A stretch of DNA of 64,000 nt from assembly GCA_016868355.1 (NCBI GenBank), contig VGHB01000007.1:84405-148404 (forward strand). Direction: 5' to 3'. Position numbers and translations under genes: made by a program. This document shows positions 1 through 64,000 of this stretch, piece by piece. The notes beneath the pieces were generated by a model that was not told the origin of the DNA, searched no databases, and saw nothing but the letters and a program-made list of their open reading frames with translations. Positions within the stretch are counted from its first letter, which is position 1, and each line of letters opens with the position of its first letter. Source of the stretch: Betaproteobacteria bacterium. GTDB taxonomy: Bacteria > Pseudomonadota > Gammaproteobacteria > Burkholderiales > Burkholderiaceae_C.

Positions 1-41
1 GGGCATACCACGCGTATCGCCCGGAGACGACTACCACAGGC

Positions 42-431
42 TCAGCTTTCCGGATTCAGCGAGGAGTGGTGCTCCACGATCTTCCAGTCATCTCCCGTCC
101 ACTGATAGACGAAGGTGTAACGAGCCTGCACGGTGGCTCGCTTGCCGTCCTTGCCGTCAATCTTGAAGCTATAGAGACCGGAGTTCACCGCGGTGCCGCC
201 GATGACCCGCGTGTGCCCCTCCACCACTTTACCGATAGGGTGCTTTGGCAGGAACGCGCTCTCAAAATACGTGTGAATCTTCCGGTGCCCCTTCTTAACA
301 TCGCCCTTAAGGGTCGACAGCAAGATCGCGTCGTCCGCGTACAGGTCCGTCACGCGAGTGGGATTGCAACTCTTCAGGGCCGCGAACCAACGGTTCAACT
401 GTTGCGCAACTTGCTTGGTGATACTGCTCAA
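42..431 (-). CDS. SnoaL/NTF2-fold protein (SgcJ/EcaC, CaMKII-association-domain-like)
   Basis: A 129-residue protein covering one NTF2-like cone domain: a first helix with WFAAL, a strand with LYADDAILLSTL, a central helix, and a C-terminal strand with FVYQWTGDDWKIVEHHSS. This pattern is typical of the SgcJ/EcaC and CaMKII-association-domain families, many of which have no assigned reaction. I chose the TTG at 431 because AAGGAGA lies four bases before it on the minus strand; the longer in-frame ATG at 545 adds a cysteine- and proline-rich tail that looks untranslated. It lies 270 bp downstream of mcr on the same strand and could share its transcript. The bases between (432-701) hold no gene I can support. 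No signal peptide or membrane segment is seen. The biochemical role is unknown. Confidence 0.75.
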   Translation of the reverse strand: MSSITKQVAQQLNRWFAALKSCNPTRVTDLYADDAILLSTLKGDVKKGHRKIHTYFESAFLPKHPIGKVVEGHTRVIGGTAVNSGLYSFKIDGKDGKRATVQARYTFVYQWTGDDWKIVEHHSSLNPES

Positions 432-701
432 CGTCTCTCCTTGTTTCCATACCGGCGGGTGCAGGTTGCCTCGCGGACACCAGCACAGGCCGCACGACAC
501 TCGGGGGGCACAACGTGCAGGCGCAATGCGTACTGAATCTACCACGCGGCCGATCAGCCAGACACCGCTGGCGTGCCGAGCAAGGCCACAGCCAGCAGCA
601 AGGCGTCCAGCAGCTGCGGGCGGCCATGCAAGCGGGATATCAGACTGGCAGCCGCTGCCCCAAACGGCTACTCCGGTCCGATCGTCACCGCTCGTGGCGC
701 A

Positions 702-3700
702 TTAGACGGTGATGGCCATACCGCGATAGATACGTGCTCGGTAGCGTGAGTCCTCGGCGTCGGGCAGCGGCGCACCTGCCAGCAGCACGGCGCGGCCGAA
801 GCGTTTGACCTCCTCCAGATGCTCGGCCTGATTCCTGGGCTCCTCGCTGCGCGCGCGACGGGTTAGGTTGATCTGGTTCACCGGTACGTCGTGCACCAGC
901 CGCTCGTTTTCGACGGCCAGCGTCGCAGTGAAGGCGTGCAGCGTGGTCTTCACGAAGTTCGCAAGTGCGAAGCCAGCGCCACTGCTGTCGCCACCCACCG
1001 GCACGTCGGGAGATACGAGCACCAGCTGCGTGCCGTCGATCAGGCTGGCCTTACGCGCGACGCGGAAGTGGTGCGTGAGGTTGTCCTGCACCATCTGGCG
1101 GAACTCCTCAGGCGTCAGCGTCGGCGCATCCGGCGCGCCCGCCGGCGGGAACAGCTTGTCCGGCAACGGCACGAATGGCGTGTTGACGATCGTCGCCGGA
1201 TAGCCGTGCCGCGCCAGCGCCTGATCGAAACCGGTCTCCAGGTCGTCTCCGGTGATCACCGTGTGCAGCAGCTCCGCCGGAACGCCGCGCAGCGCCGAAC
1301 AGATCGCATCAGCGCCGGCTGCGGTGCGCGAGATCAGCACGACCCGGCCGACTTGACACTCGGTCACAAGTTGGCGCGCAGCCTCCGCGAGGTACTCGAC
1401 TAGGTACTCTCCGACGAGCCACACAGTACGGCCGCGCATCATGTCCAGCCGCTCGCGCTTCGCGCTGCCGAAGAGCTCGCGCTCAGTAATCGAGCGCTCC
1501 AGGCTCAGGCCACCGGAAGGCATGAAGGTCTCGCCGCTGACTGCGCGGTCGGCCAGGAAGTAAACGGTTGCAAGGGCGACCTCGGTCTCAGTGGGCATCT
1601 TTCCAAGGTGCAGCAGCGACAGCACGCCGTTGCGGACCTTCTTTGCCTCTTCACGGACTGCGGCCGGCGGCACGAAGGGTAGATCGTCTGGTGGCTCACG
1701 CTTCAGCCAGCCGCCATCCTGCCGGGCACCCCAATCGGGGCTGTCCAGGAATACGCCGCCGAGGCGCAGGCGTGCGACGAGCTGCGCAGCGATGGTCTCG
1801 CTAAGAAGGAACGCGCCCCAGGCGCAGTCGTCGGCGCGCTCGGCATGGCAGGCGATCGCCAGCTTGCGTAACTCGCTGGGCGCATCGCTGTCCATCGCCA
1901 GCGCAGGCACATCGTTACTGGCGAGCCGCTCGAGCAGCATCTCGACCCGCAGCCCGCGCCGCAAACCTTTGATCACAGCTGCATGTACCGCATTGAGCCT
2001 CTTGTTCTCGAGGATCAGGCGGCCCCGCCGCTCGAATAGGCCCGGCCGCGAACCGGTACCCTTTAGGCGTTCGCCTTCCACCGGGCCGGGCGCGATGGCA
2101 TTGATCTGCACCTTCGGGCCGAGAAAGCGCGCCATCGTTTCAACGATCGCGCGCTGGCCGGACTTACTCACCGCGTAGTCGCTGCGGTTCGGGTAGGCCA
2201 CCGCGAGGTACTTCTCGCCACCGAAATAGCTCGATACGTTGAGGACATAGCCGCTACCCTGCTTCTTCATCAGTGGCAGCACCTCGTGCATCAGCAGGTA
2301 GTTTGACACCAGGTTGGCATCAAGCGTACGGGTCCAGGCAGCTACTGGCATATCGACAGCCATCTGCTCGGCGCCCGACATACCGGCATTGTTGATCAGG
2401 TAGTCGATGCGGCCGAAGGCGGCCAACGTCGCATGAACCGCCGGGCGCAGCGTGGCCAGTTCGCCAACGTCGGTGTCAGGAAGAATCTGCACGCGCCGCT
2501 CGGCGCCGGAGTAGCCGATGTCCTCCAGCTCGGAGACGATGCGCCTGCGCATGGTCTCGAGCTCGCTGCGCCGCCGGGCGGTGATCATCACCCTCGCTCC
2601 GCCCAGCGCAAGCAGCCGTGCGACGCCGCCGCCGATGCCGGCCGAGCCACCGGTGATCAACGCGACCTTGCCGATGTGCAGACCGGCTAGGTTCTCTGTG
2701 AAGCCCACCGTCGCACGCTTGGCCCCGCTCGCTTCGGCAATGCTTGTCGGCAGGTACAGATTGATCTGCCGAATGCGCTGCTCCTTGAAGAGCAGCCGCG
2801 CGATGTGGCCGGCAGAGAAGGGCAGATTTTCAGTTTCCGCGTTCTCATAGCGGACGAGTTGGTTACCCCATTCGTGGAAACGACGACGGCCGAGCCTGAC
2901 GTCGACCTCGCTCTCGTCGCGCCAGACGCGGATCAGTTCTTCGACCGCAGCGCGCAGCAGGTTGGCCCAGCTGTTCGCGCCGCCGTCGCTGCCGTTGGTG
3001 ACGAACACGAAGCGCGGCTCACCGATCAGGTCGTCGCGGCCGCGCCAGTAGCGGCTGAGCTTGCGTGCCACCGAGATCGCGCCGCCCAGTTCCTCGTCAA
3101 CGAAGGCTTCCATATCCTCATCGCTGGCTGCGGCCAGCGGACCCTGGAAGCGGTCCGCCGCGTAGGCTGGCAGCACGATAGCCCCAGTGATCGGCCCGTG
3201 CAGATCGCTGGCCAGGGCGGCATCCATCGTCGCCGGCTCGGTACGATCGAACAGGCGCACATCGATACGCTCGGCAAGCGGCAGTCCGGCCAAGCGCTCC
3301 CGTGCCTCGGTGCAATCGGTCTCGCGCGCCAAGCCGAGGATCACGTGCGCACCCACGTCTAGCTGAAGCTTGGCGATACCCAACGCATCGTCGACCTGCT
3401 CGCCGGCAGCGATCAGCACGGTCTGGCCGTTTGCGTCCACGGTACGCAGCGTTGGCCGGTTCATCCAGGTGCTGCGGCTCTCGGCCGGCACCTTCATGCC
3501 GTGGGTGACCTCGAACTCGTGCGCGCTGAAGGCTGCCGACTCGTCACTGCCTAGGAATACGCAGGTGGAAGCTATGTCCTCCGGCGCCGGGAAGTCACGC
3601 TGCGGCAGGCCGTCGAAGGGCCGGGCCAGTGTCATCAGCCCAAAGAACTCGTTAGCAGTAGCGCCGGGGTCTGCGCCCTTGAGCTTGTCCATCGTTGCAA

Positions 3701-4367
3701 ATACGCTGCGGATGCGTTCGCTGCGGATCGGCCCCGGCAAGATCATGTTCACGCGTATGCCACGCTCGCCGAGTTCTTCGGCAACCTTTCTCGACAGCGC
3801 GTTCAGCGCCGCCTTGGGCACGACATAGGCGGTGCGTCCATAGTAGTGGGTACGGCTGAAGATCGTCGACACATTGATGACACTCGCTCCGGGCTGTAAG
3901 TGTTGGGCGGCGGCGCGCAGCAGGTTCCAAGACACTCCAAGGATGTTGCGCGTAGCCTGTGCCAGCGTCTCGGTGTCGAGGCTGCCTTCGGCACGCTGCG
4001 CGTCCAGTTCCTCGGGGGTCAGCGGCACCTTCTCGATCGGCTGCCGTGGTCCGGCTGAACCGGCGTTGTTGACCAGGATGTCGATACGGCCATGCTTGTC
4101 GATGACGGCGGCCACGCCTGCACGGATACTGTCGGCGTCGGCTCCGTCCATCACCACCGTGTCGGCCTGCGCCGGCGCGGCGGCAGTGTCCTTCAGCGCG
4201 GCGTCGCGTGCCTCCTTCAGGCGCTGGGCCGTGCGGCCCGACAACACAACGGTTGCCCCCTGCCGCAGGAAATGGCGGACGATTTCGCTGCCCAAGTTGC
4301 CGGCAGCGCCAGTGACCAGCGCCACCTTGCCAGCGAGGCGTCCTTGCGGTGCGACGGTATTGCCCAT
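702..4367 (-). CDS. mcr: Bifunctional malonyl-CoA reductase (two fused SDR halves)
   Basis: NADPH-dependent reduction of malonyl-CoA to malonate semialdehyde and on to 3-hydroxypropionate, the first committed step of the 3-HP bicycle. The protein has 1221 residues, about the length of Chloroflexus aurantiacus Mcr. The N-terminal half has a Rossmann motif (TGAAGNLG), NNAG and a YVVPK active-site pair; from about residue 555 a second unit starts with TGGSAGIGG, NNAGMSG, SSYFGG and YAVSK. In the Chloroflexus enzyme the C-terminal half reduces malonyl-CoA and the N-terminal half reduces the semialdehyde. The C-terminal end (HHFRVARK, ALANFVKTTLHAFTAT, DLTRRARSEEPR, ending RGMAITV) also matches that enzyme as I recall it. 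The start at 4367 is preceded by GGGAGA; an upstream in-frame ATG at 4442 lies inside pcs. Last of seven same-strand bicycle genes, 34 bp after pcs. Confidence 0.96.
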   Translation of the reverse strand: MGNTVAPQGRLAGKVALVTGAAGNLGSEIVRHFLRQGATVVLSGRTAQRLKEARDAALKDTAAAPAQADTVVMDGADADSIRAGVAAVIDKHGRIDILVNNAGSAGPRQPIEKVPLTPEELDAQRAEGSLDTETLAQATRNILGVSWNLLRAAAQHLQPGASVINVSTIFSRTHYYGRTAYVVPKAALNALSRKVAEELGERGIRVNMILPGPIRSERIRSVFATMDKLKGADPGATANEFFGLMTLARPFDGLPQRDFPAPEDIASTCVFLGSDESAAFSAHEFEVTHGMKVPAESRSTWMNRPTLRTVDANGQTVLIAAGEQVDDALGIAKLQLDVGAHVILGLARETDCTEARERLAGLPLAERIDVRLFDRTEPATMDAALASDLHGPITGAIVLPAYAADRFQGPLAAASDEDMEAFVDEELGGAISVARKLSRYWRGRDDLIGEPRFVFVTNGSDGGANSWANLLRAAVEELIRVWRDESEVDVRLGRRRFHEWGNQLVRYENAETENLPFSAGHIARLLFKEQRIRQINLYLPTSIAEASGAKRATVGFTENLAGLHIGKVALITGGSAGIGGGVARLLALGGARVMITARRRSELETMRRRIVSELEDIGYSGAERRVQILPDTDVGELATLRPAVHATLAAFGRIDYLINNAGMSGAEQMAVDMPVAAWTRTLDANLVSNYLLMHEVLPLMKKQGSGYVLNVSSYFGGEKYLAVAYPNRSDYAVSKSGQRAIVETMARFLGPKVQINAIAPGPVEGERLKGTGSRPGLFERRGRLILENKRLNAVHAAVIKGLRRGLRVEMLLERLASNDVPALAMDSDAPSELRKLAIACHAERADDCAWGAFLLSETIAAQLVARLRLGGVFLDSPDWGARQDGGWLKREPPDDLPFVPPAAVREEAKKVRNGVLSLLHLGKMPTETEVALATVYFLADRAVSGETFMPSGGLSLERSITERELFGSAKRERLDMMRGRTVWLVGEYLVEYLAEAARQLVTECQVGRVVLISRTAAGADAICSALRGVPAELLHTVITGDDLETGFDQALARHGYPATIVNTPFVPLPDKLFPPAGAPDAPTLTPEEFRQMVQDNLTHHFRVARKASLIDGTQLVLVSPDVPVGGDSSGAGFALANFVKTTLHAFTATLAVENERLVHDVPVNQINLTRRARSEEPRNQAEHLEEVKRFGRAVLLAGAPLPDAEDSRYRARIYRGMAITV

Positions 4368-4401
4368 TGAATTCTCCCGTTGCAGTGTGATGGCGTAGCG
4401 T

Positions 4402-7400
4402 TCAGGCCCGCGCGCCGGCAGCCCAGGCCTCAAACAGCGCATCGCGGCTGCGCAGCCCGGAGGCCGGCAATGCGTGGTTCACGACGTAGTTCGCGCCCTG
4501 ATGGCGGTTGTCCCACATGGCCTGGTGGGCAGAGGGCAGCTCGCGCCAGGGCACTACGGTCGGCTCGGTTACCTCCAGCAGTCCCGCCGAAACCATATCG
4601 TTCATCCGTGTCACCTCATAGGCGTTACAAAGATGTGTGCCGAGGATTGATGCGCTGGGCATCAGGATCCGGCGCTGCCGCGTCCACACCTGCGGCGCGT
4701 AGAAGGCATAACGCCGCCCAGCCATGTCCTCGCAGTAGGCGACGCGGCCAGTGAAGGGCTTGACCAGCGAGGTGCTGACACCCAGTGCATCGTGTCCGGC
4801 GCGCTCTAGGATGAGATCCGGAGCGCCGCGCGGATTGTCGGGGCTGCGCAGCAGCGCGCCGACAGCATTACCGAAGGGCTTAAGCGTGCGGTCCTGGAAG
4901 TCGCGTACGCCAGCACGGAAGGTCTCGATATCACGCTTGGCGTCGGCAAGGCGCGGCATCGTCGCCGGCCAGTCGAACTGCTGACCATAGCGGCGCCGCA
5001 GGTCCTCGATCGACACCACGCCGGCCACTGCGTCCTCGAAGCCGAGCGACTGCACGAACTCGCGCTGGGCATCGGTGCACGTGGCTACCACGGTGCGGGC
5101 ACCGACCGCGCGTACGGCCTCGATCATCTCCAGGCCCGCGGCGTCCATCAACGCGTCGCTGGCCACGCCGTAGTACAGCAGCACCGCCTCGCCCGGCCGC
5201 GCGCCGGCGCGCTGCAGCATCGCCTCTGGCGACGCTGCGCCCGGCTTGCCGACGAAGGTCAGGTGGTAGCCCGATGACGCGCCGTAAAATGCGAGCGCTC
5301 CGCCTTCGGCAAGCAGTTGGAAGGAGCGCGGGAACGCGGTTTCGCCAGCGTGCGACACAACGTAATCGGCCAGCCGACCGCCGTTTTGGCGGCGGAACTC
5401 ATCCAGCAAAGGCTCGCCGGCGGCAGCCCAGCCTGCCGGGTCGTGCTCGGGCACTGGTATGTACAGACCGCCGAAGCGCGACTCGCTGCGATCAAGTGCG
5501 CCGACCGCACCCTGAGTCAGCACAAAGGCTGCCCGCGCAGCACTGGAGACGCCGCCGGTAACCGCGCAGCCACTCTTCGTCGCTGCCTTCAGAGCTTCGA
5601 GGCCAGTACCGGTGGCGGCGCCCTCAACGAACATCGCGCGTCCAGGCGCGATTTTAAGCGTCGTGAACAGTGCGCGCGCAATGGTGCCGAGGTTAAGGAT
5701 ATACGAGCCCGCCTGCTCCAGTGTCAGGTCCTGTGGCAGCGGGTGAAGCTGCGGCGACTGCGTGATCAGGAATTGCGCGTGGCTGCCAGTGCGTGTCTCG
5801 TAGCCCTGGATCGAGAATCCGGCGTACATCGGGTCGCGGGCGGCCAGCGGGCTCAGCAGCTCGGACTGGCCAGAGTACACGGCGACCAGGTCGCCCACTT
5901 TGAGCCGGCCCTCGCGGCGCGCCTCGCTTCCGAGTGCGGCGACAAGCGCCACGCCGCCCGAGCCGGTCACCTGTACGTCCTCTTCATGGTTGTCGAAGGG
6001 CGACACCGGAATACCGGTGAGCGCCCAAAGGTCGTTGAAGTTCACCTCAGAGGCGAGCACGTAGACCAGAGCCTCGCTTGGCTCCGGCGCCTCGACCGGC
6101 ACGATCAACTCGACCTCGCTTCGCGCTGGCGCGCCGAAACGCGGCTCGCCGGTGGCCGGGTCGCGCGGCACACCGAACGCGAACTGCCACTGCGGCAGCG
6201 GCGTCACGCCGGGGTAGAACGGCGCGCCGCGTGGCAGCAGAGCGCCCTTGGCGAGCTGTGCGTCGGCCCAGTCGCCGAGTTCGGCGGCGATGCGCACGCC
6301 GTCGCGCCTGATCGGCAGCGCCGGACTTTTCTTGTCCATGAACTGCGCGATCCCCGTCTTTCCTCCCTCAGGGTCGACGATTGCCTGGGCGAATAGCTCG
6401 GCTTCGGTCGTGAGCCCAGCCTCCAGCCCCTGCGTCCAGCCGGTGCGAATTGCCTGCAGCGCGCGGTCCCGTGCGCCGGCGCGGCCGGCCCACTGGAGTT
6501 GTGCGTGGATGCGCTGCAGATGCGGGTCAGCAAGTGCGGCATCGAGCGACAGCGTCGACGGTTGGTTCCACGTCGCGAGGCTGGCGTGACGCTCGTGTAG
6601 CGCGCGACCAAGCGGGCTATCCTTACCCCCGGACAGGAACTCCCTCACGCGGGCGTGTGCCGCCGAAAGCGCGTCGTCGGCCGGGCTGGCGAGCTCGTCA
6701 ACCACGCCGAGCGCCAGCGCCTCGCGTCCCGAGGCGCTGCGCCCGCCAAGGATCAACTCGAGCGCATCGCGCAGACCGTCGGCACCGCGCCGGCCAGCCA
6801 GCAGACGCGGCAGCCGCTGGGTTCCGCCGTAGCCGGGCAGCAAGCGCAGCCGGATCTCAGGTTGGCCGAAGCGCGCGCCAGGCTCGGCCACCCGCCAGTG
6901 GCAGGCTAGAGCGAACTCCATGCCACCACCCAGAGCTACGCCTTGTATCGCAGCGATGCACGGTTTGTTCATGCGTTCGATCTTGCGAAACGCCAGATGT
7001 GCGTTGTTTGGCAGCGCGCGCGCCTCCTCGACGCTGTGAATGTCCTCCAGCATCTGGCGGATGTCGGCGCCAGCGACGAAGCTGGCTGTGCCCTGGCCGG
7101 TGAACACGACCGCCGCGACGTCGTCGCGCCGCGCGAGATGCTCGACCACGACCGTCAGCTCGTCGAGTGCGCGCTCATTCAGCGCATTTACTGGCGGGTT
7201 GGTCACCGTCACGGTGGCGACGCGCCGATCTTCCACCCCGTTGTACTGCACCGTGAAGTAGCGGTAGCGCTCGAACATCTGCTGCTCGTCGGCGAGCTGC
7301 TGGCGGCGCTTCCAATCCTCGATCACGCGCCGCAGCTCAGCGATCGATTCCGGATTCTTTAGCGTCGACGCATCGCCGACGTCCTGGTCCTCGACGAGAG

Positions 7401-9897
7401 CACGCACCATTCGGCGCATGTACTTGCCACTGCGCGTCTCGGGAAACTGGGTTACCTCGATAAAGTCGCTCGGCACCGCGACGGCCCCCTTTTCCGAGCG
7501 CACCAGGTCTGTAAGGCGGCGCTTATCATCTTGCGTCAGCCGGCGGCCGGCTGCGGGCTTCACAAAGGCGAGCGGCGTCAGACCCTTCTCGCGGTGCGGC
7601 GCACCGACGACGATGACGTTGCCGACCGGGCTGTCCGGGTCTAGGCTCTTGTGGCGCAGGATCGCACCCTCAATCTCCTCGGTGCCCATACGGTGGCCGC
7701 TGACGTTAATCACGTCGTCGCTGCGGCCGTGCAGGCTGAAGCTGCCATCGGCATAGCGCACGGCAAAGTCGCCCTGCGTGTAGGCCCAGGTGCCCCGCCA
7801 GCGAGCCCAATAGGTCGAGACCCAACGTTGTGCATCGCCGCGCCAGTCGGGCGCGATGCGCGGGCCGTCGACATTCGCCTGGACGCGGAACTTGTCCGGG
7901 TCGCCCCAGACGGTGCGAGCAAGATAGGGGTAGGGTGCGGCGATGACGATCTCACCCTTCTCCTCCGTCTCTGCCTTGCGCCAGCTCACGCCGCCTCGGG
8001 TGGGGTCGCGCGGGCATGCTGTTGCTGCGACACCTTCAGCCGACGCGTCCTCGATCCACACGTCACCATCAATCCACGGCAGCGGGTAGGTGTGGGCGTC
8101 GGCACGCAGCGGGAAGTCGGCATTGCCGTAGAAATGCGTCCAGACCATGCCGCCGTGCTCGGTGGCCCAGTAGCTGTTGATGTACTGCGGTGTCATCAGC
8201 TCCATGCCGAACTGCTGCACCGCTGGGCTGGTGGGCTCAGCGCAGAAGGTGGCCACGCGCAACGTGCTCAGGTCGTACTGCTGTACGTCGCGTGCATTTT
8301 GCGGATCGGCCATGATCGTCTTCAAGAACGTGACACCCGCTTTGAAGATGCGTACCCGGTAACGCTCGATCATCGACGCATAGCGCCCCGCATGCGGGAA
8401 AGTCGGTGCGCCCTCTCCGAGGATGCCGGTGCAGCGTGTGGTCATCGTCGCGCTGAGCATGTAGCTCTGGCCAGTGATCCAGCCCGGGTCAGCGACGACA
8501 TAGACCACATCGCCGGGCCGCGCGTCGAAGGCAATCTTCATCGTGTGTGCGACGCCCGCCGTGTAGCCGCCGTGGACATGAACAACGCCCTTGGGCTTAC
8601 CGGTCGAACCTGAGGTGTAGATGAAGAACAGCGGAAACTCTGCGTCGACCGCGAGCGGCGGGCAGGCGGCCCACACCGCGCGCACGAAGTCGGCGTCCGG
8701 CAAGGCCAGCAAAGCCGCCTCATCTGCCACGGCAAAGCCAGCACGGCGCGCAGCGTCTAGCAGCACCGCCGCGGCGGCGTCTGTCAGTTCGTGGCTCCAT
8801 CGGTCACGCTCGGCGCGCCAAACCAGATCGGCCTGCGCCGTGTGGCGCACGACGACCACCGCCTCGACGCGCGGCGGCGTCTTCACCAGAGCCTCGGCGA
8901 CCTCCGTGCGCACGCGAGCGGCCTCTGCGGCGTTGAGCCGCCCGCCTCGGCCGAGTTCGCGCAGCGCGCGGCCCACACCGCGCATGGCATCGCTGCGCTG
9001 CACCGTAACCTCGCCGGCCAGGGTCTCGTCCACAGTGGCCAGCACCTGTGTTGAATCGGCCTTCGCCAGGCCGAGGGTCGCCAGTCGCTTCTCGATCGTC
9101 GCGCGGATCGTGCCGACCGGCACGTAGTCGTCGAGTGCCGGATCGGTGTAGGTGGTCTTGAAGGGGACGATCTGCGCGTTGCGAAAACCACCGTCGGCGG
9201 TGACGACGATGCGCGCTCCGGCGTCGTGGATGCGGTCAGACAGCGTCTTATCCGAGAAGCCGCCGAACACCGGTGTGTAGACCACACCAATGCGCTTCGC
9301 ACCCTCGGTCCAATAAAGCTGTGCCGGGATATTCGGCAAGTTCAACGCGATACGGTCGCCCGCGGACAGGCCCATGGCCTTCAGCGCCAGGGCGCATTTC
9401 ACCGATTCGAGCAACAGCGTCTTGCGAGAGATCGGGTGGGCGTCCACCGGCGCGCCGCGACCGCCGTCCTGCGACATGTCCCACCGATCGCCCTCGAAGA
9501 AGAACGCAATTTCGTTGCCGAAGCCGGCGAGCACGTGGCGGTCGACCTCGTTGAAGCACGCGTTCGTGCGGCCGCCGCTGAACCAGCGCCAGTGGGGAGC
9601 ATCGTCGCCGTCGAAGGCGCGCTGCCAGGGTTCGAAGGACTCACCGCGTGCCGACTCGACCGGCGCCGCACTGCGTGCATTCCATCCGGTCCAGCGGCCG
9701 GCCGCATCATCCCAGGCCAGCCAGGCCTCCTCGGCCGGCACGTACCAGTGGATCTGCCGCTTGGCGATCGCACCGTGGAAGGCGCCAGGGTCGCGCAGGG
9801 CGGCGGCACGCTGGCGTAGCCATTCGGCGCGGTCGCGCACTGGGTTTACCTGTGCAACGGGCACGGGCATGGCAGGCAACATTGTCGAGTCAGACAT
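4402..9897 (-). CDS. pcs: Propionyl-CoA synthase, trifunctional ACS-ECH-ECR fusion
   Basis: Converts 3-hydroxypropionate, CoA, ATP and NADPH to propionyl-CoA inside one 1831-residue polypeptide, close to the length of the Chloroflexus enzyme. Three domains are visible. Residues 1 to about 880 are an acyl-CoA synthetase with YTSGSTGKPKGV near 430, GRSDDVINVSGHRMGTEEIE, and the acylation-site lysine in ETRSGKYMRR near 825. About 890-1250 is an enoyl-CoA hydratase with GADIRQML and GGGMEFALACHWRVAEPGAR. About 1270-1830 is a zinc-independent MDR-type enoyl (acrylyl)-CoA reductase with SEVNFNDLWALTG and the nucleotide-binding stretch VEGAATGTGLEA. The published enzyme channels reactive acrylyl-CoA through an internal chamber. 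It starts 13 bp after mch and is followed by mcr. No domain is broken. Identification is firm; activity is inferred from domain content. Confidence 0.96.
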   Translation of the reverse strand: MSDSTMLPAMPVPVAQVNPVRDRAEWLRQRAAALRDPGAFHGAIAKRQIHWYVPAEEAWLAWDDAAGRWTGWNARSAAPVESARGESFEPWQRAFDGDDAPHWRWFSGGRTNACFNEVDRHVLAGFGNEIAFFFEGDRWDMSQDGGRGAPVDAHPISRKTLLLESVKCALALKAMGLSAGDRIALNLPNIPAQLYWTEGAKRIGVVYTPVFGGFSDKTLSDRIHDAGARIVVTADGGFRNAQIVPFKTTYTDPALDDYVPVGTIRATIEKRLATLGLAKADSTQVLATVDETLAGEVTVQRSDAMRGVGRALRELGRGGRLNAAEAARVRTEVAEALVKTPPRVEAVVVVRHTAQADLVWRAERDRWSHELTDAAAAVLLDAARRAGFAVADEAALLALPDADFVRAVWAACPPLAVDAEFPLFFIYTSGSTGKPKGVVHVHGGYTAGVAHTMKIAFDARPGDVVYVVADPGWITGQSYMLSATMTTRCTGILGEGAPTFPHAGRYASMIERYRVRIFKAGVTFLKTIMADPQNARDVQQYDLSTLRVATFCAEPTSPAVQQFGMELMTPQYINSYWATEHGGMVWTHFYGNADFPLRADAHTYPLPWIDGDVWIEDASAEGVAATACPRDPTRGGVSWRKAETEEKGEIVIAAPYPYLARTVWGDPDKFRVQANVDGPRIAPDWRGDAQRWVSTYWARWRGTWAYTQGDFAVRYADGSFSLHGRSDDVINVSGHRMGTEEIEGAILRHKSLDPDSPVGNVIVVGAPHREKGLTPLAFVKPAAGRRLTQDDKRRLTDLVRSEKGAVAVPSDFIEVTQFPETRSGKYMRRMVRALVEDQDVGDASTLKNPESIAELRRVIEDWKRRQQLADEQQMFERYRYFTVQYNGVEDRRVATVTVTNPPVNALNERALDELTVVVEHLARRDDVAAVVFTGQGTASFVAGADIRQMLEDIHSVEEARALPNNAHLAFRKIERMNKPCIAAIQGVALGGGMEFALACHWRVAEPGARFGQPEIRLRLLPGYGGTQRLPRLLAGRRGADGLRDALELILGGRSASGREALALGVVDELASPADDALSAAHARVREFLSGGKDSPLGRALHERHASLATWNQPSTLSLDAALADPHLQRIHAQLQWAGRAGARDRALQAIRTGWTQGLEAGLTTEAELFAQAIVDPEGGKTGIAQFMDKKSPALPIRRDGVRIAAELGDWADAQLAKGALLPRGAPFYPGVTPLPQWQFAFGVPRDPATGEPRFGAPARSEVELIVPVEAPEPSEALVYVLASEVNFNDLWALTGIPVSPFDNHEEDVQVTGSGGVALVAALGSEARREGRLKVGDLVAVYSGQSELLSPLAARDPMYAGFSIQGYETRTGSHAQFLITQSPQLHPLPQDLTLEQAGSYILNLGTIARALFTTLKIAPGRAMFVEGAATGTGLEALKAATKSGCAVTGGVSSAARAAFVLTQGAVGALDRSESRFGGLYIPVPEHDPAGWAAAGEPLLDEFRRQNGGRLADYVVSHAGETAFPRSFQLLAEGGALAFYGASSGYHLTFVGKPGAASPEAMLQRAGARPGEAVLLYYGVASDALMDAAGLEMIEAVRAVGARTVVATCTDAQREFVQSLGFEDAVAGVVSIEDLRRRYGQQFDWPATMPRLADAKRDIETFRAGVRDFQDRTLKPFGNAVGALLRSPDNPRGAPDLILERAGHDALGVSTSLVKPFTGRVAYCEDMAGRRYAFYAPQVWTRQRRILMPSASILGTHLCNAYEVTRMNDMVSAGLLEVTEPTVVPWRELPSAHQAMWDNRHQGANYVVNHALPASGLRSRDALFEAWAAGARA

Positions 9898-9910
9898 CGG
9901 GAGGCCCCTC

Positions 9911-10969
9911 TCAGATACGGCGCGGCATTAGCACGGAGTAGTCGAGATCGAGCACGACGGCCGGGTCGGCCGGCGCCGATGCGTCGTGGCCCGGGAAGTC
10001 GGCGCAGGCTCGATCCTTGGTCGCCACGGTGCGCAGCCGCAGGGCCCCGATGTCGCCGCGGCCGGGCAGCGGGTCCTTCGCAAGCACCTCGCTCCAAGCG
10101 TAGACGGTGTCACCGCCGAAGCAAGGCGCAGTGTGCCGGCCCCCGTGGATCGCAGCGACGAGCAGCGCATTTGCGAGGCCGTTGAAGGACAGCGCCCGTG
10201 CCAGGCTAATCACATGCCCGCCGTAGACGATGCGCTTGCCGAAACGGCCCTCGCGCTCAACATGCTGGTTGAAGTGGACCTTGGCAGTGTTTTGGTACAG
10301 GCGGGTCGCAAGCATGTGCTCGGCGTCCTCGATCGTCATCCCGTCGACATGGTCGATGCGCTCGCCAACGGCATAGTCATCCCACAGGAACTCGCTGCCG
10401 GCGCGCGTGGCTTGGTAGCGGTCGCGGGTGAGCGTCAACGGACAGAGCATTTCAGCCACCGGCACCGATGTCGGAAGCTCGGGCACCACAGTCTCGGGGT
10501 TGGGCGCGTTGACGTCGCGCTTTCGCACCATCACCCAGCGGCAGTAGTCGAGTACCGTCTCGCCGCGCTGGTTCAGCCCAGTCGAATTCACATAGACGAC
10601 GCCCGTTTTGCCGTCCTTGTTAGGCTTCAGGCCGATCACCTTCGAGTCGGCGGTGATCGTGTCGCCCGGGAACACTGGGACGCCGAAGCGACCGCCGGCG
10701 TAGCCGAGGTTGGCGATCGCGTTCAGCGAAACGTCGGCCACGGTGCGACCGAACACCATGTGGAAGGCAAGCATCGAATCCACCGGCGCGCGTGGAAGGC
10801 CAAGAGACTGCGCAAAGGGGTCGGACGAGTGGATCGCAAAGCGCGGTCCGAACAGGGCGGTGTAGACCGCGACGTCGCCCTCAGTGATCGTGCGCGGAGG
10901 CGCGTGCACCAGCGTCTGACCAGTGCGGAAGTCCTCGAAGAAGTTGCCAGGGCGGGTTTTCGTCGTCAT
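9911..10969 (-). CDS. mch: Mesaconyl-C1-CoA hydratase (beta-methylmalyl-CoA dehydratase)
   Basis: Interconverts beta-methylmalyl-CoA and mesaconyl-C1-CoA in the glyoxylate-assimilation half of the bicycle. The 352-residue protein is a tandem MaoC/hot-dog hydratase: the N-terminal half has NFFEDFRTGQT and RTITEGDVAVYTALFG, and the C-terminal half has YQNTAKVHFNQH and RIVYGGHVISLARALSF, which holds the usual hydratase face. The end (VVLDLDYSVLMPRR) matches the Chloroflexus protein as I recall it. The same family also serves the ethylmalonyl-CoA pathway (Mcd/Mch), so the sequence alone does not separate the two uses; the neighbouring mct, meh and smt genes point to the bicycle. It sits 11 bp after mcl and 13 bp before pcs. 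Confidence 0.93.
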   Translation of the reverse strand: MTTKTRPGNFFEDFRTGQTLVHAPPRTITEGDVAVYTALFGPRFAIHSSDPFAQSLGLPRAPVDSMLAFHMVFGRTVADVSLNAIANLGYAGGRFGVPVFPGDTITADSKVIGLKPNKDGKTGVVYVNSTGLNQRGETVLDYCRWVMVRKRDVNAPNPETVVPELPTSVPVAEMLCPLTLTRDRYQATRAGSEFLWDDYAVGERIDHVDGMTIEDAEHMLATRLYQNTAKVHFNQHVEREGRFGKRIVYGGHVISLARALSFNGLANALLVAAIHGGRHTAPCFGGDTVYAWSEVLAKDPLPGRGDIGALRLRTVATKDRACADFPGHDASAPADPAVVLDLDYSVLMPRRI

Positions 10970-10980
10970 GCACGCCGCCT

Positions 10981-12024
10981 CTACAGGCCGTACGCCGCAG
11001 CCAGCGCCGGGTCTTTCTTGGCCACCAGCTTCGCGAGGTCGACGATTACCTTTGCCTGTTTCCAGGTGGCGTCGTCCTGCATCTTGCCGTCAATCATTGC
11101 AACGCCCGTGCCGTCGGGCATCGCGTCGAGGATGCGCCGGGCGAACAGTACCTCCTTCACATCAGGGCTGAACACGCGCTTAGCGATGGCGATCTGGTTC
11201 GGCGCCAGCGACCAGGCGCCGGTGCACCCCATGATGAAGGCGTTGCGGAACTGTGCCTCGCAGCCGGCTTCGTCCTTCAGGTCACCGAAGGGGCCATAGA
11301 AGGCGCGCAATCCGCTGGCGGCGCAGGCATCGACCATCTTCGCAAGTGTGTAGTGCCACAGGTCCTGCTGGGCGAAAGCGCGCGCCGGCTCGCCTTCCAC
11401 CGGGTCGGCCAGGACCCCGTAGAAGGGGTGGCCGCCGCCGACGCGCGTGGTCTTCATGCCGCGCGAGGCGGCCAGGTCCGCCGGGCCGAGGCTGAAGCCA
11501 TGCATGCGCGGGCTCGCAGTGGCGATCTGCTCGACGTTCTTCACCCCTTCAGCAGTCTCGAGCAGCGCGTGGATCAGGATCGGCTTCTTGATGCCGTTAC
11601 GCGCCTCGAGTTGGGCGAGGTACTGGTCGACAAAGTGGATGTCCCAGGGCCCCTCGACCTTGGGGATCATCACCGCGTCGAGGCGGTCGCCGCAGCCGGC
11701 GACAATCTCTGAAAGGTCGTCCAGGATCCACGGGCTGTTCAGGCAATTCACGCGCACCCAGAGCGCCACATCGCCCAGGCCGCCAGCGCGTACTCCTTCG
11801 ATGAAGCCCCGCCGCGCCGCCTGCTTTGCGTCCACGGGGATCGCGTCCTCAAGGTTGCCGCACAGCACATCGACCTGTTGTGCCGTGTCGGGCATGCGCG
11901 CGCGGATCTTATCGATGTGCGGCGGGAAGAAGTGCACCACGCGCTCGGGGCGCACCGGCAGTTCGCGAAAGGGAGCCGGTGCGCCGATGGCCAGCGGCTT
12001 GTAGAAATGATTCGGAAGCTTCAT
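10981..12024 (-). CDS. mcl: L-malyl-CoA / beta-methylmalyl-CoA / citramalyl-CoA lyase
   Basis: A CitE/HpcH-family magnesium-dependent lyase that in Chloroflexus does three jobs: it cleaves (S)-malyl-CoA to acetyl-CoA and glyoxylate, condenses glyoxylate with propionyl-CoA to beta-methylmalyl-CoA, and cleaves (S)-citramalyl-CoA to acetyl-CoA and pyruvate. The 347-residue protein shows the family landmarks [10 protein letters not shown] (metal and CoA region), [39 protein letters not shown] and [21 protein letters not shown] chose the ATG at 12024 because it gives the N terminus [14 protein letters not shown], which aligns with the Chloroflexus start; the ATG at 12039 adds five residues and neither has a strong ribosome site. 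Located between mct and mch with gaps of 24 and 11 bp. Confidence 0.93.
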
Positions 12025-12048
12025 GGAGCGGGTTGGCAAGGTGGGGAA

Positions 12049-13272
12049 TCAATCGTGCGGGCCGGCGACCACGCCGGCGTCATGCAGCGCGCCGACCTCG
12101 TGCGACGGCAGCCTGAGCAGCTCGAGCAGAATCTCATCGGTGTGCTCGCCGAGCCTCGGCGCCCGCTGCGCCGGCAGCCGACCGCCTCGGCCGAAGCCTA
12201 TCGGCACCGTCGGCGCCAGGTGAGCGCCGACGCCCGGCTGGTCGAGCGCCGTGAACAGCGGATTGTCGGTCGATAGGTCGGCGTCCTCGGCGAGTGCCTG
12301 CACCACGCTGCGGTACGGGCCCCAGGTGACGCGATGGGCGTCCAAGGCCGCGCGCACTTCAGCGAGCGTGCGTTCGGCGAACCAGGGCGCCAACGCCTCA
12401 GCGAGTGCGTCGCGCGCGAAGAAACGATGCCCTTCTTGCGCAAAATCGAGCCCAGTTCGCGCTGCAATCGCAGCCACCGCCTCGGCGCTGCCAGTGGCCT
12501 TGACCAGCGTGCTCCACTGCATGTCGGTCAGCCCGACGACCATCGCGCGGCGACCGTCTTTGGTCTCGAAGTCGCAGCCGAAGGCGCCGTACAGGTGATT
12601 GCCGCAGCGCGGCCGCTCAAATCCGTTGACCTGTGCCTCCGCGATCATGCCCAGGTGGCCGAGCATCGCAAGGCCCACGTCCTTCAGCGCCAGATGCACG
12701 AGTTGGCCCTCGCCGCAGCGGTCGCGATGGCGCAGCGCAGCCAGCAGCGCAATCACAATCTGGTGACCCGCGATTGCATCCCAAGCGGGGAAGACGTGGT
12801 TGGTCGGCTCGTCACAATTGTCTGGGCCAGTCAGCACGGGAAAGCCGATCTGCGGGTTGACGGTGTAATCGACCTCCGAACCACCGTCGCGTCGGCCGGT
12901 CAGGTTGATCATGATCACGTCGGCACGCTTGGCCGCGAGCCGGTCGTAGGCGAGCCAGCCGCGAGCTGGGAAGTTGGTGCTGAAGAGGCCTGCGTCCTTA
13001 CCCGGCGCGGTGATCAGCGCGGTGAGCAACTCCTGCCCGCGTTCCTGGCGTATGTCGACCGCAATTGAGCGCTTCCCCTTGTTCAGCCCGGCCCAGAACA
13101 GCGACACGCCGTCCTCGGTGACCGGCCAGCGGGCATGGTCAAGCCCGCCACCGATCGGGTCGAAGCGGATCACGTCGGCACCAAGCTGCGCGAGCGTCAT
13201 GCCGCCAAGCGGCGCAGCGACGAAGGCCGAGCCCTCGACGACGCGCAGGCCACGTAGGATACCGTCGCTCAT
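12049..13272 (-). CDS. mct: Mesaconyl-CoA C1-C4 CoA transferase (family III)
   Basis: Moves CoA within mesaconate from the C1 to the C4 carboxyl group, a reaction particular to the 3-HP bicycle. The 407-residue protein is a CaiB/BaiF (family III) CoA transferase beginning ILRGLRVVEGSAFVAAPLGG. It carries the distinctive stretches RFDPIGGGLDHARW, NKGKRSIAVDIR and HVFPAWDAIAGHQIV, the last holding the probable catalytic aspartate. It is clearly a different subgroup from the two Smt proteins next to it. The ATG at 13272 has AAAGGGG upstream; a longer frame to 13542 overlaps smtB and is rejected. Together with meh it is the best diagnostic of the bicycle rather than of the ethylmalonyl-CoA pathway. 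Confidence 0.92.
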   Translation of the reverse strand: MSDGILRGLRVVEGSAFVAAPLGGMTLAQLGADVIRFDPIGGGLDHARWPVTEDGVSLFWAGLNKGKRSIAVDIRQERGQELLTALITAPGKDAGLFSTNFPARGWLAYDRLAAKRADVIMINLTGRRDGGSEVDYTVNPQIGFPVLTGPDNCDEPTNHVFPAWDAIAGHQIVIALLAALRHRDRCGEGQLVHLALKDVGLAMLGHLGMIAEAQVNGFERPRCGNHLYGAFGCDFETKDGRRAMVVGLTDMQWSTLVKATGSAEAVAAIAARTGLDFAQEGHRFFARDALAEALAPWFAERTLAEVRAALDAHRVTWGPYRSVVQALAEDADLSTDNPLFTALDQPGVGAHLAPTVPIGFGRGGRLPAQRAPRLGEHTDEILLELLRLPSHEVGALHDAGVVAGPHD

Positions 13273-13330
13273 TGGGGGCCCCTTTGCCCGGGGCGCACCT
13301 GAAAGCGCAGCTGAGCGCAGCGGGGGGTGT

Positions 13331-14566
13331 TCATGCGATGGCCTTCTTCGCGCGAAGGTTCGCAATCGCATCATCGTCCAGGCCGATGATTTCGCGCAGG
13401 ATCTCGTCGGTGTGTTCGCCGAGCTTCGGGCCCAGCGAACGGATGCTGCCCGGCGTCTCCGAAAGCCTGGGAACCGGGGCGGGCACAACGACCTGCTCTC
13501 CGCTATCCGGTGCGTCGAATACCAGCAGGTTGCGTCGAGCATGGAACTGGCGGTCGCCGAAGATGTCCGCGATGTTGTTCAGCGGGCCGGCCGGCGTGTC
13601 GGTGGCATAACAGCGGGCTAGCAGTTCCTCGCGGTTCAGGCTGAGGCACCAGTCGCGCACGATTTCATTAACCTCGTGGCGGTGCTCCAAGCGCGTCCGC
13701 TGTTCGCCATAGGTGCTCGTGTGAGCCAGTTCGGGACGCCCCATGGCCTGGCACAGCCTCCCGAAAAGCATGTCGGTGGCACACGACAGCGCGACCCACT
13801 TGCTGTCCTTGGTCGCGAAATGACCGTGCGGCACGGCAAAGTCGTTGTGCGACGAGCCGGCGCGTTCACGTACCAGGCCGTACATCGCGAAGGCAGGCGC
13901 CAGTTCCTCGGTGCAACGGAACACCGACTCGTACAGCGCAGCGTCGACATACTGGCCCTCGCCAGTGGCATCACGGTGCTTCAGCGCCATCAGTACACCC
14001 AGGCAGCCGAACAGCCCGGTCATGTAGTCGCCAAGCGTCGTCGAGCCCGGCGTCACCGGCGTCCCCTTGGGCATGCCGGCCAGGTAGGCGATACCGCCCA
14101 CCGCGTGCGCCACGCGCGCAAACCCCGGCCGGTCGGCGTAGGGACCCGTCTGGCCGTAACCAGTGACGCGCAGCATCACCAGCCGGGGGTTGATCTGCCG
14201 CAACACCTCCCAGCCCAGACCCCACTTCTCGAGGGTGCCGGTGCGAAAGTTCTCGCACACCACGTCGGCCTCGGCGACGAGCTTCTTGAAAACCTCGGCG
14301 CCCTCGGGCGTGCGCAGTTCCAGCGTGATCGAGCGCTTGTTGCGGCCCTCGCTCAGCCAGGTGAGCGTGTCGCCGCGCACCGACGGCGTGCCGAAGCGGC
14401 GCAGGGCGTCACCGCCATCCGGATGCTCAAGCTTGATCACATCGGCACCGAACTCGCCGAGCAGCGTTGCACAGAAAGGCGCGGCAATGACGGTGGCCAT
14501 ATCGATCACACGCAGGCCGGCCAGGGGAAGAGGCGTCGATGGCAGGGAGACGGGGGCCGGGCTCAT
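13331..14566 (-). CDS. smtB: Succinyl-CoA:(S)-malate CoA transferase subunit B
   Basis: A family III CoA transferase of 411 residues that, with SmtA, activates malate to malyl-CoA using succinyl-CoA, closing the first cycle and producing the substrate for glyoxylate release. Landmarks are [58 protein letters not shown] and [12 protein letters not shown], whose aspartate is the probable acyl-accepting residue. The ending [19 protein letters not shown] is typical. The assignment of B rather than A is by resemblance to the Chloroflexus subunit I recall ([29 protein letters not shown]). The gap to smtA upstream is 16 bp and to mct downstream 58 bp, consistent with one operon. Confidence 0.88.
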
Positions 14567-14582
14567 GAGAGGCTCCTCGCGT

Positions 14583-15815
14583 TCACACGATGCGCTGCTG
14601 GCGCAGCCGCTGGAGATCTTCCGCCTGCATTCCGAGCAAGTCTTGCAGCACTTCGGCGGTGGCGTTGCCCAGCGTAGGGCCCAGGTTGGTGATGCGTCCG
14701 GGCGTAGCCGACAGCTTGGGGATTACGTTGGGCACCACCACCTCGCCCAGCCCGTAGGCGGGCATGCGCGCGAGGTCGTCGCGAGCGGCGAAGTGCTCGT
14801 CGGCGAAGATGTCAGCGATTGAGTTGACTTTGCCCACCGGGACCTCGGCGTCGAGGCACTTCTGCAACACCTCGTTACGTTCCATCGAACCCACCCAGGC
14901 GGTAACGGTACGGTTAACCTCGTCGCGCGCGGCGAGCCGCTTACGCTGGTCGCCCCACTTCGATGCCGAGGCGAGCTCAGGCTCGCCCATTGCCTGCGCC
15001 AGTCGCTCGAACATCTTGTCGGTGGTGCAGGCGATCGCGATCCACTTGTCGTTGGCGGTCTTGAAGTGGCCATGCGGGCAGGCTACAAAGCTGCCCGAGC
15101 CCTCGCGCTCACGTACTGTGCCGTGTAGGCCGTAGGCTGCGGCGATCTCCTCGAGCACGCGAAACACTGTCTCGTAGATGCCCACGTCGATGACCTGGCC
15201 GCGACCGGTGCGTTCGGCATGGCGCAGCGCAACCATCACGCCGATCGAGCCGAATAGGCTGGCAATGTAGTCGCCAAGCGGTACCGTGCCGGGCAATACA
15301 GGAGTCTCGCCCGGGAAGCCGGCCAGGTAATTGAGCCCACCGAAGGCCTGCGCGATGTGCGCGAAGCCGCTGCGACGGCGGTACGGGCCAGTCTGGCCGT
15401 AGCCGGTGACACGCAGCATCACGAGCTTCGGGTTGCGCGCACGGATCGCATCCCAGGTTAGCCCCCAGCTTTCGAAGGTGCCCGGGCGGAAGTTCTCGAC
15501 CAGCACGTCGCTTTTCTCGAGCAGGCGCATGAAGAGTTCCGCGCCCTCGGGCTGCAGCAGGTCAATCGTCACTGAGCGCTTGTTGCGGCTCTCGCTCAGC
15601 CAAGCGAGCGTGGCATCAGGGCGTTCGGTAGCCGTACCGAACCGGCGCATCGGGTCGCCGCCGATCGGGTGTTCGACCTTGATCACCTCGGCACCGAATT
15701 CGGCCAGCAAGGTCGCAGCGAATGGGCCAGCCAGGAAGTTGCCGACGTCGACCACGCGCACGCCGGCTAGCGGCATAGGCGCAGCAACTGTGTGGGGGTC
15801 AGTGGAGGTACTCAC
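14583..15815 (-). CDS. smtA: Succinyl-CoA:(S)-malate CoA transferase subunit A
   Basis: Partner of SmtB and first gene of the minus-strand operon. It is a family III CoA transferase with [55 protein letters not shown] and [17 protein letters not shown] (probable catalytic aspartate). The start is uncertain. The GTG at 15815 gives 410 residues and a short leader of the same size as in SmtB; the ATG at 15776 gives 397 residues and begins directly at PLAGVRV. Neither has a strong Shine-Dalgarno match. A longer frame reaching 15986 overlaps meh on the other strand and is rejected. A and B are similar to each other, as expected for duplicated subunits of a hetero-oligomer. Confidence 0.87.
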
Positions 15816-15925
15816 GTCGAGTGTCACAAAACTACAACGGAGGTTAGGCTTGCGTCGGCGGGTCTGAGACGGGTGTAATCCCCAAGAATCGCTAAGAATT
15901 ACTGAACCAACCATAGGAAACGCTG
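15816..15925. promoter_or_regulatory. Divergent control region between smtA and meh
   Basis: This 110-bp gap between the diverging smtA and meh genes must hold the promoters for both arms of the cluster. It contains two direct AAGAAT hexamers at 15884 and 15894, exactly ten bases apart, and just after them AATTACTGAACC. It is noticeably AT-richer than its surroundings next to meh. Paired, helically phased half-sites are the usual layout for a LysR-type activator, and a CbbR-like gene lies on the meh side. No exact -35/-10 pair can be assigned with confidence. The ribosome site of meh (AGGAAA) is at the right edge. Confidence 0.5.
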
Positions 15926-16765
15926 ATGGATCAAGATTTCCGTGAATGGATCGGACGGACCGAGGAGGTTCATGACCCGCTGCCATTCACGCAGGCACAG
16001 GCAGCCCAGGCGGCACTCGGCGACACCTCGCAGCCGATCATCGACGGCATGCCTTTGCCGCTGCCGTGGCACTGGTTTCACTTCTTGCCACGGGCACCGC
16101 AGGCCGAGCTCGACGACGATGGTCACCCTAAACGCGGCGGCTTCCTGCCCCCGATTCCGCTGCCGCGGCGCATGTTCGCCGGCGCGCGGCTTCAGGTGCA
16201 CCGGCCGCTGGTGGTGGGCGTGCCCGCGGTGCGCCTTGGCACCCTGCGGGATGTAGCGCATAAGGCCGGCAAGAGCGGCGCGCTCGCCTTCGTTACCGTG
16301 TCGTACCGTTTCGAACAGCGCGGAGCTCTGTGCCTGGAGGAGGAGCAGGACATCGTCTACCGCGAACCTGGTGCGCCGGTGTCGGCGCCGGTGCCGGGCC
16401 CGCAGCCGGCGCTGCCTGCGGGCAGCACCGTGCGCACCGTGCTGCCGGACTCGCGCCTGCTTTTCCGCTTCTCCGCGCTGACCTTTAACGCACACCGCAT
16501 TCACTACGACCGCGACTACGCGACCGGCGTCGAGGGCTACCCAGGCCTGGTTGTGCACGGGCCGCTGACGGCCGTGCTGCTCCTGCAACTCGCGCGCCAG
16601 ACCACGACACGGCCGATCGCCGGCTTCAGCTTCCGCGGCCAGGCGCCGCTGTTCGACTGCGGGCCGGTGCGGCTGGCCGCCAGCCCAGACGGCGACCGCC
16701 TGAGCCTTGCCGCGCACGGGCCAGACGGTGCGCTGGCGCTGTCAGCCCAGGCAACGCTAGGCTGA
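15926..16765 (+). CDS. meh: Mesaconyl-C4-CoA hydratase
   Basis: Hydrates mesaconyl-C4-CoA to (S)-citramalyl-CoA, which the lyase Mcl then splits to acetyl-CoA and pyruvate. The 279-residue protein is a FAS1-like/HTD2-type hot-dog dehydratase: an N-terminal half with DGMPLPLPWHWFHFLP and GGFLPPIPLPRRMFAGARL, and a C-terminal half with the catalytic motif FNAHRIHYD at residues 187-195, followed by GYPGLVVHGPLTA. The ATG at 15926 follows AGGAAACGCTG. It is the only enzyme gene of the cluster on the plus strand, so it is co-transcribed with the LysR gene 8 bp downstream and not with the other seven. Related dehydratases act in fatty-acid and aromatic metabolism, but the position beside mct/smt makes Meh the best call. 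Confidence 0.9.
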   Translation: MDQDFREWIGRTEEVHDPLPFTQAQAAQAALGDTSQPIIDGMPLPLPWHWFHFLPRAPQAELDDDGHPKRGGFLPPIPLPRRMFAGARLQVHRPLVVGVPAVRLGTLRDVAHKAGKSGALAFVTVSYRFEQRGALCLEEEQDIVYREPGAPVSAPVPGPQPALPAGSTVRTVLPDSRLLFRFSALTFNAHRIHYDRDYATGVEGYPGLVVHGPLTAVLLLQLARQTTTRPIAGFSFRGQAPLFDCGPVRLAASPDGDRLSLAAHGPDGALALSAQATLG

Positions 16766-16773
16766 CAACGCCC

Positions 16774-17718
16774 ATGGCCGCGCCACCGCCGTCCGCCAAG
16801 AGCTTGCCGGGTTCGGCGATGCACGTGACGTTGCGCCAGCTGCGCATCTTCGACGCAGTGGCAAGGCACGGCTCGATCTCGCGCGCGGCCGCTGAACTGC
16901 ACCTGACGCAGCCGGCGGTGTCAATGCAGGTGAAGCAACTTGAGTCGCTGGTCGGGCTGAGCCTGGTCGAGCAGATCGGCAAACGGCTGTTTCTCACCCA
17001 GGCCGGCACGGAACTGCGCGAGCACGCACGTGATATTTCGATGCGCGTCGGCGACCTCGGCGCAGCGATGGACCAGCTTCGCGGCCTTGAGCGCGGACTG
17101 CTTCGCCTGGCGGTGGTATCGACCGCGAACTACTTCCTGCCCAGCATCATTGCCGACTTCAGCCGCCGCCACCCGGGCGTGCGGGTCAGCCTGCAGGTGG
17201 CTAACCGCGAGGTCGTACTCGCCTCGCTGGCCGCCAACACGACCGACCTCGCGATCACGGGCCGGCCGCCGGACAGCCCGGACATCGTCGCACAACACTT
17301 CATGGATAACCCGCTGGTCGTCATCGCACCGCCAGAACACCCCCTCGTGGGCTGCGGGACAGTGCCGCTGGCGCGGCTGGCGCGCGAAACCCTGGTAGTG
17401 CGCGAACCCGGCTCGGGCACGCGCGCCGCGATGGAGCGTCACTTCGCAGCCCATGGCCTGGAGGTGAGGCCGGGTTGCGAACTCGGAACCAACGAGGCGC
17501 TAAAGCAAGCGGTACGCGCAGGCCTTGGCCTGGGTATGGTCTCGCTGCAGACCATTGAACTCGAGCTTGCAGCGCGATGCCTGGTCGCGCTGCCAATCGA
17601 GGGCTTCCCGATCGTGCGCCAGTGGTACGTGGTGCACCGCACGCGCGGGCGGCTCTCCGCCGCGGCGCAGATCTTTCGCGGCATGCTGCTGGCACTCGAT
17701 CCGGCCTCTGGCGGCTAA
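16774..17718 (+). CDS. CbbR-like LysR-type transcriptional regulator
   Basis: A full-length LysR-type regulator (314 residues). The winged-helix domain reads MHVTLRQLRIFDAVARHGSI then AAAELHLTQPAVSMQVKQLE, a wording characteristic of the CbbR branch that controls Calvin-cycle operons and the related CysB-like regulators. The effector domain includes VSTANYFLPSIIADFSRRHP and NEALKQAVRAGLGLGMVS. The first ATG at 16774 is given; the ATG at 16819 (starting MHVTLRQ) matches the usual CbbR start and may be the real one. It follows meh by 8 bp and is the last gene before a strong terminator. I infer that it controls the 3-HP operon from the smtA-meh gap; the co-inducer is unknown. Confidence 0.88.
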   Translation: MAAPPPSAKSLPGSAMHVTLRQLRIFDAVARHGSISRAAAELHLTQPAVSMQVKQLESLVGLSLVEQIGKRLFLTQAGTELREHARDISMRVGDLGAAMDQLRGLERGLLRLAVVSTANYFLPSIIADFSRRHPGVRVSLQVANREVVLASLAANTTDLAITGRPPDSPDIVAQHFMDNPLVVIAPPEHPLVGCGTVPLARLARETLVVREPGSGTRAAMERHFAAHGLEVRPGCELGTNEALKQAVRAGLGLGMVSLQTIELELAARCLVALPIEGFPIVRQWYVVHRTRGRLSAAAQIFRGMLLALDPASGG

Positions 17719-17755
17719 GGCGCGCCTTGCGCTTGTCAAGGTTAGCCGCAAGGGC

Positions 17756-17865
17756 GGCCCCGCACCACGCGGGGCTTTTTGCTGTGGGCTCCTGACTGAC
17801 CCGATGGCAACCCACCCCCGAAATCCGTCTCAAACCCCGTTTCGTCTAAGAACCTCCTGACTTTT
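17756..17865. repeat. Left copy of a 110-bp inverted repeat
   Basis: This stretch is a diverged, inverted copy of 28898-29006. Shared blocks, in order, are the hairpin GCCCCGC-ACCAC-GCGGGGC, then GGGCTCCTGACTG, GTCTCA, and CCTCCTGACTTTT. The middle has drifted between the copies. The right copy is the sequence directly downstream of tRNA-Ser, so this copy probably came from such a tRNA flank. It marks the boundary between the 3-HP cluster and the accessory segment to the right. Confidence 0.75.
17757..17780 (+). terminator. Rho-independent terminator after the LysR gene
   Basis: A perfect seven-base stem, GCCCCGC / GCGGGGC with a five-base ACCAC loop, is followed directly by TTTTT. It lies 38 bp after the stop of the LysR-type gene and should end the meh-lysR transcript. 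The hairpin is also part of the inverted repeat shared with the tRNA-Ser flank. Confidence 0.88.
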
Positions 17866-17882
17866 TGTCCGCGGTGCGGCTT

Positions 17883-17948
17883 CGTGCCCAACTCCGCCTG
17901 CTTGAGCGCAAATGCGGTCTGCTCCTCGGTAAACCTGCTCTTCTTCAC
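17883..17948 (-). pseudogene. IS3-family transposase OrfA stub
   Basis: Only about 22 residues remain, reading MKKSRFTEEQTAFALKQAEL, the well-known N terminus of IS3-group (OrfA, HTH_Tnp_1) transposases. After LGT the frame runs into the 110-bp repeat described at 17756-17865 and no longer resembles a transposase. No OrfB and no terminal repeats are seen, so this is a dead remnant. It records past insertion-sequence activity at the boundary of the 3-HP cluster. Confidence 0.75.
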
Positions 17949-18026
17949 AACATGTGCTCATTTTCATCAGATGAAAAGTCATGCCGGATTCTCTACTTTT
18001 GAGTGGTCAGGTTTTTCGGGTCAGGG

Positions 18027-18629
18027 TCACAGCTCCGCCTTCAGCCGCGCCATCAGATCCGCGTGCCGCTCCAGCGCCGGGAACTGCGGGAACTCGCGCT
18101 TCACATTCTCGGGCGCGTGCAGCAGGAAACCCTTGTCCGCCTGGAGCAGCATTGAGGTGTCGTTGTAGGAGTCGCCGGCGGAAAGGACGCGGTAATTCAG
18201 CAGTTGCAACGCATGGACGGACTGGCGTTTCTGGTCGGCCATGCGGAGCTGGTAGCCGGTGATGCGGTCATTCTCCACCCGCAGCCGGTGGCAGAACAGC
18301 GTCGGCCAGCCGAGCTGGCGCATGAGCGGCTGGGCGAACTGCTCGAAGGTGTCGCTCAGGATGATGACCTGGGTGAGCGCGCGCAGCTCGTCAAGGAACT
18401 CCTTGCCCCCCGGCAGGGGGGCGAGCGTGCCGATGACCGCCTGGATGTCCGAGAGCTTGATGCCGTGCTGGTCGAGGATACCGATGCGGTAGCGCATGAG
18501 CTTATCGTAATCAGGCTCATCGCGCGTGGTGCGGCGCAGGGAGGGAATGCCGGTCTTCTCGGCGACGGCGATCCAAATCTCGGGCACCAGCACGCCTTCC
18601 AGATCCAAGGTGACGATGGTCTGTTTCAC
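18027..18629 (-). CDS. thrH: Phosphoserine phosphatase / homoserine phosphotransferase (HAD family)
   Basis: A 200-residue HAD-superfamily enzyme of the ThrH type, able in Pseudomonas to dephosphorylate phosphoserine and transfer phosphate to homoserine, so it links serine and threonine synthesis. Motif I is DLEGVLVPE, where the first Asp is the nucleophile; later come ILSDTFEQF (motif II) and AGDSYNDTSML (motif IV). The length fits the family (about 205). I chose the GTG at 18629 because it gives the standard N terminus KQTIVTLDLEG; the frame is open to 18746, but that extension is not family-like. It stands alone between the IS3 stub and the ABC operon. Confidence 0.9.
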   Translation of the reverse strand: MKQTIVTLDLEGVLVPEIWIAVAEKTGIPSLRRTTRDEPDYDKLMRYRIGILDQHGIKLSDIQAVIGTLAPLPGGKEFLDELRALTQVIILSDTFEQFAQPLMRQLGWPTLFCHRLRVENDRITGYQLRMADQKRQSVHALQLLNYRVLSAGDSYNDTSMLLQADKGFLLHAPENVKREFPQFPALERHADLMARLKAEL

Positions 18630-19222
18630 GGCGCGGGAGAGTGCGGACGGAGGCGGGATAAGTCGAGCGTGTAGGCGGGGTTTGACTCTTCGCGGAATGG
18701 ACGGAGGCAACACCCCGGAATTACGCTTTTTAGCGGCGCAGGGCACAGGTTAGCAGACTGCAGCGCCGAAGTGCTGCCGGTCGAAGCTGCGCGCCGAGTG
18801 GGCGCGGCGTTGCCGAATGAGGTTCAACCCTGGGATCGAGGCAGCAAATCGAGGCCAGAGCAGCGCCGGGGGAGCGGCGTGGCGCTCCGAATGGGCACCT
18901 CTGCCACGATCTTGCTGCCGCAGATGTCCCGTCCTGCCGGGTCGCGGCCCGGTCGTCGGGCCTTGCGGGAGCGTTTGAAATTCCTATGCGCCGGCCATAG
19001 CGCGGAAACATCTCGCCTGCTCGGGCTGGTCACCGACCTGATCCGCGCGCGAGCCGACCTCCTCCAATGGGCAGGCGGTCGTGCGACCGGTCCGCAACGT
19101 CTCACGGAATCCACGATCTGCGAACCATGGTTCCCAGCGCCGCGAACCACGGGCCGCCCGATCGCTCCCGGACGGCGCTGCTCCTAGAGTGCACAGATCC
19201 GCCGCCTCCACATGTCCTGCCC
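18630..19222. other. Gene-free interval upstream of the ABC operon
   Basis: About 590 bp with no reading frame that resembles a protein on either strand. The short open frames are GC-driven shadows. The interval should hold the promoters of thrH (left end) and of the ABC-importer operon (right end), and it contains a perfect 12-bp palindrome at 19122-19133, listed separately. Confidence 0.5.
19122..19133. promoter_or_regulatory. Perfect 12-bp palindrome, candidate operator
   Basis: GAACCATGGTTC is a perfect inverted repeat centred about 95 bp before the start codon of the ABC-transporter ATPase. A half-copy, GAACCA, recurs 11 bp further on (19142-19148 region). The position suits an operator for the importer operon, but no regulator gene for it is encoded next door and the binding protein is unknown. 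Confidence 0.35.
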
Positions 19223-20743
19223 ATGCATCTGCTCCTGTCCGGTATCGGCAAGCGCTTCGGCGCCGTGCAGGCCGTGGTTGATGCGGACCTGGAGATCCGC
19301 CCCGGCGAGGTGCTGTCCCTTCTGGGCGAGAACGGGGCTGGCAAGAGCACGCTGATGAAGCTGCTGTACGGCGTCCACCGCCCTGACGCTGGCAGCATCA
19401 CGATCGACGGCCGGCCGATGTCGATCGACTCCCCGCGGACCGCGGTGGCTCTGGGCATCGGCATGGTGTTCCAGCAGTCGACCCTGATCCCGGCATTGAG
19501 CGTGCGCGAAAACCTCGTGCTCGCCCTCGGCGAGGGCCGCTGGTGGATCGGTCGGCGGGGGCAGGCGCTGCGCGCGCTCGACGAGCGGCTGCAAGCCCTC
19601 GCGCCGGGCGTCGACCCCGAGGCGGCGGTGGCGGAGTTGAGCCTGAGCCAGCTGCAGTTGGTCGAGCTCGTCAAGCTGCGGCTGCGCGCGGCGCGCTGCG
19701 TCGTCCTTGACGAGCCCAGCGCGGCCCTGGCGCCCGCGGAGGCGCAGCGCCTGTGGTCGCTGATCCGCGCGCTCGCCGCCGACGGCGTCGCCGTTGTGTT
19801 GATCACCCACAAGCTGGCCGACGTGCGGGCCTGCGCCGACCGTGTCGCGGTGATGCGCGCGGGCCGGGTCGTCGCCCAGGTCGGCGCCGCCGACGCGGAT
19901 GACGACCGCATCGTCGGCTGGATGGTCGGCGAGGCGCCGCCTGCGGTGCGCGCACCGTCCGGGTCGCCGGCCTCGCGGCCGCCGCGGCTGTGGATCAAGG
20001 ACGTCAGCGTTGGCGTCGCGCGCGGCATCGACCTGCAGGTGCGCGCTGGCGAGATCCTCGGCCTCGCAGGCATTTCCGGCGGCGGGCAGGCCGAGCTCGC
20101 CGAGGCGATCGCCGGCGCCCGCCCGATCGACGCCGGCGAGGTCATCCTCGACGGCGAGCTGCTGCGCGCGCCACGCCGCGCGCCGTCGCCGTCGTCGCGC
20201 CTCGGCGTGATCCCGGCCGAGCCGCTGCGCAACGCGGTCGCGCCGGCCCTCTCGCTAGGCGTGAATCTGGCGCTGCGGCGCTTCGGCGAGCTGCCGTTCC
20301 GGGTCGACCGGGCCGCGCTCGAGCGCCAGGCGGCCCAGCTGCTCGAGCGCTTTGCCGTGCGGCCCGCTGACCCGGCGGCACCGGCCGGCAGCCTGTCGGG
20401 CGGCAACCTGCAGAAGCTGGTCGCCGCGCGCGAGCTATCGCAGCGCCCGGCGGCGGTGGTCGCTTGCTACCCGACGATGGGGCTGGACGTGACCGCGACG
20501 GCGCAGGTTTACGAAACCCTGTTCGGCCTCGCAGGCGACGGCACTGCGGTGCTATGGATCTCGGAGGATCTGGACGACCTGCTGCATTATGCACACCGCA
20601 TCGCGGTAATGTTCGAGGGCCGCGTCGTGCGCGTCCTCGACGCCGCACAGACCACCGCCTTCGAGCTCGGCGCGTGGATGACCGGCCTGGCGGGGCCCGT
20701 CGGGCGCGCGGCGGCTGGATCGTCCGACGAGGTGTTCGCTTGA
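19223..20743 (+). CDS. Nucleoside-type ABC importer, double ATP-binding subunit
   Basis: A 506-residue ATPase with two ABC domains, as in the NupA/YufO and sugar-type (RbsA-like) importers. The first has Walker A GENGAGKST, an unusual signature LSLSQLQLVEL and Walker B CVVLDEPSAAL. The second has a degenerate P-loop (GISGGGQAEL), a proper signature LSGGNLQKL and a changed Walker B region (ACYPTMGLDV). One degenerate site of two is normal for this group. I chose the ATG at 19223, where the domain begins (HLLLSGIGKRFGAVQAV); the open frame upstream is not protein-like. First gene of the operon that continues with two permeases and a BMP-type binding protein; its stop overlaps the next start. 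Confidence 0.92.
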   Translation: MHLLLSGIGKRFGAVQAVVDADLEIRPGEVLSLLGENGAGKSTLMKLLYGVHRPDAGSITIDGRPMSIDSPRTAVALGIGMVFQQSTLIPALSVRENLVLALGEGRWWIGRRGQALRALDERLQALAPGVDPEAAVAELSLSQLQLVELVKLRLRAARCVVLDEPSAALAPAEAQRLWSLIRALAADGVAVVLITHKLADVRACADRVAVMRAGRVVAQVGAADADDDRIVGWMVGEAPPAVRAPSGSPASRPPRLWIKDVSVGVARGIDLQVRAGEILGLAGISGGGQAELAEAIAGARPIDAGEVILDGELLRAPRRAPSPSSRLGVIPAEPLRNAVAPALSLGVNLALRRFGELPFRVDRAALERQAAQLLERFAVRPADPAAPAGSLSGGNLQKLVAARELSQRPAAVVACYPTMGLDVTATAQVYETLFGLAGDGTAVLWISEDLDDLLHYAHRIAVMFEGRVVRVLDAAQTTAFELGAWMTGLAGPVGRAAAGSSDEVFA

Positions 20744-21756
20744 GCCGGTCGGCCGTCCGCGACGCGCTGCGCGGCCTGCTGCTGTTCCTTGTGCTGGCCA
20801 GCACCTTCTTCCTGCTGATTGGCCGCGATCCGGTCTCGATGTTCGGCGCGATCCTCACAGCGGCGGCCGGCAGCGGCTACGCGGTTGGCGAATCGCTGGT
20901 ACGAGCGACGCCAATCCTGCTGTGCGCGCTGGCCACGCTGGTGCCGGCGCGGCTCGGGCTGATCTCGGTCGGCGCTGAAGGGCAGCTCTACGCTGGCGCG
21001 ATCGCCGGCACCGGCGTGATGATCGCCTGGGCCGGGCCGCCGCCGTTGCTGCTGCCGGCCGTGGTGCTGGGCGGCATGGCCGGGGGCGCGCTCTGGGCGC
21101 TGCTACCGGCGCTGCTGCGCAACGCAGCCGGCGTCAACGAGACGATCTCGACGCTGATGCTCAACTTCGTCGCGGCTCTTGCCGTCACCTGGCTGGTCTA
21201 CGGCGCCTGGAAGAACCCGCAAAGCCAGGGCTGGCCAGCGACGGTCGAGTTCCCGGACATTGCCCGCCTGCCGACGCTCGGCGACAGCCGCGTTCATGCC
21301 GGACTCTTGATCGCGCTGGCCGCGGCGGTACTGCTTGCCTGGCTGCTCGGACGGACGCGCTGGGGGCTCGGCCTCGATGTGCTGTGCAGCAACCCGCGGC
21401 TCGACTCCGTCACCAGCCTGAGCCTCGCGCGCCAGGTGCTGCTGACGATGGCCGTCGGCGGCACGCTCGCCGGGCTGGCCGGCATCGCTGAGGCCTCGGT
21501 GGTGCAGGGGCGCCTGCAGTCGGACCTCGCCCAGGGCGCCGGCCTCAGCGGCTTCCTCGTTGCATGGCTGGCGGGCAACCGCGTCGGCCGCACGGTGTGG
21601 ATCGCGCTCGGGGTTGGCGCGCTGCTCGCGTCGGGCGACGGCCTGCAGATGAGCGAACGCGTGCCGTCGTCGGTCACGCTCGTCGTGCAGGGGCTGCTGT
21701 TCGTCGCAGCGCTCGGCGCGGCGGCGCATCGGGATCGGGGGACGCGCCATGTCTAG
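20740..21756 (+). CDS. Nucleoside-type ABC importer permease 1
   Basis: A 338-residue inner-membrane permease of the BPD_transp_2 family (YufP/NupB-like). The first membrane segment is LLLFLVLASTFFLLIG, and later there is GLISVGAEGQLYAGAIAG, the conserved EGQ loop of this family, then NETISTLMLNF. The TTG start at 20740 overlaps the ATPase stop by four bases (TTGA), implying translational coupling. The frame is open further upstream inside the ATPase gene, but that part is not permease-like. It forms the translocation pore together with the following gene. Confidence 0.9.
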   Translation: MSRSAVRDALRGLLLFLVLASTFFLLIGRDPVSMFGAILTAAAGSGYAVGESLVRATPILLCALATLVPARLGLISVGAEGQLYAGAIAGTGVMIAWAGPPPLLLPAVVLGGMAGGALWALLPALLRNAAGVNETISTLMLNFVAALAVTWLVYGAWKNPQSQGWPATVEFPDIARLPTLGDSRVHAGLLIALAAAVLLAWLLGRTRWGLGLDVLCSNPRLDSVTSLSLARQVLLTMAVGGTLAGLAGIAEASVVQGRLQSDLAQGAGLSGFLVAWLAGNRVGRTVWIALGVGALLASGDGLQMSERVPSSVTLVVQGLLFVAALGAAAHRDRGTRHV

Positions 21757-22639
21757 CGTCGACATCGTGCTCGCCGGCCTGCTCGTCTCGGCGCTGCGCA
21801 GTGCAGCGCCGCTGCTGCTTGCGCTGCTCGGCGAATGCCTGACGCAGCGTGTGGGACGCATCAACCTCGGCCTCGAAGGCCAGATGCTGGTCGGCGCGGT
21901 CGCCGGCTACGCAACGGTCGCGGCCACCGGCAGCCCATGGCTCGGGCTCGCCGGCGGCGCTGTCGCCGGCGCGCTGCTGTCGACTGTCTTCGGCTGGCTG
22001 ACGGTAGCGGCCGGCGCGAACGCCTTCGCCAGCGGCCTGGCGGTGTGGATGCTCGGCCTCGGCCTCAGCGCCTACCTCGGCACCGCCTTCGTCGGCGTGC
22101 GCATCGAGGGCTTCCCGCTGTGGATCGGCGGCCTTACGCCGACGGTCGCCTTGGCGCTCGTGCTCGTGCCGCTCACGGCGCTGTGGCTGTTCCGCACGCG
22201 CAGCGGTCTGCGCTGGCGCGCGGTCGGCGAATCGGAGCACTCGGCGCGCGCGCTCGGTATCGTGCCGTGGCGGGTGGCCCTGAGCGGCATCGTCGTAGGC
22301 GGCCTGTTCTCGGGGCTGGGCGGCGCGGCGCTATCGATCGACATCACCCGGACCTGGGCCGAGGGCATGACCGCCGGGCGCGGGCTGGTGGCGGTGGGCT
22401 TGGTCATCGTCGCGCGCTGGAACCCCTGGCTGTGCCTGCCGGCGGCGCTGCTCTTCGGCCTCGGCGAGGCGCTGGCGCTTCGGCTGCAAGCCGCCGACAG
22501 CGCCGTCGCCGCCCATCTGCTGCACATGCTGCCCTACGCGGTGAGCCTGCTCGTCTTCACCCTCACCTGCGCGAGCCTGCGCCGCGACCCGCGCAGCGGT
22601 GGCGCGCCGGCCGGCCTGCGCGCGGTGTTCGAACGCTGA
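21749..22639 (+). CDS. Nucleoside-type ABC importer permease 2
   Basis: A 296-residue second permease (YufQ/NupC-like, BPD_transp_2). It shows RVGRINLGLEGQMLVGAVAG, the EGQ loop again, and then seven or eight hydrophobic segments. It overlaps the first permease by eight bases. Such importers always use two related permeases, so both should be needed. Related systems carry purine and pyrimidine nucleosides, but some carry other heterocycles; the substrate cannot be read from the permease. Confidence 0.9.
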   Translation: MSSVDIVLAGLLVSALRSAAPLLLALLGECLTQRVGRINLGLEGQMLVGAVAGYATVAATGSPWLGLAGGAVAGALLSTVFGWLTVAAGANAFASGLAVWMLGLGLSAYLGTAFVGVRIEGFPLWIGGLTPTVALALVLVPLTALWLFRTRSGLRWRAVGESEHSARALGIVPWRVALSGIVVGGLFSGLGGAALSIDITRTWAEGMTAGRGLVAVGLVIVARWNPWLCLPAALLFGLGEALALRLQAADSAVAAHLLHMLPYAVSLLVFTLTCASLRRDPRSGGAPAGLRAVFER

Positions 22640-22680
22640 GTCCCCGTTCCCCCCCACCCACCCCCACGAAAGGATCTCCG

Positions 22681-23754
22681 ATGATCACGAACCGCCGCCT
22701 CGGACTCGCCGCGATCGCCGCCGCGCTCACGCTGCCCGCATTCGCTGCGCAGGCCGCGCCGCCGACAATCGGCTACATCTACGTCGGCCCCGAGAAAGAC
22801 TTCGGCTACAACACTTCGATGGATGTCGGCCGGCAGTTCGTCCAGAAGAACCTTCCCGGCACGAAGACGCTGCACGTCGAAAACATTCCCGAGACCGCCG
22901 AGGTCGAGAAGGTGATGGAGCGCATGATCCGCTCGGGCGCGCGCATCATCTTCGCCACCAGCTACGGCTACCTCGACTACGCGATCAGCCTTGGCAAGAA
23001 GTACCCGAAGGTTGCGTTCCTGCATGCCGGCGGGCTGAAGACCGGCGCCAACGTCGGCACCTACTGGGCCAACTCCGACGACGCGATGTACCTCGCCGGC
23101 ATGGCCGCCGGCGCGGTCAGCAAGAGCGGCAAGCTCGGCTTCATCGGCGCCTTCCCGATCCCGCAGGTGGTGCGCTCGATCAACGCGTTCACGCTTGGCG
23201 CGCAGTCGGTGAATCCACAGGTTACGACCACCGTCGTGTGGACCGGCGGCTGGCTGCTGCCGCCGAAGGAGGCCGAGGCCGCCAACTCGCTGATCGACGC
23301 CGGCATCGACGTGATCGGCGGCCAAGTCGACAGCCCGATGACCTATGCGCAGACGGCCGAGAAGCGCGGCGTGCATGTCGTCGGCAAGGACGTCGACGTG
23401 TCGCACCTCGCGCCGAAGGCTGTTCTGACCGGCGCCTCGTGGAACTGGGGCCCGATGATGCTGAAACTCGTCAAGGAGATCGAGGCCGGCACCTGGAAGC
23501 CCAGCCACGTACGCGGAGACATGAAGGACGGCACCGTGGTGCTCGACAAGTTCGGCCCGGCGGTACCCGAGGCGGCACGCAAGACCATCCTCGCCAAGAA
23601 GGAGGAGATCCTCGCCAACAAGTTCAAGGTCTGGGCCGGACCGCTGACTACGCAGGACGGCAAGCCTCTGCTCGCCGCCGGCGCGCCGATGCCGATGGAG
23701 CAACTGGAGAGCATGCAGTTCTTCGTCAAGGGCGTGATCGGGACGGTCAAGTGA
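22681..23754 (+). CDS. BMP-family substrate-binding protein
   Basis: A 357-residue periplasmic binding protein of the BMP/PnrA family. A Sec signal peptide covers about residues 1-27 (hydrophobic LGLAAIAAALTLPAFA, then AQA before APPTIGYIYVGP). The mature part has DFGYNTSMDVGRQ and a C-terminal region ending in MQFFVKGVIGTVK. The ribosome site is GAAAGGA seven bases ahead. It is the ligand receptor of the importer formed by the three preceding genes. BMP proteins bind nucleosides and, in some bacteria, purines, thiamine or autoinducer-like compounds, so the ligand remains open. Its stop codon overlaps the start of the hydrolase gene. Confidence 0.92.
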   Translation: MITNRRLGLAAIAAALTLPAFAAQAAPPTIGYIYVGPEKDFGYNTSMDVGRQFVQKNLPGTKTLHVENIPETAEVEKVMERMIRSGARIIFATSYGYLDYAISLGKKYPKVAFLHAGGLKTGANVGTYWANSDDAMYLAGMAAGAVSKSGKLGFIGAFPIPQVVRSINAFTLGAQSVNPQVTTTVVWTGGWLLPPKEAEAANSLIDAGIDVIGGQVDSPMTYAQTAEKRGVHVVGKDVDVSHLAPKAVLTGASWNWGPMMLKLVKEIEAGTWKPSHVRGDMKDGTVVLDKFGPAVPEAARKTILAKKEEILANKFKVWAGPLTTQDGKPLLAAGAPMPMEQLESMQFFVKGVIGTVK

Positions 23755-24530
23755 TGGGCGAGAGCTCCATGAAGCCGATGGGCTCGCACCCCGCCAATCG
23801 TTGGCGGGTCGACAGCACGCGTGCCGACCTGTCGCGGGCCGAGCGGCGGCCGGTGCGCGCGGTTGCGCTCGACGCTCAGCCTCAGTCGGTCATGGTCGAC
23901 GCGAACCGCAGCGCGCTCATCGTCGTCGACATGCAGAACGACTTCTGCGCGAAGGGCGGCTACCTCGATTACCGCGGCATCGACATCACGCCAGACCGGG
24001 CGCCGATCGCACCGCTGCAGCGCCTGGTGCCGGTGCTGCGCGCGCAGGACGTGCCGGTCGTCTGGCTGAACTGGGGCGTGCGCCCCGACCTGCTGAACAT
24101 CCACCCCTCGCTGTTGCATGCGCACACGCAGGATGGCGAGGGCGCCGGCCTCGGCGAGCGGATCCCCGGCGGCGCGGAGATCCTGCGCAAAGGCTCCTGG
24201 GGCGCGCAGATCGTCGACGAGCTGAACCCGGGCGAGCGGGACATCCACGTCACCAAGCACCGCTTCAGCGGCTTCTGGGACACCGAGCTCGACAGCATCC
24301 TGCGCAACATGGGCCTGTGCACGCTGTTCTTCGCCGGCGTCAACGCCGACCAGTGCGTGATGACGACGCTCGAGGACGCGAGCTTCCTCGGCTACGACGT
24401 GCTGATGCTGCGTGACTGCGTCGGCACCACCTCGCCCGACTACTGCATGCAGGCGACCGAGTACAACGTGAAGCTGCTCTACGGCTTCATGACCGACTCG
24501 GCCGCGCTGATCAAGGGGCTGCAGGCATGA
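23754..24530 (+). CDS. RutB-like isochorismatase-family cysteine hydrolase
   Basis: A 258-residue cysteine amidohydrolase. The catalytic triad is visible as Asp in IVVDMQNDF, Lys in VTKHRFSGF and Cys in GVNADQCV. The arrangement KGSWGAQIVDEL ... KHRFSGFWDTELDSILR strongly resembles RutB (ureidoacrylate amidohydrolase) and also biuret hydrolases. The ATG overlaps the binding-protein stop (ATGA), and its own stop overlaps the RidA start. Together with the RidA/RutC-like partner this suggests breakdown of an amide or carbamoyl compound brought in by the importer. There is an N-terminal extension of about 45 residues before the domain. The exact substrate is not determined by sequence. Confidence 0.85.
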   Translation: MGESSMKPMGSHPANRWRVDSTRADLSRAERRPVRAVALDAQPQSVMVDANRSALIVVDMQNDFCAKGGYLDYRGIDITPDRAPIAPLQRLVPVLRAQDVPVVWLNWGVRPDLLNIHPSLLHAHTQDGEGAGLGERIPGGAEILRKGSWGAQIVDELNPGERDIHVTKHRFSGFWDTELDSILRNMGLCTLFFAGVNADQCVMTTLEDASFLGYDVLMLRDCVGTTSPDYCMQATEYNVKLLYGFMTDSAALIKGLQA

Positions 24531-24994
24531 GCCGGATCGAGGAACGGCTCGCTGAGCTGGGTCTGGAGCTACCGAAGCCGCCGACGCCGATCGCCAACTT
24601 CGTGCCCTGGCAGCGGGCCGGTCAGACCGTCTACCTGGCCGGCCAGGTGAACGAGTGGAACGGCACCGTGCCCTTCGTCGGCAAGCTCGGGCGCGAGTTC
24701 GACATCGACGCCGGCAGGCAGGCCGCACGCCTCTGCGCGCTGAACCTGCTGGCCTGCCTGAAGCTCGCCTGCGAAGGCGATCTGGGCCGCGTCCGCCAAT
24801 GCCTGCGGCTCGGCGGCTTCGTCAACTGCGAGCCCGACTTCGAGTTCGCGCCGGCGGTGGTCAACGGAGCGTCGGACCTGATCGTCGCGCTGCTCGGCGA
24901 TGCGGGGCGACATGCCCGAACGGCCGTCGGCGTGGCGAGCCTGCCGCGGCGTGCCGCCGTGGAGGTCGACGCCATCTTCCTCGTCGAGGGCTGA
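24527..24994 (+). CDS. RidA-family (YjgF/RutC-like) protein
   Basis: A 155-residue RidA-family protein of the longer subgroup (TTHA0137/YjgH-like length). It reads IEERLAELGLELPKPPTP, VYLAGQVN, RQAARLCALNLLACLK and finally RAAVEVDAIFLVEG. Family members hydrolyse reactive enamines or imines, or finish an aminoacrylate step as in RutC. I do not see the full arginine-containing RidA deaminase signature, so its role may be a variant. It overlaps the cysteine hydrolase by four bases, is the last gene of the importer operon, and is followed by 62 bp before the sensor kinase. Confidence 0.88.
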   Translation: MSRIEERLAELGLELPKPPTPIANFVPWQRAGQTVYLAGQVNEWNGTVPFVGKLGREFDIDAGRQAARLCALNLLACLKLACEGDLGRVRQCLRLGGFVNCEPDFEFAPAVVNGASDLIVALLGDAGRHARTAVGVASLPRRAAVEVDAIFLVEG

Positions 24995-25056
24995 GGCCGG
25001 CTTCTGGCCGCCTGCTATGCTGCGCGCCATCGCACCCGCAAGCTGATCACCCTACC

Positions 25057-27150
25057 ATGTGGATTGTGCCGCCGGCCTTGCGCATCGCCTTTCCGGTGCC
25101 GGCAGGTCAGCCGGGCCAGGGGTGGCGGGCCTGGTTGCTGCAGTGCCTGCTGTTCGGCGCGGTGTACGGCGCCGCAGCGCGTCTTGGGCTGGCCTATTCG
25201 AGCATCGCGCCGAACGTCACGCTGATCTGGGCGCCGACCGGCATCAGCCTGTTCGTGCTGCTGCGCTGGGGGCCACGACTGTGGCCCGGCATCGTGCTCG
25301 GTGACCTGATCGCGAACGCGGGGACCGGCGCATCGCTTGCGGCGATGCTCGGTATCTCGGCGGGCAACATCGCACAGACGCTGCTGTGCCTCGTCGCGAT
25401 GCGGCAGGTCGGCTTCGACCCGAGGCTCGAGCGCGTACGCGACGCCGTCGCGCTGCTCGCGCTCGGAACGGCGGGCGCGGCGGTCAGCGCCTGCATCGGG
25501 CCGGCGACGCTGTGGCTCGACGGCGCGATCGCCGACGCGCACTACCCGGCGGTTTGGCTGCAGTGGTGGATGGGTGACGCGACCGGCGTCGTCGTGCTCG
25601 CCCCGCTGCTGCTCGCCTGGTGGGGTCAGGCGCGCCGCCTGCCCACGTCTCGGCGCCTCGAGGCGCTGGGGCTGCTCGCGATGCTTGGGCTGCTGTCGGT
25701 GCTGGTGTTCTCCGACGCGCTCGCGCTGAAGCCGGGCGGCCCCGGGTACTACCCGGCCGCGATGGCGCTCTTCCCGCTCGCGGTCTGGGCCGCGCTGCGG
25801 TTCGGCCTGCGCGGCGCAACGCTGGTGACGCTGCTGATCACTGCAGCGGCGATCTGGGGCACGGTGCGCGGCATCGGCCCCTTCGCCGACGGCGCCCAGA
25901 CCGGCAGCCTGCTGCGCTGGTGGGTGTTCGCGAACGTCATCACGGTCACAGGGCTGCTGCTCGCGGCGTCTCAGAGCGAGCGCGACCGCGCGCGCGCGCA
26001 GGCGATCCGCGACCGCGACTTCTCGACTGCGATCCTCGACGCCGAGGGCGCGCTGGTCGTCGTGCTCGACGCCGCGGGCCGCATCCAGCGCGTCAACCGC
26101 AGTTTCGAGAAGTGCACCGGCTTCAGCTCGGCCGAGTTGATGGGGCGCCCGTTCGAGGAGGCGCTGATACCCGAGGACCAACACGCAAAGGTGCGCGGGC
26201 ATGCCGAACTGCTTCGGCTGAATCTCAGCGACAGCGCCAGCCATGACAGCGCGCTACGCCGCCGCGGCGGGCCGCCGATCACCGTGTCGTGGACGGCGAC
26301 GGCGCTGCGTGGCGCCGACGGCCGGATGACCCACTCGATCGTCTCGGGCGTCGACATCAGCGCCAGGGTCGAGGCCGCGGAGGCGCTGCGCCATGCGCGC
26401 CGCCAGCTTGAGGCGCGCGTGCGCGAGCGCACGCGAGACCTGGCCGACGCCAACCTCGCCCTGCAGGAGGAGATGGCCGAGCGCCAGCGCCTGGAGGGCG
26501 AGCTGATCCGCGTGAGCGAGCGCGAGCAGCAACGCTTCGGCCGCGAGCTGCACGATGGACTCGGCCAGCACCTAACCGCGGCCGCCGTGAAGGCCGAGCT
26601 GCTAGCGCGCGACCTGGAGGCGGCCGGCGCCACCGCTGCACAACGCAGCGCCGAGCACATCGAGGCGATGGTCAGCGATGCAGTCGCGCAGACCCGCCTG
26701 CTGGCCCGCGGGCTGTTCCCGGTTGAACTCGGCGAGGGCGGGCTGCGTGCGGCGCTGGACCTGCTCGCCGAGACCACGCGCTGTCAGCTACGCCGCAACT
26801 GCGTGCTGATCTGTCCGGAGCCGGTGGAGGTGGGCGACCACGACACGTCGGTACACCTCTACCGCATCGCGCAGGAGGCGGTGAACAACGCTGTGAAGCA
26901 CGCCCCCGGAGCGCCGATCACGATCGGACTGCACCCGGACAGGGGCGGCCTGCGTCTTTCCGTGCACAACACGATCGTCGCGCGAGGCGTCGATGGCCGG
27001 AACAGAGCGGGCGCGGGGATCGGTCTGCGCATCATGCGTCACCGCACGGAGCTGATCCAGGCGAGCTGGGAGGCCGGGCCTCTGGAGGACGGTTGGCGCG
27101 TCACGGTCAACTGGGCGGGCCCGAACCCCTCCCGGGGAGGATCGGAGTGA
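25057..27150 (+). CDS. MASE1-PAS sensor histidine kinase (NarX/DesK type)
   Basis: A 697-residue membrane sensor. Residues about 20-310 form a MASE1 domain with eight or so membrane segments (YSSIAPNVTLIWAPTGISLF, PRLWPGIVLGDLIANAGTG). A PAS domain follows near 335-450 (FSTAILDAEGALVVVLDAAG). A coiled-coil linker leads to a HisKA_3 domain with the phospho-acceptor histidine in GRELHDGLGQHLTA, then a HATPase with EAVNNAVKHA and AGIGLRIM. It starts at the ATG at 25057; upstream in-frame sequence belongs to the RidA gene in another frame. Its stop overlaps the start of the response regulator, so the two form a pair. The signal sensed is unknown. Confidence 0.9.
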   Translation: MWIVPPALRIAFPVPAGQPGQGWRAWLLQCLLFGAVYGAAARLGLAYSSIAPNVTLIWAPTGISLFVLLRWGPRLWPGIVLGDLIANAGTGASLAAMLGISAGNIAQTLLCLVAMRQVGFDPRLERVRDAVALLALGTAGAAVSACIGPATLWLDGAIADAHYPAVWLQWWMGDATGVVVLAPLLLAWWGQARRLPTSRRLEALGLLAMLGLLSVLVFSDALALKPGGPGYYPAAMALFPLAVWAALRFGLRGATLVTLLITAAAIWGTVRGIGPFADGAQTGSLLRWWVFANVITVTGLLLAASQSERDRARAQAIRDRDFSTAILDAEGALVVVLDAAGRIQRVNRSFEKCTGFSSAELMGRPFEEALIPEDQHAKVRGHAELLRLNLSDSASHDSALRRRGGPPITVSWTATALRGADGRMTHSIVSGVDISARVEAAEALRHARRQLEARVRERTRDLADANLALQEEMAERQRLEGELIRVSEREQQRFGRELHDGLGQHLTAAAVKAELLARDLEAAGATAAQRSAEHIEAMVSDAVAQTRLLARGLFPVELGEGGLRAALDLLAETTRCQLRRNCVLICPEPVEVGDHDTSVHLYRIAQEAVNNAVKHAPGAPITIGLHPDRGGLRLSVHNTIVARGVDGRNRAGAGIGLRIMRHRTELIQASWEAGPLEDGWRVTVNWAGPNPSRGGSE

Positions 27151-27836
27151 CGAAGGGGCTGCTTGCGACCGAGCCATCGCAGGTGCTGCTGGTCGACGAC
27201 CATCCGATCCTGCGGCACGGCATCGCGCAGCTGATCGGGCGCGACGAGGAGTTTGTCGTCTGCGGCGAGGCAGGTGGCGTCGACGAGGCGCTGGCGCTGC
27301 TGGCGGACCGGCACGTCGACTTGATGGTCGTCGACCTCTCGCTCGAGGACCGCTCCGGGCTCGACCTGATCCGGACGGCGCGCGCGCGCCACCCGCAGGT
27401 GCAGTCGCTAGTGCTGTCGATGCACGACGAGCGGCTGCACGCCGAGCGCGCGTTGCGCGCAGGAGCGCGGGGCTACGTGATGAAGCAAGAGGCGACGCGC
27501 AAGATCGTCGCCGCACTGCGCCATGTCCGAGCGGGCCACATCTACCTCGGCGAGGCCATCGCGACTGACCTGCTCGCGAGGCTGGCCGCTGCAGCACCTG
27601 CAGCGGTGGACGCCGTGCCGTCGGGTGTTCGGAGCCTGAGCGATCGCGAGCTCGAGGTCCTGCGCCTGATTGCCCGCGGCCTGAAGACCGGCGCGATCGC
27701 CCGCACGCTGAACCGGAGCGTGCACACGGTCGAGACGCATCGGGCCAGCATCAAGCGTAAGCTGGGTCTGCGCACCTCCGGTGAGCTCGCCAAGGCCGCT
27801 TTTGCGCTGGCCTCCGATGGGGCATCGGACATCTGA
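27147..27836 (+). CDS. NarL/FixJ-type response regulator
   Basis: A 229-residue two-domain regulator. The receiver has LLVDDHP (acidic pocket), the phospho-acceptor Asp in MVVDLSLED and the conserved Lys in GYVMKQEA. The output domain is a LuxR-type helix-turn-helix with LSDRELEVLRLIARGLKTGA and SVHTVETHRASIKRKLGL. The GTG at 27147 follows GGGGAGGA and overlaps the kinase stop (GTGA), so it is translationally coupled to its cognate kinase. Target genes are unknown; the importer operon directly upstream is a natural candidate. Confidence 0.93.
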   Translation: MTKGLLATEPSQVLLVDDHPILRHGIAQLIGRDEEFVVCGEAGGVDEALALLADRHVDLMVVDLSLEDRSGLDLIRTARARHPQVQSLVLSMHDERLHAERALRAGARGYVMKQEATRKIVAALRHVRAGHIYLGEAIATDLLARLAAAAPAAVDAVPSGVRSLSDRELEVLRLIARGLKTGAIARTLNRSVHTVETHRASIKRKLGLRTSGELAKAAFALASDGASDI

Positions 27837-28248
27837 CATCGGCGCTCAGCCGTACGGTCCGAAACCCGCAACCCCGGCGAGGCCCGAGCCGGTCTTCTCG
27901 GGTTGCCCGCCCTGCTCGCCACGTTTGACTGATCGAGAATGGCGAGGACTTGGTCGTCAAGGGGAGCGGGCGCGCCCCGTGTCCCCGGGGTTCGCCATCG
28001 CGGTGCAGACCTCAACGGTGCGCCGCCCGGAAGCAGGCCCACTTCACCGGGCTGGGTCGATCGACTCGCGACTCGCTTTTTCGCTCGGAGTTTTTCGTCA
28101 GCGTCCCGCAGAAGCGGTGCCGTCCATCTCCGATTCGAGACGGACTGTTGGCGCCCAAGCTTCTGCGCCCAATCATCGATCCGGGGTGCGCGCGATGAGC
28201 CCGAAAAGGGCCCAGCGGACACGGAGACTTACCAACAACGGTCGCGAG
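27837..28248. other. Non-coding or degraded interval
   Basis: About 410 bp after the response regulator. Open frames exist because of the high GC content, but none resembles a known protein and none has a convincing ribosome site. Given the HigA-like and IS91 fragments that follow, this is probably degraded mobile-element or gene debris. Confidence 0.45.
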
Positions 28249-28371
28249 TCATGCGGGCGCGGCCTCGCGCGGCGATACCCTGCGAGCAATGTCGTCCCGT
28301 GTGGCCAAGGTCTTCAGGTCATAGTCGGCTTGCAGTGCCAGCCACGACGCAGCATCACCGATACCGAAGGT
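28249..28371 (-). pseudogene. C-terminal fragment of a HigA-like antitoxin
   Basis: The last 40 or so codons of a minus-strand frame read IGDAASWLALQADYDLKTLA and then a short basic tail. This resembles the end of HigA/VapI-type XRE antitoxins (pattern WL-LQ-YDL). The upstream DNA-binding part is absent; the frame instead runs into the antisense of the IS91 fragment. No toxin gene is left. I read it as a truncated toxin-antitoxin remnant cut by the IS91 insertion, with moderate doubt because the fragment is short. Confidence 0.4.
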
Positions 28372-28386
28372 GAGGAGTCGCGCACG

Positions 28387-28762
28387 CTGCGCCCGCTGCA
28401 GGCCGCGGCCATCACGTACCGCATCGCCTTCGGGCCTCGTGCCGGGCAGAAGGTGCTGAGCGTCCGGGGAGCGATGCCGCGCGAGGGCGCAGCGCGCCAG
28501 CCCCTGTGCGCCGACATCGGCGGCTTCAACCTGCACGCCGCGGTGCGGGTGCAAGCGCACGACCGCAAGCGGCTGGAACAGCTGTGCCGCTACATCACGC
28601 GTCCGGCGCTTTCCGACGAGCGGGTGCAGCTCAACGCCGCGGGGCAGGTCGAGCTCAAGCTCAATACGCCTTGGCGCGACGGTACGACGCATCTGGTGAT
28701 GAGCCCGCTGGAGTTCATGCAGCGGCTTGCGGAGCCGGTGCCTTGGCCGAGTCTGCGCCGGG
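28387..28762 (+). pseudogene. IS91-family transposase fragment
   Basis: An internal/C-terminal piece of a rolling-circle (Y2) IS91-type transposase. Recognisable blocks are ITYRIAFGPRAGQKVLSVRG, RQPLCADIGGFNLHAAVRVQ, LEQLCRYITRPALSDERVQL and TPWRDGTTHLVMSPLEFMQR. The N-terminal zinc-binding part and catalytic tyrosine region are missing and so is the usual C terminus. It is a relic, located next to the right inverted repeat and about 290 bp from tRNA-Ser. Confidence 0.85.
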
Positions 28763-28897
28763 CCATCCAACCCGGCAGCGGTCGGTCGCGAACTACTCTA
28801 GATGGCCGAGAGCCGTCGATCTGAAGCGCGGGCCTAACTCGATTGAAGACTCGCCAGCACTGGAGCGAGCCTGACTAGCTCTCCGTACCAACCCCTG

Positions 28898-29006
28898 AAA
28901 AGTCAGGAGGTCCTGAGACAAAGCCCGTCTCAGACGCCCTTTCGGCTACGCTGGCAGAAGACGCAGTCAGGAGCCCATAGCAAGAAGCCCCGCGTGGTGC
29001 GGGGCT
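28898..29006. repeat. Right copy of the 110-bp inverted repeat
   Basis: The inverted partner of 17756-17865. It begins AAAAGTCAGGAGG, passes GAGAC and CAGTCAGGAGCCC, and ends in the hairpin with GCCCCGC and GCGGGGC arms. It lies directly downstream of tRNA-Ser (on the tRNA strand), so this is probably the native locus. The two copies bracket an 11-kb accessory segment. Confidence 0.75.
28987..29005 (-). terminator. Terminator hairpin of tRNA-Ser
   Basis: Read on the minus strand, the seven-base stem GCCCCGC / GCGGGGC with loop ACCAC is followed by TTCTTGC. It lies 47 bp after the tRNA-Ser 3' end and should terminate that transcript. The T-run is weaker than in the left copy. Confidence 0.7.
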
Positions 29007-29051
29007 CCGGGCGCCCTCGAAGCCCGCTCAGCAGGTTCGAAGGTCTTGTTC

Positions 29052-29143
29052 TGGCGGGCAAGGAGGGATTCGAACCCTCGGTACTGGAATACCAGTACGC
29101 CGGATTTCGAATCCGGTGCATTCGACCACTCTGCCACCTGCCC
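29052..29143 (-). tRNA. tRNA-Ser (anticodon CGA)
   Basis: A 92-nt class II tRNA including an encoded CCA. The acceptor arms GGGCAGG and CTTGCCC pair, with one G-U. The anticodon stem CCGGA/TCCGG closes the loop TTCGAAA with anticodon CGA. A long variable arm (GTACTGG/CCAGTAC) and the T arm GAGGG-TTCGAAT-CCCTC follow. It reads serine UCG codons. It sits 77 bp upstream of the serS stop codon end and marks the junction of the GC-rich accessory region with the core genes. Confidence 0.96.
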
Positions 29144-29220
29144 GGTGCGGCGCCGCAGAACCGGACGCCGTTTGGTCTTTACTCGAGAGTTTTAAATTCT
29201 ATTGCATCCCGGCCGGGCGC

Positions 29221-30564
<1,344 letters not shown>

Positions 30565-30630
30565 TCAGTCGTCAGGACAGCCAACGGTGTGGGTGCCTTG
30601 GTAGGTCATGGCGGTCGTCCGCGCGCCGCA

Positions 30631-31605
30631 TCATGATCGGCCGGATCGGGCCGCAGCCATAGATTTGTCCCCCAGGCCCACAGGCAGCGGGAAGCGCACC
30701 GCCTCTTCCACGCCAGGCAGGGTGCGCACGCTGACCGCGCCCAGTTCGCGCAAACGGGCCACCACCGACTTCACCAACACTTCAGGCGCAGATGCGCCTG
30801 CCGTCAAACCCACGCGCACCTTGCCTTCAAACCAGCCGGCCCGAAGGTCTTCTTCAGAATCCACAAGGTACGCGGGTGTATTCAAGCGCTGCGCGACTTC
30901 GCGCAGGCGGTTGCTGTTGCTTGAACTGCGGCTGCCCACCACGATCACCACATCCACCTGCGGTGCCAACACCTTCACAGCATCTTGCCGGTTTTGGGTG
31001 GCGTAGCAGATGTCCTGCTTTTTGGGCTCGCGCACCTTCGGAAAGCGAGTCTTGACGGCTTCTAAAATCTCGGCTGCGTCTTCCACGCTCAAGGTAGTTT
31101 GTGTGACCACGGCCAAACGCCCAGGGTTCTTCACCTGTACCCGCTGCACATCGGCCACATCTTCAACCAGATGGATGCCATCGGTGAGCTGCCCCACGGT
31201 GCCTTCCACCTCGGGATGGCCCTTGTGGCCGATCATCAGGAATTCGTAACCTTCCTTGTGCAGCTTAGCCACTTCCACATGCACCTTGGTAACCAGGGGG
31301 CAGGTGGCGTCAAACACGCGGAAGCCGCGCACAGCCGCCTCTTGGCGCACCGCCTGGCTCACACCGTGCGCGCTGAAGACCAAGGTGGCGCCGGCTGGTA
31401 CGTCAGCCAGGTCTTCAATGAAGATGGCGCCCTTGGCCCGCAGGTCTTCCACCACATACGTGTTGTGTACGATTTCATGGCGCACATAGATGGGGGCACC
31501 GTGAAGGGTGAGCGCGCGCTCGACGATTTCGATGGCACGATCGACCCCGGCGCAAAAGCCTCGCGGCTCGACCAGCACCACTTCCTGCAGACCCTGTGTC
31601 ATCAC
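30631..31605 (-). CDS. ispH: 4-hydroxy-3-methylbut-2-enyl diphosphate reductase
   Basis: The last enzyme of the MEP isoprenoid pathway, a [4Fe-4S] protein making IPP and DMAPP. The three cluster cysteines are seen in [25 protein letters not shown] and [12 protein letters not shown]; the histidine/glutamate sites [13 protein letters not shown] and SAHGVS are present. 324 residues, normal length. The start at 31605 overlaps the fkpB stop by four bases, so the two are translationally coupled; a second ATG follows at 31602. ispH with fkpB (slpA) is a common pair in Proteobacteria. Confidence 0.97.
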
Positions 31606-32078
31606 AGCACCCCAATCACATGAACCTCAAACCGGACTGCCTGCCCGGCCAAGGGATGGTTGAAATCAAACAGCAGCCAGGCCTCGGGCCCAGGAGCACT
31701 GCTGGGCTCCTCGCCGCCGACCTCGCGCACTACGCCGGCATAACTGGCCTGTCCATCGGGGGTGGGGAACTGCACCACATCGCCCACGCTGTAGGTGGCG
31801 TCGGGGTCGCCCAATTCGCGCAGCAAAGACAGCTTTACTTTCTGCAGCAATTCGGGGTTACGCTCGCCAAAGGCCTCGCCAGGGGCGAGGTCGAACCCGG
31901 CCTGAGCACCTTCGGTCAGCCCCAAGAGGCGCTGCTCCATGGCCGGAGCCAGCGCGCCGCTGCCCAGGGTCAAGGTCGCCGGCGAGCCGTCGAAGGTGCT
32001 GACGAGTTCATCACCGGCCGGGCCCAAAAGTCGATAGTGCAGGGTCAAGAACGACCCTTCGCAGATAGGGTTCACCAC
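31602..32078 (-). CDS. fkpB: FKBP-type peptidyl-prolyl isomerase (SlpA-like)
   Basis: A 158-residue cytoplasmic FKBP-type prolyl isomerase with inserted IF domain. It reads [40 protein letters not shown], then the insert with [15 protein letters not shown], and ends with [20 protein letters not shown], the conserved NHPLAG motif. No signal peptide. It is placed directly upstream of ispH with an overlap, as in Escherichia coli. Function is protein folding; a link with IspH maturation is possible but not shown. Confidence 0.93.
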
Positions 32079-32137
32079 AAGTCAGGCCCCGCAAACAAGG
32101 GCCGTTGGCTAGACTGAATTCATTCTACGAGGCCTGC

Positions 32138-32800
32138 GTGTCCATTAAGAGTTTGCCCCCCGAGCTGCGCCCGCGCGAAAAGCTGCTGCGCCTGGGCCCG
32201 CGATCGCTGGCCGACGCTGAGCTGCTGGCGGTGCTGCTGCGCACCGGCCACGGCGGGCAAGACGCCCTGGGGCTTTCGCACGCCCTTTTGCAGCGCAGCG
32301 GTGGGCTAGGTGCTTTGCTGCGCGATGTGCCGCGTTCGCCGGGCCTGGGGCCCGCGCGCCGGGCTGAGCTGGGCGCGGTGGTGGAGCTGGCCCGGCGCAG
32401 CCTGGTGCAAAGCCTGGCGGATCGGTCCGTCTTCGATTCACCTGAGCGGGTGCGTGAATACCTGCAGCTGGAAATCGCCCACCGCGAGCAGGAGGTCTTC
32501 ATGGTGCTGTTCGTGGATGCACAGCATCAGTTATTGGCGGCTGAAGAGTTGTTTCGGGGCACGTTGTCGCAAACGAGTGTGTACCCGCGCGAAGTGGTTA
32601 AGCGGGCCTTGGCCCACAACGCCGCTGCGGTGGTGCTGGCGCACAACCACCCATCGGGCTGTGCCGAACCATCCCGTGCCGACACCCACCTCACCCAGGT
32701 GCTGCGCAGTGCGCTGGCCCTCGTGGATGTTCAGGTCTTGGACCATTTCGTGGTGACGTCTTCGGCAGTGACGTCGATGGCGGAAAGGGGCCTGGCATGA
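32138..32800 (+). CDS. radC: RadC family JAMM/MPN+ domain protein
   Basis: A 220-residue RadC protein. N-terminal UPF0758 region: [20 protein letters not shown] and a helix-hairpin-helix. C-terminal JAMM metalloprotease-like motif: [15 protein letters not shown], with the glutamate upstream in [12 protein letters not shown]. The old DNA-repair role of RadC has been withdrawn; the true function is unclear. I chose GTG 32138, preceded by ACGAGG; the ATG at 32105 extends by eleven residues without a ribosome site. It diverges from fkpB and overlaps the following Smr gene by four bases. Confidence 0.93.
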
Positions 32801-33468
32801 GCGGCGCGCCGCGCCTGACCCTCTCAGACCTGGCCGTACTGAAGCGGCAGATCGACCGCGAGCGGCGGGAAGCGGCCGAACGGCAACGGATTGAGCAAGA
32901 GGCGCGCTTGAAGGCTGAGCGTGAACGCCACCTTTTCCGCTTGAACGTGGGCGATATCGTCCCCTTGCAAGACGCCGGTAAGGTGCTGTTGCAAGCGCCC
33001 CCGCCTGAGGCGGTACCGCGCCAGCGCGAGCTCGATGAACGGGCCGCCCTGGAAGAGGCACTGTCGGACGAAATGGACGTGGAGACACTGCTCGAGACCG
33101 ACGAAGGCTTGAGCTTTCGACGCAGGCACATCGGCCAGGACGTGGTGCGCCGTTTGCGCCGTGGACAGTGGGCTATCCAAGCCCAGGTGGACCTCCATGG
33201 ATTGCGACGCGACGAAGCACGCGAGGCACTGCAGTCCTTCTTGCGCCTGTCGCGCCGGCTGGGCCACCGCTGCGTGCGAGTGGTGCATGGCAAAGGCTTG
33301 GGTTCTCCAGGAAAGTCACCCGTCTTGAAGTCCCGGGTGCGCGCCTGGCTCGTCCAATCGCGCGCGGTACTGGCCTTTGTGCAGGCCCGCGCCAGCCAGG
33401 GCGGACATGGCGCGGTGATTGTGCTTTTGGCACCGCCCGACAACCCGCAACAGGCGGGTGATTCGTAG
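32797..33468 (+). CDS. Smr-domain (MutS2 C-terminal-like) endonuclease
   Basis: A 223-residue protein. The N-terminal third is a charged helix ([20 protein letters not shown]), and the C-terminal third is an Smr domain with [39 protein letters not shown] and [10 protein letters not shown]. This matches the SmrA/YdaL-SmrB type; SmrB in Escherichia coli cleaves mRNA at collided ribosomes. It overlaps radC by four bases. The last ten codons and the stop lie inside the first unit of a 31-bp tandem repeat, so the C terminus [10 protein letters not shown] is repeat-encoded. Confidence 0.9.
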
Positions 33469-33549
33469 AGGACACCCGCAACAGGCGGGTGATTCGTAGA
33501 GGACACCCGCAACAGGCGGGTTATCCGTAGAGGACACCCGCAACTGGCG
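33443..33549. repeat. Tandem 31-bp repeat (about 3.5 copies) with stem-loops
   Basis: Units at 33443-33473, 33474-33504 and 33505-33535, then a partial copy to 33549. Each starts ACCCGCAACAGGCGGGT and contains the hairpin CCCGC-AACAG-GCGGG. The first two units are identical, the third has two changes. The first unit carries the stop codon of the Smr gene, and the last partial copy reaches to within three bases of the globin stop codon on the other strand. The array therefore fills the space between two converging genes and may act as a two-way terminator or a repeat-expansion site. Confidence 0.92.
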
Positions 33550-33551
33550 CC

Positions 33552-34019
33552 TTAGCCACCCTTATTGCGCATCCAATCGGCGGTGTTGAAAAGGGACTGC
33601 AGCAGGCGTTCCACAAGTGCCTCGGGGTGACCCTCCTCGCGCAAGGCCTGCAGCATGCACGCCATCCACTGGTCGCGCTCGGCTAGGCCAATGGCGTAGG
33701 GCAGGTGACGAGCGCGCAGCCTAGGGTGGCCAAAGCGCTCGACATAGTGCGCCGGGCCACCCAGCCAGCCACACAAAAACCAAAACAGCTTGTTGCGCGA
33801 CTCGGCCATGTCCGGCGGGTGCAGGGCCCGAATACCCAAATAGGCCGGCTCCAGATCCATGAGGTCGTAGAAACGGTCTACCAAGGCGCGTACCTTGGCT
33901 TCGCCGCCCACCCACTCGAAGGCTGTGGCCGGCTGCGCAGAAGCGCCATTGGACCCTTGACCCGTGGGCTCTTGGCCAGATGGGTTGTGGGCGGCTCGCT
34001 CTGGGTTCATGGGCTGCAT
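33552..34019 (-). CDS. Group II truncated haemoglobin
   Basis: A 155-residue globin of the trHbO (group II) class. After a disordered N-terminal 30 residues rich in Ser/Gly/Gln come WVGGEAKVRALVDRFYDLMD, KLFWFLCGWLGGPAHYVERF and RARHLPYAIGLAERDQWMAC, with the proximal histidine in RARHLP and the group-II Trp (G8) in RDQWM. Proposed roles include oxygen or nitric-oxide chemistry and peroxide handling. It converges on the Smr gene across the tandem repeat and lies 36 bp upstream of hemW's stop on the same strand. Confidence 0.93.
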   Translation of the reverse strand: MQPMNPERAAHNPSGQEPTGQGSNGASAQPATAFEWVGGEAKVRALVDRFYDLMDLEPAYLGIRALHPPDMAESRNKLFWFLCGWLGGPAHYVERFGHPRLRARHLPYAIGLAERDQWMACMLQALREEGHPEALVERLLQSLFNTADWMRNKGG

Positions 34020-34055
34020 GGCCGCATTACAACCCGGCAGCGTATTCCCGTTCCC

Positions 34056-35357
34056 TCAAGCGGGCAGGAACAGGGCCTGCAGGTCCGACAGGAAGTCCAA
34101 CCCCCGCGCGCTGGGCTGCACATGCAAGCCGTCTTGCACCAAAAGACCCTCAACCACGGCCCGGCGCAGCGCCGGCTCCAGCACCGCGGCATTCAAGCCG
34201 GTGCGTTCGTAAAAGTCGCGCAAGCTCACCCCGTCGATCAGGCGCAGGCCATTGAGCATGAACTCAAAGGGCCGGTCATCGACAGCGATGAGCGTTTCGT
34301 TGGACACGGCCTGTTCGCCTTCGGCTGCTTCCATGTAGGCGCGTGGTTCACGCCAACGCACCTGGCGCACCAGTCGGTCGGGAAAGCTCAGCTTGCTGTG
34401 CGCACCTGCACCGATGCCCAGATAGTCGCCAAAGCGCCAGTAATTCAGGTTGTGGATGCATCGGTGGCCCGGCCTGGAAAAAGCTGACACTTCGTAACGC
34501 ACCAACCCGGCAGCAGTGGTGCGCTTGATGATATGGTCGAGCATGCCATAGGCGGCGTCGTCATCGGGCAGATGAGGCGGAGGCTGCAAGGCGAATCGGG
34601 TGTTGGGCTCGATGGTCAGGTGGTAGACAGACAGGTGTGGCGGCCGCAGAGCCAAAGCCGCCTCTAAGTCGCGCTCCAGATCTTCCAGCGCCTGTCCCGG
34701 AAGGGCATACATCAGGTCGAGGTTCCAGGTCTCAAAGCTGGCCGCCGCTTCTTGCAGCGCCGCCAGGGCCTGCGCGCCATCGTGTACACGGCCCAAGGCT
34801 GCCAACGCGCGGTCATTGAAGCTTTGCACACCCACCGACAAGCGCGTCACACCTGCCTTTGCATACGCTGCAAAACGTTGCGCCTCAAAGGTGCCAGGGT
34901 TGGCCTCCAGGGTGATTTCGCAGGCGGGCTCCAAGCGCAGCCTGGCGCGGATGTCGGCCAAGAGCGCCTCCACCTGTTCGGGCTCGAACAGGCTGGGCGT
35001 GCCGCCACCGATGAAAACACTGTGCACCGTGCGCCCCCAAATCTGCGGTAAGGCAGCCTCTAGGTCGCGCACCAGTGATTGGCGGTAGCGGGTTTGCAGC
35101 GCGGCATTGGGCGGCGCCGATTCATGTGAATTGAAATCGCAATACGGACACTTGCGCAGACACCACGGCAGGTGCACATACAGAGACAAGGGTGGCAAGG
35201 CCACGAGAACGCCCGCCTGGGCTGGCACTGTCGGCGCTGCTGGCGCTGCGCCCCGGGGCGCCTGGCCAGGTGCGCGTGCGGGCACCACGGGAATGGCAAT
35301 CGGCTGGGGGGGCCGCAGGGGCGGATTGGGCCGGCGTGGGCTTGAGGGCTGGCTCAT
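34056..35357 (-). CDS. hemW: Radical SAM haem chaperone HemW
   Basis: A radical-SAM protein that binds haem and delivers it to target proteins; long misannotated as coproporphyrinogen dehydrogenase HemN. The 433 residues show the [4Fe-4S] motif WCLRKCPYCDFNSH, FIGGGTPSLFEPEQV, NPGTFEAQRFAAYAKAGVTR and a C-terminal HemW domain (NYWRFGDYLGIGAGAHSKLS). The N-terminal about 55 residues before LSLYVHLPWC are a Pro/Ala-rich extension (PPLRPPQPIAIPVVPARAPG) longer than usual. I chose ATG 35357, 9 bp after rdgB; the frame open to 35657 lies inside rdgB and is rejected. Confidence 0.93.
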   Translation of the reverse strand: MSQPSSPRRPNPPLRPPQPIAIPVVPARAPGQAPRGAAPAAPTVPAQAGVLVALPPLSLYVHLPWCLRKCPYCDFNSHESAPPNAALQTRYRQSLVRDLEAALPQIWGRTVHSVFIGGGTPSLFEPEQVEALLADIRARLRLEPACEITLEANPGTFEAQRFAAYAKAGVTRLSVGVQSFNDRALAALGRVHDGAQALAALQEAAASFETWNLDLMYALPGQALEDLERDLEAALALRPPHLSVYHLTIEPNTRFALQPPPHLPDDDAAYGMLDHIIKRTTAAGLVRYEVSAFSRPGHRCIHNLNYWRFGDYLGIGAGAHSKLSFPDRLVRQVRWREPRAYMEAAEGEQAVSNETLIAVDDRPFEFMLNGLRLIDGVSLRDFYERTGLNAAVLEPALRRAVVEGLLVQDGLHVQPSARGLDFLSDLQALFLPA

Positions 35358-35365
35358 GGCAAGGC

Positions 35366-36046
35366 TCAGTCGCCCAGGGCCCAGCACCACACCTGGCGCA
35401 TCTGCTGGCGCATCAACGCCGCCGCACGGGCGCGATGACTGGCGCAGTTTTTGGCCTCGTGGCCCAGGTCGGCCACGGTGGCTTGCGCCTGCGCAATCCA
35501 CATCACCGGGTCGTAGCCAAAACCGCCCTGCCCCTGCGGCTGGCGCAAGATTTCGCCGTCCCAGCGTCCCTGGGCCACCAGGGGTTCGGGGTCGTGGGCA
35601 TGGCGCAGGGCCACCAGGGTGCACACGAAACGCGCCTGGCGGTCCGGGGCTTGGCACGGGGCCGCGTCTTCTAACGCTTGCAGCTCGCGCAGCAGCCGTC
35701 CAATATTGGCCAGGTCCTGCCGCCGGCGCAGCGCTTCGCGGGCCTCACCTGGTGCGGCCTTCAGGGCACCCGCAAACGTCGACGACTGTACTCCCGGGGC
35801 GCCGCCCAGGGTCTGCACCGCCAGACCGGAATCATCGGCCAAGGCCGGCAGACCAGTGGCAGCGCTGGCTTGCCGCGCCTTGTGCAGGGCGTTTTCCAAA
35901 AATGTGCTGTAGGGCTCCTTGGGCTCGCTCAGGCCCAAGCCCTGGGGGCTCAGCAACTCCAGATGGCCAGCGCCGGGGTCGAATAAGGCCTGCAGTTCAA
36001 GCAGCTTGACAGCGTTGTGAGACGCCAGAACAAGGCGCTGCACCAT
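35366..36046 (-). CDS. rdgB: Non-canonical purine NTP pyrophosphatase (Ham1/RdgB)
   Basis: Hydrolyses ITP/dITP/XTP, keeping deaminated purines out of nucleic acids. The 226-residue protein has the substrate motif LASHNAVKLLELQ (usual SNN-K written SHN-K here), ALADDSGLAVQTL, GGFGYDPVMW and SHRARA. It is about 25 residues longer than the E. coli enzyme. ATG 36046 chosen because the domain begins there; an open frame to 36145 overlaps rph. Sits between rph and hemW in a conserved Burkholderiales gene run. Confidence 0.93.
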   Translation of the reverse strand: MVQRLVLASHNAVKLLELQALFDPGAGHLELLSPQGLGLSEPKEPYSTFLENALHKARQASAATGLPALADDSGLAVQTLGGAPGVQSSTFAGALKAAPGEAREALRRRQDLANIGRLLRELQALEDAAPCQAPDRQARFVCTLVALRHAHDPEPLVAQGRWDGEILRQPQGQGGFGYDPVMWIAQAQATVADLGHEAKNCASHRARAAALMRQQMRQVWCWALGD

Positions 36047-36065
36047 GGCCACAGCTCTGGGCAAT

Positions 36066-36833
36066 TCAAGCCGGCAGACCCAGCGCCGCACGTTGTGCAC
36101 GCACCAGGTCGGCAATACCCGCCGACGCCAGGTCCAACAGGGCATTCATTTCGTCCCGTCCGAAAGCCGCACCCTCAGCGGTACCCTGCACTTCCACAAA
36201 ATGGCCACGCCCGGTCATCACCACGTTCATGTCGGTGTCGCACGAAGAGTCTTCGGTGTATTCCAGGTCCAACAGAGGCACGCCCTGAACGATGCCCACC
36301 GACACTGCCGCCACATGGTCGCGAATCGGGCTAGCGCTGAGCACGCCGCGCGCGAGCAAGCCGGCCACCGCGTCGTGTGCGGCCACGAAGGCGCCCGTGA
36401 TGGCAGCGGTGCGGGTGCCCCCATCTGCCTGCAGCACGTCGCAGTCCAGGGTTATGGTGCGCTCGCCCAACGTCGCCAAGTCAAACACCGCACGCAATGA
36501 GCGGCCAATCAGCCTTTGAATTTCTTGGGTACGGCCGGTTTGCTTGCCACGGGCGGCCTCGCGGTCGCTGCGGGTGTGGGTGGCGCGCGGCAACATACCG
36601 TACTCGGCCGTGACCCAACCCTCGCCGCTGCCGCGCCTGTGCGGCGGCACCCGTTCTTCCACCGACGCGGTGCACAGCACGCGCGTGCGGCCAAAGCTCA
36701 CCAGCACCGATCCTTCGGCGTGCTGGGTGTAGGAGCGGGCAAAGGCAACGGAACGCATGGCCTGCGGGCTGCGACCATCGGATCGGGTGGTGGCCGAACG
36801 TGAGCTGCTGTGGGGGGGCGTGGTAGGGGCCAT
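36066..36833 (-). CDS. rph: Ribonuclease PH
   Basis: Phosphate-dependent 3'-5' exoribonuclease that trims tRNA 3' ends. The 255-residue protein has [56 protein letters not shown] and [20 protein letters not shown], all standard for the family. An N-terminal tail of about 25 residues (Ser/Thr-rich) precedes the core starting at [20 protein letters not shown]; the internal ATG before RSVAF could also be the start. First gene of rph-rdgB-hemW; divergent from yicC with a 164-bp gap. Confidence 0.95.
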
Positions 36834-36997
36834 GGAGTTCCAAAGTAGGGCCGGACAGGGGGGCGAAACCGCTAAACGCAAGCGAGGGCAGGTGGCCAGT
36901 CGACCGGACATTCGGGCGTTCAGAAGGCGCGCCTTTGGCCTTTGCCATAATCCTGCTTTGTTTGCGACGCGCCACTGCGATGGCGCCTTGCTGTGCG

Positions 36998-37921
36998 ATG
37001 CCAGTCTATAGCATGACCGGTTATGCCAGCGTCACGCACGGGCGTGGCCTGGTGGTCGAGTGCCGTTCCGTCAACGGCCGGTTTCTAGACCTCAGCCTCA
37101 AGCTGCCTGAAGAGCTGCGCGGCTTTGAGCCGGCCCTGCGCGAATTGGTGGCTGCTCGCATCAAGCGCGGCAAGTTGGAGCTTCGCGCTAACCTGCACCG
37201 TACGGACACCCCAAATGCCCAGCCCCCAAGCGCTCAAGTGCTGCAACAGCTGGCCCAGTGGCAAGCCCAGGTACACCAAATCCTTCCCCAGGCCCAAGCC
37301 TTGAGCGTTGCCGAAGTGGTGCAACTGGCGCGCAGCCTGGCACCGAGCACCGCGGTCGAGGACGTCGAGGTGCTGGCGGCCGCTCAAGACTGTATCGAGG
37401 CCCTGGCCGAGGCGCGCCAGCGCGAAGGCCAGCGCCTTGTGGACATCCTGCTTGAAAATGTGTCGCTGATTGAATCCCTGGCCACGCGCGCCCGGCCCCT
37501 GGTGCCCGCGGTGGTACAGCGCCAACAGGTACGCTTTCTAGAGCGCTGGAACGACGCTCTCAAGGCCGCGGATGTGCAGGCCAAAACCGGTGCACATGCA
37601 GCTGTGTTGGGGGCCGGCAGCATGGGTGGACTAGCCCGGGAAGCCATGCAAGAACGCGCATTGAGCGAGGCCGCTGCGTTTGCCTTGCGCATCGATGTGG
37701 CCGAAGAGCTCTCGCGGCTGCAGGCCCATCTGCAGGAGATTCGCCGGCTGCTGCAACAAGGCGGCGAGTTGGGCAAGCGCCTGGACTTTCTTATCCAAGA
37801 GCTGCATCGCGAAGCCAACACCCTAGGCTCGAAATCGGCCGCACTGGAGCTCACCGACCTGTCGGTGAACATGAAGGTGGCCATCGAGCAAATGCGCGAA
37901 CAGGTTCAGAACATCGAGTAA
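36998..37921 (+). CDS. yicC: YicC-family endoribonuclease
   Basis: A 307-residue YicC/YloC protein; the family has been reported to act as an endoribonuclease. The N-terminal domain starts [20 protein letters not shown] and [18 protein letters not shown]; the C-terminal DUF1732 part ends [20 protein letters not shown] and [23 protein letters not shown] 36998 fits the family start (MTGYA within eight residues). It is followed by gmk after 6 bp, a common pair. Confidence 0.94.
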
Positions 37922-37927
37922 ACCGCC

Positions 37928-38560
37928 ATGAGCAACGACACCCACCCGCACCCGGGCTGCCTGATTGTGGTGGCCGCCCCGTCAGGCGCTGGCAAGAGCA
38001 GCCAAGTCAAGGCCCTGTTGGCCGCAGACCCGCAATTGGCAGTTTCGGTGTCACACACCACCCGTGCACCGCGCGGCCAAGAGATGCACGGTAGCGAGTA
38101 CTGGTTTGTCGACAACGCGGCCTTTGACCGCATGGTGCTGGCCGATGACTTCTTCGAGTGGGCGCTGGTGCACGGCCACCGCTACGGCACTTCGCGCCGC
38201 GCGGTGCTGCAGGAACTTGAGCGCGGCCAGGACGTGGTGCTGGAAATCGACTGGCAAGGCGCCTTGAACATCAAGCGGCTGTTCCCAGACGCGGTGCTCA
38301 TCTTCATCCTTCCCCCCAGCTGGGAAGAGTTGGAGCGGCGCCTGTTGGGCCGTGCTGAAGACACACCGGCGGTGATCGAGCAGCGCCTGGCCAATGCTCG
38401 GCTCGAGGTGTCCAAGGCCAGGTCCTTCGACTTTGTTATAATCAATTCCCGCTTTGAAGATGCTCAAACCGAGCTGCAAACTGTGGTTCGGGCTCAGCGG
38501 CTTCGTTACTCGGCACAGCGCCGGCGCCAGCCGCAGGTGTTCTCTGCCTTGGGTTTGTAG
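37928..38560 (+). CDS. gmk: Guanylate kinase
   Basis: ATP-dependent phosphorylation of GMP to GDP. The 210-residue enzyme has the P-loop APSGAGKSS, the GMP-binding region [35 protein letters not shown] and [17 protein letters not shown]. Length and motifs are complete. It lies 6 bp after yicC and 74 bp before rpoZ. A GC hairpin (GGGCGC/GCGCCC) sits in the following gap at 38573-38586 without a T-run. Confidence 0.96.
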
Positions 38561-38634
38561 GCCCGCCCTTAAGGGCGCTTGCGCCCAACTCTCCAAACGC
38601 GCCAATTGCGCACCTGACCCGAACGGACACGATC

Positions 38635-38838
38635 ATGGCCCGCATCACCGTTGAAGACTGCCTTGAAAAGATCCCCAACCGCTTCCAGCTGGTGCTTGCC
38701 GCCACCTACCGCGCCCGCATGCTCAGCCAGGGCCACGCGCCTAGAATCGACAGCCGTAACAAACCCGGCGTGACCGCCCTGCGCGAAATCGCCTCGGGCC
38801 AAGTGGGCGTCGAAATGCTGCGCAAGGTTCCGGTCTGA
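38635..38838 (+). CDS. rpoZ: RNA polymerase omega subunit
   Basis: The small omega subunit that aids RNA polymerase assembly and forms part of the ppGpp site 1. The 67-residue protein begins [20 protein letters not shown] and continues [14 protein letters not shown] and [16 protein letters not shown]. It is short but normal for Burkholderiales. Placed between gmk and spoT as in most Proteobacteria, which pairs the ppGpp-binding subunit with the ppGpp synthetase/hydrolase gene. Confidence 0.96.
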
Positions 38839-38906
38839 ACCCAGGCCCGCTGCGGGCCTGTACCCCCCGGCACCCGAAGCGCCCCACGGCCTGATAAATT
38901 CAGGCC

Positions 38907-41180
38907 ATGGGTTTGAGATCCCTTGCCGCCGACCTGTTGCCCACCGCCTTGCAAGGTGGGCTGTGGGCTGGCCGCGCCTCTGGTCTGCAGCCCCAGCCTG
39001 AGGTGGCCTCGTTTGCTGCGCTCAACGAGGTGTTGTCCTACTTGCCAAAAGGCGACTTGAAGCTGGTTCGGGAAGCCTTCAAGTTTGCCGACGCTGCTCA
39101 CCTCGGACAGTTCCGCGCCAGCGGCGAGCCCTACATTACCCACCCTATCGCCGTAGCGGGCCTATGTGCAGGCTGGCGTCTGGACGCGCAGGCCATCATG
39201 GCGGCGCTGATGCACGACGCGATGGAAGACTGCAGCGTGACCAAACCCGAGCTGATCCAGCGTTTCGGAGCGCCTACAGCTGAACTGGTGGACGGGCTGA
39301 CCAAGCTCGATAAGCTGCAGTTCAGTACCCGAGAAGAATCCCAGGCCGAGAGCTTTCGTAAGATGCTGCTGGCCATGACGCGCGATGTGCGGGTCATTCT
39401 GGTCAAGCTGGCCGACCGCCTGCATAACATGCGCACCATGGCGGCCATGGCGCCTGCCAAGCGGGGGCGCATAGCCCTTGAAACCCTGGATATCTACGCG
39501 CCCATCGCCCACCGCCTGGGCTTGAACCAGGTGTACCGAGAACTGCAAGAACTCAGCTTTGCCTACCTGCACCCCTGGCGTCATGCGGCAGTAAACAAGG
39601 CGGTGCAGCGCTCACGGGGCTGGCGGCGCGACATCGTAGAGCGCGTCGAGCGTGAAGTGCAAGCTGCTTTCGAGCGGTCGCGCCTGAAGGTGGGCATCAG
39701 CGGACGCGAAAAGACCGCCTACTCCATCTACCGCAAGATGCACGAAAAGCATTCGAGCTTCGCACAGGTCAACGACCTGTTCGGTTTTCGGGTGGTGGTG
39801 CCTGAGATCGTCGACTGCTACACCGCCTTGGGCGTACTGCACCAGCTTTACAAGCCTGTGCCCGGCCGCTTCAAGGACTACATCGCCATCCCCAAGGCCA
39901 ACGGCTACCAAAGCTTGCACACCACCTTGGTCAGCCCTTTGGGTACCGCCGTGGAGTTTCAAATTCGATCCCAGGTCATGGATGCAGTGGCTGAAAGCGG
40001 CATTGCGGCGCACTGGATGTACAAGAGCAAAGAGTCGACTCACGACGCCCAGCAGTTGGGCGCCATGTGGCTCAAATCGCTCATCGATATTCAGGACGAA
40101 ACCCGAGACCCAGCCGAGTTCCTGGAGCATGTGAAGATCGATCTGGCCCCCGATTCGGTGTATGTGTTCACGCCCAAAAGCCGCATCCTGGCCTTGCCGC
40201 GCGGGGCCACGCCGGTGGACTTCGCTTACGCCATCCACTCGGACGTTGGCGATCATTGCGTGGCCGCGCAGGTCAATGGTGAGGCGGTGGCGCTGAGCAC
40301 CGAGCTGCGCAGCGGCGACGTGGTGGAGGTGACCACGTCACCCGCTGCAAAACCCAACCCGGCCTGGTTGAACTTCGTGAGCACGGGGCGTGCACGCTCC
40401 AAGATCCGACACTTCCTCAAGACCCTGGAGCAGGAAGAAAGTTACCTGATGGGCGAGCGCATGCTCACGCAGGCTTTGCGCGCTGAAGGCTTGGTCATGC
40501 CCAACACCAGCGGAGATGACGCGCCGGCCGAGCTGACCTGGGCTGCCCTGGTGCGTTGGGCAGACAGCCGCAACCGCACCGAGCTTTTCACCGACATCGG
40601 CACGGGGCGCAAGATTGCCACCATCGTAGCCAAACGATTAGCCCGCTTGCTGATGGAAGCTGGGCAGCGGCCTGACGCCATCACCTTGTCCCTGGGGCGC
40701 TTTACCGCCAGCGCCGAAGACGGCGGCCATGGCCTGGTGCTGCTGGACGGCAGCGAAGGCGCGTCGGTCAAGTACGCGCACTGCTGTCGGCCCATTCCCG
40801 GCGACGCGGTGGTGGGCTACTTGGGCCGAGGCGAAGGCCTGACGGTGCATACGGCTGAGTGCACAGTGGCGCGTAAATTGGGGCAGCGCGACAGCGAACA
40901 TTGGATGTCGGTGGAATGGGCTGAAGAAACAGTGCGGCCTTTCGAGACGGCCATCTCCACGGTCTTGCGCAACGGCAAGGGCGTTTTGGCCCAGGTGGCG
41001 CAAGCCGTCGCCATGGCCGAAGCCGATATCACGCACCTGGACATGGGCGATAACCGCGCCGACGATGTCACCACGCTGCGCCTGGTGCTCAACCTGCGCG
41101 ACCGCCAACAACTCGCCGATGTGCTGCGCCGCCTACGCCGATCGCCACCGGTGATCCGTGTGTCGCGCGTCAAGTCCTGA
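38907..41180 (+). CDS. spoT: Bifunctional (p)ppGpp synthetase/hydrolase (Rel/Spo family)
   Basis: Makes and degrades the stringent-response alarmone. The 757-residue protein has an intact HD hydrolase (ITHPIAVAGL, MHDAMEDC, DRLHNMRTM), a synthetase domain (SGREKTAYSIYRKMHEKH, DLFGFRVVV, AIPKANGYQSLHTTLVSP), a TGS domain (VYVFTPKSRILALPRGATPV) and a C-terminal ACT domain (RNGKGVLAQVAQAVAMAEAD). The intact HD box supports SpoT/Rsh rather than a hydrolase-dead RelA. It follows rpoZ by 68 bp and converges on greB. Confidence 0.95.
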   Translation: MGLRSLAADLLPTALQGGLWAGRASGLQPQPEVASFAALNEVLSYLPKGDLKLVREAFKFADAAHLGQFRASGEPYITHPIAVAGLCAGWRLDAQAIMAALMHDAMEDCSVTKPELIQRFGAPTAELVDGLTKLDKLQFSTREESQAESFRKMLLAMTRDVRVILVKLADRLHNMRTMAAMAPAKRGRIALETLDIYAPIAHRLGLNQVYRELQELSFAYLHPWRHAAVNKAVQRSRGWRRDIVERVEREVQAAFERSRLKVGISGREKTAYSIYRKMHEKHSSFAQVNDLFGFRVVVPEIVDCYTALGVLHQLYKPVPGRFKDYIAIPKANGYQSLHTTLVSPLGTAVEFQIRSQVMDAVAESGIAAHWMYKSKESTHDAQQLGAMWLKSLIDIQDETRDPAEFLEHVKIDLAPDSVYVFTPKSRILALPRGATPVDFAYAIHSDVGDHCVAAQVNGEAVALSTELRSGDVVEVTTSPAAKPNPAWLNFVSTGRARSKIRHFLKTLEQEESYLMGERMLTQALRAEGLVMPNTSGDDAPAELTWAALVRWADSRNRTELFTDIGTGRKIATIVAKRLARLLMEAGQRPDAITLSLGRFTASAEDGGHGLVLLDGSEGASVKYAHCCRPIPGDAVVGYLGRGEGLTVHTAECTVARKLGQRDSEHWMSVEWAEETVRPFETAISTVLRNGKGVLAQVAQAVAMAEADITHLDMGDNRADDVTTLRLVLNLRDRQQLADVLRRLRRSPPVIRVSRVKS

Positions 41181-41211
41181 CCGACGTTCACGCCCACGCC
41201 CCGGCCCGCGC

Positions 41212-41775
41212 TCAGGCTGCATTGGGTTTGGGGTATTGAACCTCCAACACCTCCAGTACCTCGCGCCCACCGGGCGTGTGCAGCACCACCTCGTCGCCAA
41301 CCCGGGACTTCAGCAACACCTGCGCAATCGGCGAAACCCAGCTGACTTCACCACGCAAGGGTTCGGTTTCGTCCACCCCCTTGATGGTGACGATACGCTG
41401 TTGGCCGCGCTCGTTTTCCACCGTCACCGTGGCCCCAAAAAAGACCTGTTCATTACCGTGGTGCAGGCTGGGATCGGCCACCACCGCGATGTCCAGACGC
41501 TTGGTGAGGTAGCGAATTCGGCGGTCGATTTCCCGCAAACGCTTCTTGCCGTAGAGGTAGTCGCCGTTTTCAGACCGGTCGCCGTTGGAAGCGGCCCAGT
41601 GCACCACCTCCACAACCTTGGGGCGCTCTGTGTCCAACAGGTGCAGCAGCTCACTGCGCAGGGCCTGATGGCCCTGCGGGGTCATGTAGTTGCGTAAGCC
41701 CCGGGGCAGCGCTGGTGCGCTGGCCTCGTCCTCGTCATCTTCGCCCTGGGCTTCCCGTACAAAAGCCTTGTTCAC
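41212..41775 (-). CDS. greB: Transcription elongation factor GreB
   Basis: Rescues backtracked RNA polymerase by stimulating transcript cleavage. The 187-residue protein has the N-terminal coiled coil with the acidic tip region NGDRSENGDYLYGKKRLREI, the GreB hallmark, followed by the C-terminal domain (FFGATVTVENERGQQRIVTI, GREVLEVLEVQYP). An acidic extension of about 28 residues (EAQGEDDEDEASAPALP) precedes the usual start NYMTPQG. Converges with spoT across 31 bp and lies 18 bp after the MipA-like gene. Confidence 0.94.
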   Translation of the reverse strand: MNKAFVREAQGEDDEDEASAPALPRGLRNYMTPQGHQALRSELLHLLDTERPKVVEVVHWAASNGDRSENGDYLYGKKRLREIDRRIRYLTKRLDIAVVADPSLHHGNEQVFFGATVTVENERGQQRIVTIKGVDETEPLRGEVSWVSPIAQVLLKSRVGDEVVLHTPGGREVLEVLEVQYPKPNAA

Positions 41776-41793
41776 GGCCGCTGCGCTCGCCGC

Positions 41794-42711
41794 TTAGTCC
41801 ACTGCGGGCAGGCTGGAGCGCTGCCAGGTGTAACTCAGCCCTAGGCCGGCACTCAGACCCGTGGTCTGCCGAATAAGCGGGCTGGTTTCATTGGCCGCAC
41901 CAGCCACACTGTCAACGCGCGCATAGGTAAAGGCATTCCAGTTGGTCCCCATACGCCAGGCCAAGCTGCCAGAAACCCGCCAGGTGATCAGGCCCGCTCG
42001 TGCGGAGTAGGTGGGCCGGGTAGCCGTGGCTTGCGAAAACTCGACACCGTAAAAGGTTTGCGCCAGTTGGCGATCGGACAACACCGCGCTCAGCCCGGTG
42101 TTGACGAAGAAGCCGCTGCCCATGGGGCCCTGCCACTTTAAAGCAGGCTCAAAGGTAGCGCCTCGCCGTTGGAGCCCGTCACTCAGGTCGTGCACGCTGC
42201 GCAGGGGCAGGTCCAGCCGCCAGCTTGAGCCATCAGGCTCGCGCGCCAGCGTCCAACGCAATCGCGGACCCACCTCCACCAAGTTGCCCAGGTCTCGCAT
42301 GCCGCGGCGCACGTCGATCTGTTTGGCGCTTGAACCCAGGGCAGCTGAGGCCCCCAGGTCGAGTTCAAATGAATCGGCCTTGAAGGCGCGCAATCCTGCA
42401 CCCCCGCGCTCGGAGCGCAAAATCTCTCCCCGGTAGATCAGGTAGGGCAGCACCAGGCTGCGCTGAACCTGCTGGTCTGCACCGGGATAGGCTTGTTGCG
42501 AGACCATCAAACCAAAGGCGCCGGCCTCCCAGAGCGGCTCCGCGGGCGGTCGCAGCGCCTGGCCCTGCGGCGGCGCTTGGGCCCAAGCGGCTGCCGATAC
42601 CATACCCATGCTGGCCAGTGCCAAGCCGCGGGTGGCAAACCGCGCAGCGCCGCACAGGGCCGCAGTCCAATAGCCTATACGGTAGGCACATTTCAAGGGT
42701 TTTGTGTTCAT
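41794..42711 (-). CDS. MipA/OmpV-family outer-membrane protein
   Basis: A 305-residue protein with an N-terminal signal sequence (hydrophobic part TRGLALASMGMVSAAAWA, cleavage probably after AWAQA) and a beta-barrel-like remainder with alternating strands. It shows the MipA/OmpV features YPGADQQVQRSLVLPYLIYR, LDLGASAALGSSAKQ, MRDLGNLVEVGPRLRWTL and a terminal strand GLSAGLGLSYTWQRS. Family members scaffold MltA-type murein enzymes or act as porin-like proteins; the exact role here is unknown. It is transcribed with greB and diverges from the acyl-CoA-binding protein over a 223-bp gap in which I see no gene. Confidence 0.85.
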   Translation of the reverse strand: MNTKPLKCAYRIGYWTAALCGAARFATRGLALASMGMVSAAAWAQAPPQGQALRPPAEPLWEAGAFGLMVSQQAYPGADQQVQRSLVLPYLIYRGEILRSERGGAGLRAFKADSFELDLGASAALGSSAKQIDVRRGMRDLGNLVEVGPRLRWTLAREPDGSSWRLDLPLRSVHDLSDGLQRRGATFEPALKWQGPMGSGFFVNTGLSAVLSDRQLAQTFYGVEFSQATATRPTYSARAGLITWRVSGSLAWRMGTNWNAFTYARVDSVAGAANETSPLIRQTTGLSAGLGLSYTWQRSSLPAVD

Positions 42712-42934
42712 GGTCAGATTGTGGACCTGAACCAGGCTTGTGTGCGACCCTGATCGGCTCAGGGTCAGCGCCCCAACACGATTCGGCTCACCAGCATCCG
42801 CGTGGCTGTGCGCTGAGGCGGCGCGGGCTTCGGGTTGGCCTCCACTACACTTATGCCGCTAGGCCGATGCTGCCGCGCAAGCGCACTGAACTCGGCTCGC
42901 CTGCAGCCCAGCCCCCACCCGCGGAGAACCCATC

Positions 42935-43192
42935 ATGAGCACCGAATTGAAGGTCGCTTTTGAGCAAGCTTCCCAGAATGTCCAGACCTTAGAAGAACGG
43001 CCCAGCATCGAGAATCTCCTGAGGCTGTACGCGCTATACAAGCAAGCCAGCGAAGGCGACGTGCAAGGCGAGCGTCCCGGCTTGATGGACATGAAAGGCC
43101 GAGCCAAGTTCGATGCCTGGGCCAGCCTGCAGGGCATGGGAGCCGAAGAAGCAATGCGAGCGTATGTGGACCTGGTTGAGTCACTTCTGTAA
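42935..43192 (+). CDS. Acyl-CoA-binding protein
   Basis: An 85-residue four-helix ACBP. It reads LKVAFEQASQNVQTLEERPS, LLRLYALYKQASEGDVQGER, then FDAWASLQGMGAEEAMRAYV, with the tyrosines and lysines that hold the CoA headgroup (YALYKQ, KFDAW). The ribosome site GGAGA precedes the ATG. Bacterial ACBPs are thought to buffer long-chain acyl-CoA. It is 54 bp ahead of pobA on the same strand, but whether they share a transcript is unclear. Confidence 0.93.
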   Translation: MSTELKVAFEQASQNVQTLEERPSIENLLRLYALYKQASEGDVQGERPGLMDMKGRAKFDAWASLQGMGAEEAMRAYVDLVESLL

Positions 43193-43243
43193 GGCCGCCA
43201 TACCGTGCACACACACCGCGTTACACGGCAAGACACTTCATAA

Positions 43244-45214
<1,971 letters not shown>

Positions 45215-45215
45215 G

Positions 45216-45845
45216 ATGAATCAAGCCACACGCTTAATCACCCGGCTGAAGGAAACCGCTTCCCAGACGGGCGGGCCCTATGTGCACATCGGCCTGGCTC
45301 CGCAGCAGGCGGGCTTCGAAATCTTCCAACAGAGCTTTGGCGCCACCTTGGTGGTACCGGGCCAAAGTGGACACATCGCCATCGAAGGCGTCGTGTACGA
45401 CGGCTCTGGCACACCCGTGCGCGACCTGTTGATTGAGCTGTGGCAGGCCGACGCTCAGGGTCACTACGCCCACCCAGCAGATCCCAAGCCCTCCGCTTTT
45501 CGAGGTTGGGCTCGAACCGGCGCGGATTTCGACAGCGGACTATGGCGCATTGACACCTGCAAGCCCGGTGCCGTGTCCGGCCCGGGCGGTGCTTTTCAGG
45601 CCCCCCACATTGCCTTGATTCTGTTTGCGCGCGGCATCAATCTGGGTCTGCACACACGCTTGTACTTCGAGGATGAGTCCGAGGCCAACGCCAAGGACCC
45701 GGTGCTCACCGGCATTGAGTGGGAGGTACGCCGCCGCACACTGATTGCGCAGCGCCAGCAGCGTGGCACCGAGGTGATCTACCGCTTGGACATCCACCTA
45801 CAGCATGCCGACCCAGCCATGGAAACGGTTTTCTTCGACGTCTAG
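45216..45845 (+). CDS. pcaG: Protocatechuate 3,4-dioxygenase alpha subunit
   Basis: The non-catalytic partner of PcaH, 209 residues. It shares the fold (IEGVVYDGSGTPVRDLLIEL, WQADAQGHYAHPAD, PHIALILFARGINLGLHTRL) but lacks the full iron-ligand set, as expected for alpha. The ATG at 45216 lies just after the pcaH stop; an upstream in-frame ATG at 45144 is inside pcaH. Later pca steps (pcaB, C, D, IJ) and a PcaQ/PobR regulator are not in the window. Confidence 0.95.
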   Translation: MNQATRLITRLKETASQTGGPYVHIGLAPQQAGFEIFQQSFGATLVVPGQSGHIAIEGVVYDGSGTPVRDLLIELWQADAQGHYAHPADPKPSAFRGWARTGADFDSGLWRIDTCKPGAVSGPGGAFQAPHIALILFARGINLGLHTRLYFEDESEANAKDPVLTGIEWEVRRRTLIAQRQQRGTEVIYRLDIHLQHADPAMETVFFDV

Positions 45846-46040
45846 AGCGCCGCCGCACCCCAAAGTCCTGCGGGCAGCCCGCACTTGACGGCAGGGGGCC
45901 AAGTGCGATTTACTGCGGTTCAGATGTGTCTGCTAGCCTATGGTTTAAGGCACTACAGGGCATGAGGTACACGCGTGTGCCTTCCGTCCCTTGTCAAGGC
46001 CTCATACCGGCCGGGCCGTTACATAGTCAGATGTACCGCT

Positions 46041-46430
46041 ATGTTTGAGTATTGGAAGCAATTCGCCCTGGGGCTGAGCCTGGAGCGGTTCATGGCTGCG
46101 GTGGAGAACCAGGCGCAACCCGCTGGCCCACCTGATCGCACCTGCGCCATTCATCTGGCCAGTCACCAACTGTTGCAGGACCGCGTACCGCCTTCGGATG
46201 TGGCCTCAGCGGTCTGGCAACTGTGCGGGCTGTTGCCGCGGGCAAGCACCCACGACTTGGCTTTGGTTACAGCCCTGTACTTTCTGCAGGCAAGAACTGA
46301 ACCCGACCCGCGCTTGGACCCCATTCGGCTCGATGCACGGCTGCTGGCGCAACAGTGGATGACAGAGGGCTACGCTTCGATCGCCGTGGTTACCCGGTTT
46401 GAAGAAGCCTTGTACAGCCAGTTTCCCTGA
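46041..46430 (+). CDS. Hypothetical protein
   Basis: I do not recognise this 129-residue protein. It is mostly helical by composition, has no signal peptide, membrane segment or cysteine cluster, and reads MFEYWKQFALGLSLERFMAA followed by LASHQLLQDRVPPSDVASAV and ALVTALYFLQARTEPDP. Codon use looks like that of its neighbours, which supports a real gene. The ATG at 46041 is chosen; an open frame to 45975 is less likely. It stands alone between pcaG and a tRNA-Arg, with 195 bp upstream in which I see no gene. Confidence 0.65.
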   Translation: MFEYWKQFALGLSLERFMAAVENQAQPAGPPDRTCAIHLASHQLLQDRVPPSDVASAVWQLCGLLPRASTHDLALVTALYFLQARTEPDPRLDPIRLDARLLAQQWMTEGYASIAVVTRFEEALYSQFP

Positions 46431-46453
46431 GCAAATCGACACTGACGGCTGCG

Positions 46454-46514
46454 CTAAGAAAAACGGGTCAACCCTTGCGAAATTTTGCGAAATTAAGCGA
46501 AATTTTGACCCGTT
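46454..46514 (-). terminator. Long-loop terminator of tRNA-Arg with phased decamer repeats
   Basis: On the minus strand, 8 bp after the tRNA-Arg CCA end, a perfect ten-base stem AACGGGTCAA / TTGACCCGTT (46505-46514 with 46462-46471) is followed by TTTCTT, consistent with termination. The 33-base loop holds three copies of GCGAAATT (plus strand) at 46477, 46487 and 46497, exactly ten bases apart. Confidence 0.7.
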
Positions 46515-46522
46515 GATGCAGG

Positions 46523-46599
46523 TGGCGCGGCTGGCAGGATTCGAACCCACGACCCCTTGGTTCGTAGCCAAGTACTCTATCCAACTGAGCTACAGCCGC
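46523..46599 (-). tRNA. tRNA-Arg (anticodon ACG)
   Basis: A 77-nt tRNA with encoded CCA. Acceptor arms GCGGCTG and CAGCCGC pair fully; D arm GCTCAGTTGGATAGAG; anticodon stem CTTGG/CCAAG with loop CTACGAA, anticodon ACG; T arm GTGGG-TTCGAAT-CCTGC with one mismatch-prone pair. The ACG anticodon is normally edited to ICG and reads CGU/CGC/CGA. Lies between the hypothetical gene and hemY. Confidence 0.95.
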
Positions 46600-46624
46600 T
46601 TAGCCTCAAATAGTAGCATAGGCT

Positions 46625-47902
46625 TCAATCCAGCTCGGCTGCACGCCGGAAACAGCTCTGGGCAGTTTGGGCATCGTCCTTGTTGAGGGCCAGCTGAGCC
46701 AGCCTGCACCAGGCATCACGTCGCACGTCGCTGGGCAGTGCTTCGCTGTACACGGTTTGTTCCAATAGCGGCTGCGCCTTGCCCCAGAGCTGGCGCTCGG
46801 CGTACACCGCGGCGGCCAGCGCCTGCACCATCGCCTCGCGAGGATGCGAAGCAGCCAAGTTCTCCACCGAGCCCAACCAACCCGGCTCAATGCCCTTGAC
46901 CACGCGCCAAGCGTTGTAGGCCAGAAGGTAACGCTGTTCGGGCTCCAGCGCCGTGGCGGTCTCCAACGCCAGATGCAGCACCCGACGAGCCCACTCGGCG
47001 TCCCCAAAAGAAGCGGCGCATCGCACTGCATGCGACAGCACGGTGATGTCTTGCCGGTCTTCGCGTTCAAGTTCCAACCATAAACGCTGTAGGCCCTGGC
47101 TGTCGCGCGCGGTGTCCAGCACCCCCAAGGCCAGTGAACGGATCAAGCTCTTGGCGGCATCGGGCTTGAGGGCCTGGTGCTTGGCCAACTGGCGCACCGC
47201 CTTGAGCGCCTCGGCCGGCTGATTGGCCATGCGATGGGCCTGCAGCCGCAGTCGCTGGGCCTGAATGCGGCGTGCGGCACCGGGCGGCAGCTGGGCCAGA
47301 TGGGACAGGGCGGTGGATGCATCGTGGTCGTCCAAGGCCCACTCGGCTCGCAGCAGGATAAGACCTTCGGCTGCGGAGGGCGCACGGGCATAGGCGCCAC
47401 CCGACTGTCCGGAGGCCCCGGCACTGTCCATGCAGGCTTGGGCCAAGCGGGCCTGTTCATCCCGGCCGGTGCGGTCTTGAAGCCGGTGCATCGAGATGGC
47501 TGCCAGTAGGTGGTTGACAGCCTGTGTTTCGGCCATGCTGCTGCGCTCGGCCAGGTCTTGCACCAGATCTTGCGCCCGGCCAGCAGCCTTTACTGCACGC
47601 GAATAGCGCGCCGCATACAGTTCCAGCAGAGCCTGGCGTTGGGCTGACTGGAGCGCCTGTTCACGGCGCTCGGTGCGCCAGGCCTTGGCCCGACCCGGCA
47701 AGCCGATCAGCCAACGCGCCAACCGCACACTGGTGGACAGTCCGATGAAGGCGCCCAACAAGGCCAGAATGAAAAAGTTCAGCGATACATCCAGCCGCCA
47801 GCCCCGCCAGTAGAACGAAGCCAGGCCGTCGTTTGCACCCAGTGTCATGGCGGCCACAACAGCCACCACAAACAGCAAAACCAACCACACCACGAGCTTC
47901 AC
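46625..47902 (-). CDS. hemY: HemY-like TPR membrane protein
   Basis: A 425-residue inner-membrane protein of the Gram-negative HemY family, not the Bacillus protoporphyrinogen oxidase of that name. Two membrane segments at the N terminus (LVVWLVLLFVVAVVAAMTLG and LNFFILALLGAFIGLS) are followed by TPR-like helices to the end (ACMDSAGASG, AWRVVKGIEPGWLGSVENLA, WCRLAQLALNKDDAQTAQSC). It ends the hemC-hemD-hemX-hemY operon, 13 bp after hemX. Its role in haem synthesis is inferred from position and remains poorly defined. Confidence 0.92.
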   Translation of the reverse strand: MKLVVWLVLLFVVAVVAAMTLGANDGLASFYWRGWRLDVSLNFFILALLGAFIGLSTSVRLARWLIGLPGRAKAWRTERREQALQSAQRQALLELYAARYSRAVKAAGRAQDLVQDLAERSSMAETQAVNHLLAAISMHRLQDRTGRDEQARLAQACMDSAGASGQSGGAYARAPSAAEGLILLRAEWALDDHDASTALSHLAQLPPGAARRIQAQRLRLQAHRMANQPAEALKAVRQLAKHQALKPDAAKSLIRSLALGVLDTARDSQGLQRLWLELEREDRQDITVLSHAVRCAASFGDAEWARRVLHLALETATALEPEQRYLLAYNAWRVVKGIEPGWLGSVENLAASHPREAMVQALAAAVYAERQLWGKAQPLLEQTVYSEALPSDVRRDAWCRLAQLALNKDDAQTAQSCFRRAAELD

Positions 47903-47915
47903 TGCAATGCCCGAT

Positions 47916-49118
47916 TCAGCGCAGGGTGTTCACCGCGGCCAATGCTGCCAGGGTTTCGTCTGGCCGTGGCAGACTGACCTGGCGCGAGAGTTGGCCCACT
48001 TGGCGCAGCAGCTCGACGGTGGACCCCACACGGCGCGATGAGGGATCGAAGTAGCGCTGCAGGGTGAGCTGCGCGTCTTGCAGGTCTAACTGCGCAACAT
48101 CGAACTGACGCGAAAGCAGGGCTAACCGTGCGTTGAGCAGGCGCAGCTTCAGGTTCTCTCGCAAAAAATATTGCTGTTCAGGCGAAGACAACACGGCTTC
48201 CGGGTTGTTGATGCGGGTGATGCGCACCAGGCCCCGCAGCTCTGCCCAGGCCACCCCAAGGCCATTGAGGCTCCAGTGGCTGGCTTCGCGCAGCACCTGC
48301 TGCCAGGTGCTGGCGCTGGCTGGCTCGGCCTTGCTGTGCGCCGGCTCGCCCTGTGCAGTGGGTGAGGCGTCGCTGGGGACACGAAGGGGGCTTGCAGGGC
48401 TTGGCTCTGCAGCCCCGGCCGCGGGGGCTGCCCCCCCTTTGGCAGGCGTCGTACCCAAGCGGGCCGTGGCCGTCATGGGCAGATCGTCCACCTGGCGGGT
48501 GACTTCGTCGAGCCGAATGACCAGCGTGGCCACGTCTACCTGCGAGGCTGCGCGCACCCGCTCCAGGTCTCGCAGCACCGCGCGGCGCACGCGCTCCAGC
48601 CGGGGTTGGTTGTGGCGGGCTAGCCGCTCGTCAGCCTGGCGCAGAGCCGACACCAGCGGCTCCAGGGAACCCGTAAGTGCGGCCTGTTGCTGCGAAATGC
48701 GCAGGGCTGATTCAATGTCGGCCAGTAGGTTCTCATCGCGCGATCGGGTGAGCGACTGAAAAAGCTCATCGAGTTGATTACGTTGCAAAGCGGCCTCAGC
48801 TACACGCGCCTCGAGCAAGGCCATGCGGGCGGCAGCGTCACGCGCCGTATCCTGTGACTGCCGCGCCAGCATCAGGGCTTCACCAGACTCACTCTGCGAC
48901 TGCTGCTGCCGCGCCACAAGCTGCTGCTCCAGCAACCGCACCCGTTGTTGTGTCGTCCAGGCCAAAACCAGAGCAGCCAAGACGGCTAGCCCAGCAAGAC
49001 CGACAGCCCACAGCCACCGACGCGGCCAAGTGCCCTGCTCAGACCCGGACGCAGCTTGAATGGCCGGCTCAGGGCTCAAAGGGGCGGTTGGACCGGGGGG
49101 TTGAGATTCAGAGGTCAC
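47916..49118 (-). CDS. hemX: HemX-like membrane protein
   Basis: A 400-residue protein of the proteobacterial HemX family (often mislabelled uroporphyrin-III C-methyltransferase, whose motifs are absent). A single membrane helix (WLWAVGLAGLAVLAALVLAW) is followed by a long coiled coil rich in Gln/Arg (QQRVRLLEQQLVARQQQSQS) and a conserved domain with SWAELRGLVRITRI-like WAELRGLVRITRINNPEAVL and QQYFLRENLKLRLLNARLAL. Start chosen at GTG 49118, one base after the hemD stop. Probably structural for haem-enzyme assembly at the membrane. Confidence 0.9.
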   Translation of the reverse strand: MTSESQPPGPTAPLSPEPAIQAASGSEQGTWPRRWLWAVGLAGLAVLAALVLAWTTQQRVRLLEQQLVARQQQSQSESGEALMLARQSQDTARDAAARMALLEARVAEAALQRNQLDELFQSLTRSRDENLLADIESALRISQQQAALTGSLEPLVSALRQADERLARHNQPRLERVRRAVLRDLERVRAASQVDVATLVIRLDEVTRQVDDLPMTATARLGTTPAKGGAAPAAGAAEPSPASPLRVPSDASPTAQGEPAHSKAEPASASTWQQVLREASHWSLNGLGVAWAELRGLVRITRINNPEAVLSSPEQQYFLRENLKLRLLNARLALLSRQFDVAQLDLQDAQLTLQRYFDPSSRRVGSTVELLRQVGQLSRQVSLPRPDETLAALAAVNTLR

Positions 49119-49119
49119 G

Positions 49120-49905
49120 CTACAGGTTATTGTATGCAGCCACCACCGATGACAAGTCGGCGCGGCAAGCCAAAACCTGCGCAAAACCCAGGGTACGCGC
49201 GCGCTCAACGATACGTGCATGCGTGGCCAAGGCACGAACCTGCGGCGCCCAAGCCGACAGGCTGACCTGGGGTGCGTGGGTGCGAATAAGCGGCGCCAAA
49301 TGGTCCAGGGCTTCGCTGCTGGACCACAGCCACACCGCCCGGTCCGGGTGCGCCAGCGCCCATTGCAGGCCTTGCACCTCAGGCTTGAGCAGAAGCGGCG
49401 CGCCGCGGCGGTAGACCACTACCGTGTGCACCCGCGCACCGGCTTGTTGCCAGCGCTGAATCAACCAGTCACGCCCCCCCTCGCCGCGCACCACCATCAC
49501 GTCTTGGTTGTTCCACGCCAAGCGGGCCAGCTCGGGCCATAAAGCCTCTGAATCGAACTGTGGCGCATCAGTTGGCGGCTGCACAATTTGCAAAGGGGGG
49601 ATGCCCCGTGAGACCAAAGCTGCCGCGGTGCCCGGCCCTGGTGCGATCGCCCAGGTATGTTCGGGCCAAGCGGGGCGCCCGACTGTGGCGTGTTTGAAGA
49701 AGGCCTGGACTGCGTTGGGGCTGACAAACATCACCGCGCGGCAGGCCTGCAACTGCGTCCAGGCATCCCGCATAGACGCGTGGTCAGCCTGGGTGTCAGC
49801 CGGAGCGATCCCCAACAGCGGTACGGCGTGGGCTGGCACGCCAGCGGCCTGTAGCCGCGCCACCCAATCTTGGGCCTGTTCGCGCGGCCGCGTGACCAGC
49901 AGCAT
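49120..49905 (-). CDS. hemD: Uroporphyrinogen-III synthase
   Basis: Cyclises hydroxymethylbilane to uroporphyrinogen III. The 261-residue protein has the loosely conserved HemD pattern: LLVTRPREQAQDWVARLQAA, MFVSPNAVQAFF, AIAPGPGTAAAL, LVVRGEGGRDWL-type VVRGEGGRDWLIQRWQQAGA and LWSSSEALDHL. The family is divergent, so position between hemC and hemX is strong support. 11 bp after hemC. Confidence 0.92.
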   Translation of the reverse strand: MLLVTRPREQAQDWVARLQAAGVPAHAVPLLGIAPADTQADHASMRDAWTQLQACRAVMFVSPNAVQAFFKHATVGRPAWPEHTWAIAPGPGTAAALVSRGIPPLQIVQPPTDAPQFDSEALWPELARLAWNNQDVMVVRGEGGRDWLIQRWQQAGARVHTVVVYRRGAPLLLKPEVQGLQWALAHPDRAVWLWSSSEALDHLAPLIRTHAPQVSLSAWAPQVRALATHARIVERARTLGFAQVLACRADLSSVVAAYNNL

Positions 49906-49916
49906 AGGCTTTGGTT

Positions 49917-50906
49917 TCAGGCCCCGTTGGTGGCGGCTTGCAAGTAGGCGCGGCCGCCCTGCTCCACCAGGGCCTGTGCGGCTTGATGACCCAGAGCCTC
50001 GGCAGCGTCAGCCCGCGCCACCGCGCCCTGGAGGGCAATTCGCAACAGGGGCGCTGACGGGTCACCCGGGTGGCCCAAGGCTGCGCTGAGCTCAAGCTGG
50101 TCCCCCACCCATCGGCCATGGGCCGCCAGCGGCATGCTGCAGCTGCCGCCCAGCGCGCGCGAGACGGCACGTTCGGCGTGCACCGCCAGCCACGTGGGTC
50201 GATGCACCAGTTGTTGCAGCAGTGCAGCCAGCGGGGCATCGTCCTCACGAATCTCCAGGCCTAGCGCGCCCTGGCCAGCAGCGGGCAACATGGCTTCGGT
50301 TTCAAACACAGCACGAATGCGGGCCACCAAGCCCAGACGCTTGAGGCCGGCTGCAGCCAAGACGATGGCATCGTACTGGCCTTCATCAAGTTTGCGCAGG
50401 CGGGTGTCAAGGTTGCCGCGCAGGGGCTCGATGCGAAGGTCAGGCCGCAAGGCGCGCAGCATCATCACGCGACGCAAGCTGGAAGTGCCCACGCAGGCGC
50501 CTTGCGGCAGACTGTTGAGGTCTGGGTAATGGGGACTGACAAACGCGTCGCGTGGGTCTTCGCGCTCCATGACCGCCGCCAGGGCAAAGCCCGCGGGCAG
50601 ATCCATAGGCACGTCCTTGAGCGAATGCACGGCCAGATCTGCCCTCTTTTCCTGCAAGGCGGCTTCCAGCTCCTTGACAAACAAGCCCTTGCCGCCCACC
50701 TTGCTTAGCGCTCGGTCCAGGATCTGGTCACCTTGGGTGGTCATGCCCAACAAAGACACGCTCAAGCCAAAACGCTGTTGCAGCAAGGCCCGCACATGCT
50801 CGGCCTGCCACAGGGCCAGGCGGCTCTCACGGGTGGCGATCACGACAAAGGCCCACGCGCCCAGACGGGGGTCTTCATCGGAAAGGTGCTTGCCTGGCGA
50901 ATTCAT
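49917..50906 (-). CDS. hemC: Porphobilinogen deaminase (hydroxymethylbilane synthase)
   Basis: Polymerises four porphobilinogens. The 329-residue enzyme has [53 protein letters not shown] and, carrying the dipyrromethane cofactor, the cysteine in [13 protein letters not shown]. The ATG at 50906 gives a 20-residue leader before the domain. First gene of hemC-hemD-hemX-hemY and divergent from ppc with a 132-bp control region. Confidence 0.96.
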
Positions 50907-50960
50907 TTGAACATTATGGAGATGGTCATTCCGTGGGTCGAATCGGAAACACGGTTACTT

Positions 50961-50994
50961 TTAAACGACCTCCGTTATGTAACCAAGTTACAAT
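50961..50994 (+). promoter_or_regulatory. Candidate ppc promoter with overlapping dyad
   Basis: In the hemC-ppc gap a TACAAT box (50989-50994) lies 45 bp before the ppc start, with TTAAAC about 22 bp upstream as a weak -35. A perfect dyad GTAAC-CAA-GTTAC (50979-50991) overlaps the -10 box, a layout suited to repressor binding. A further GGTTAC is at 50954. The region is AT-rich against its surroundings. Confidence 0.4.
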
Positions 50995-51038
50995 TTCGGA
51001 AGGTTGGTCACCGATATCCCCGCCTGCGTGAGGCCCCC

Positions 51039-53849
51039 ATGCCCAAGCTCACCAACGCCGCCTGCCCGTCCAAGCCCGACGCCGAAAAGGACCAGCCCCT
51101 GGTTCGGGACATTCGTCTGCTGGGGCGGCTGTTGGGCGATGTGATCCGCGAACACGAGAGCCTAGAGGCCTATGAACTGGTCGAGCGGGTTCGGCAATTG
51201 TCGGTGGGCTTTCGCCTGAAGAGAGACGCTTCGGCCGGGCGCGTGCTCAATCGCCTCTTGGCCAACCTCAGCGGCGACCAGACCATGATGGTGATCCGGG
51301 CCTTCAGCTATTTCAGCCACCTGGCCAACATTGCCGAAGACCGCCACCATGTGCGCCGGCGCGACCACCACGAGGCCCAGGGACATCTGCAGGAGGGGTC
51401 GCTGGCCTTGACGCTCGAGCGCCTGACCGATGCCGGAGTGCGCGGCTCAGAGGTCGCCACGCTGCTGCGCCGGGCCTACATCTCTCCCGTGCTGACCGCG
51501 CACCCCACCGAGGTGCAGCGTCAAAGCATCCTAGAAGCGCAACGCGCACTGGCCGATCTGGTTGCCCAGTGGGACCTAGCACACGGCGAGCGTGAACGGT
51601 CGCAGATCGAGGTGCAACTGCGGGCACGCATCACACAGCTTTGGCAAACGCGCATTCTGCGTACCACCCGACTGACCGTGGCCGATGAGGTCGAAAACGC
51701 GCTGGGCTACTACAGCACCACCTTTCTGGCCGAGATTCCGCGCCTGTATGCGCAGCTCGAAGAGGCTTTACCCGGCCACCGCATCGAGCCCTTTTTTCGC
51801 ATGGGGCACTGGATTGGAGGCGACCGAGATGGCAATCCCAATGTGGGCGCCGAGTCGCTGCAGCGTGCCCTGTCGCGGCAGGCGGAAGTGGCTCTGCGTC
51901 ACTACCTGAGGCAGATTCATGAGCTGGGAGCAGAGCTGTCGGTCTCACAAACCCTGGCCGAGATCACACCAGAGATGGTGGTCTTAGCTGACCGATCAAC
52001 CGACACCAATGCCCATCGGCGTGACGAACCCTATCGGCGGGCGCTGATCGGTGTGTACGCCCGCCTAGCAGCCACCTTGTATGCACTAACCGGTACCCAA
52101 GCCCTGGCCCATGCCGTGGCCCCCACCGCGCCCTATGCCGGCCCGTCAGCACTGCTGGCTGACCTGCAGGTGATTCGGCGTTCCTTGGAACACCACCGAG
52201 CGCAGGCCTTGGCTGCACCCCGGCTCGTTCCCCTGATTCGGGCGGTGGAGGTCTTTGGCTTTCACCTGGCCACCATCGATCTGCGCCAAAGTTCGGACAT
52301 GCACGAGATGGCTGTAGCCGAGCTTTTGGAAGCCGCGCAGCTGTGCAGCGCCTATACGCAATTGAACGAGGCGCAGCGACAGGCAGTCTTGTTGCGCGCC
52401 TTGCGCGACCCCAGGCCGCTGCGCGTACCCAAACAGGTTTACAACGAAACCACTCAGCGCGAACTGGCGGTATTCGAGGCGGCACGCCAAGGAATTGAGC
52501 GGTACGGATGTGAGGCCATTCGACACACCATCATTTCACACACAGAGGAGGTCAGCGACCTGCTGGAGGTCTTGCTGCTGCAGAAAGAATGCGGCTTGAT
52601 GCACGGCCGCTTGGGCGCACCGGGGGTGCGATGCGATCTCATCGTCTCCCCCTTGTTCGAGACCATCGCAGACCTGCGCCGGGCGCCCGCGGTGATGCGC
52701 GATTACCTGAGCCTACCTGGTGTGCTGGCCCTGCTGCTCAATGGACGCAACGAGCAAGATGTGATGCTGGGCTACAGCGACAGCAACAAAGACGGCAGCT
52801 TCTTCACCAGCAACTGGGAGCTGTACCAAGCCGAGTTGGGCCTGGTCGAATTGTTCGAACCGCTGAGGCGCGAGCATGGACTCGCCTTGCGTCTGTTCCA
52901 CGGACGCGGCGGCACCGTGGGGCGCGGCGGTGGACCAAGCTACCAGGCCATCCTGGCGCAACCCCCAGGTACGGTCAACGGACAGATCCGTCTGACCGAA
53001 CAAGGTGAGGTGATCGCCTCAAAGTACGCGCACCCGGATATCGGCCGGCGTAACCTCGAGACCCTGGTGTCGGCCACCTTGGAGGCCACCCTGCTGCAGT
53101 CGCCCAAGCCCGTGCCCAAGGCCTTCATGCAAGCTGCCGCCGAGCTGTCGGCGGCCAGCTACGAGGCCTATCGGGAATTGGTCTATGCCGACCCCGCCTT
53201 CACCGAGTACTTCTTCGCAGCCACGCCTATTCGTGAATTGGCCGAGCTCAATATTGGTTCACGCCCGCCCATGCGTCCGCGCGAGGGGCGCATGGGATGG
53301 TCCATCGAAGACCTGCGCGCCATCCCCTGGGGCTTCAGTTGGGGCCAGTGCCGCGTGAGCCTGCCGGGCTGGGCCGGCTTTGGATCAGCTGTGGAGCGTT
53401 GGCTGGGCAAGGCCGGCACCGTACATGATCAGCGCCTGACACTGCTGCGCCGCATGGCCAAGCAATGGCCCTTTTTCCGAACGCTGTTGAGCAACATGGA
53501 CATGGTGCTGGCCAAGAGCGACCTGCGAGTGGCCTCGAGGTATCTCGACCTGGTGGAAGACCGCGCCCTGGGCAAGCGCCAATTCGCCGCCATTGAGAGG
53601 GAATGGCACCGTTGCCACGAAGCCTTGGAACGCATCACTGGCGAGCGGGAACGCCTGGCCAGCAACCCCTCGCTGGCCCGCTCCATCCAACACCGATTCC
53701 CCTACCTGGATCCTCTAAACCACCTGCAGGTGGAGTTGATCCGGCGCTACCGCAACCGCCGTGAGGGCGACCCCGAAATCGCCCACGTGCAAACGGGCAT
53801 TCACATCTCGATCAACGGAATCGCTGCGGGGCTTCGCAATTCGGGATAA
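51039..53849 (+). CDS. ppc: Phosphoenolpyruvate carboxylase
   Basis: Anaplerotic carboxylation of PEP with bicarbonate to oxaloacetate. The 936-residue enzyme has the catalytic histidine in [42 protein letters not shown], the glycine loop [17 protein letters not shown], and the C-terminal end [12 protein letters not shown] with the allosteric-site residues. ATG 51039 fits the family; upstream in-frame ATGs reach into hemC and are rejected. Divergent from hemC. It would supply C4 acids that also feed the malyl-CoA branch of the 3-HP bicycle, though it is a core gene and that link is inference. Confidence 0.96.
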
Positions 53850-53939
53850 GGGTGAACGGTTGCCTGCGGGAGCTTGCAGCCGCATGCCTGTCCGTGCGGG
53901 TCCTTGCGGGTCCGCGCAGATGTCGGCGAACACCCGTGC

Positions 53940-55550
53940 CTAGCGCGCTCCAACCGAAAACCACTTCAGCTCGACATAGTTGTCGGCCTTGTGGGCCGGC
54001 GTGACGTTGGCACGCACCGCCCAGGGAATCATCTGGCGGTGCAGCGGAATCACCACGACGTCGTCGCGGTAGGCCTGCAGCGCGGCCTTCACCAGTGCCT
54101 CGCGCTTCACCGGGTCGCCCTCCACACTCGACTTGCCGGCCAGCTCATCGGCCTTGTCGTTACGATAATTACCGTAGTTATAGGAGCCGATGCCTCCGGG
54201 TGCGCGGTTGCGGTAAAGCGGGGTCATGGAAGTTTCGGCGTCGGTGATGGCGCCCCCCCAACCCAGCATATAGGCGCTCGTATCGAGCTTTTCGATCTTG
54301 GGGAAGTAGGTGGTTCGCGGCATGGCGTTCACCCGCACCTTGAGCTTCAACTGAGCCCACATGCCGGCCAAGGCGATGCAGATCTCTTCATCATTGATGT
54401 ATCGGTTGTTGGGGCAGTCCAGGGTGAACTCAAATCCGTCGGCATAGCCAGCCTCGGCCATCAAAGTGCGGGCTGCCTTGACATCGTAGGGCAGACGCTT
54501 TTCCAGCTCGGGGTCGTTATAGGCCCCCAGCGGAGACGGGGTGATGGCGCCGGTGGGGATGCTCAAGCCGTTCATCAGCTTGGTGCGCAGAGTCTCGATG
54601 TCGATCGCCTGGTACATGGCTCGGCGCACGCGCTGGTCCTTGAAGGGGTTCTTGCCCCTGATGCTGCTGTACAGCAGTTCGTCTCGACCCTGGTCCATAC
54701 CGATGAAAACCACCCGGTTCTCCTGCCCCTCGACCACCTTGACCCCAGCCGTGTTGCGCAAGCGTGCAATATCGCGCGGTGCTGGGTCGTGGACGAAGTC
54801 AAGCTCGCCGCTGACCAGCGCAGCCAAGCGCGTGGCGTCGTTGGTGATGGGCGTGAACACCGACTCGTGAATATTGCCTTCAATGCGGCCCCAGTAGTTG
54901 GGGTTACGCTTGTGGACAGTACGTACACCAGGCTGCCGCTGAACCAATATGTAGGGGCCAGTTCCATTGGCGTTCATCGACGCATAGCTCTCTTCGCGGT
55001 TCTTGAAGTCCAGCGGCCGTGTGACCTTGTGCTTTTCGCTCCAGACCTTGCTCATGATGGGCAGGCTCTCCAGGTGCTGAAGAAAGATCGGGTTGACTTG
55101 CTTCATGCGGAACTCAACTGTGAAGTCATCGATCTTCACCGGCTCGCCACAGGCCAGCGCGTAGGCGTTGAGCTGCGATGTGGGCGCCTGTGCACGTTTG
55201 ATCGAGAACACCACGTCATCGGCGTTAAAGGGTGTACCGTCATGAAACTTCACGCCCGTTCGCAGCTTGAAGCGCCAGACGGTGGGGGACAGGGCCTGCC
55301 AGCTGCTAGCCAAACCGGGCGCAAGCTGCAGCTGCCGGTCGCGGGACAGCAAGCGCTCGTACACCTGGGCGTTGATGGCGTTGGTCATCAGTTCATTCTG
55401 CGAATGAGGATCCATCGTAAGGGGATCGCCGCTGCTGGCCCAGCGCAGGGTTTGGGCCTGGGCGGCGCAGGTCAGGCCTAGGCCCAGGCCCAGGCCCAGA
55501 CCCAGGCACAAGGCAAGCGTCCAACGCACAAAGGGGAGTCGAGTCATCAT
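53940..55550 (-). CDS. Peptide/nickel-type ABC transporter substrate-binding protein
   Basis: A 536-residue periplasmic SBP_bac_5 (DppA/OppA-like) protein. It has a Sec signal peptide with the unusual core CLGLGLGLGLGLTCAAQAQT, then LRWASSGDPLTMDPHSQNEL, FHDGTPFNADDVVFSIKRAQ (the family signature), YAYSMNANGTG-like YASMNANGTGPYILVQRQPG and FKDQRVRRAMYQAID. No permease or ATPase genes are adjacent, so it is an orphan binding protein whose partner genes lie elsewhere. The two ATGs at 55550 and 55547 are equivalent starts. It converges with ppc. Confidence 0.93.
   Translation of the reverse strand: MMTRLPFVRWTLALCLGLGLGLGLGLTCAAQAQTLRWASSGDPLTMDPHSQNELMTNAINAQVYERLLSRDRQLQLAPGLASSWQALSPTVWRFKLRTGVKFHDGTPFNADDVVFSIKRAQAPTSQLNAYALACGEPVKIDDFTVEFRMKQVNPIFLQHLESLPIMSKVWSEKHKVTRPLDFKNREESYASMNANGTGPYILVQRQPGVRTVHKRNPNYWGRIEGNIHESVFTPITNDATRLAALVSGELDFVHDPAPRDIARLRNTAGVKVVEGQENRVVFIGMDQGRDELLYSSIRGKNPFKDQRVRRAMYQAIDIETLRTKLMNGLSIPTGAITPSPLGAYNDPELEKRLPYDVKAARTLMAEAGYADGFEFTLDCPNNRYINDEEICIALAGMWAQLKLKVRVNAMPRTTYFPKIEKLDTSAYMLGWGGAITDAETSMTPLYRNRAPGGIGSYNYGNYRNDKADELAGKSSVEGDPVKREALVKAALQAYRDDVVVIPLHRQMIPWAVRANVTPAHKADNYVELKWFSVGAR
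55475..55510. repeat. Hexanucleotide repeat in a signal peptide
   Basis: Six consecutive six-base units (GGCCTA, GGCCCA three times, GACCCA, GGCACA) lie inside the signal sequence of the substrate-binding protein and encode alternating Leu-Gly on the minus strand. In-frame slippage would lengthen or shorten the hydrophobic core by two residues per unit without breaking the gene. Confidence 0.8.
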
Positions 55551-55589
55551 GGCAAGGTTTCGCGAAGGTTGGGCGGGATCAACAGGGCA

Positions 55590-55784
55590 TCAGGCGGCAG
55601 CGCGATAGCCTTCTTCTTCCAAGGCATGACGCAGCGCCTGTTCCTCAGCCTTGATTTCAAAGCGCGCCGTGTGTGTCACCAAATCGGTTTGGACCTGGGC
55701 TTGGGGGTCCAGGCGGCGGGCCACTTCGGTGACCGTACGCACACAATGGCCACAGGTCATGTCAGGCAGGTGCAGTTCAATCAT
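55590..55784 (-). CDS. copZ: Heavy-metal-associated domain copper chaperone
   Basis: A 64-residue HMA (CopZ-like) protein. The metal site is MTCGHC in LHLPDMTCGHCVRTVTEVAR; the remainder DPQAQVQTDLVTHTARFEI is the usual ferredoxin-like fold. AAGGA precedes the start. It is divergent from the copper ATPase gene and should hand Cu(I) to it. A related short protein could bind mercury or zinc, but the neighbour favours copper. Confidence 0.9.
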   Translation of the reverse strand: MIELHLPDMTCGHCVRTVTEVARRLDPQAQVQTDLVTHTARFEIKAEEQALRHALEEEGYRAAA

Positions 55785-55852
55785 GGCAGGATTCCTTCAT
55801 GGGCGGGCTACCGAACGGCTCCGACCCACCGCAGTCTAGTGCAGCAGCCTCC

Positions 55853-58057
55853 ATGAACGCCCCAGCACCCGCAAGCCCCCACGAACTCACCCTGGACATC
55901 AGTGGCATGACCTGCGCCAGTTGCGTGGGTCGAGTGGAGCGGGCTCTGTCGAAGGTTTGCGGCGTCCAAGCCTGCAGTGTGAACCTGACCACCAACCAGG
56001 CGGTGGTGCAACTGCACTCGGCAACAGCCTTCGAAACTGTATCCGAACGACTGACAGCGGCCGTCCAAGCCGCGGGCTATGGAGCGCAGGTGCACGAAGC
56101 GGACACACCGGTGTCGCCAATGCCTGAGCAAGGCGCTGCCGTAGCCGTAGCGGTGGCGCTCAGCCTTCCCTTGGTCTTGCCCATGGTGCTGCAAGCTATG
56201 GGTGTGCACCTTGTGCTGAGCGCGCTGTGGCAGTTCGCACTGGCCACGCCAGTTCAATTTGTCTTGGGCTGGCGCTTCTACAAGGCCGGCTGGGCTGCTT
56301 TGAAAGCCGGCAGCGGCAATATGGACCTGTTGGTGGCACTGGGAACCAGTGCGGCCTATGGCCTGAGCCTGTGGCTTTGGCTGTGGGCCCCTTCGGCCGA
56401 TGAGTCACACGAACCCCATCTGTACTTTGAAAGTGCCGCGGTCGTAATCACCTTGGTGATGCTGGGCAAGTGGCTTGAAGCGCGCGCCAAGCGCAAGACC
56501 CTGGCCGCGCTGGAAGCGCTGCGCGCCCTGCGTCCAGAAACCGCCTTGGTCATGCTCAACGGCTGCGCACTGGAGCGCGCCTTGGCCGATCTGCGCGTAG
56601 GGGATACGGTCATGGTGCGCCCGGGCCAGCGCATACCCGCAGACGGACGCATCACCGATGGGCGCAGCCACGTGGACGAATCAGCCATCACCGGCGAAAG
56701 CCTCAGCGTGCCGCGCGAAACCGGCCAAAGCGTGATCGGCGGGACGCTCAACGGCGAAGGATTGCTTCTGGTGCAGGTCACTGCCATGGGCGCCGAATCG
56801 GCCTTGTCGCGCATCGTGCGCCTGGTCGAACAGGCCCAAGCCCGCAAGGCTCCGATCCAGCAAACCGTAGACCGCGTGAGCGCCACTTTCGTGCCGATGG
56901 TGGTGGGCTTGGCGGTACTGACCCTCTTGAGCTGGGCCCTGCTGAGCACCCGTGGCTGGGAATACGCCATCGTGCAGGCGGTGTCGGTGTTGGTGATTGC
57001 ATGCCCGTGCGCGCTGGGCCTGGCCACACCGGCCACGCTGATGGTGGGCACCGGCCTAGCGGCGCGCATGGGTATCTTGGTACGAGACGCACAGGCGCTT
57101 GAGCTGCTGCGCGGGGTGGCGGTGATGGGTCTGGACAAGACCGGCACCCTGACCTTGGGTCAGCCGCGCCTGCTAAATTGCAGCCCGGCGGCAGGCGTCA
57201 GTGCCGAAGAAGCCCTCTCACTGGCTGCCTCGCTACAGCAGGGCAGCCAACACCCGCTGGCGCGCGCGCTGGAGCAAGCAGCCAGGCAACAGACCTTGCC
57301 CATACCCAGCGCGCAGAGCCTGCAACAGATCGCCGGGCGAGGCGTGCAGGCTCAGGTGGGTGGCAACATCGTCAGCCTGGGCAGCCTGCGCTGGATGCGG
57401 GAACGCGGGGTTTGCTTTCAGGCCCTGCAAGCGCCGATTGACCAGGCCTTGGCCCAGGGGCGCACCGTGAGCCTGCTCACCCGTGGTGAGCATACGGTGG
57501 CAGTTCTGGCCTTCGGGGACCAGTTGCGCCCGCAAGCGGCTCAGGCCGTGGACGAGCTGCAGCGCATGGGCGTGCGCTGCATCATGATCAGTGGTGACAA
57601 CGCACAGGCCGCTGGAGCCATCGCCGCTGAACTGGGCATCACCGAGGTGCGCGCACCGGTGCTTCCGGATGAGAAGACCAGCGTGGTGCATGACCTGCGC
57701 AAGGGGCTGCGGCCGGGCCAGCACGTGGCGATGGTGGGCGATGGCATCAACGATGCGCCCGCGCTGGCAGCAGCCGACATTGGGGTGGCCATGCCCGGCA
57801 CCGATGTGGCCATGGAAACAGCAGGCTTGACCCTTCTGCGACCCGATCTGCTGCTCATCCCCCAGGGCCTTGCGCTTTCGCGGGCAGTCACCCGCAAAAT
57901 CCAACAAAACCTGTTTTGGGCCTTCGCCTACAACGTGGTTGGGATTCCGCTGGCCGCGCTGGGGTTCTTAAGTCCGATGGTGGCTGGGGCAGCCATGGCC
58001 GCCTCCAGCGTCAGCGTGATCAGCAATGCCTTGCTGCTGCGGCGCTGGAAACCTTGA
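55853..58057 (+). CDS. copA: Copper-exporting P1B-type ATPase
   Basis: A 734-residue P1B-1 ATPase that pumps Cu(I) from the cytoplasm. One N-terminal HMA domain with GMTCASC, eight membrane segments, the ion site CPC in VIACPCALGLATP, the phosphorylation site DKTGTLT, the HP motif in SQHPLARAL, and the hinge GDGINDAPALAAADIG. The start is unsure: the ATG at 55799 has AGGA upstream but would leave only 14 bp between the two divergent start codons, while the ATG at 55853 leaves a 68-bp shared promoter gap and starts near the HMA domain. No CueR gene is seen alongside. Confidence 0.94.
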   Translation: MNAPAPASPHELTLDISGMTCASCVGRVERALSKVCGVQACSVNLTTNQAVVQLHSATAFETVSERLTAAVQAAGYGAQVHEADTPVSPMPEQGAAVAVAVALSLPLVLPMVLQAMGVHLVLSALWQFALATPVQFVLGWRFYKAGWAALKAGSGNMDLLVALGTSAAYGLSLWLWLWAPSADESHEPHLYFESAAVVITLVMLGKWLEARAKRKTLAALEALRALRPETALVMLNGCALERALADLRVGDTVMVRPGQRIPADGRITDGRSHVDESAITGESLSVPRETGQSVIGGTLNGEGLLLVQVTAMGAESALSRIVRLVEQAQARKAPIQQTVDRVSATFVPMVVGLAVLTLLSWALLSTRGWEYAIVQAVSVLVIACPCALGLATPATLMVGTGLAARMGILVRDAQALELLRGVAVMGLDKTGTLTLGQPRLLNCSPAAGVSAEEALSLAASLQQGSQHPLARALEQAARQQTLPIPSAQSLQQIAGRGVQAQVGGNIVSLGSLRWMRERGVCFQALQAPIDQALAQGRTVSLLTRGEHTVAVLAFGDQLRPQAAQAVDELQRMGVRCIMISGDNAQAAGAIAAELGITEVRAPVLPDEKTSVVHDLRKGLRPGQHVAMVGDGINDAPALAAADIGVAMPGTDVAMETAGLTLLRPDLLLIPQGLALSRAVTRKIQQNLFWAFAYNVVGIPLAALGFLSPMVAGAAMAASSVSVISNALLLRRWKP

Positions 58058-58110
58058 CCGGGCAACTCAAAGGTTTTGGGCAGAGGAGTTCAGCTGGCTC
58101 TGTGAGCCTT

Positions 58111-58776
58111 TCATCGGAGTTTGCTCTGGGGAACCGTCTTCAAATCACCCGGCAGACTGCCGATGTAGTTGGCCATTGCCTTGAGCTCGGCCAAGCTGAA
58201 CTGCTTGACCTGGGCGCCCATGATGGCGTTGGCACGGCCCAACTGCGCCTGACCCTCGGTCTTGTAGGCTTTCAAGGAAACGTATAAGTAATCGGCGTGT
58301 TGACCGGCAATCTTGGGATAGCTCGGGTCCACACCCTTGTTGAAGTTCGCGCCGTGGCAAGAGATGCAAGCACCTTTTTGTAGCAAGGCAGCCACCTCGG
58401 CCGTGGGTTGTTTAGCGGGCTGATCGGGCACCGGCTTGGCCTTGTCTTGGCCATGTTGGGCGTAGTACGCCCCCAGGTCAGCCATGTCTTGGTCGGTCAG
58501 TGAACCCGAAATACCGCGCATCGTCGGATGCTTGCGTTCGCCCTTTTGGTAGGCCAGCAACGCGTTGACCAGGTAGGGTGCACTTTGGCCAGAGATCATT
58601 GGAACGCGATGAATTTCCGGGAAGCTGGCTTGGTAGCCAGCAATGCCATGGCAGCCGATGCATGTGGCTACCTTGCCTTCGGCAGCCTTGATGTCACCCT
58701 TGGGGACCTGGGCGTAGGCGGTGCCAGTCACCGAGACGATGCCGGCTAGGGCCAGCAGGGAAAGCATGTTCTTCAT
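58111..58776 (-). CDS. Dihaem cytochrome c4
   Basis: A periplasmic electron carrier of 221 residues with signal peptide (MLSLLALAGIVSVTGTAYAQ) and two c-type haem sites, CIGCH and CISCH, in two similar halves (each with a YL-LKAY or YLVNALLAY distal helix, MRGISGSLTDQDM and IMGAQVKQFSLAELKAMANY holding the Met ligands). The ATG at 58776 is chosen at the signal peptide; upstream frame is not family-like. Cytochrome c4 passes electrons to terminal oxidases, often cbb3. It converges on copA, and copper handling and cytochrome oxidases are often neighbours. Confidence 0.93.
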   Translation of the reverse strand: MKNMLSLLALAGIVSVTGTAYAQVPKGDIKAAEGKVATCIGCHGIAGYQASFPEIHRVPMISGQSAPYLVNALLAYQKGERKHPTMRGISGSLTDQDMADLGAYYAQHGQDKAKPVPDQPAKQPTAEVAALLQKGACISCHGANFNKGVDPSYPKIAGQHADYLYVSLKAYKTEGQAQLGRANAIMGAQVKQFSLAELKAMANYIGSLPGDLKTVPQSKLR

Positions 58777-58992
58777 AAAGCAAACTGCAGGAGTGAAACC
58801 ACTGCGGCAGGCACGCGACTGGTACGCGGTGTGCGCCACCGGTTCACCTCAGCTACTGCAGCAATCCATGATTATAGGGTGGGCCCTATACTGACCGAAC
58901 AGGCACCGTTATCTGCCGACCGCACTCCGCGCAGGGGCTTTAACGGATGCACACCGCAGGCGCATCGCCCTGCTCGTTTCCACGGTTGACCC

Positions 58993-59847
58993 ATGAAATT
59001 CCAAGGCTCCCACGACTATGTGGCCACCGACGACCTGATGTTGGCGGTCAATGCTGCCATCACCCTGCAGCGACCGCTCCTGGTTAAGGGTGAACCGGGC
59101 ACCGGCAAGACCATGTTGGCCGAACAGGTTGCGACCGCCTTGAAGCTGCCGTTGCTTCAGTGGCATATCAAGAGCACTACCAAGGCCCAGCAGGGTCTGT
59201 ATGAGTATGACGCCGTCAGCCGCCTGCGCGACAGCCAACTCCCAGACGCAGACAGCGCCGCCAAGGTGCGCGACATCCGAAACTACATCGTCAAAGGTAC
59301 GCTGTGGCAAGCCTTTGAAAGCCAGGCCCCAGTGGCCCTGTTGATAGACGAGATCGACAAGGCCGATATCGAGTTTCCAAACGACCTTTTGCGTGAGCTC
59401 GACCGAATGGAGTTCTATGTGTACGAAACACGTGAGCTCATCAAGGCCAAGCACCGCCCCCTGGTCTTCATCACCTCCAATAACGAGAAGGAACTGCCCG
59501 ACGCCTTTCTGCGCCGGTGCTTCTTCCACTACATCAAATTCCCAGAACCTATCACGATGCAAAAGATCGTGGACGTGCACTTCCCTGACATCAAACAGGA
59601 GCTGTTGCGCGCGGCGATGCGCACCTTCTTTGAAGTTCGTAACCTTCCCGGCCTGAAGAAAAAGCCCTCGACCAGCGAACTATTGGATTGGCTGCGCTTG
59701 TTGGTGGCCGAGGACCTGGCCCCTGAACTGCTGGCTTCAAAAGACGAAAAGGTCATCATTCCGCCCTTGGTTGGAGCGCTGCTGAAGAACGAGCAGGACA
59801 TCACCCTGTTCGAAAAGCTGGTCTTCATGCAAAGCCGTAACCGCTGA
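58993..59847 (+). CDS. MoxR-type AAA+ ATPase
   Basis: A 284-residue MoxR/CoxD-like AAA+ ATPase. Walker A is GEPGTGKT, Walker B ALLIDEIDKAD, sensor 1 VFITSNNEKELPDAFLRRCF. MoxR ATPases act as chaperones with VWA-domain partners in metal-centre or complex assembly. The matching VWA protein is encoded 2.2 kb downstream, separated by a peptidase gene. The ATG at 58993 begins KFQGSHDYVATDDLM, usual for the family. The 216-bp gap to cytochrome c4 must hold two divergent promoters. Confidence 0.94.
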   Translation: MKFQGSHDYVATDDLMLAVNAAITLQRPLLVKGEPGTGKTMLAEQVATALKLPLLQWHIKSTTKAQQGLYEYDAVSRLRDSQLPDADSAAKVRDIRNYIVKGTLWQAFESQAPVALLIDEIDKADIEFPNDLLRELDRMEFYVYETRELIKAKHRPLVFITSNNEKELPDAFLRRCFFHYIKFPEPITMQKIVDVHFPDIKQELLRAAMRTFFEVRNLPGLKKKPSTSELLDWLRLLVAEDLAPELLASKDEKVIIPPLVGALLKNEQDITLFEKLVFMQSRNR

Positions 59848-59875
59848 ATAAGTACGCCAGCCCACAAGTTCGCTC

Positions 59876-62002
59876 ATGCCCAAGGCCAAGCCCCCCAGCC
59901 GCCGCAAACCCCAGCACCTGACGGTGGAGGCACTGTGGCAACTCCAGCGCTTGGGCGCGCCCAGCCTAAGCCCGGACGGCGCGCAGGCGGTCATCAGCGC
60001 GACGGCTTATTCGATGAAGGAAAACAAGTCCAGCAGCCGGCTGTGGCTGTTGTCAACTTTGGGGGGTGAGCCCCGAGCGCTGACGCAATGCGGCGACAAG
60101 GACAGCCAACCGCGTTGGAGCCCGGCGCGGGCCGGTGATGGCGAGCGCAGCCAGTTGATTGCCTTCACCGCGCGGCGAGAACAGGACAGCCGTAAGGATG
60201 ACGCGCCTCAGATTTACCTGATCAACGCCGACGGTGGTGAAGCGCGGCGTGCAGCCGACATCGCCACCGGCGTGGAGGCGTTCAAGTGGTTTCCCGATGC
60301 CAAGCGCCTGGCGTTTGTGTCCTGGATCTGGCCCGACACTCGAGGCGCCAGGGCCCAAACCACGCGCCTGAAGGATTGGAGGGAGCGCAAAGAGTCCGCC
60401 TATACGACCGAAGAGGCTCAGTACCGCTACTGGGACCACCATCTACCGCAAGACCGCGTCGCCCATCTGCATCTGTTGACCTTGGGGGCTGATGAGGCTT
60501 CAGCCAAGGTTGTCGATCTGTTTGAAGGTACCCCTTACGAGCTCAGCCGCGCGGAGCCCGACGCCCATACCTTCGATATCTCGCCCGACGGTCGGCGCAT
60601 CGTCTTCGCCTTCGACCCGGCACCCCAAAAGCGCATGGATGGCCGTTACGCGCTGGCTGAAATGGACATCAAGACCCGAAGGGTTACGGTGATTGCGCGA
60701 GATGCCCAGTGGGACTTCAGCGCACCGCGGTACAGCGCGGACGGCAACCAAATAGCCTTTCTGGCCAGCCATCAAGGCCGCAAGCACACGATGCCAGCTC
60801 AATTGGCGCTGTGGTCACGCAAACAGGGCTGGCAGGTGCTCAGCGCAAAGTGGGACCACGAGGTCAACGCACCGCTGCAGTGGGCCGACGACGGACTGAG
60901 TGTCTTGTTTACGGCCGAAGAAGAGGGCCGCCAGCATCTGTGGCGCTGGACACTGGATAAAGGCACGGCCGAGGTGGTGGCCAACGGGGGTTGGGTTCAG
61001 GCCTTCGACGCCTGCGGCGATGTGTTGGTCACCGTGGCCGATGGCGTGGACCACCCGGCCCAGGTACACGCCAGCGTAGACCAGCAGGCCCCGCGCCGCA
61101 TTGAGGACTTCAACGATGCCGTGCTCAAGCCCATCGCCATGGGGCACACCGAAGAGATCTGGATCAGCGGTGCCCAAGGCGACCGGGTGCAGCTGTGGGT
61201 GACCTATCCGCCGGACTTCAACCCCAAGAAGAAGTACCCGTTGCTGCAGATCATCCACGGCGGGCCGCACACGGCATTTGGTGACGCTTTCCATTACCGC
61301 TGGAATGTGCAGACCTTTGCAGCGCAAGGCTATGTGGTGGCCTCAGTGAACTATCACGGCTCGAGCAGCTTTGGCTATGCCTTCAAGGACAGCATCAGCG
61401 GCCACTGGGGCGAACTTGAACTGCAAGATGTGGAAGCTGCCACCGACGCCTTGCTCAAGAAGCCCTGGGCGGACCGCAAGCGGGTGTTTGCCGCCGGCGG
61501 CAGCTACGGCGGCTTCATGGCGGCGTGGATGAATGGGCATGTGAAGCCCGGCCGCTATGCGGCCTACATATGCCATGCCGGCTGTTTTGATTGGACGGCC
61601 ATGTTTGCCGACGATGCCTACACCTGGCACGCCAAAGAGCTGGGAGCCTGGTACTGGGACGACATGGCGCGGGTTCATGCCCAAAGCCCGCACGCTTTTG
61701 CTCGACACATGAAGACACCCACCCTGGTGATTCACGGCCAGCTCGACTACCGCGTACCCGACGCGCAGGGCTTAGCCTACTACAACACGCTCAAGGCGCG
61801 TGGGGTGGAAGCGCGGCTCGTGTGGTTCCCCGACGAAAACCACTGGATCCTCAAGCCCCGCAATTCGCGGCTGTGGTACGGCGAATTCTTCGGCTGGTTG
61901 CGCCGTCACGACGTGGATACCCAGCGCGCCAAGCCCACCGCCCGCGCTTCGACCAAGCCTGCTTCACGGCGCAAGGCCCAAGGCCTGACAGACCACGCCT
62001 AG
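59876..62002 (+). CDS. S9-family prolyl oligopeptidase-like serine peptidase
   Basis: A 708-residue acylaminoacyl-peptidase/DPP-like enzyme. The N-terminal 440 residues form a WD40-like beta-propeller (repeats such as SPDGAQAVISATAY and ISPDGRRIVFAFDPAP), and the C-terminal domain is an alpha/beta hydrolase with the nucleophile in AAGGSYGGFMAAW, the aspartate in HGQLDYRVPD and the histidine in DENHWI. No signal peptide is seen, so it is probably cytoplasmic. It lies 28 bp after the MoxR gene and 26 bp before the VWA gene, so it is in the same operon. Confidence 0.92.
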   Translation: MPKAKPPSRRKPQHLTVEALWQLQRLGAPSLSPDGAQAVISATAYSMKENKSSSRLWLLSTLGGEPRALTQCGDKDSQPRWSPARAGDGERSQLIAFTARREQDSRKDDAPQIYLINADGGEARRAADIATGVEAFKWFPDAKRLAFVSWIWPDTRGARAQTTRLKDWRERKESAYTTEEAQYRYWDHHLPQDRVAHLHLLTLGADEASAKVVDLFEGTPYELSRAEPDAHTFDISPDGRRIVFAFDPAPQKRMDGRYALAEMDIKTRRVTVIARDAQWDFSAPRYSADGNQIAFLASHQGRKHTMPAQLALWSRKQGWQVLSAKWDHEVNAPLQWADDGLSVLFTAEEEGRQHLWRWTLDKGTAEVVANGGWVQAFDACGDVLVTVADGVDHPAQVHASVDQQAPRRIEDFNDAVLKPIAMGHTEEIWISGAQGDRVQLWVTYPPDFNPKKKYPLLQIIHGGPHTAFGDAFHYRWNVQTFAAQGYVVASVNYHGSSSFGYAFKDSISGHWGELELQDVEAATDALLKKPWADRKRVFAAGGSYGGFMAAWMNGHVKPGRYAAYICHAGCFDWTAMFADDAYTWHAKELGAWYWDDMARVHAQSPHAFARHMKTPTLVIHGQLDYRVPDAQGLAYYNTLKARGVEARLVWFPDENHWILKPRNSRLWYGEFFGWLRRHDVDTQRAKPTARASTKPASRRKAQGLTDHA

Positions 62003-62028
62003 GCAGCCGGACATCGCGAGGACTTCGT

Positions 62029-63198
62029 ATGCTCATCAACTTCTTCTACACCCTGCGGGCAGCCAAGCTGCAGGTGAGCATCCGTGAGTACTTGACCCTG
62101 ATCGAGGCGCTCAAGGCCGGAGTGATTGGCCCCAGTGTGGACGAGTTCTACTATTTGTCACGCACCACCCTTGTCAAGGACGAGACCCAATTCGACAAGT
62201 TTGACCGGGCTTTTGGCGCCTACTTCAAAGGCGTGGAGTTGGTAACCGACTTCACCCAAGACATACCGCTGGAGTGGCTAAAGAAGACGCTGGAGCGCGA
62301 ACTCACGCCCGAGCAGAAGGCTGCAATCGAGAAGATGGGCTGGGACGAACTGATGGAGACCCTCAAAAAGCGCCTCGAGGAACAGAAGGGCCGCCACGAG
62401 GGCGGTAACAAGTGGATCGGAACGGGTGGCACCAGCCCATTTGGACACGGCGGCTACAACCCGCAAGGGGTGCGCATCGGTGGTAATGGTGGCAAGCGCA
62501 GCGCGGTCAAGGTCTGGGACCAACGTGCCTATGCCGACTATGACGACTCGCTGGAGCTGGGCACGCGCAACATCAAGGTAGCCCTGCGCCGGTTGCGCCG
62601 ATTTGCGCGCGAAGGTGCTGAGACCGAACTGGATCTGGACGACACGATTCACTCGACCGCCGCCAATGCCGGCCTTCTGGACATCAAGATGGTGCCCGAG
62701 CGTCACAACAAAGTGAAGGTGCTGCTGCTCATGGACGTGGGCGGCACCATGGACGAACACATCCACCGGGTCGAAGAACTCTTCAGCGCAGCCAAGGCCG
62801 AGTTCAAGCACTTGGAGTTCTATTACTTCCACAACTGCGTATACGACTTCGTATGGAAGAACAACAAGCGACGCTACGCCGAGAAGTTCCCGACCTGGGA
62901 CATCATCCGCAAGTACAACAGAGACTACAAGCTCATCTTTGTGGGCGACGCCACGATGAGCCCCTATGAAATCCTGCAGCCCGGAGGCAGTGTCGAGTAC
63001 AACAATGAAGAGCCCGGCGCCGAGTGGTTGCAGCGCCTGACGCATGCGTTCCCGAAGTACGCCTGGATCAATCCTGAACCAGCCGGGGTGTGGCAGTACC
63101 GTCAAAGCATCGCCATCATCCAGCAGATCGTGAACCAGCGGATGTTCCCGCTGTCGCTGCAAGGCCTTGAGGGCGCCATGCGGCTGCTCAGTAAGTGA
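62029..63198 (+). CDS. VWA-domain protein, CoxE-like
   Basis: A 389-residue partner of MoxR ATPases. N-terminal part with LINFFYTLRAAKLQVSIREY (typical of the family), a Gly-rich middle (GGTSPFGHGGYNPQGVRIGG), and a C-terminal von Willebrand A domain whose metal motif is LLLMDVGGTMDEHIHRVEEL: DxGGT in place of the usual DxSxS. ATG 62029 chosen, since the longer frame overlaps the peptidase in another frame. Its stop overlaps the GTG of the broken queE by four bases. Confidence 0.92.
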   Translation: MLINFFYTLRAAKLQVSIREYLTLIEALKAGVIGPSVDEFYYLSRTTLVKDETQFDKFDRAFGAYFKGVELVTDFTQDIPLEWLKKTLERELTPEQKAAIEKMGWDELMETLKKRLEEQKGRHEGGNKWIGTGGTSPFGHGGYNPQGVRIGGNGGKRSAVKVWDQRAYADYDDSLELGTRNIKVALRRLRRFAREGAETELDLDDTIHSTAANAGLLDIKMVPERHNKVKVLLLMDVGGTMDEHIHRVEELFSAAKAEFKHLEFYYFHNCVYDFVWKNNKRRYAEKFPTWDIIRKYNRDYKLIFVGDATMSPYEILQPGGSVEYNNEEPGAEWLQRLTHAFPKYAWINPEPAGVWQYRQSIAIIQQIVNQRMFPLSLQGLEGAMRLLSK

Positions 63199-63430
63199 GC
63201 TACTCGATCAAGGAAATTTTTTACATGCTGCAGGGTGAAAGCTTGCCGGCCAGCCTGCAGTGTTCTGCCGATTCGCCGGGTGCAACCGGAGGAACAGGCC
63301 TAGGGAAGACCGCGACAGTGCAGCATGCCGCTTCTGCAGCACAGATTTCGTGGGTACAGATGGATCGCTGGGCGGCAAGTACGCTGCGGCCGAGTTGGCA
63401 GCGCTGGTGACGGCGCTGGCAGCTGCGCGT
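63195..63430 (+). pseudogene. queE: Broken 5' fragment of queE (7-carboxy-7-deazaguanine synthase)
   Basis: The start reads SYSIKEIFYMLQGES, the N terminus of the radical-SAM enzyme QueE of queuosine/7-deazaguanine synthesis. A one-base shift around 63242-63246 then moves the reading to another frame, which continues LAGQPAVFCRFAGCN, ACRFCSTDFVGTDGSLGGKY and LAALVTALAA, including the three cluster cysteines. The match stops there and the remaining two thirds are missing; tRNA-Arg follows 25 bp later. So the gene is both frameshifted and truncated, unless the shift is a sequencing error. The GTG start overlaps the VWA stop. Confidence 0.8.
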
Positions 63431-63455
63431 TGCACCTCGAATAAACTTCGCTTAC

Positions 63456-63530
63456 GCCACCGTAGTTCAATGGATAGAACGAGCGCCTCCTAAGCGCTAG
63501 ATACAGGTTCGATTCCTGTCGGAGGCACCA
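63456..63530 (+). tRNA. tRNA-Arg (anticodon CCU)
   Basis: A 75-nt tRNA with encoded CCA. Anticodon stem AGCGC/GCGCT closes loop CTCCTAA, anticodon CCT, reading AGG. D arm GTTCAATGGATAGAAC and T arm ACAGG-TTCGATT-CCTGT are good. The acceptor arms GCCACCG and CGGAGGC leave an A-A mismatch at the fourth pair. This tRNA is a common integration site for mobile elements in Proteobacteria, which fits the gene-poor sequence that follows. Confidence 0.92.
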
Positions 63531-63610
63531 GTCCAACAACAGAAGCCGTTGATTTAATTAAGTTTTCTGCTCGAATCGCTCCTTCAGGGGGCATTTCAGG
63601 GGACAAACTT

Positions 63611-63781
63611 GTGAGAACAACGCTCAAGGACGTTGAGGTCAGAGAGCTTGCAGACGGCTCGACTGCGTACCACTTCAGCAAGAGACTGAACCCCTCAAAA
63701 GGCAATTTCGCTGGCTTCTCCGCACGGTTTAAACGTAAGCTCGTAGCGAAGTCAGACTCAGAGGCAACAGTTCAGTGTTGA
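63611..63781 (+). CDS. Possible small ORF beside tRNA-Arg
   Basis: A GTG-started frame of 56 codons, reading LKDVEVRELADGSTAYHFSK and ending KSDSEATVQC. I do not recognise it. It has AT-richer, atypical codon use compared with the core genes and no clear ribosome site. It may be the start of a degraded mobile-element gene or chance. Confidence 0.2.
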   Translation: MRTTLKDVEVRELADGSTAYHFSKRLNPSKGNFAGFSARFKRKLVAKSDSEATVQC

Positions 63782-64000
63782 TTCATTTCCAAAGCTGGGC
63801 CATTTGGAGACACGTTCACGTTGAATTCTGAGCCACGTTGCCGCTCTATCGTGCTGAGTTTTTGAGCACGGGGTGTGGAGACAGGCAACGAGAGCTGGCG
63901 ATTCAAGCATTCCAGTGCCGCTGGCACGGCACCACCAAAGCCCCGCGGCAAGGCCAAGAAAGGAGATCAAAAAACAGCAGACCCGATAGACTTATCCACA
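63782..64000. other. Window-edge sequence without a confident gene
   Basis: About 220 bp to the end of the window. Short frames on both strands are open but resemble nothing I know. Base composition is lower in GC than the core genes, consistent with an inserted element that continues beyond the window. Confidence 0.4.

What the first reader, a model, noticed from the sequence alone, without database searches (positions are those of the whole stretch)
702..16765. All bicycle-specific genes of the 3-hydroxypropionate CO2-fixation pathway in one block of a Burkholderiales genome
mcr, pcs, mch, mcl, mct, smtB, smtA and meh are all intact and contiguous. In Chloroflexus aurantiacus, where the bicycle was established, mcr and pcs lie apart from the others as far as I recall. 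Here every reaction not shared with general metabolism is encoded in 16 kb, next to core genes of Burkholderiales type. This predicts autotrophic or mixotrophic CO2 fixation, or co-assimilation of acetate, propionate and glyoxylate, in a betaproteobacterium without needing RuBisCO.
Basis: partly seen in the sequence, partly recalled or inferred. Interest (0 to 1): 0.96.

Follow-up and report, generated by a model that had tools for sequence, protein, structure and literature searches.

The report
Calvin cycle swapped for 3-hydroxypropionate bicycle
A betaproteobacterium with photosynthesis genes carries homologues of all the enzymes specific to the 3-hydroxypropionate CO2-fixation bicycle in one 17-kilobase block, while only a deletion scar remains where three of four relatives in its genus keep RuBisCO, so it has likely exchanged the Calvin cycle for a horizontally acquired bicycle, a switch that would be testable in the laboratory.

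Summary
Seven genes form one likely operon (gaps 11-58 bp). Elsewhere the genome has methylmalonyl-CoA mutase with PccB-like, PccA-like and epimerase-like genes, AccA/AccD-like genes and a photosynthesis gene cluster, but no RuBisCO match. The occurrence itself is not new: Garritano et al. 2022 reported the bi-cycle in Burkholderiales MAGs with predicted photosynthesis. Not found in my literature searches: (1) the block is a discrete cassette, with homology ending at the mcr stop (two genomes) and the lysR end (three), and its closest copy lies in another genus, against the photosynthesis-gene tree. (2) Three of four congeners carry RuBisCO and none shows the cassette. At the syntenic locus this genome keeps PRK, FBPase and CbbR but has lost cbbX, cbbS and all but 27 codons of cbbL. 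(3) Four other genomes with Mct and Pcs show RuBisCO deletions with other endpoints while keeping PRK. Calvin-to-bicycle replacement in a phototroph is the best reading. Flux is untested; a photoheterotroph using the block for co-assimilation is the main rival, and two genomes hold both pathways.

The parts
702..4367 (-). mcr, bifunctional malonyl-CoA reductase (1221 aa)
   Evidence: 8hi4, 1182 bits over residues 9-1221; Y181xxxK and Y731xxxK, one per SDR half
4402..9897 (-). pcs, trifunctional propionyl-CoA synthase (1831 aa)
   Evidence: 6eqo, 2749 bits; 91% to G387
9911..10969 (-). mch, beta-methylmalyl-CoA (mesaconyl-C1-CoA) dehydratase/hydratase
   Evidence: 4e3e, 597 bits
10981..12024 (-). 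mcl, malyl-/beta-methylmalyl-/citramalyl-CoA lyase
   Evidence: 4l7z, 659 bits
12049..13272 (-). [quoted passage not shown]
   Evidence: Asp165 invariant in 16 of 16 aligned; that it is catalytic is recalled
13331..14566 (-). smtB, succinyl-CoA:malate CoA transferase subunit
14583..15776 (-). smtA, succinyl-CoA:malate CoA transferase subunit (start uncertain, 15776-15827)
15777..15925 (.). divergent promoter region smtA/meh with a footprint shared with six other Burkholderiales loci
   Evidence: window, L025-L029, L031; by eye, no statistics
15926..16765 (+). meh, mesaconyl-C4-CoA hydratase
   Evidence: 8huc/8khg, 206 bits
16774..17718 (+). lysR, CbbR-like regulator that belongs to the cassette; about 45% identical to the congeners' CbbR
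   Evidence: (CbbR model 285 bits, below its 450-bit cut-off)
703..17706 (.). extent of the cassette: homology begins at the mcr stop (G387, G009) and ends at the lysR end (G387, G009, L028)

Best explanation
The block is a likely horizontally acquired 17-kb cassette that encodes homologues of all enzymes specific to the 3-hydroxypropionate bicycle plus a CbbR-like regulator, and it is predicted to fix CO2 in place of the Calvin cycle, whose RuBisCO genes are deleted at their syntenic site in this genome. Predicted route: acetyl-CoA is carboxylated to malonyl-CoA; Mcr and Pcs reduce it to propionyl-CoA; PCC, epimerase and B12-dependent mutase (one operon on contig C15) make succinyl-CoA; SmtAB, succinate dehydrogenase and fumarase make malyl-CoA; Mcl releases acetyl-CoA and glyoxylate; Mcl, Mch, Mct and Meh then join glyoxylate to propionyl-CoA and yield pyruvate. 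Energy would come from the type II reaction centre encoded on contig C8, and the CbbR-like LysR would switch the divergent smtA and meh promoters. Shown: gene presence and intactness, purifying selection, cassette boundaries, tree conflict, RuBisCO deletion. Inferred: transfer, replacement, regulation. Untested: activity and flux.
For: All bicycle-specific genes intact in one block under purifying selection. Shared steps: mutase-meaB-pccB-pccA-epimerase-like operon and sdhA, AccA/AccD-like matches. No RuBisCO match in the genome. Photosynthesis cluster with pufLMC, puhA, bchXYZ, bchLNB, bchH, acsF. Cassette edges at the mcr stop against two genomes and at the lysR end against three. Nearest copy is in another genus, G387, at 82-96% per protein, while the six photosynthesis and three cbb proteins that could be compared share 42-85%; the cassette tree pairs window and G387 at 100/100, the photosynthesis tree places the window with congeners at 100/100 and rejects window+G387, p-AU 1.6e-50. 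None of 4 congeners has Mct of this type or Pcs; 3 of 4 have RuBisCO at 437-441 bits. At the syntenic locus on C9 this genome keeps cbbP, cbbF, cbbR and flanks, with cbbX and cbbS gone and 27 cbbL codons left. Four further genomes with Mct and Pcs have other RuBisCO deletions beside kept PRK: G402, G009, G353, G405.
Against: No activity, expression or isotope data. Fumarase, AccB/AccC, carbonic anhydrase, isocitrate lyase and electron-donor genes were not searched. Absence of RuBisCO is part of a gene-based definition of aerobic anoxygenic phototrophs (PMC7947762, passages), so loss need not follow from the cassette. Congener G002 lacks cbbLSX at the same locus and shows no Pcs, Mct or PufLM (it is 76% complete). 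G387 and G250 keep RuBisCO together with the bicycle genes. PRK is kept and constrained without RuBisCO, which a plain replacement does not explain. How often other phototrophic Burkholderiales keep PRK without RuBisCO was not surveyed. In G405 the smtA/smtB region is reduced, so its bicycle may not be complete.
Confidence: 0.58

Rival explanations
1. The organism is an aerobic photoheterotroph. It lost RuBisCO for unrelated reasons, and the cassette serves mainly to co-assimilate acetate, propionate, glycolate/glyoxylate and 3-hydroxypropionate and to dispose of electrons, with little net autotrophy.
For: It meets the gene-based definition of an aerobic anoxygenic phototroph (PMC7947762). The bi-cycle is described as a way to co-assimilate organic substrates in Chloroflexus (PMC8307300; PMC9802188). 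G106 keeps only the glyoxylate half, with PufLM and no Pcs, RuBisCO or PRK; G339 has Mct and PufLM and likewise no Pcs, RuBisCO or PRK. Congener G002 lost RuBisCO with no cassette found. G387 and G250 hold the bicycle genes beside RuBisCO, so the block is not only a RuBisCO substitute.
Against: mcr and pcs, needed to make propionyl-CoA from CO2 and acetyl-CoA, are kept under strong constraint, lie in the same operon and were transferred with it. Related genomes with the block mostly lack an intact RuBisCO (2 of 13 have a full one, a third is cut by a contig end), though several are incomplete.
Confidence: 0.32
2. The cassette and the RuBisCO deletion are artefacts of a draft assembly or of a contaminating contig.
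For: The genome is a 40-contig draft. G002, G173 and G353 are drafts of 76, 83 and 93% completeness, G353 with 7% contamination.
Against: The cassette's contig goes on into genes syntenic with congeners. The deletion lies inside a 136-kb contig whose both flanks match congeners. The cbbL remnant carries 6 amino-acid changes from G004 in 27 codons, where congeners G004 and G001 are identical, which a mis-join would not give. Contamination is rated 0.21%.
Confidence: 0.04
3. Vertical inheritance: the genus ancestor had both pathways, the congeners lost the cassette and this species lost RuBisCO.
For: G387 holds both today; the congener genomes are 76-90% complete, so single absences are weak.
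Against: The cassette tree pairs this genome with G387 against the photosynthesis tree. dS in the cassette between the two genera (0.54-0.62) is about the same as or lower than dS of cbb genes between this genome and its own congeners (0.53-1.03). No shared flanks were found.
Confidence: 0.06

Closest known systems
3-hydroxypropionate bi-cycle of Chloroflexus aurantiacus
   Same: Homologues of all bicycle-specific enzymes, with the bifunctional Mcr and trifunctional Pcs; the same meh/smtA-smtB-mct-mcl-mch order is seen in the related Chloroploca loci L034 and L038; type II reaction centre phototroph.
   Different: mcr and pcs join the operon here, whereas they lie apart in Chloroflexus; a CbbR-like lysR belongs to the unit; the host is a betaproteobacterium whose photosynthesis genes lie in a cluster.
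Burkholderiales and Gemmatimonadota MAGs with the 3HP bi-cycle (Garritano et al. 2022, PMC9802188)
   Same: Same pathway, same order Burkholderiales, photosynthesis predicted, glyoxylate-half genes in one operon (section 7 read).
   Different: The section read does not mention mcr and pcs in the cluster, a regulator, transfer between genera or RuBisCO deletion; its supplement could not be read here. Whether this genome is among theirs is unknown.
Methylibium sp. NZG (L026; G009/G400) and Rubrivivax MAG C4_MAG_00063 (L028; G402)
   Same: Same nine genes in the same order (mcr cut by the locus end; full length in G009), PufLM, no RuBisCO match.
   Different: Other genera; no shared flanks found; RuBisCO deletions with other endpoints.
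Partial 3HP bi-cycle of Ca. Kentron, Ca. Accumulibacter and others (Seah et al. 2019, PMC6593406)
   Same: The glyoxylate half (meh, mct, mcl, mch; smt in some; for Accumulibacter).
   Different: No Pcs in the three Accumulibacter genomes searched (G413, G414, G416); [quoted passage not shown] here both are present.
Calvin cycle versus 3HP in phototrophic Chloroflexota (Oscillochloris and Kouleothrix versus Chloroflexus and Roseiflexus)
   Same: Related phototrophs that differ in carbon-fixation pathway, with transfer as the driver (PMC5826079, passages).
   Different: Here the difference lies within one genus and the RuBisCO scar is still readable.

Membership tests
3-hydroxypropionate bi-cycle | Bifunctional malonyl-CoA reductase with both SDR halves | tested here: met
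3-hydroxypropionate bi-cycle | Full-length trifunctional propionyl-CoA synthase | tested here: met
3-hydroxypropionate bi-cycle | Mcl, Mch, Mct, Meh and SmtAB | tested here: met
   (SmtAB by identity to clustered relatives only)
3-hydroxypropionate bi-cycle | Propionyl-CoA carboxylase, methylmalonyl-CoA epimerase, methylmalonyl-CoA mutase | tested here: met
   (mutase above its cut-off; PccB and PccA named from family and operon; epimerase by Glyoxalase_4 family, size and operon position only)
3-hydroxypropionate bi-cycle | Acetyl-CoA carboxylase, succinate dehydrogenase, fumarase | tested here: inconclusive
   AccA/AccD-like matches and sdhA found; AccB, AccC and fumarase not searched
3-hydroxypropionate bi-cycle | Enzyme activities and 13C incorporation | not testable with these tools
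   needs a culture or expressed proteins
Calvin cycle | RuBisCO large subunit | tested here: not met
   no match; 27-codon remnant
Calvin cycle | Phosphoribulokinase | tested here: met
   (C9:39430-40056, 232 bits)
Aerobic anoxygenic phototroph (gene definition of PMC7947762) | Type II reaction centre, BchLNB and AcsF present, RuBisCO and/or PRK absent | tested here: met
   AcsF by Rubrerythrin family and position in the cluster; PRK is present
Horizontally transferred cassette | Gene tree in conflict with the host's other genes and sharp homology edges | tested here: met
Horizontally transferred cassette | Integrase, transposase or plasmid carrier | tested here: inconclusive
   none among the window proteins annotated (20 of 43 predicted non-cassette ORFs) or 3 of 14 ORFs of the left neighbour L012; no relative above 60% on PLSDB plasmids

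The most novel reading that the evidence does not exclude
A portable CO2-fixation cassette with its own CbbR-like regulator moves between phototrophic Burkholderiales and has displaced RuBisCO at least five separate times, leaving PRK, FBPase and often CbbR behind; PRK may be kept because its product RuBP still serves as a carbon-status signal to CbbR-type regulators.
Probability: 0.28. Interest if true: 0.9.

Novelty: new variant of a known kind. Interest (0 to 1): 0.76.

Why it matters
Natural exchange of one whole autotrophic pathway for another has been argued from wider comparisons, as in Chloroflexota (PMC5826079). Here members of one genus differ in pathway and the deleted RuBisCO locus is still readable, so the order and cost of the exchange can be studied. 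A 17-kb natural unit with all bicycle-specific genes and a regulator is also a ready test piece for expressing the bicycle (oxygen-tolerant, as recalled) in a laboratory betaproteobacterium. A 2021 review states that data on the activity of the full cycle in purple non-sulfur bacteria are not available (PMC8307300, passages).

Tried and rejected
Plasmid carriage: Pcs matched 7 of 72,556 plasmid records, all haloarchaeal, at 50-55%; Mct matched 24, all under 60%; rejected as the source. Exact empty site in congeners: the right side is conserved from tRNA-Ser/SerS (window about 29,050) onward in G003 and G004, but G003 has other genes beyond it and G004's contig ends there; left open. tblastx of flanks gave only scattered short low-identity hits and was ignored (the first 60 rows were printed, all from the left flank). 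RNA families: only three tRNAs in 118,000 bases. A LysR site was looked for by eye only. A Fisher test on remnant decay (p 0.0045) rests on 27 residues and compares two different genes, so it is not relied on. Papers PMC5635909 and PMC3165406 are not held, so the 2017 HGT study of the bicycle and the 2011 co-assimilation study are known only through passages of other papers and from recall. That I found no paper on the RuBisCO scars or the nine-gene cassette rests on the ten searches in this library; of the papers listed I opened some and read passages, one section or an abstract, never a whole text; supplements could not be read.
Full report
1. Observation. The window lies at G000:C7:84405-148404 of a 2.70-Mb draft genome (40 contigs, rated 99.99% complete, 0.21% contaminated). 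The reported genes are present and open: mcr 702-4367, pcs 4402-9897, mch 9911-10969, mcl 10981-12024, mct 12049-13272, smtB 13331-14566 and smtA 14583-15776 on the minus strand, meh 15926-16765 on the plus strand, followed by lysR 16774-17718. The seven minus-strand genes are 11-58 bp apart; meh and lysR are 8 bp apart; 149 bp separate smtA and meh. Identity was tested against solved structures: Mcr 8hi4/8hjw, Pcs 6eqo, Mct 8apq/7xkg, Mcl 4l7z, Mch 4e3e, Meh 8huc/8khg. SmtA found only other CoA transferases there and SmtB was not searched there; both are named by their 74% and 78% identity to the neighbours of mct in a Chloroploca cluster (L034). Both SDR halves of Mcr have the Y-xxx-K motif (its catalytic role is recalled).

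2. The rest of the pathway. On contig C15 (L009) one operon holds methylmalonyl-CoA mutase (1280 bits, NF006944), MeaB, a PccB-like and a PccA-like subunit and a 155-aa Glyoxalase_4 protein that I read as the epimerase from family, size and place; sdhA and citrate synthase lie nearby. Carboxyltransferase matches of AccA and AccD type are on C1 and C15 (the naming is inferred from the part matched). PEP carboxylase is in the window at 50796-53849. Fumarase, AccB, AccC, carbonic anhydrase and isocitrate lyase were not searched.

3. Energy and RuBisCO. The genome has two Photo_RC genes inside a photosynthesis gene cluster on C8: bchI, bchD, a hemA-like gene, bchXYZ, pufL, pufM, pufC, crt genes, an AcsF-type Rubrerythrin protein, puhA, a PucC-family protein, bchM, bchL, bchH, bchB, bchN (gene names inferred from families and order; I did not check every bacteriochlorophyll step). 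No RuBisCO large-subunit match was found.

4. Distribution. In 399 sampled genomes of the family, 31 have an Mct-like protein at E <= 1e-100; 9 of these share at least 73% identity with the window's Mct and 22 share 48-58%. Seven of the nine also have Pcs (G000, G387, G250, G395, G009, and in two pieces G353 and G173); G106 and G339 do not. Among 80 named Mct loci from other genomes (the best 80 of a capped list), pcs is seen inside the fetched stretch in 7 (L026-L031, L057) and mcr in 5 (L026, L028, L030, L031, L057); many stretches are too short to tell. The order of the window is repeated in Methylibium sp. NZG (L026) and a Rubrivivax MAG (L028), with a reduced smt region in L031, and in a Gemmatimonadota MAG (L057) where no lysR match was seen; L030 has pcs-mcr before meh. 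In the Chloroflexota and Accumulibacter loci no pcs or mcr lies within the stretch, though the Chloroflexota genomes G408, G410, G412 and G419 have Pcs elsewhere. Of 41 handles searched, three look like duplicates by identical coordinates (G400 = G009, G401 = G353, G404 = G250), which leaves 38 genomes: 24 have Pcs and 27 have a reaction-centre match. G250 has the bicycle genes but no reaction-centre match (79% complete).

5. The cassette has moved. The DNA homology begins at window 703-704 against G387 and G009 (for L028 the mcr end is cut by the locus) and ends at 17,692-17,706 against all three; no shared flank was found in the stretches at hand, which are a few kb for G387 and L028 and only about 0.6 kb on the lysR side for G009. 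Cassette proteins are 82-96% identical between G000 and G387, another genus, while the six photosynthesis proteins found in the G387 stretch share 63-85% and the three cbb proteins 42-73%; between G000 and congener G004 nine photosynthesis proteins share 79-96%; the other photosynthesis queries lay outside the fetched stretches. In a tree of Mct+Mcl+Mch the window and G387 are sisters at 100/100; in a tree of PufL+PufM+BchY+BchZ the window lies with G004 and G003 at 100/100 and a window+G387 clade is rejected (p-AU 1.6e-50). dS in the cassette between the two genera is 0.54-0.62, against 0.53-1.03 for cbb genes between G000 and its congeners. The direction of transfer, and whether a third donor gave it to both, is not settled.

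6. The RuBisCO scar. None of four congeners shows Pcs or this Mct (completeness 76, 78, 83 and 90%). Three of them (G001, G003, G004) have RuBisCO at 437-441 bits. In G004 the locus reads cbbR, then on the other strand cbbL-cbbS-cbbX-p245-cbbF-cbbP-p101. In this genome the same locus on C9, with syntenic flanking genes, keeps p101 (85%), cbbP (95%), cbbF (87%) and cbbR (91%) full length, has a partial, diverged match to p245, no cbbX or cbbS match, and 27 codons of cbbL (residues 87-113). The remnant differs from G004 at 6 of 27 residues where G001 and G004 agree at all 27 and G003 differs at 3, so the loss is probably not brand new. PRK, FBPase and CbbR remain constrained (dN 0.02-0.14 at dS 0.53-1.03).

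7. Other bicycle genomes. Thirteen distinct Burkholderiales or unplaced proteobacterial genomes among the handles have both this type of Mct and Pcs: G000, G387, G250, G353, G009, G173, G395, G399, G402, G403, G405, G406, G407 (G407 is titled only Gammaproteobacteria; mcr was not checked in all). Full RuBisCO: G387 and G250; G399 has a 91% cbbL cut by the contig end. Resolved deletions on a contig with PRK: G000; G402 (cbbR next to cbbF, 149 bp, no L, S or X); G009 (a 41-residue cbbX piece, then p245, cbbF, cbbP); G353 (cbbL 8-191 running out of frame into cbbS 40-144, then cbbX, F, P); G405 (only cbbL 404-end joined to part of cbbR, with cbbS, X, F, P; a distant RuBisCO-like protein at 26% elsewhere). 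The endpoints all differ. G173 has PRK and FBPase on a contig cut within cbbX, and only a RuBisCO-family match below cut-off elsewhere. G395, G403, G406 and G407 have no PRK above cut-off and no full RuBisCO; G406 has a partial RuBisCO-family match of 46.8 bits. The completeness of genomes reached through named loci is not told. Against a strict link: congener G002 lacks cbbLSX at this locus with no cassette found, and G387 and G250 hold both pathways.

8. Interpretation. The genes give a complete set of bicycle-specific enzymes in a probable phototroph that has lost RuBisCO. Net autotrophy by the bicycle is the reading I favour; co-assimilation by a photoheterotroph is the main rival and the two can hold together. 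PRK kept without RuBisCO is unexplained. In Rhodobacter sphaeroides PRK is reported as an intermediate in a signalling pathway that represses cbb genes (PMC4806589, abstract), which suggests, without proof, a signal role here; that RuBP acts on CbbR is recalled.

9. Prior work. Garritano et al. 2022 reported 3HP bi-cycle genes in Burkholderiales families Ga0077523 and Burkholderiaceae with predicted photosynthesis (PMC9802188; section 7 read). Seah et al. 2019 listed partial pathways including Accumulibacter (PMC6593406; passages). The gene set as such is therefore not new; the single nine-gene unit, its transfer and the RuBisCO scars were not found in my ten literature searches.

Noticed in passing
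G000:C9:39430-42885 (L188:5191-8848): PRK, FBPase and CbbR are kept full length and constrained although RuBisCO is deleted.
   Followed up: partly
window 17757-17798 and 28964-29005: A 42-nt inverted repeat, 95% complementary, brackets an 11-kb G+C-rich segment with an ABC transporter, isochorismatase-family protein, MASE1 histidine kinase and response regulator; a second pair lies at 17841-17865 / 28898-28922.
   Followed up: no
window 29052-29143: tRNA-Ser(CGA) beside serS marks the edge of synteny with congeners G003 and G004.
   Followed up: partly
L199 (G002:C463) 11131-13338: A congener lacks cbbL, cbbS and cbbX at the same locus, but no Pcs, Mct or PufLM was found in its 76%-complete genome.
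   Followed up: partly
L160 (G106:C13:22000-41999), G339: Two genomes of genus g103 carry PufLM and bicycle-type Mct but no Pcs, RuBisCO or PRK; the glyoxylate-half cluster (mch, mcl, mct, smtB, smtA, meh) was seen in G106 and not fetched for G339.
   Followed up: no
plasmid records CP095391, CP095395, NZ_CP084883, NZ_CP099392, NZ_CP095398: Pcs homologues of about 54-55% identity lie on large haloarchaeal plasmids.
   Followed up: no
L031:9162-9981 (G405): smtA and smtB are reduced to one CoA-transferase stretch of about 820 bp, and the pcs match is broken near residue 274; real or an assembly collapse of paralogues.
   Followed up: no
window 15777-15925: The smtA/meh intergenic region shares a footprint with six other Burkholderiales loci, by eye.
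   Followed up: partly
L013:8577-11891 (G000:C20): Fused isobutyryl-CoA mutase IcmF, the second mutase of the genome.
   Followed up: no
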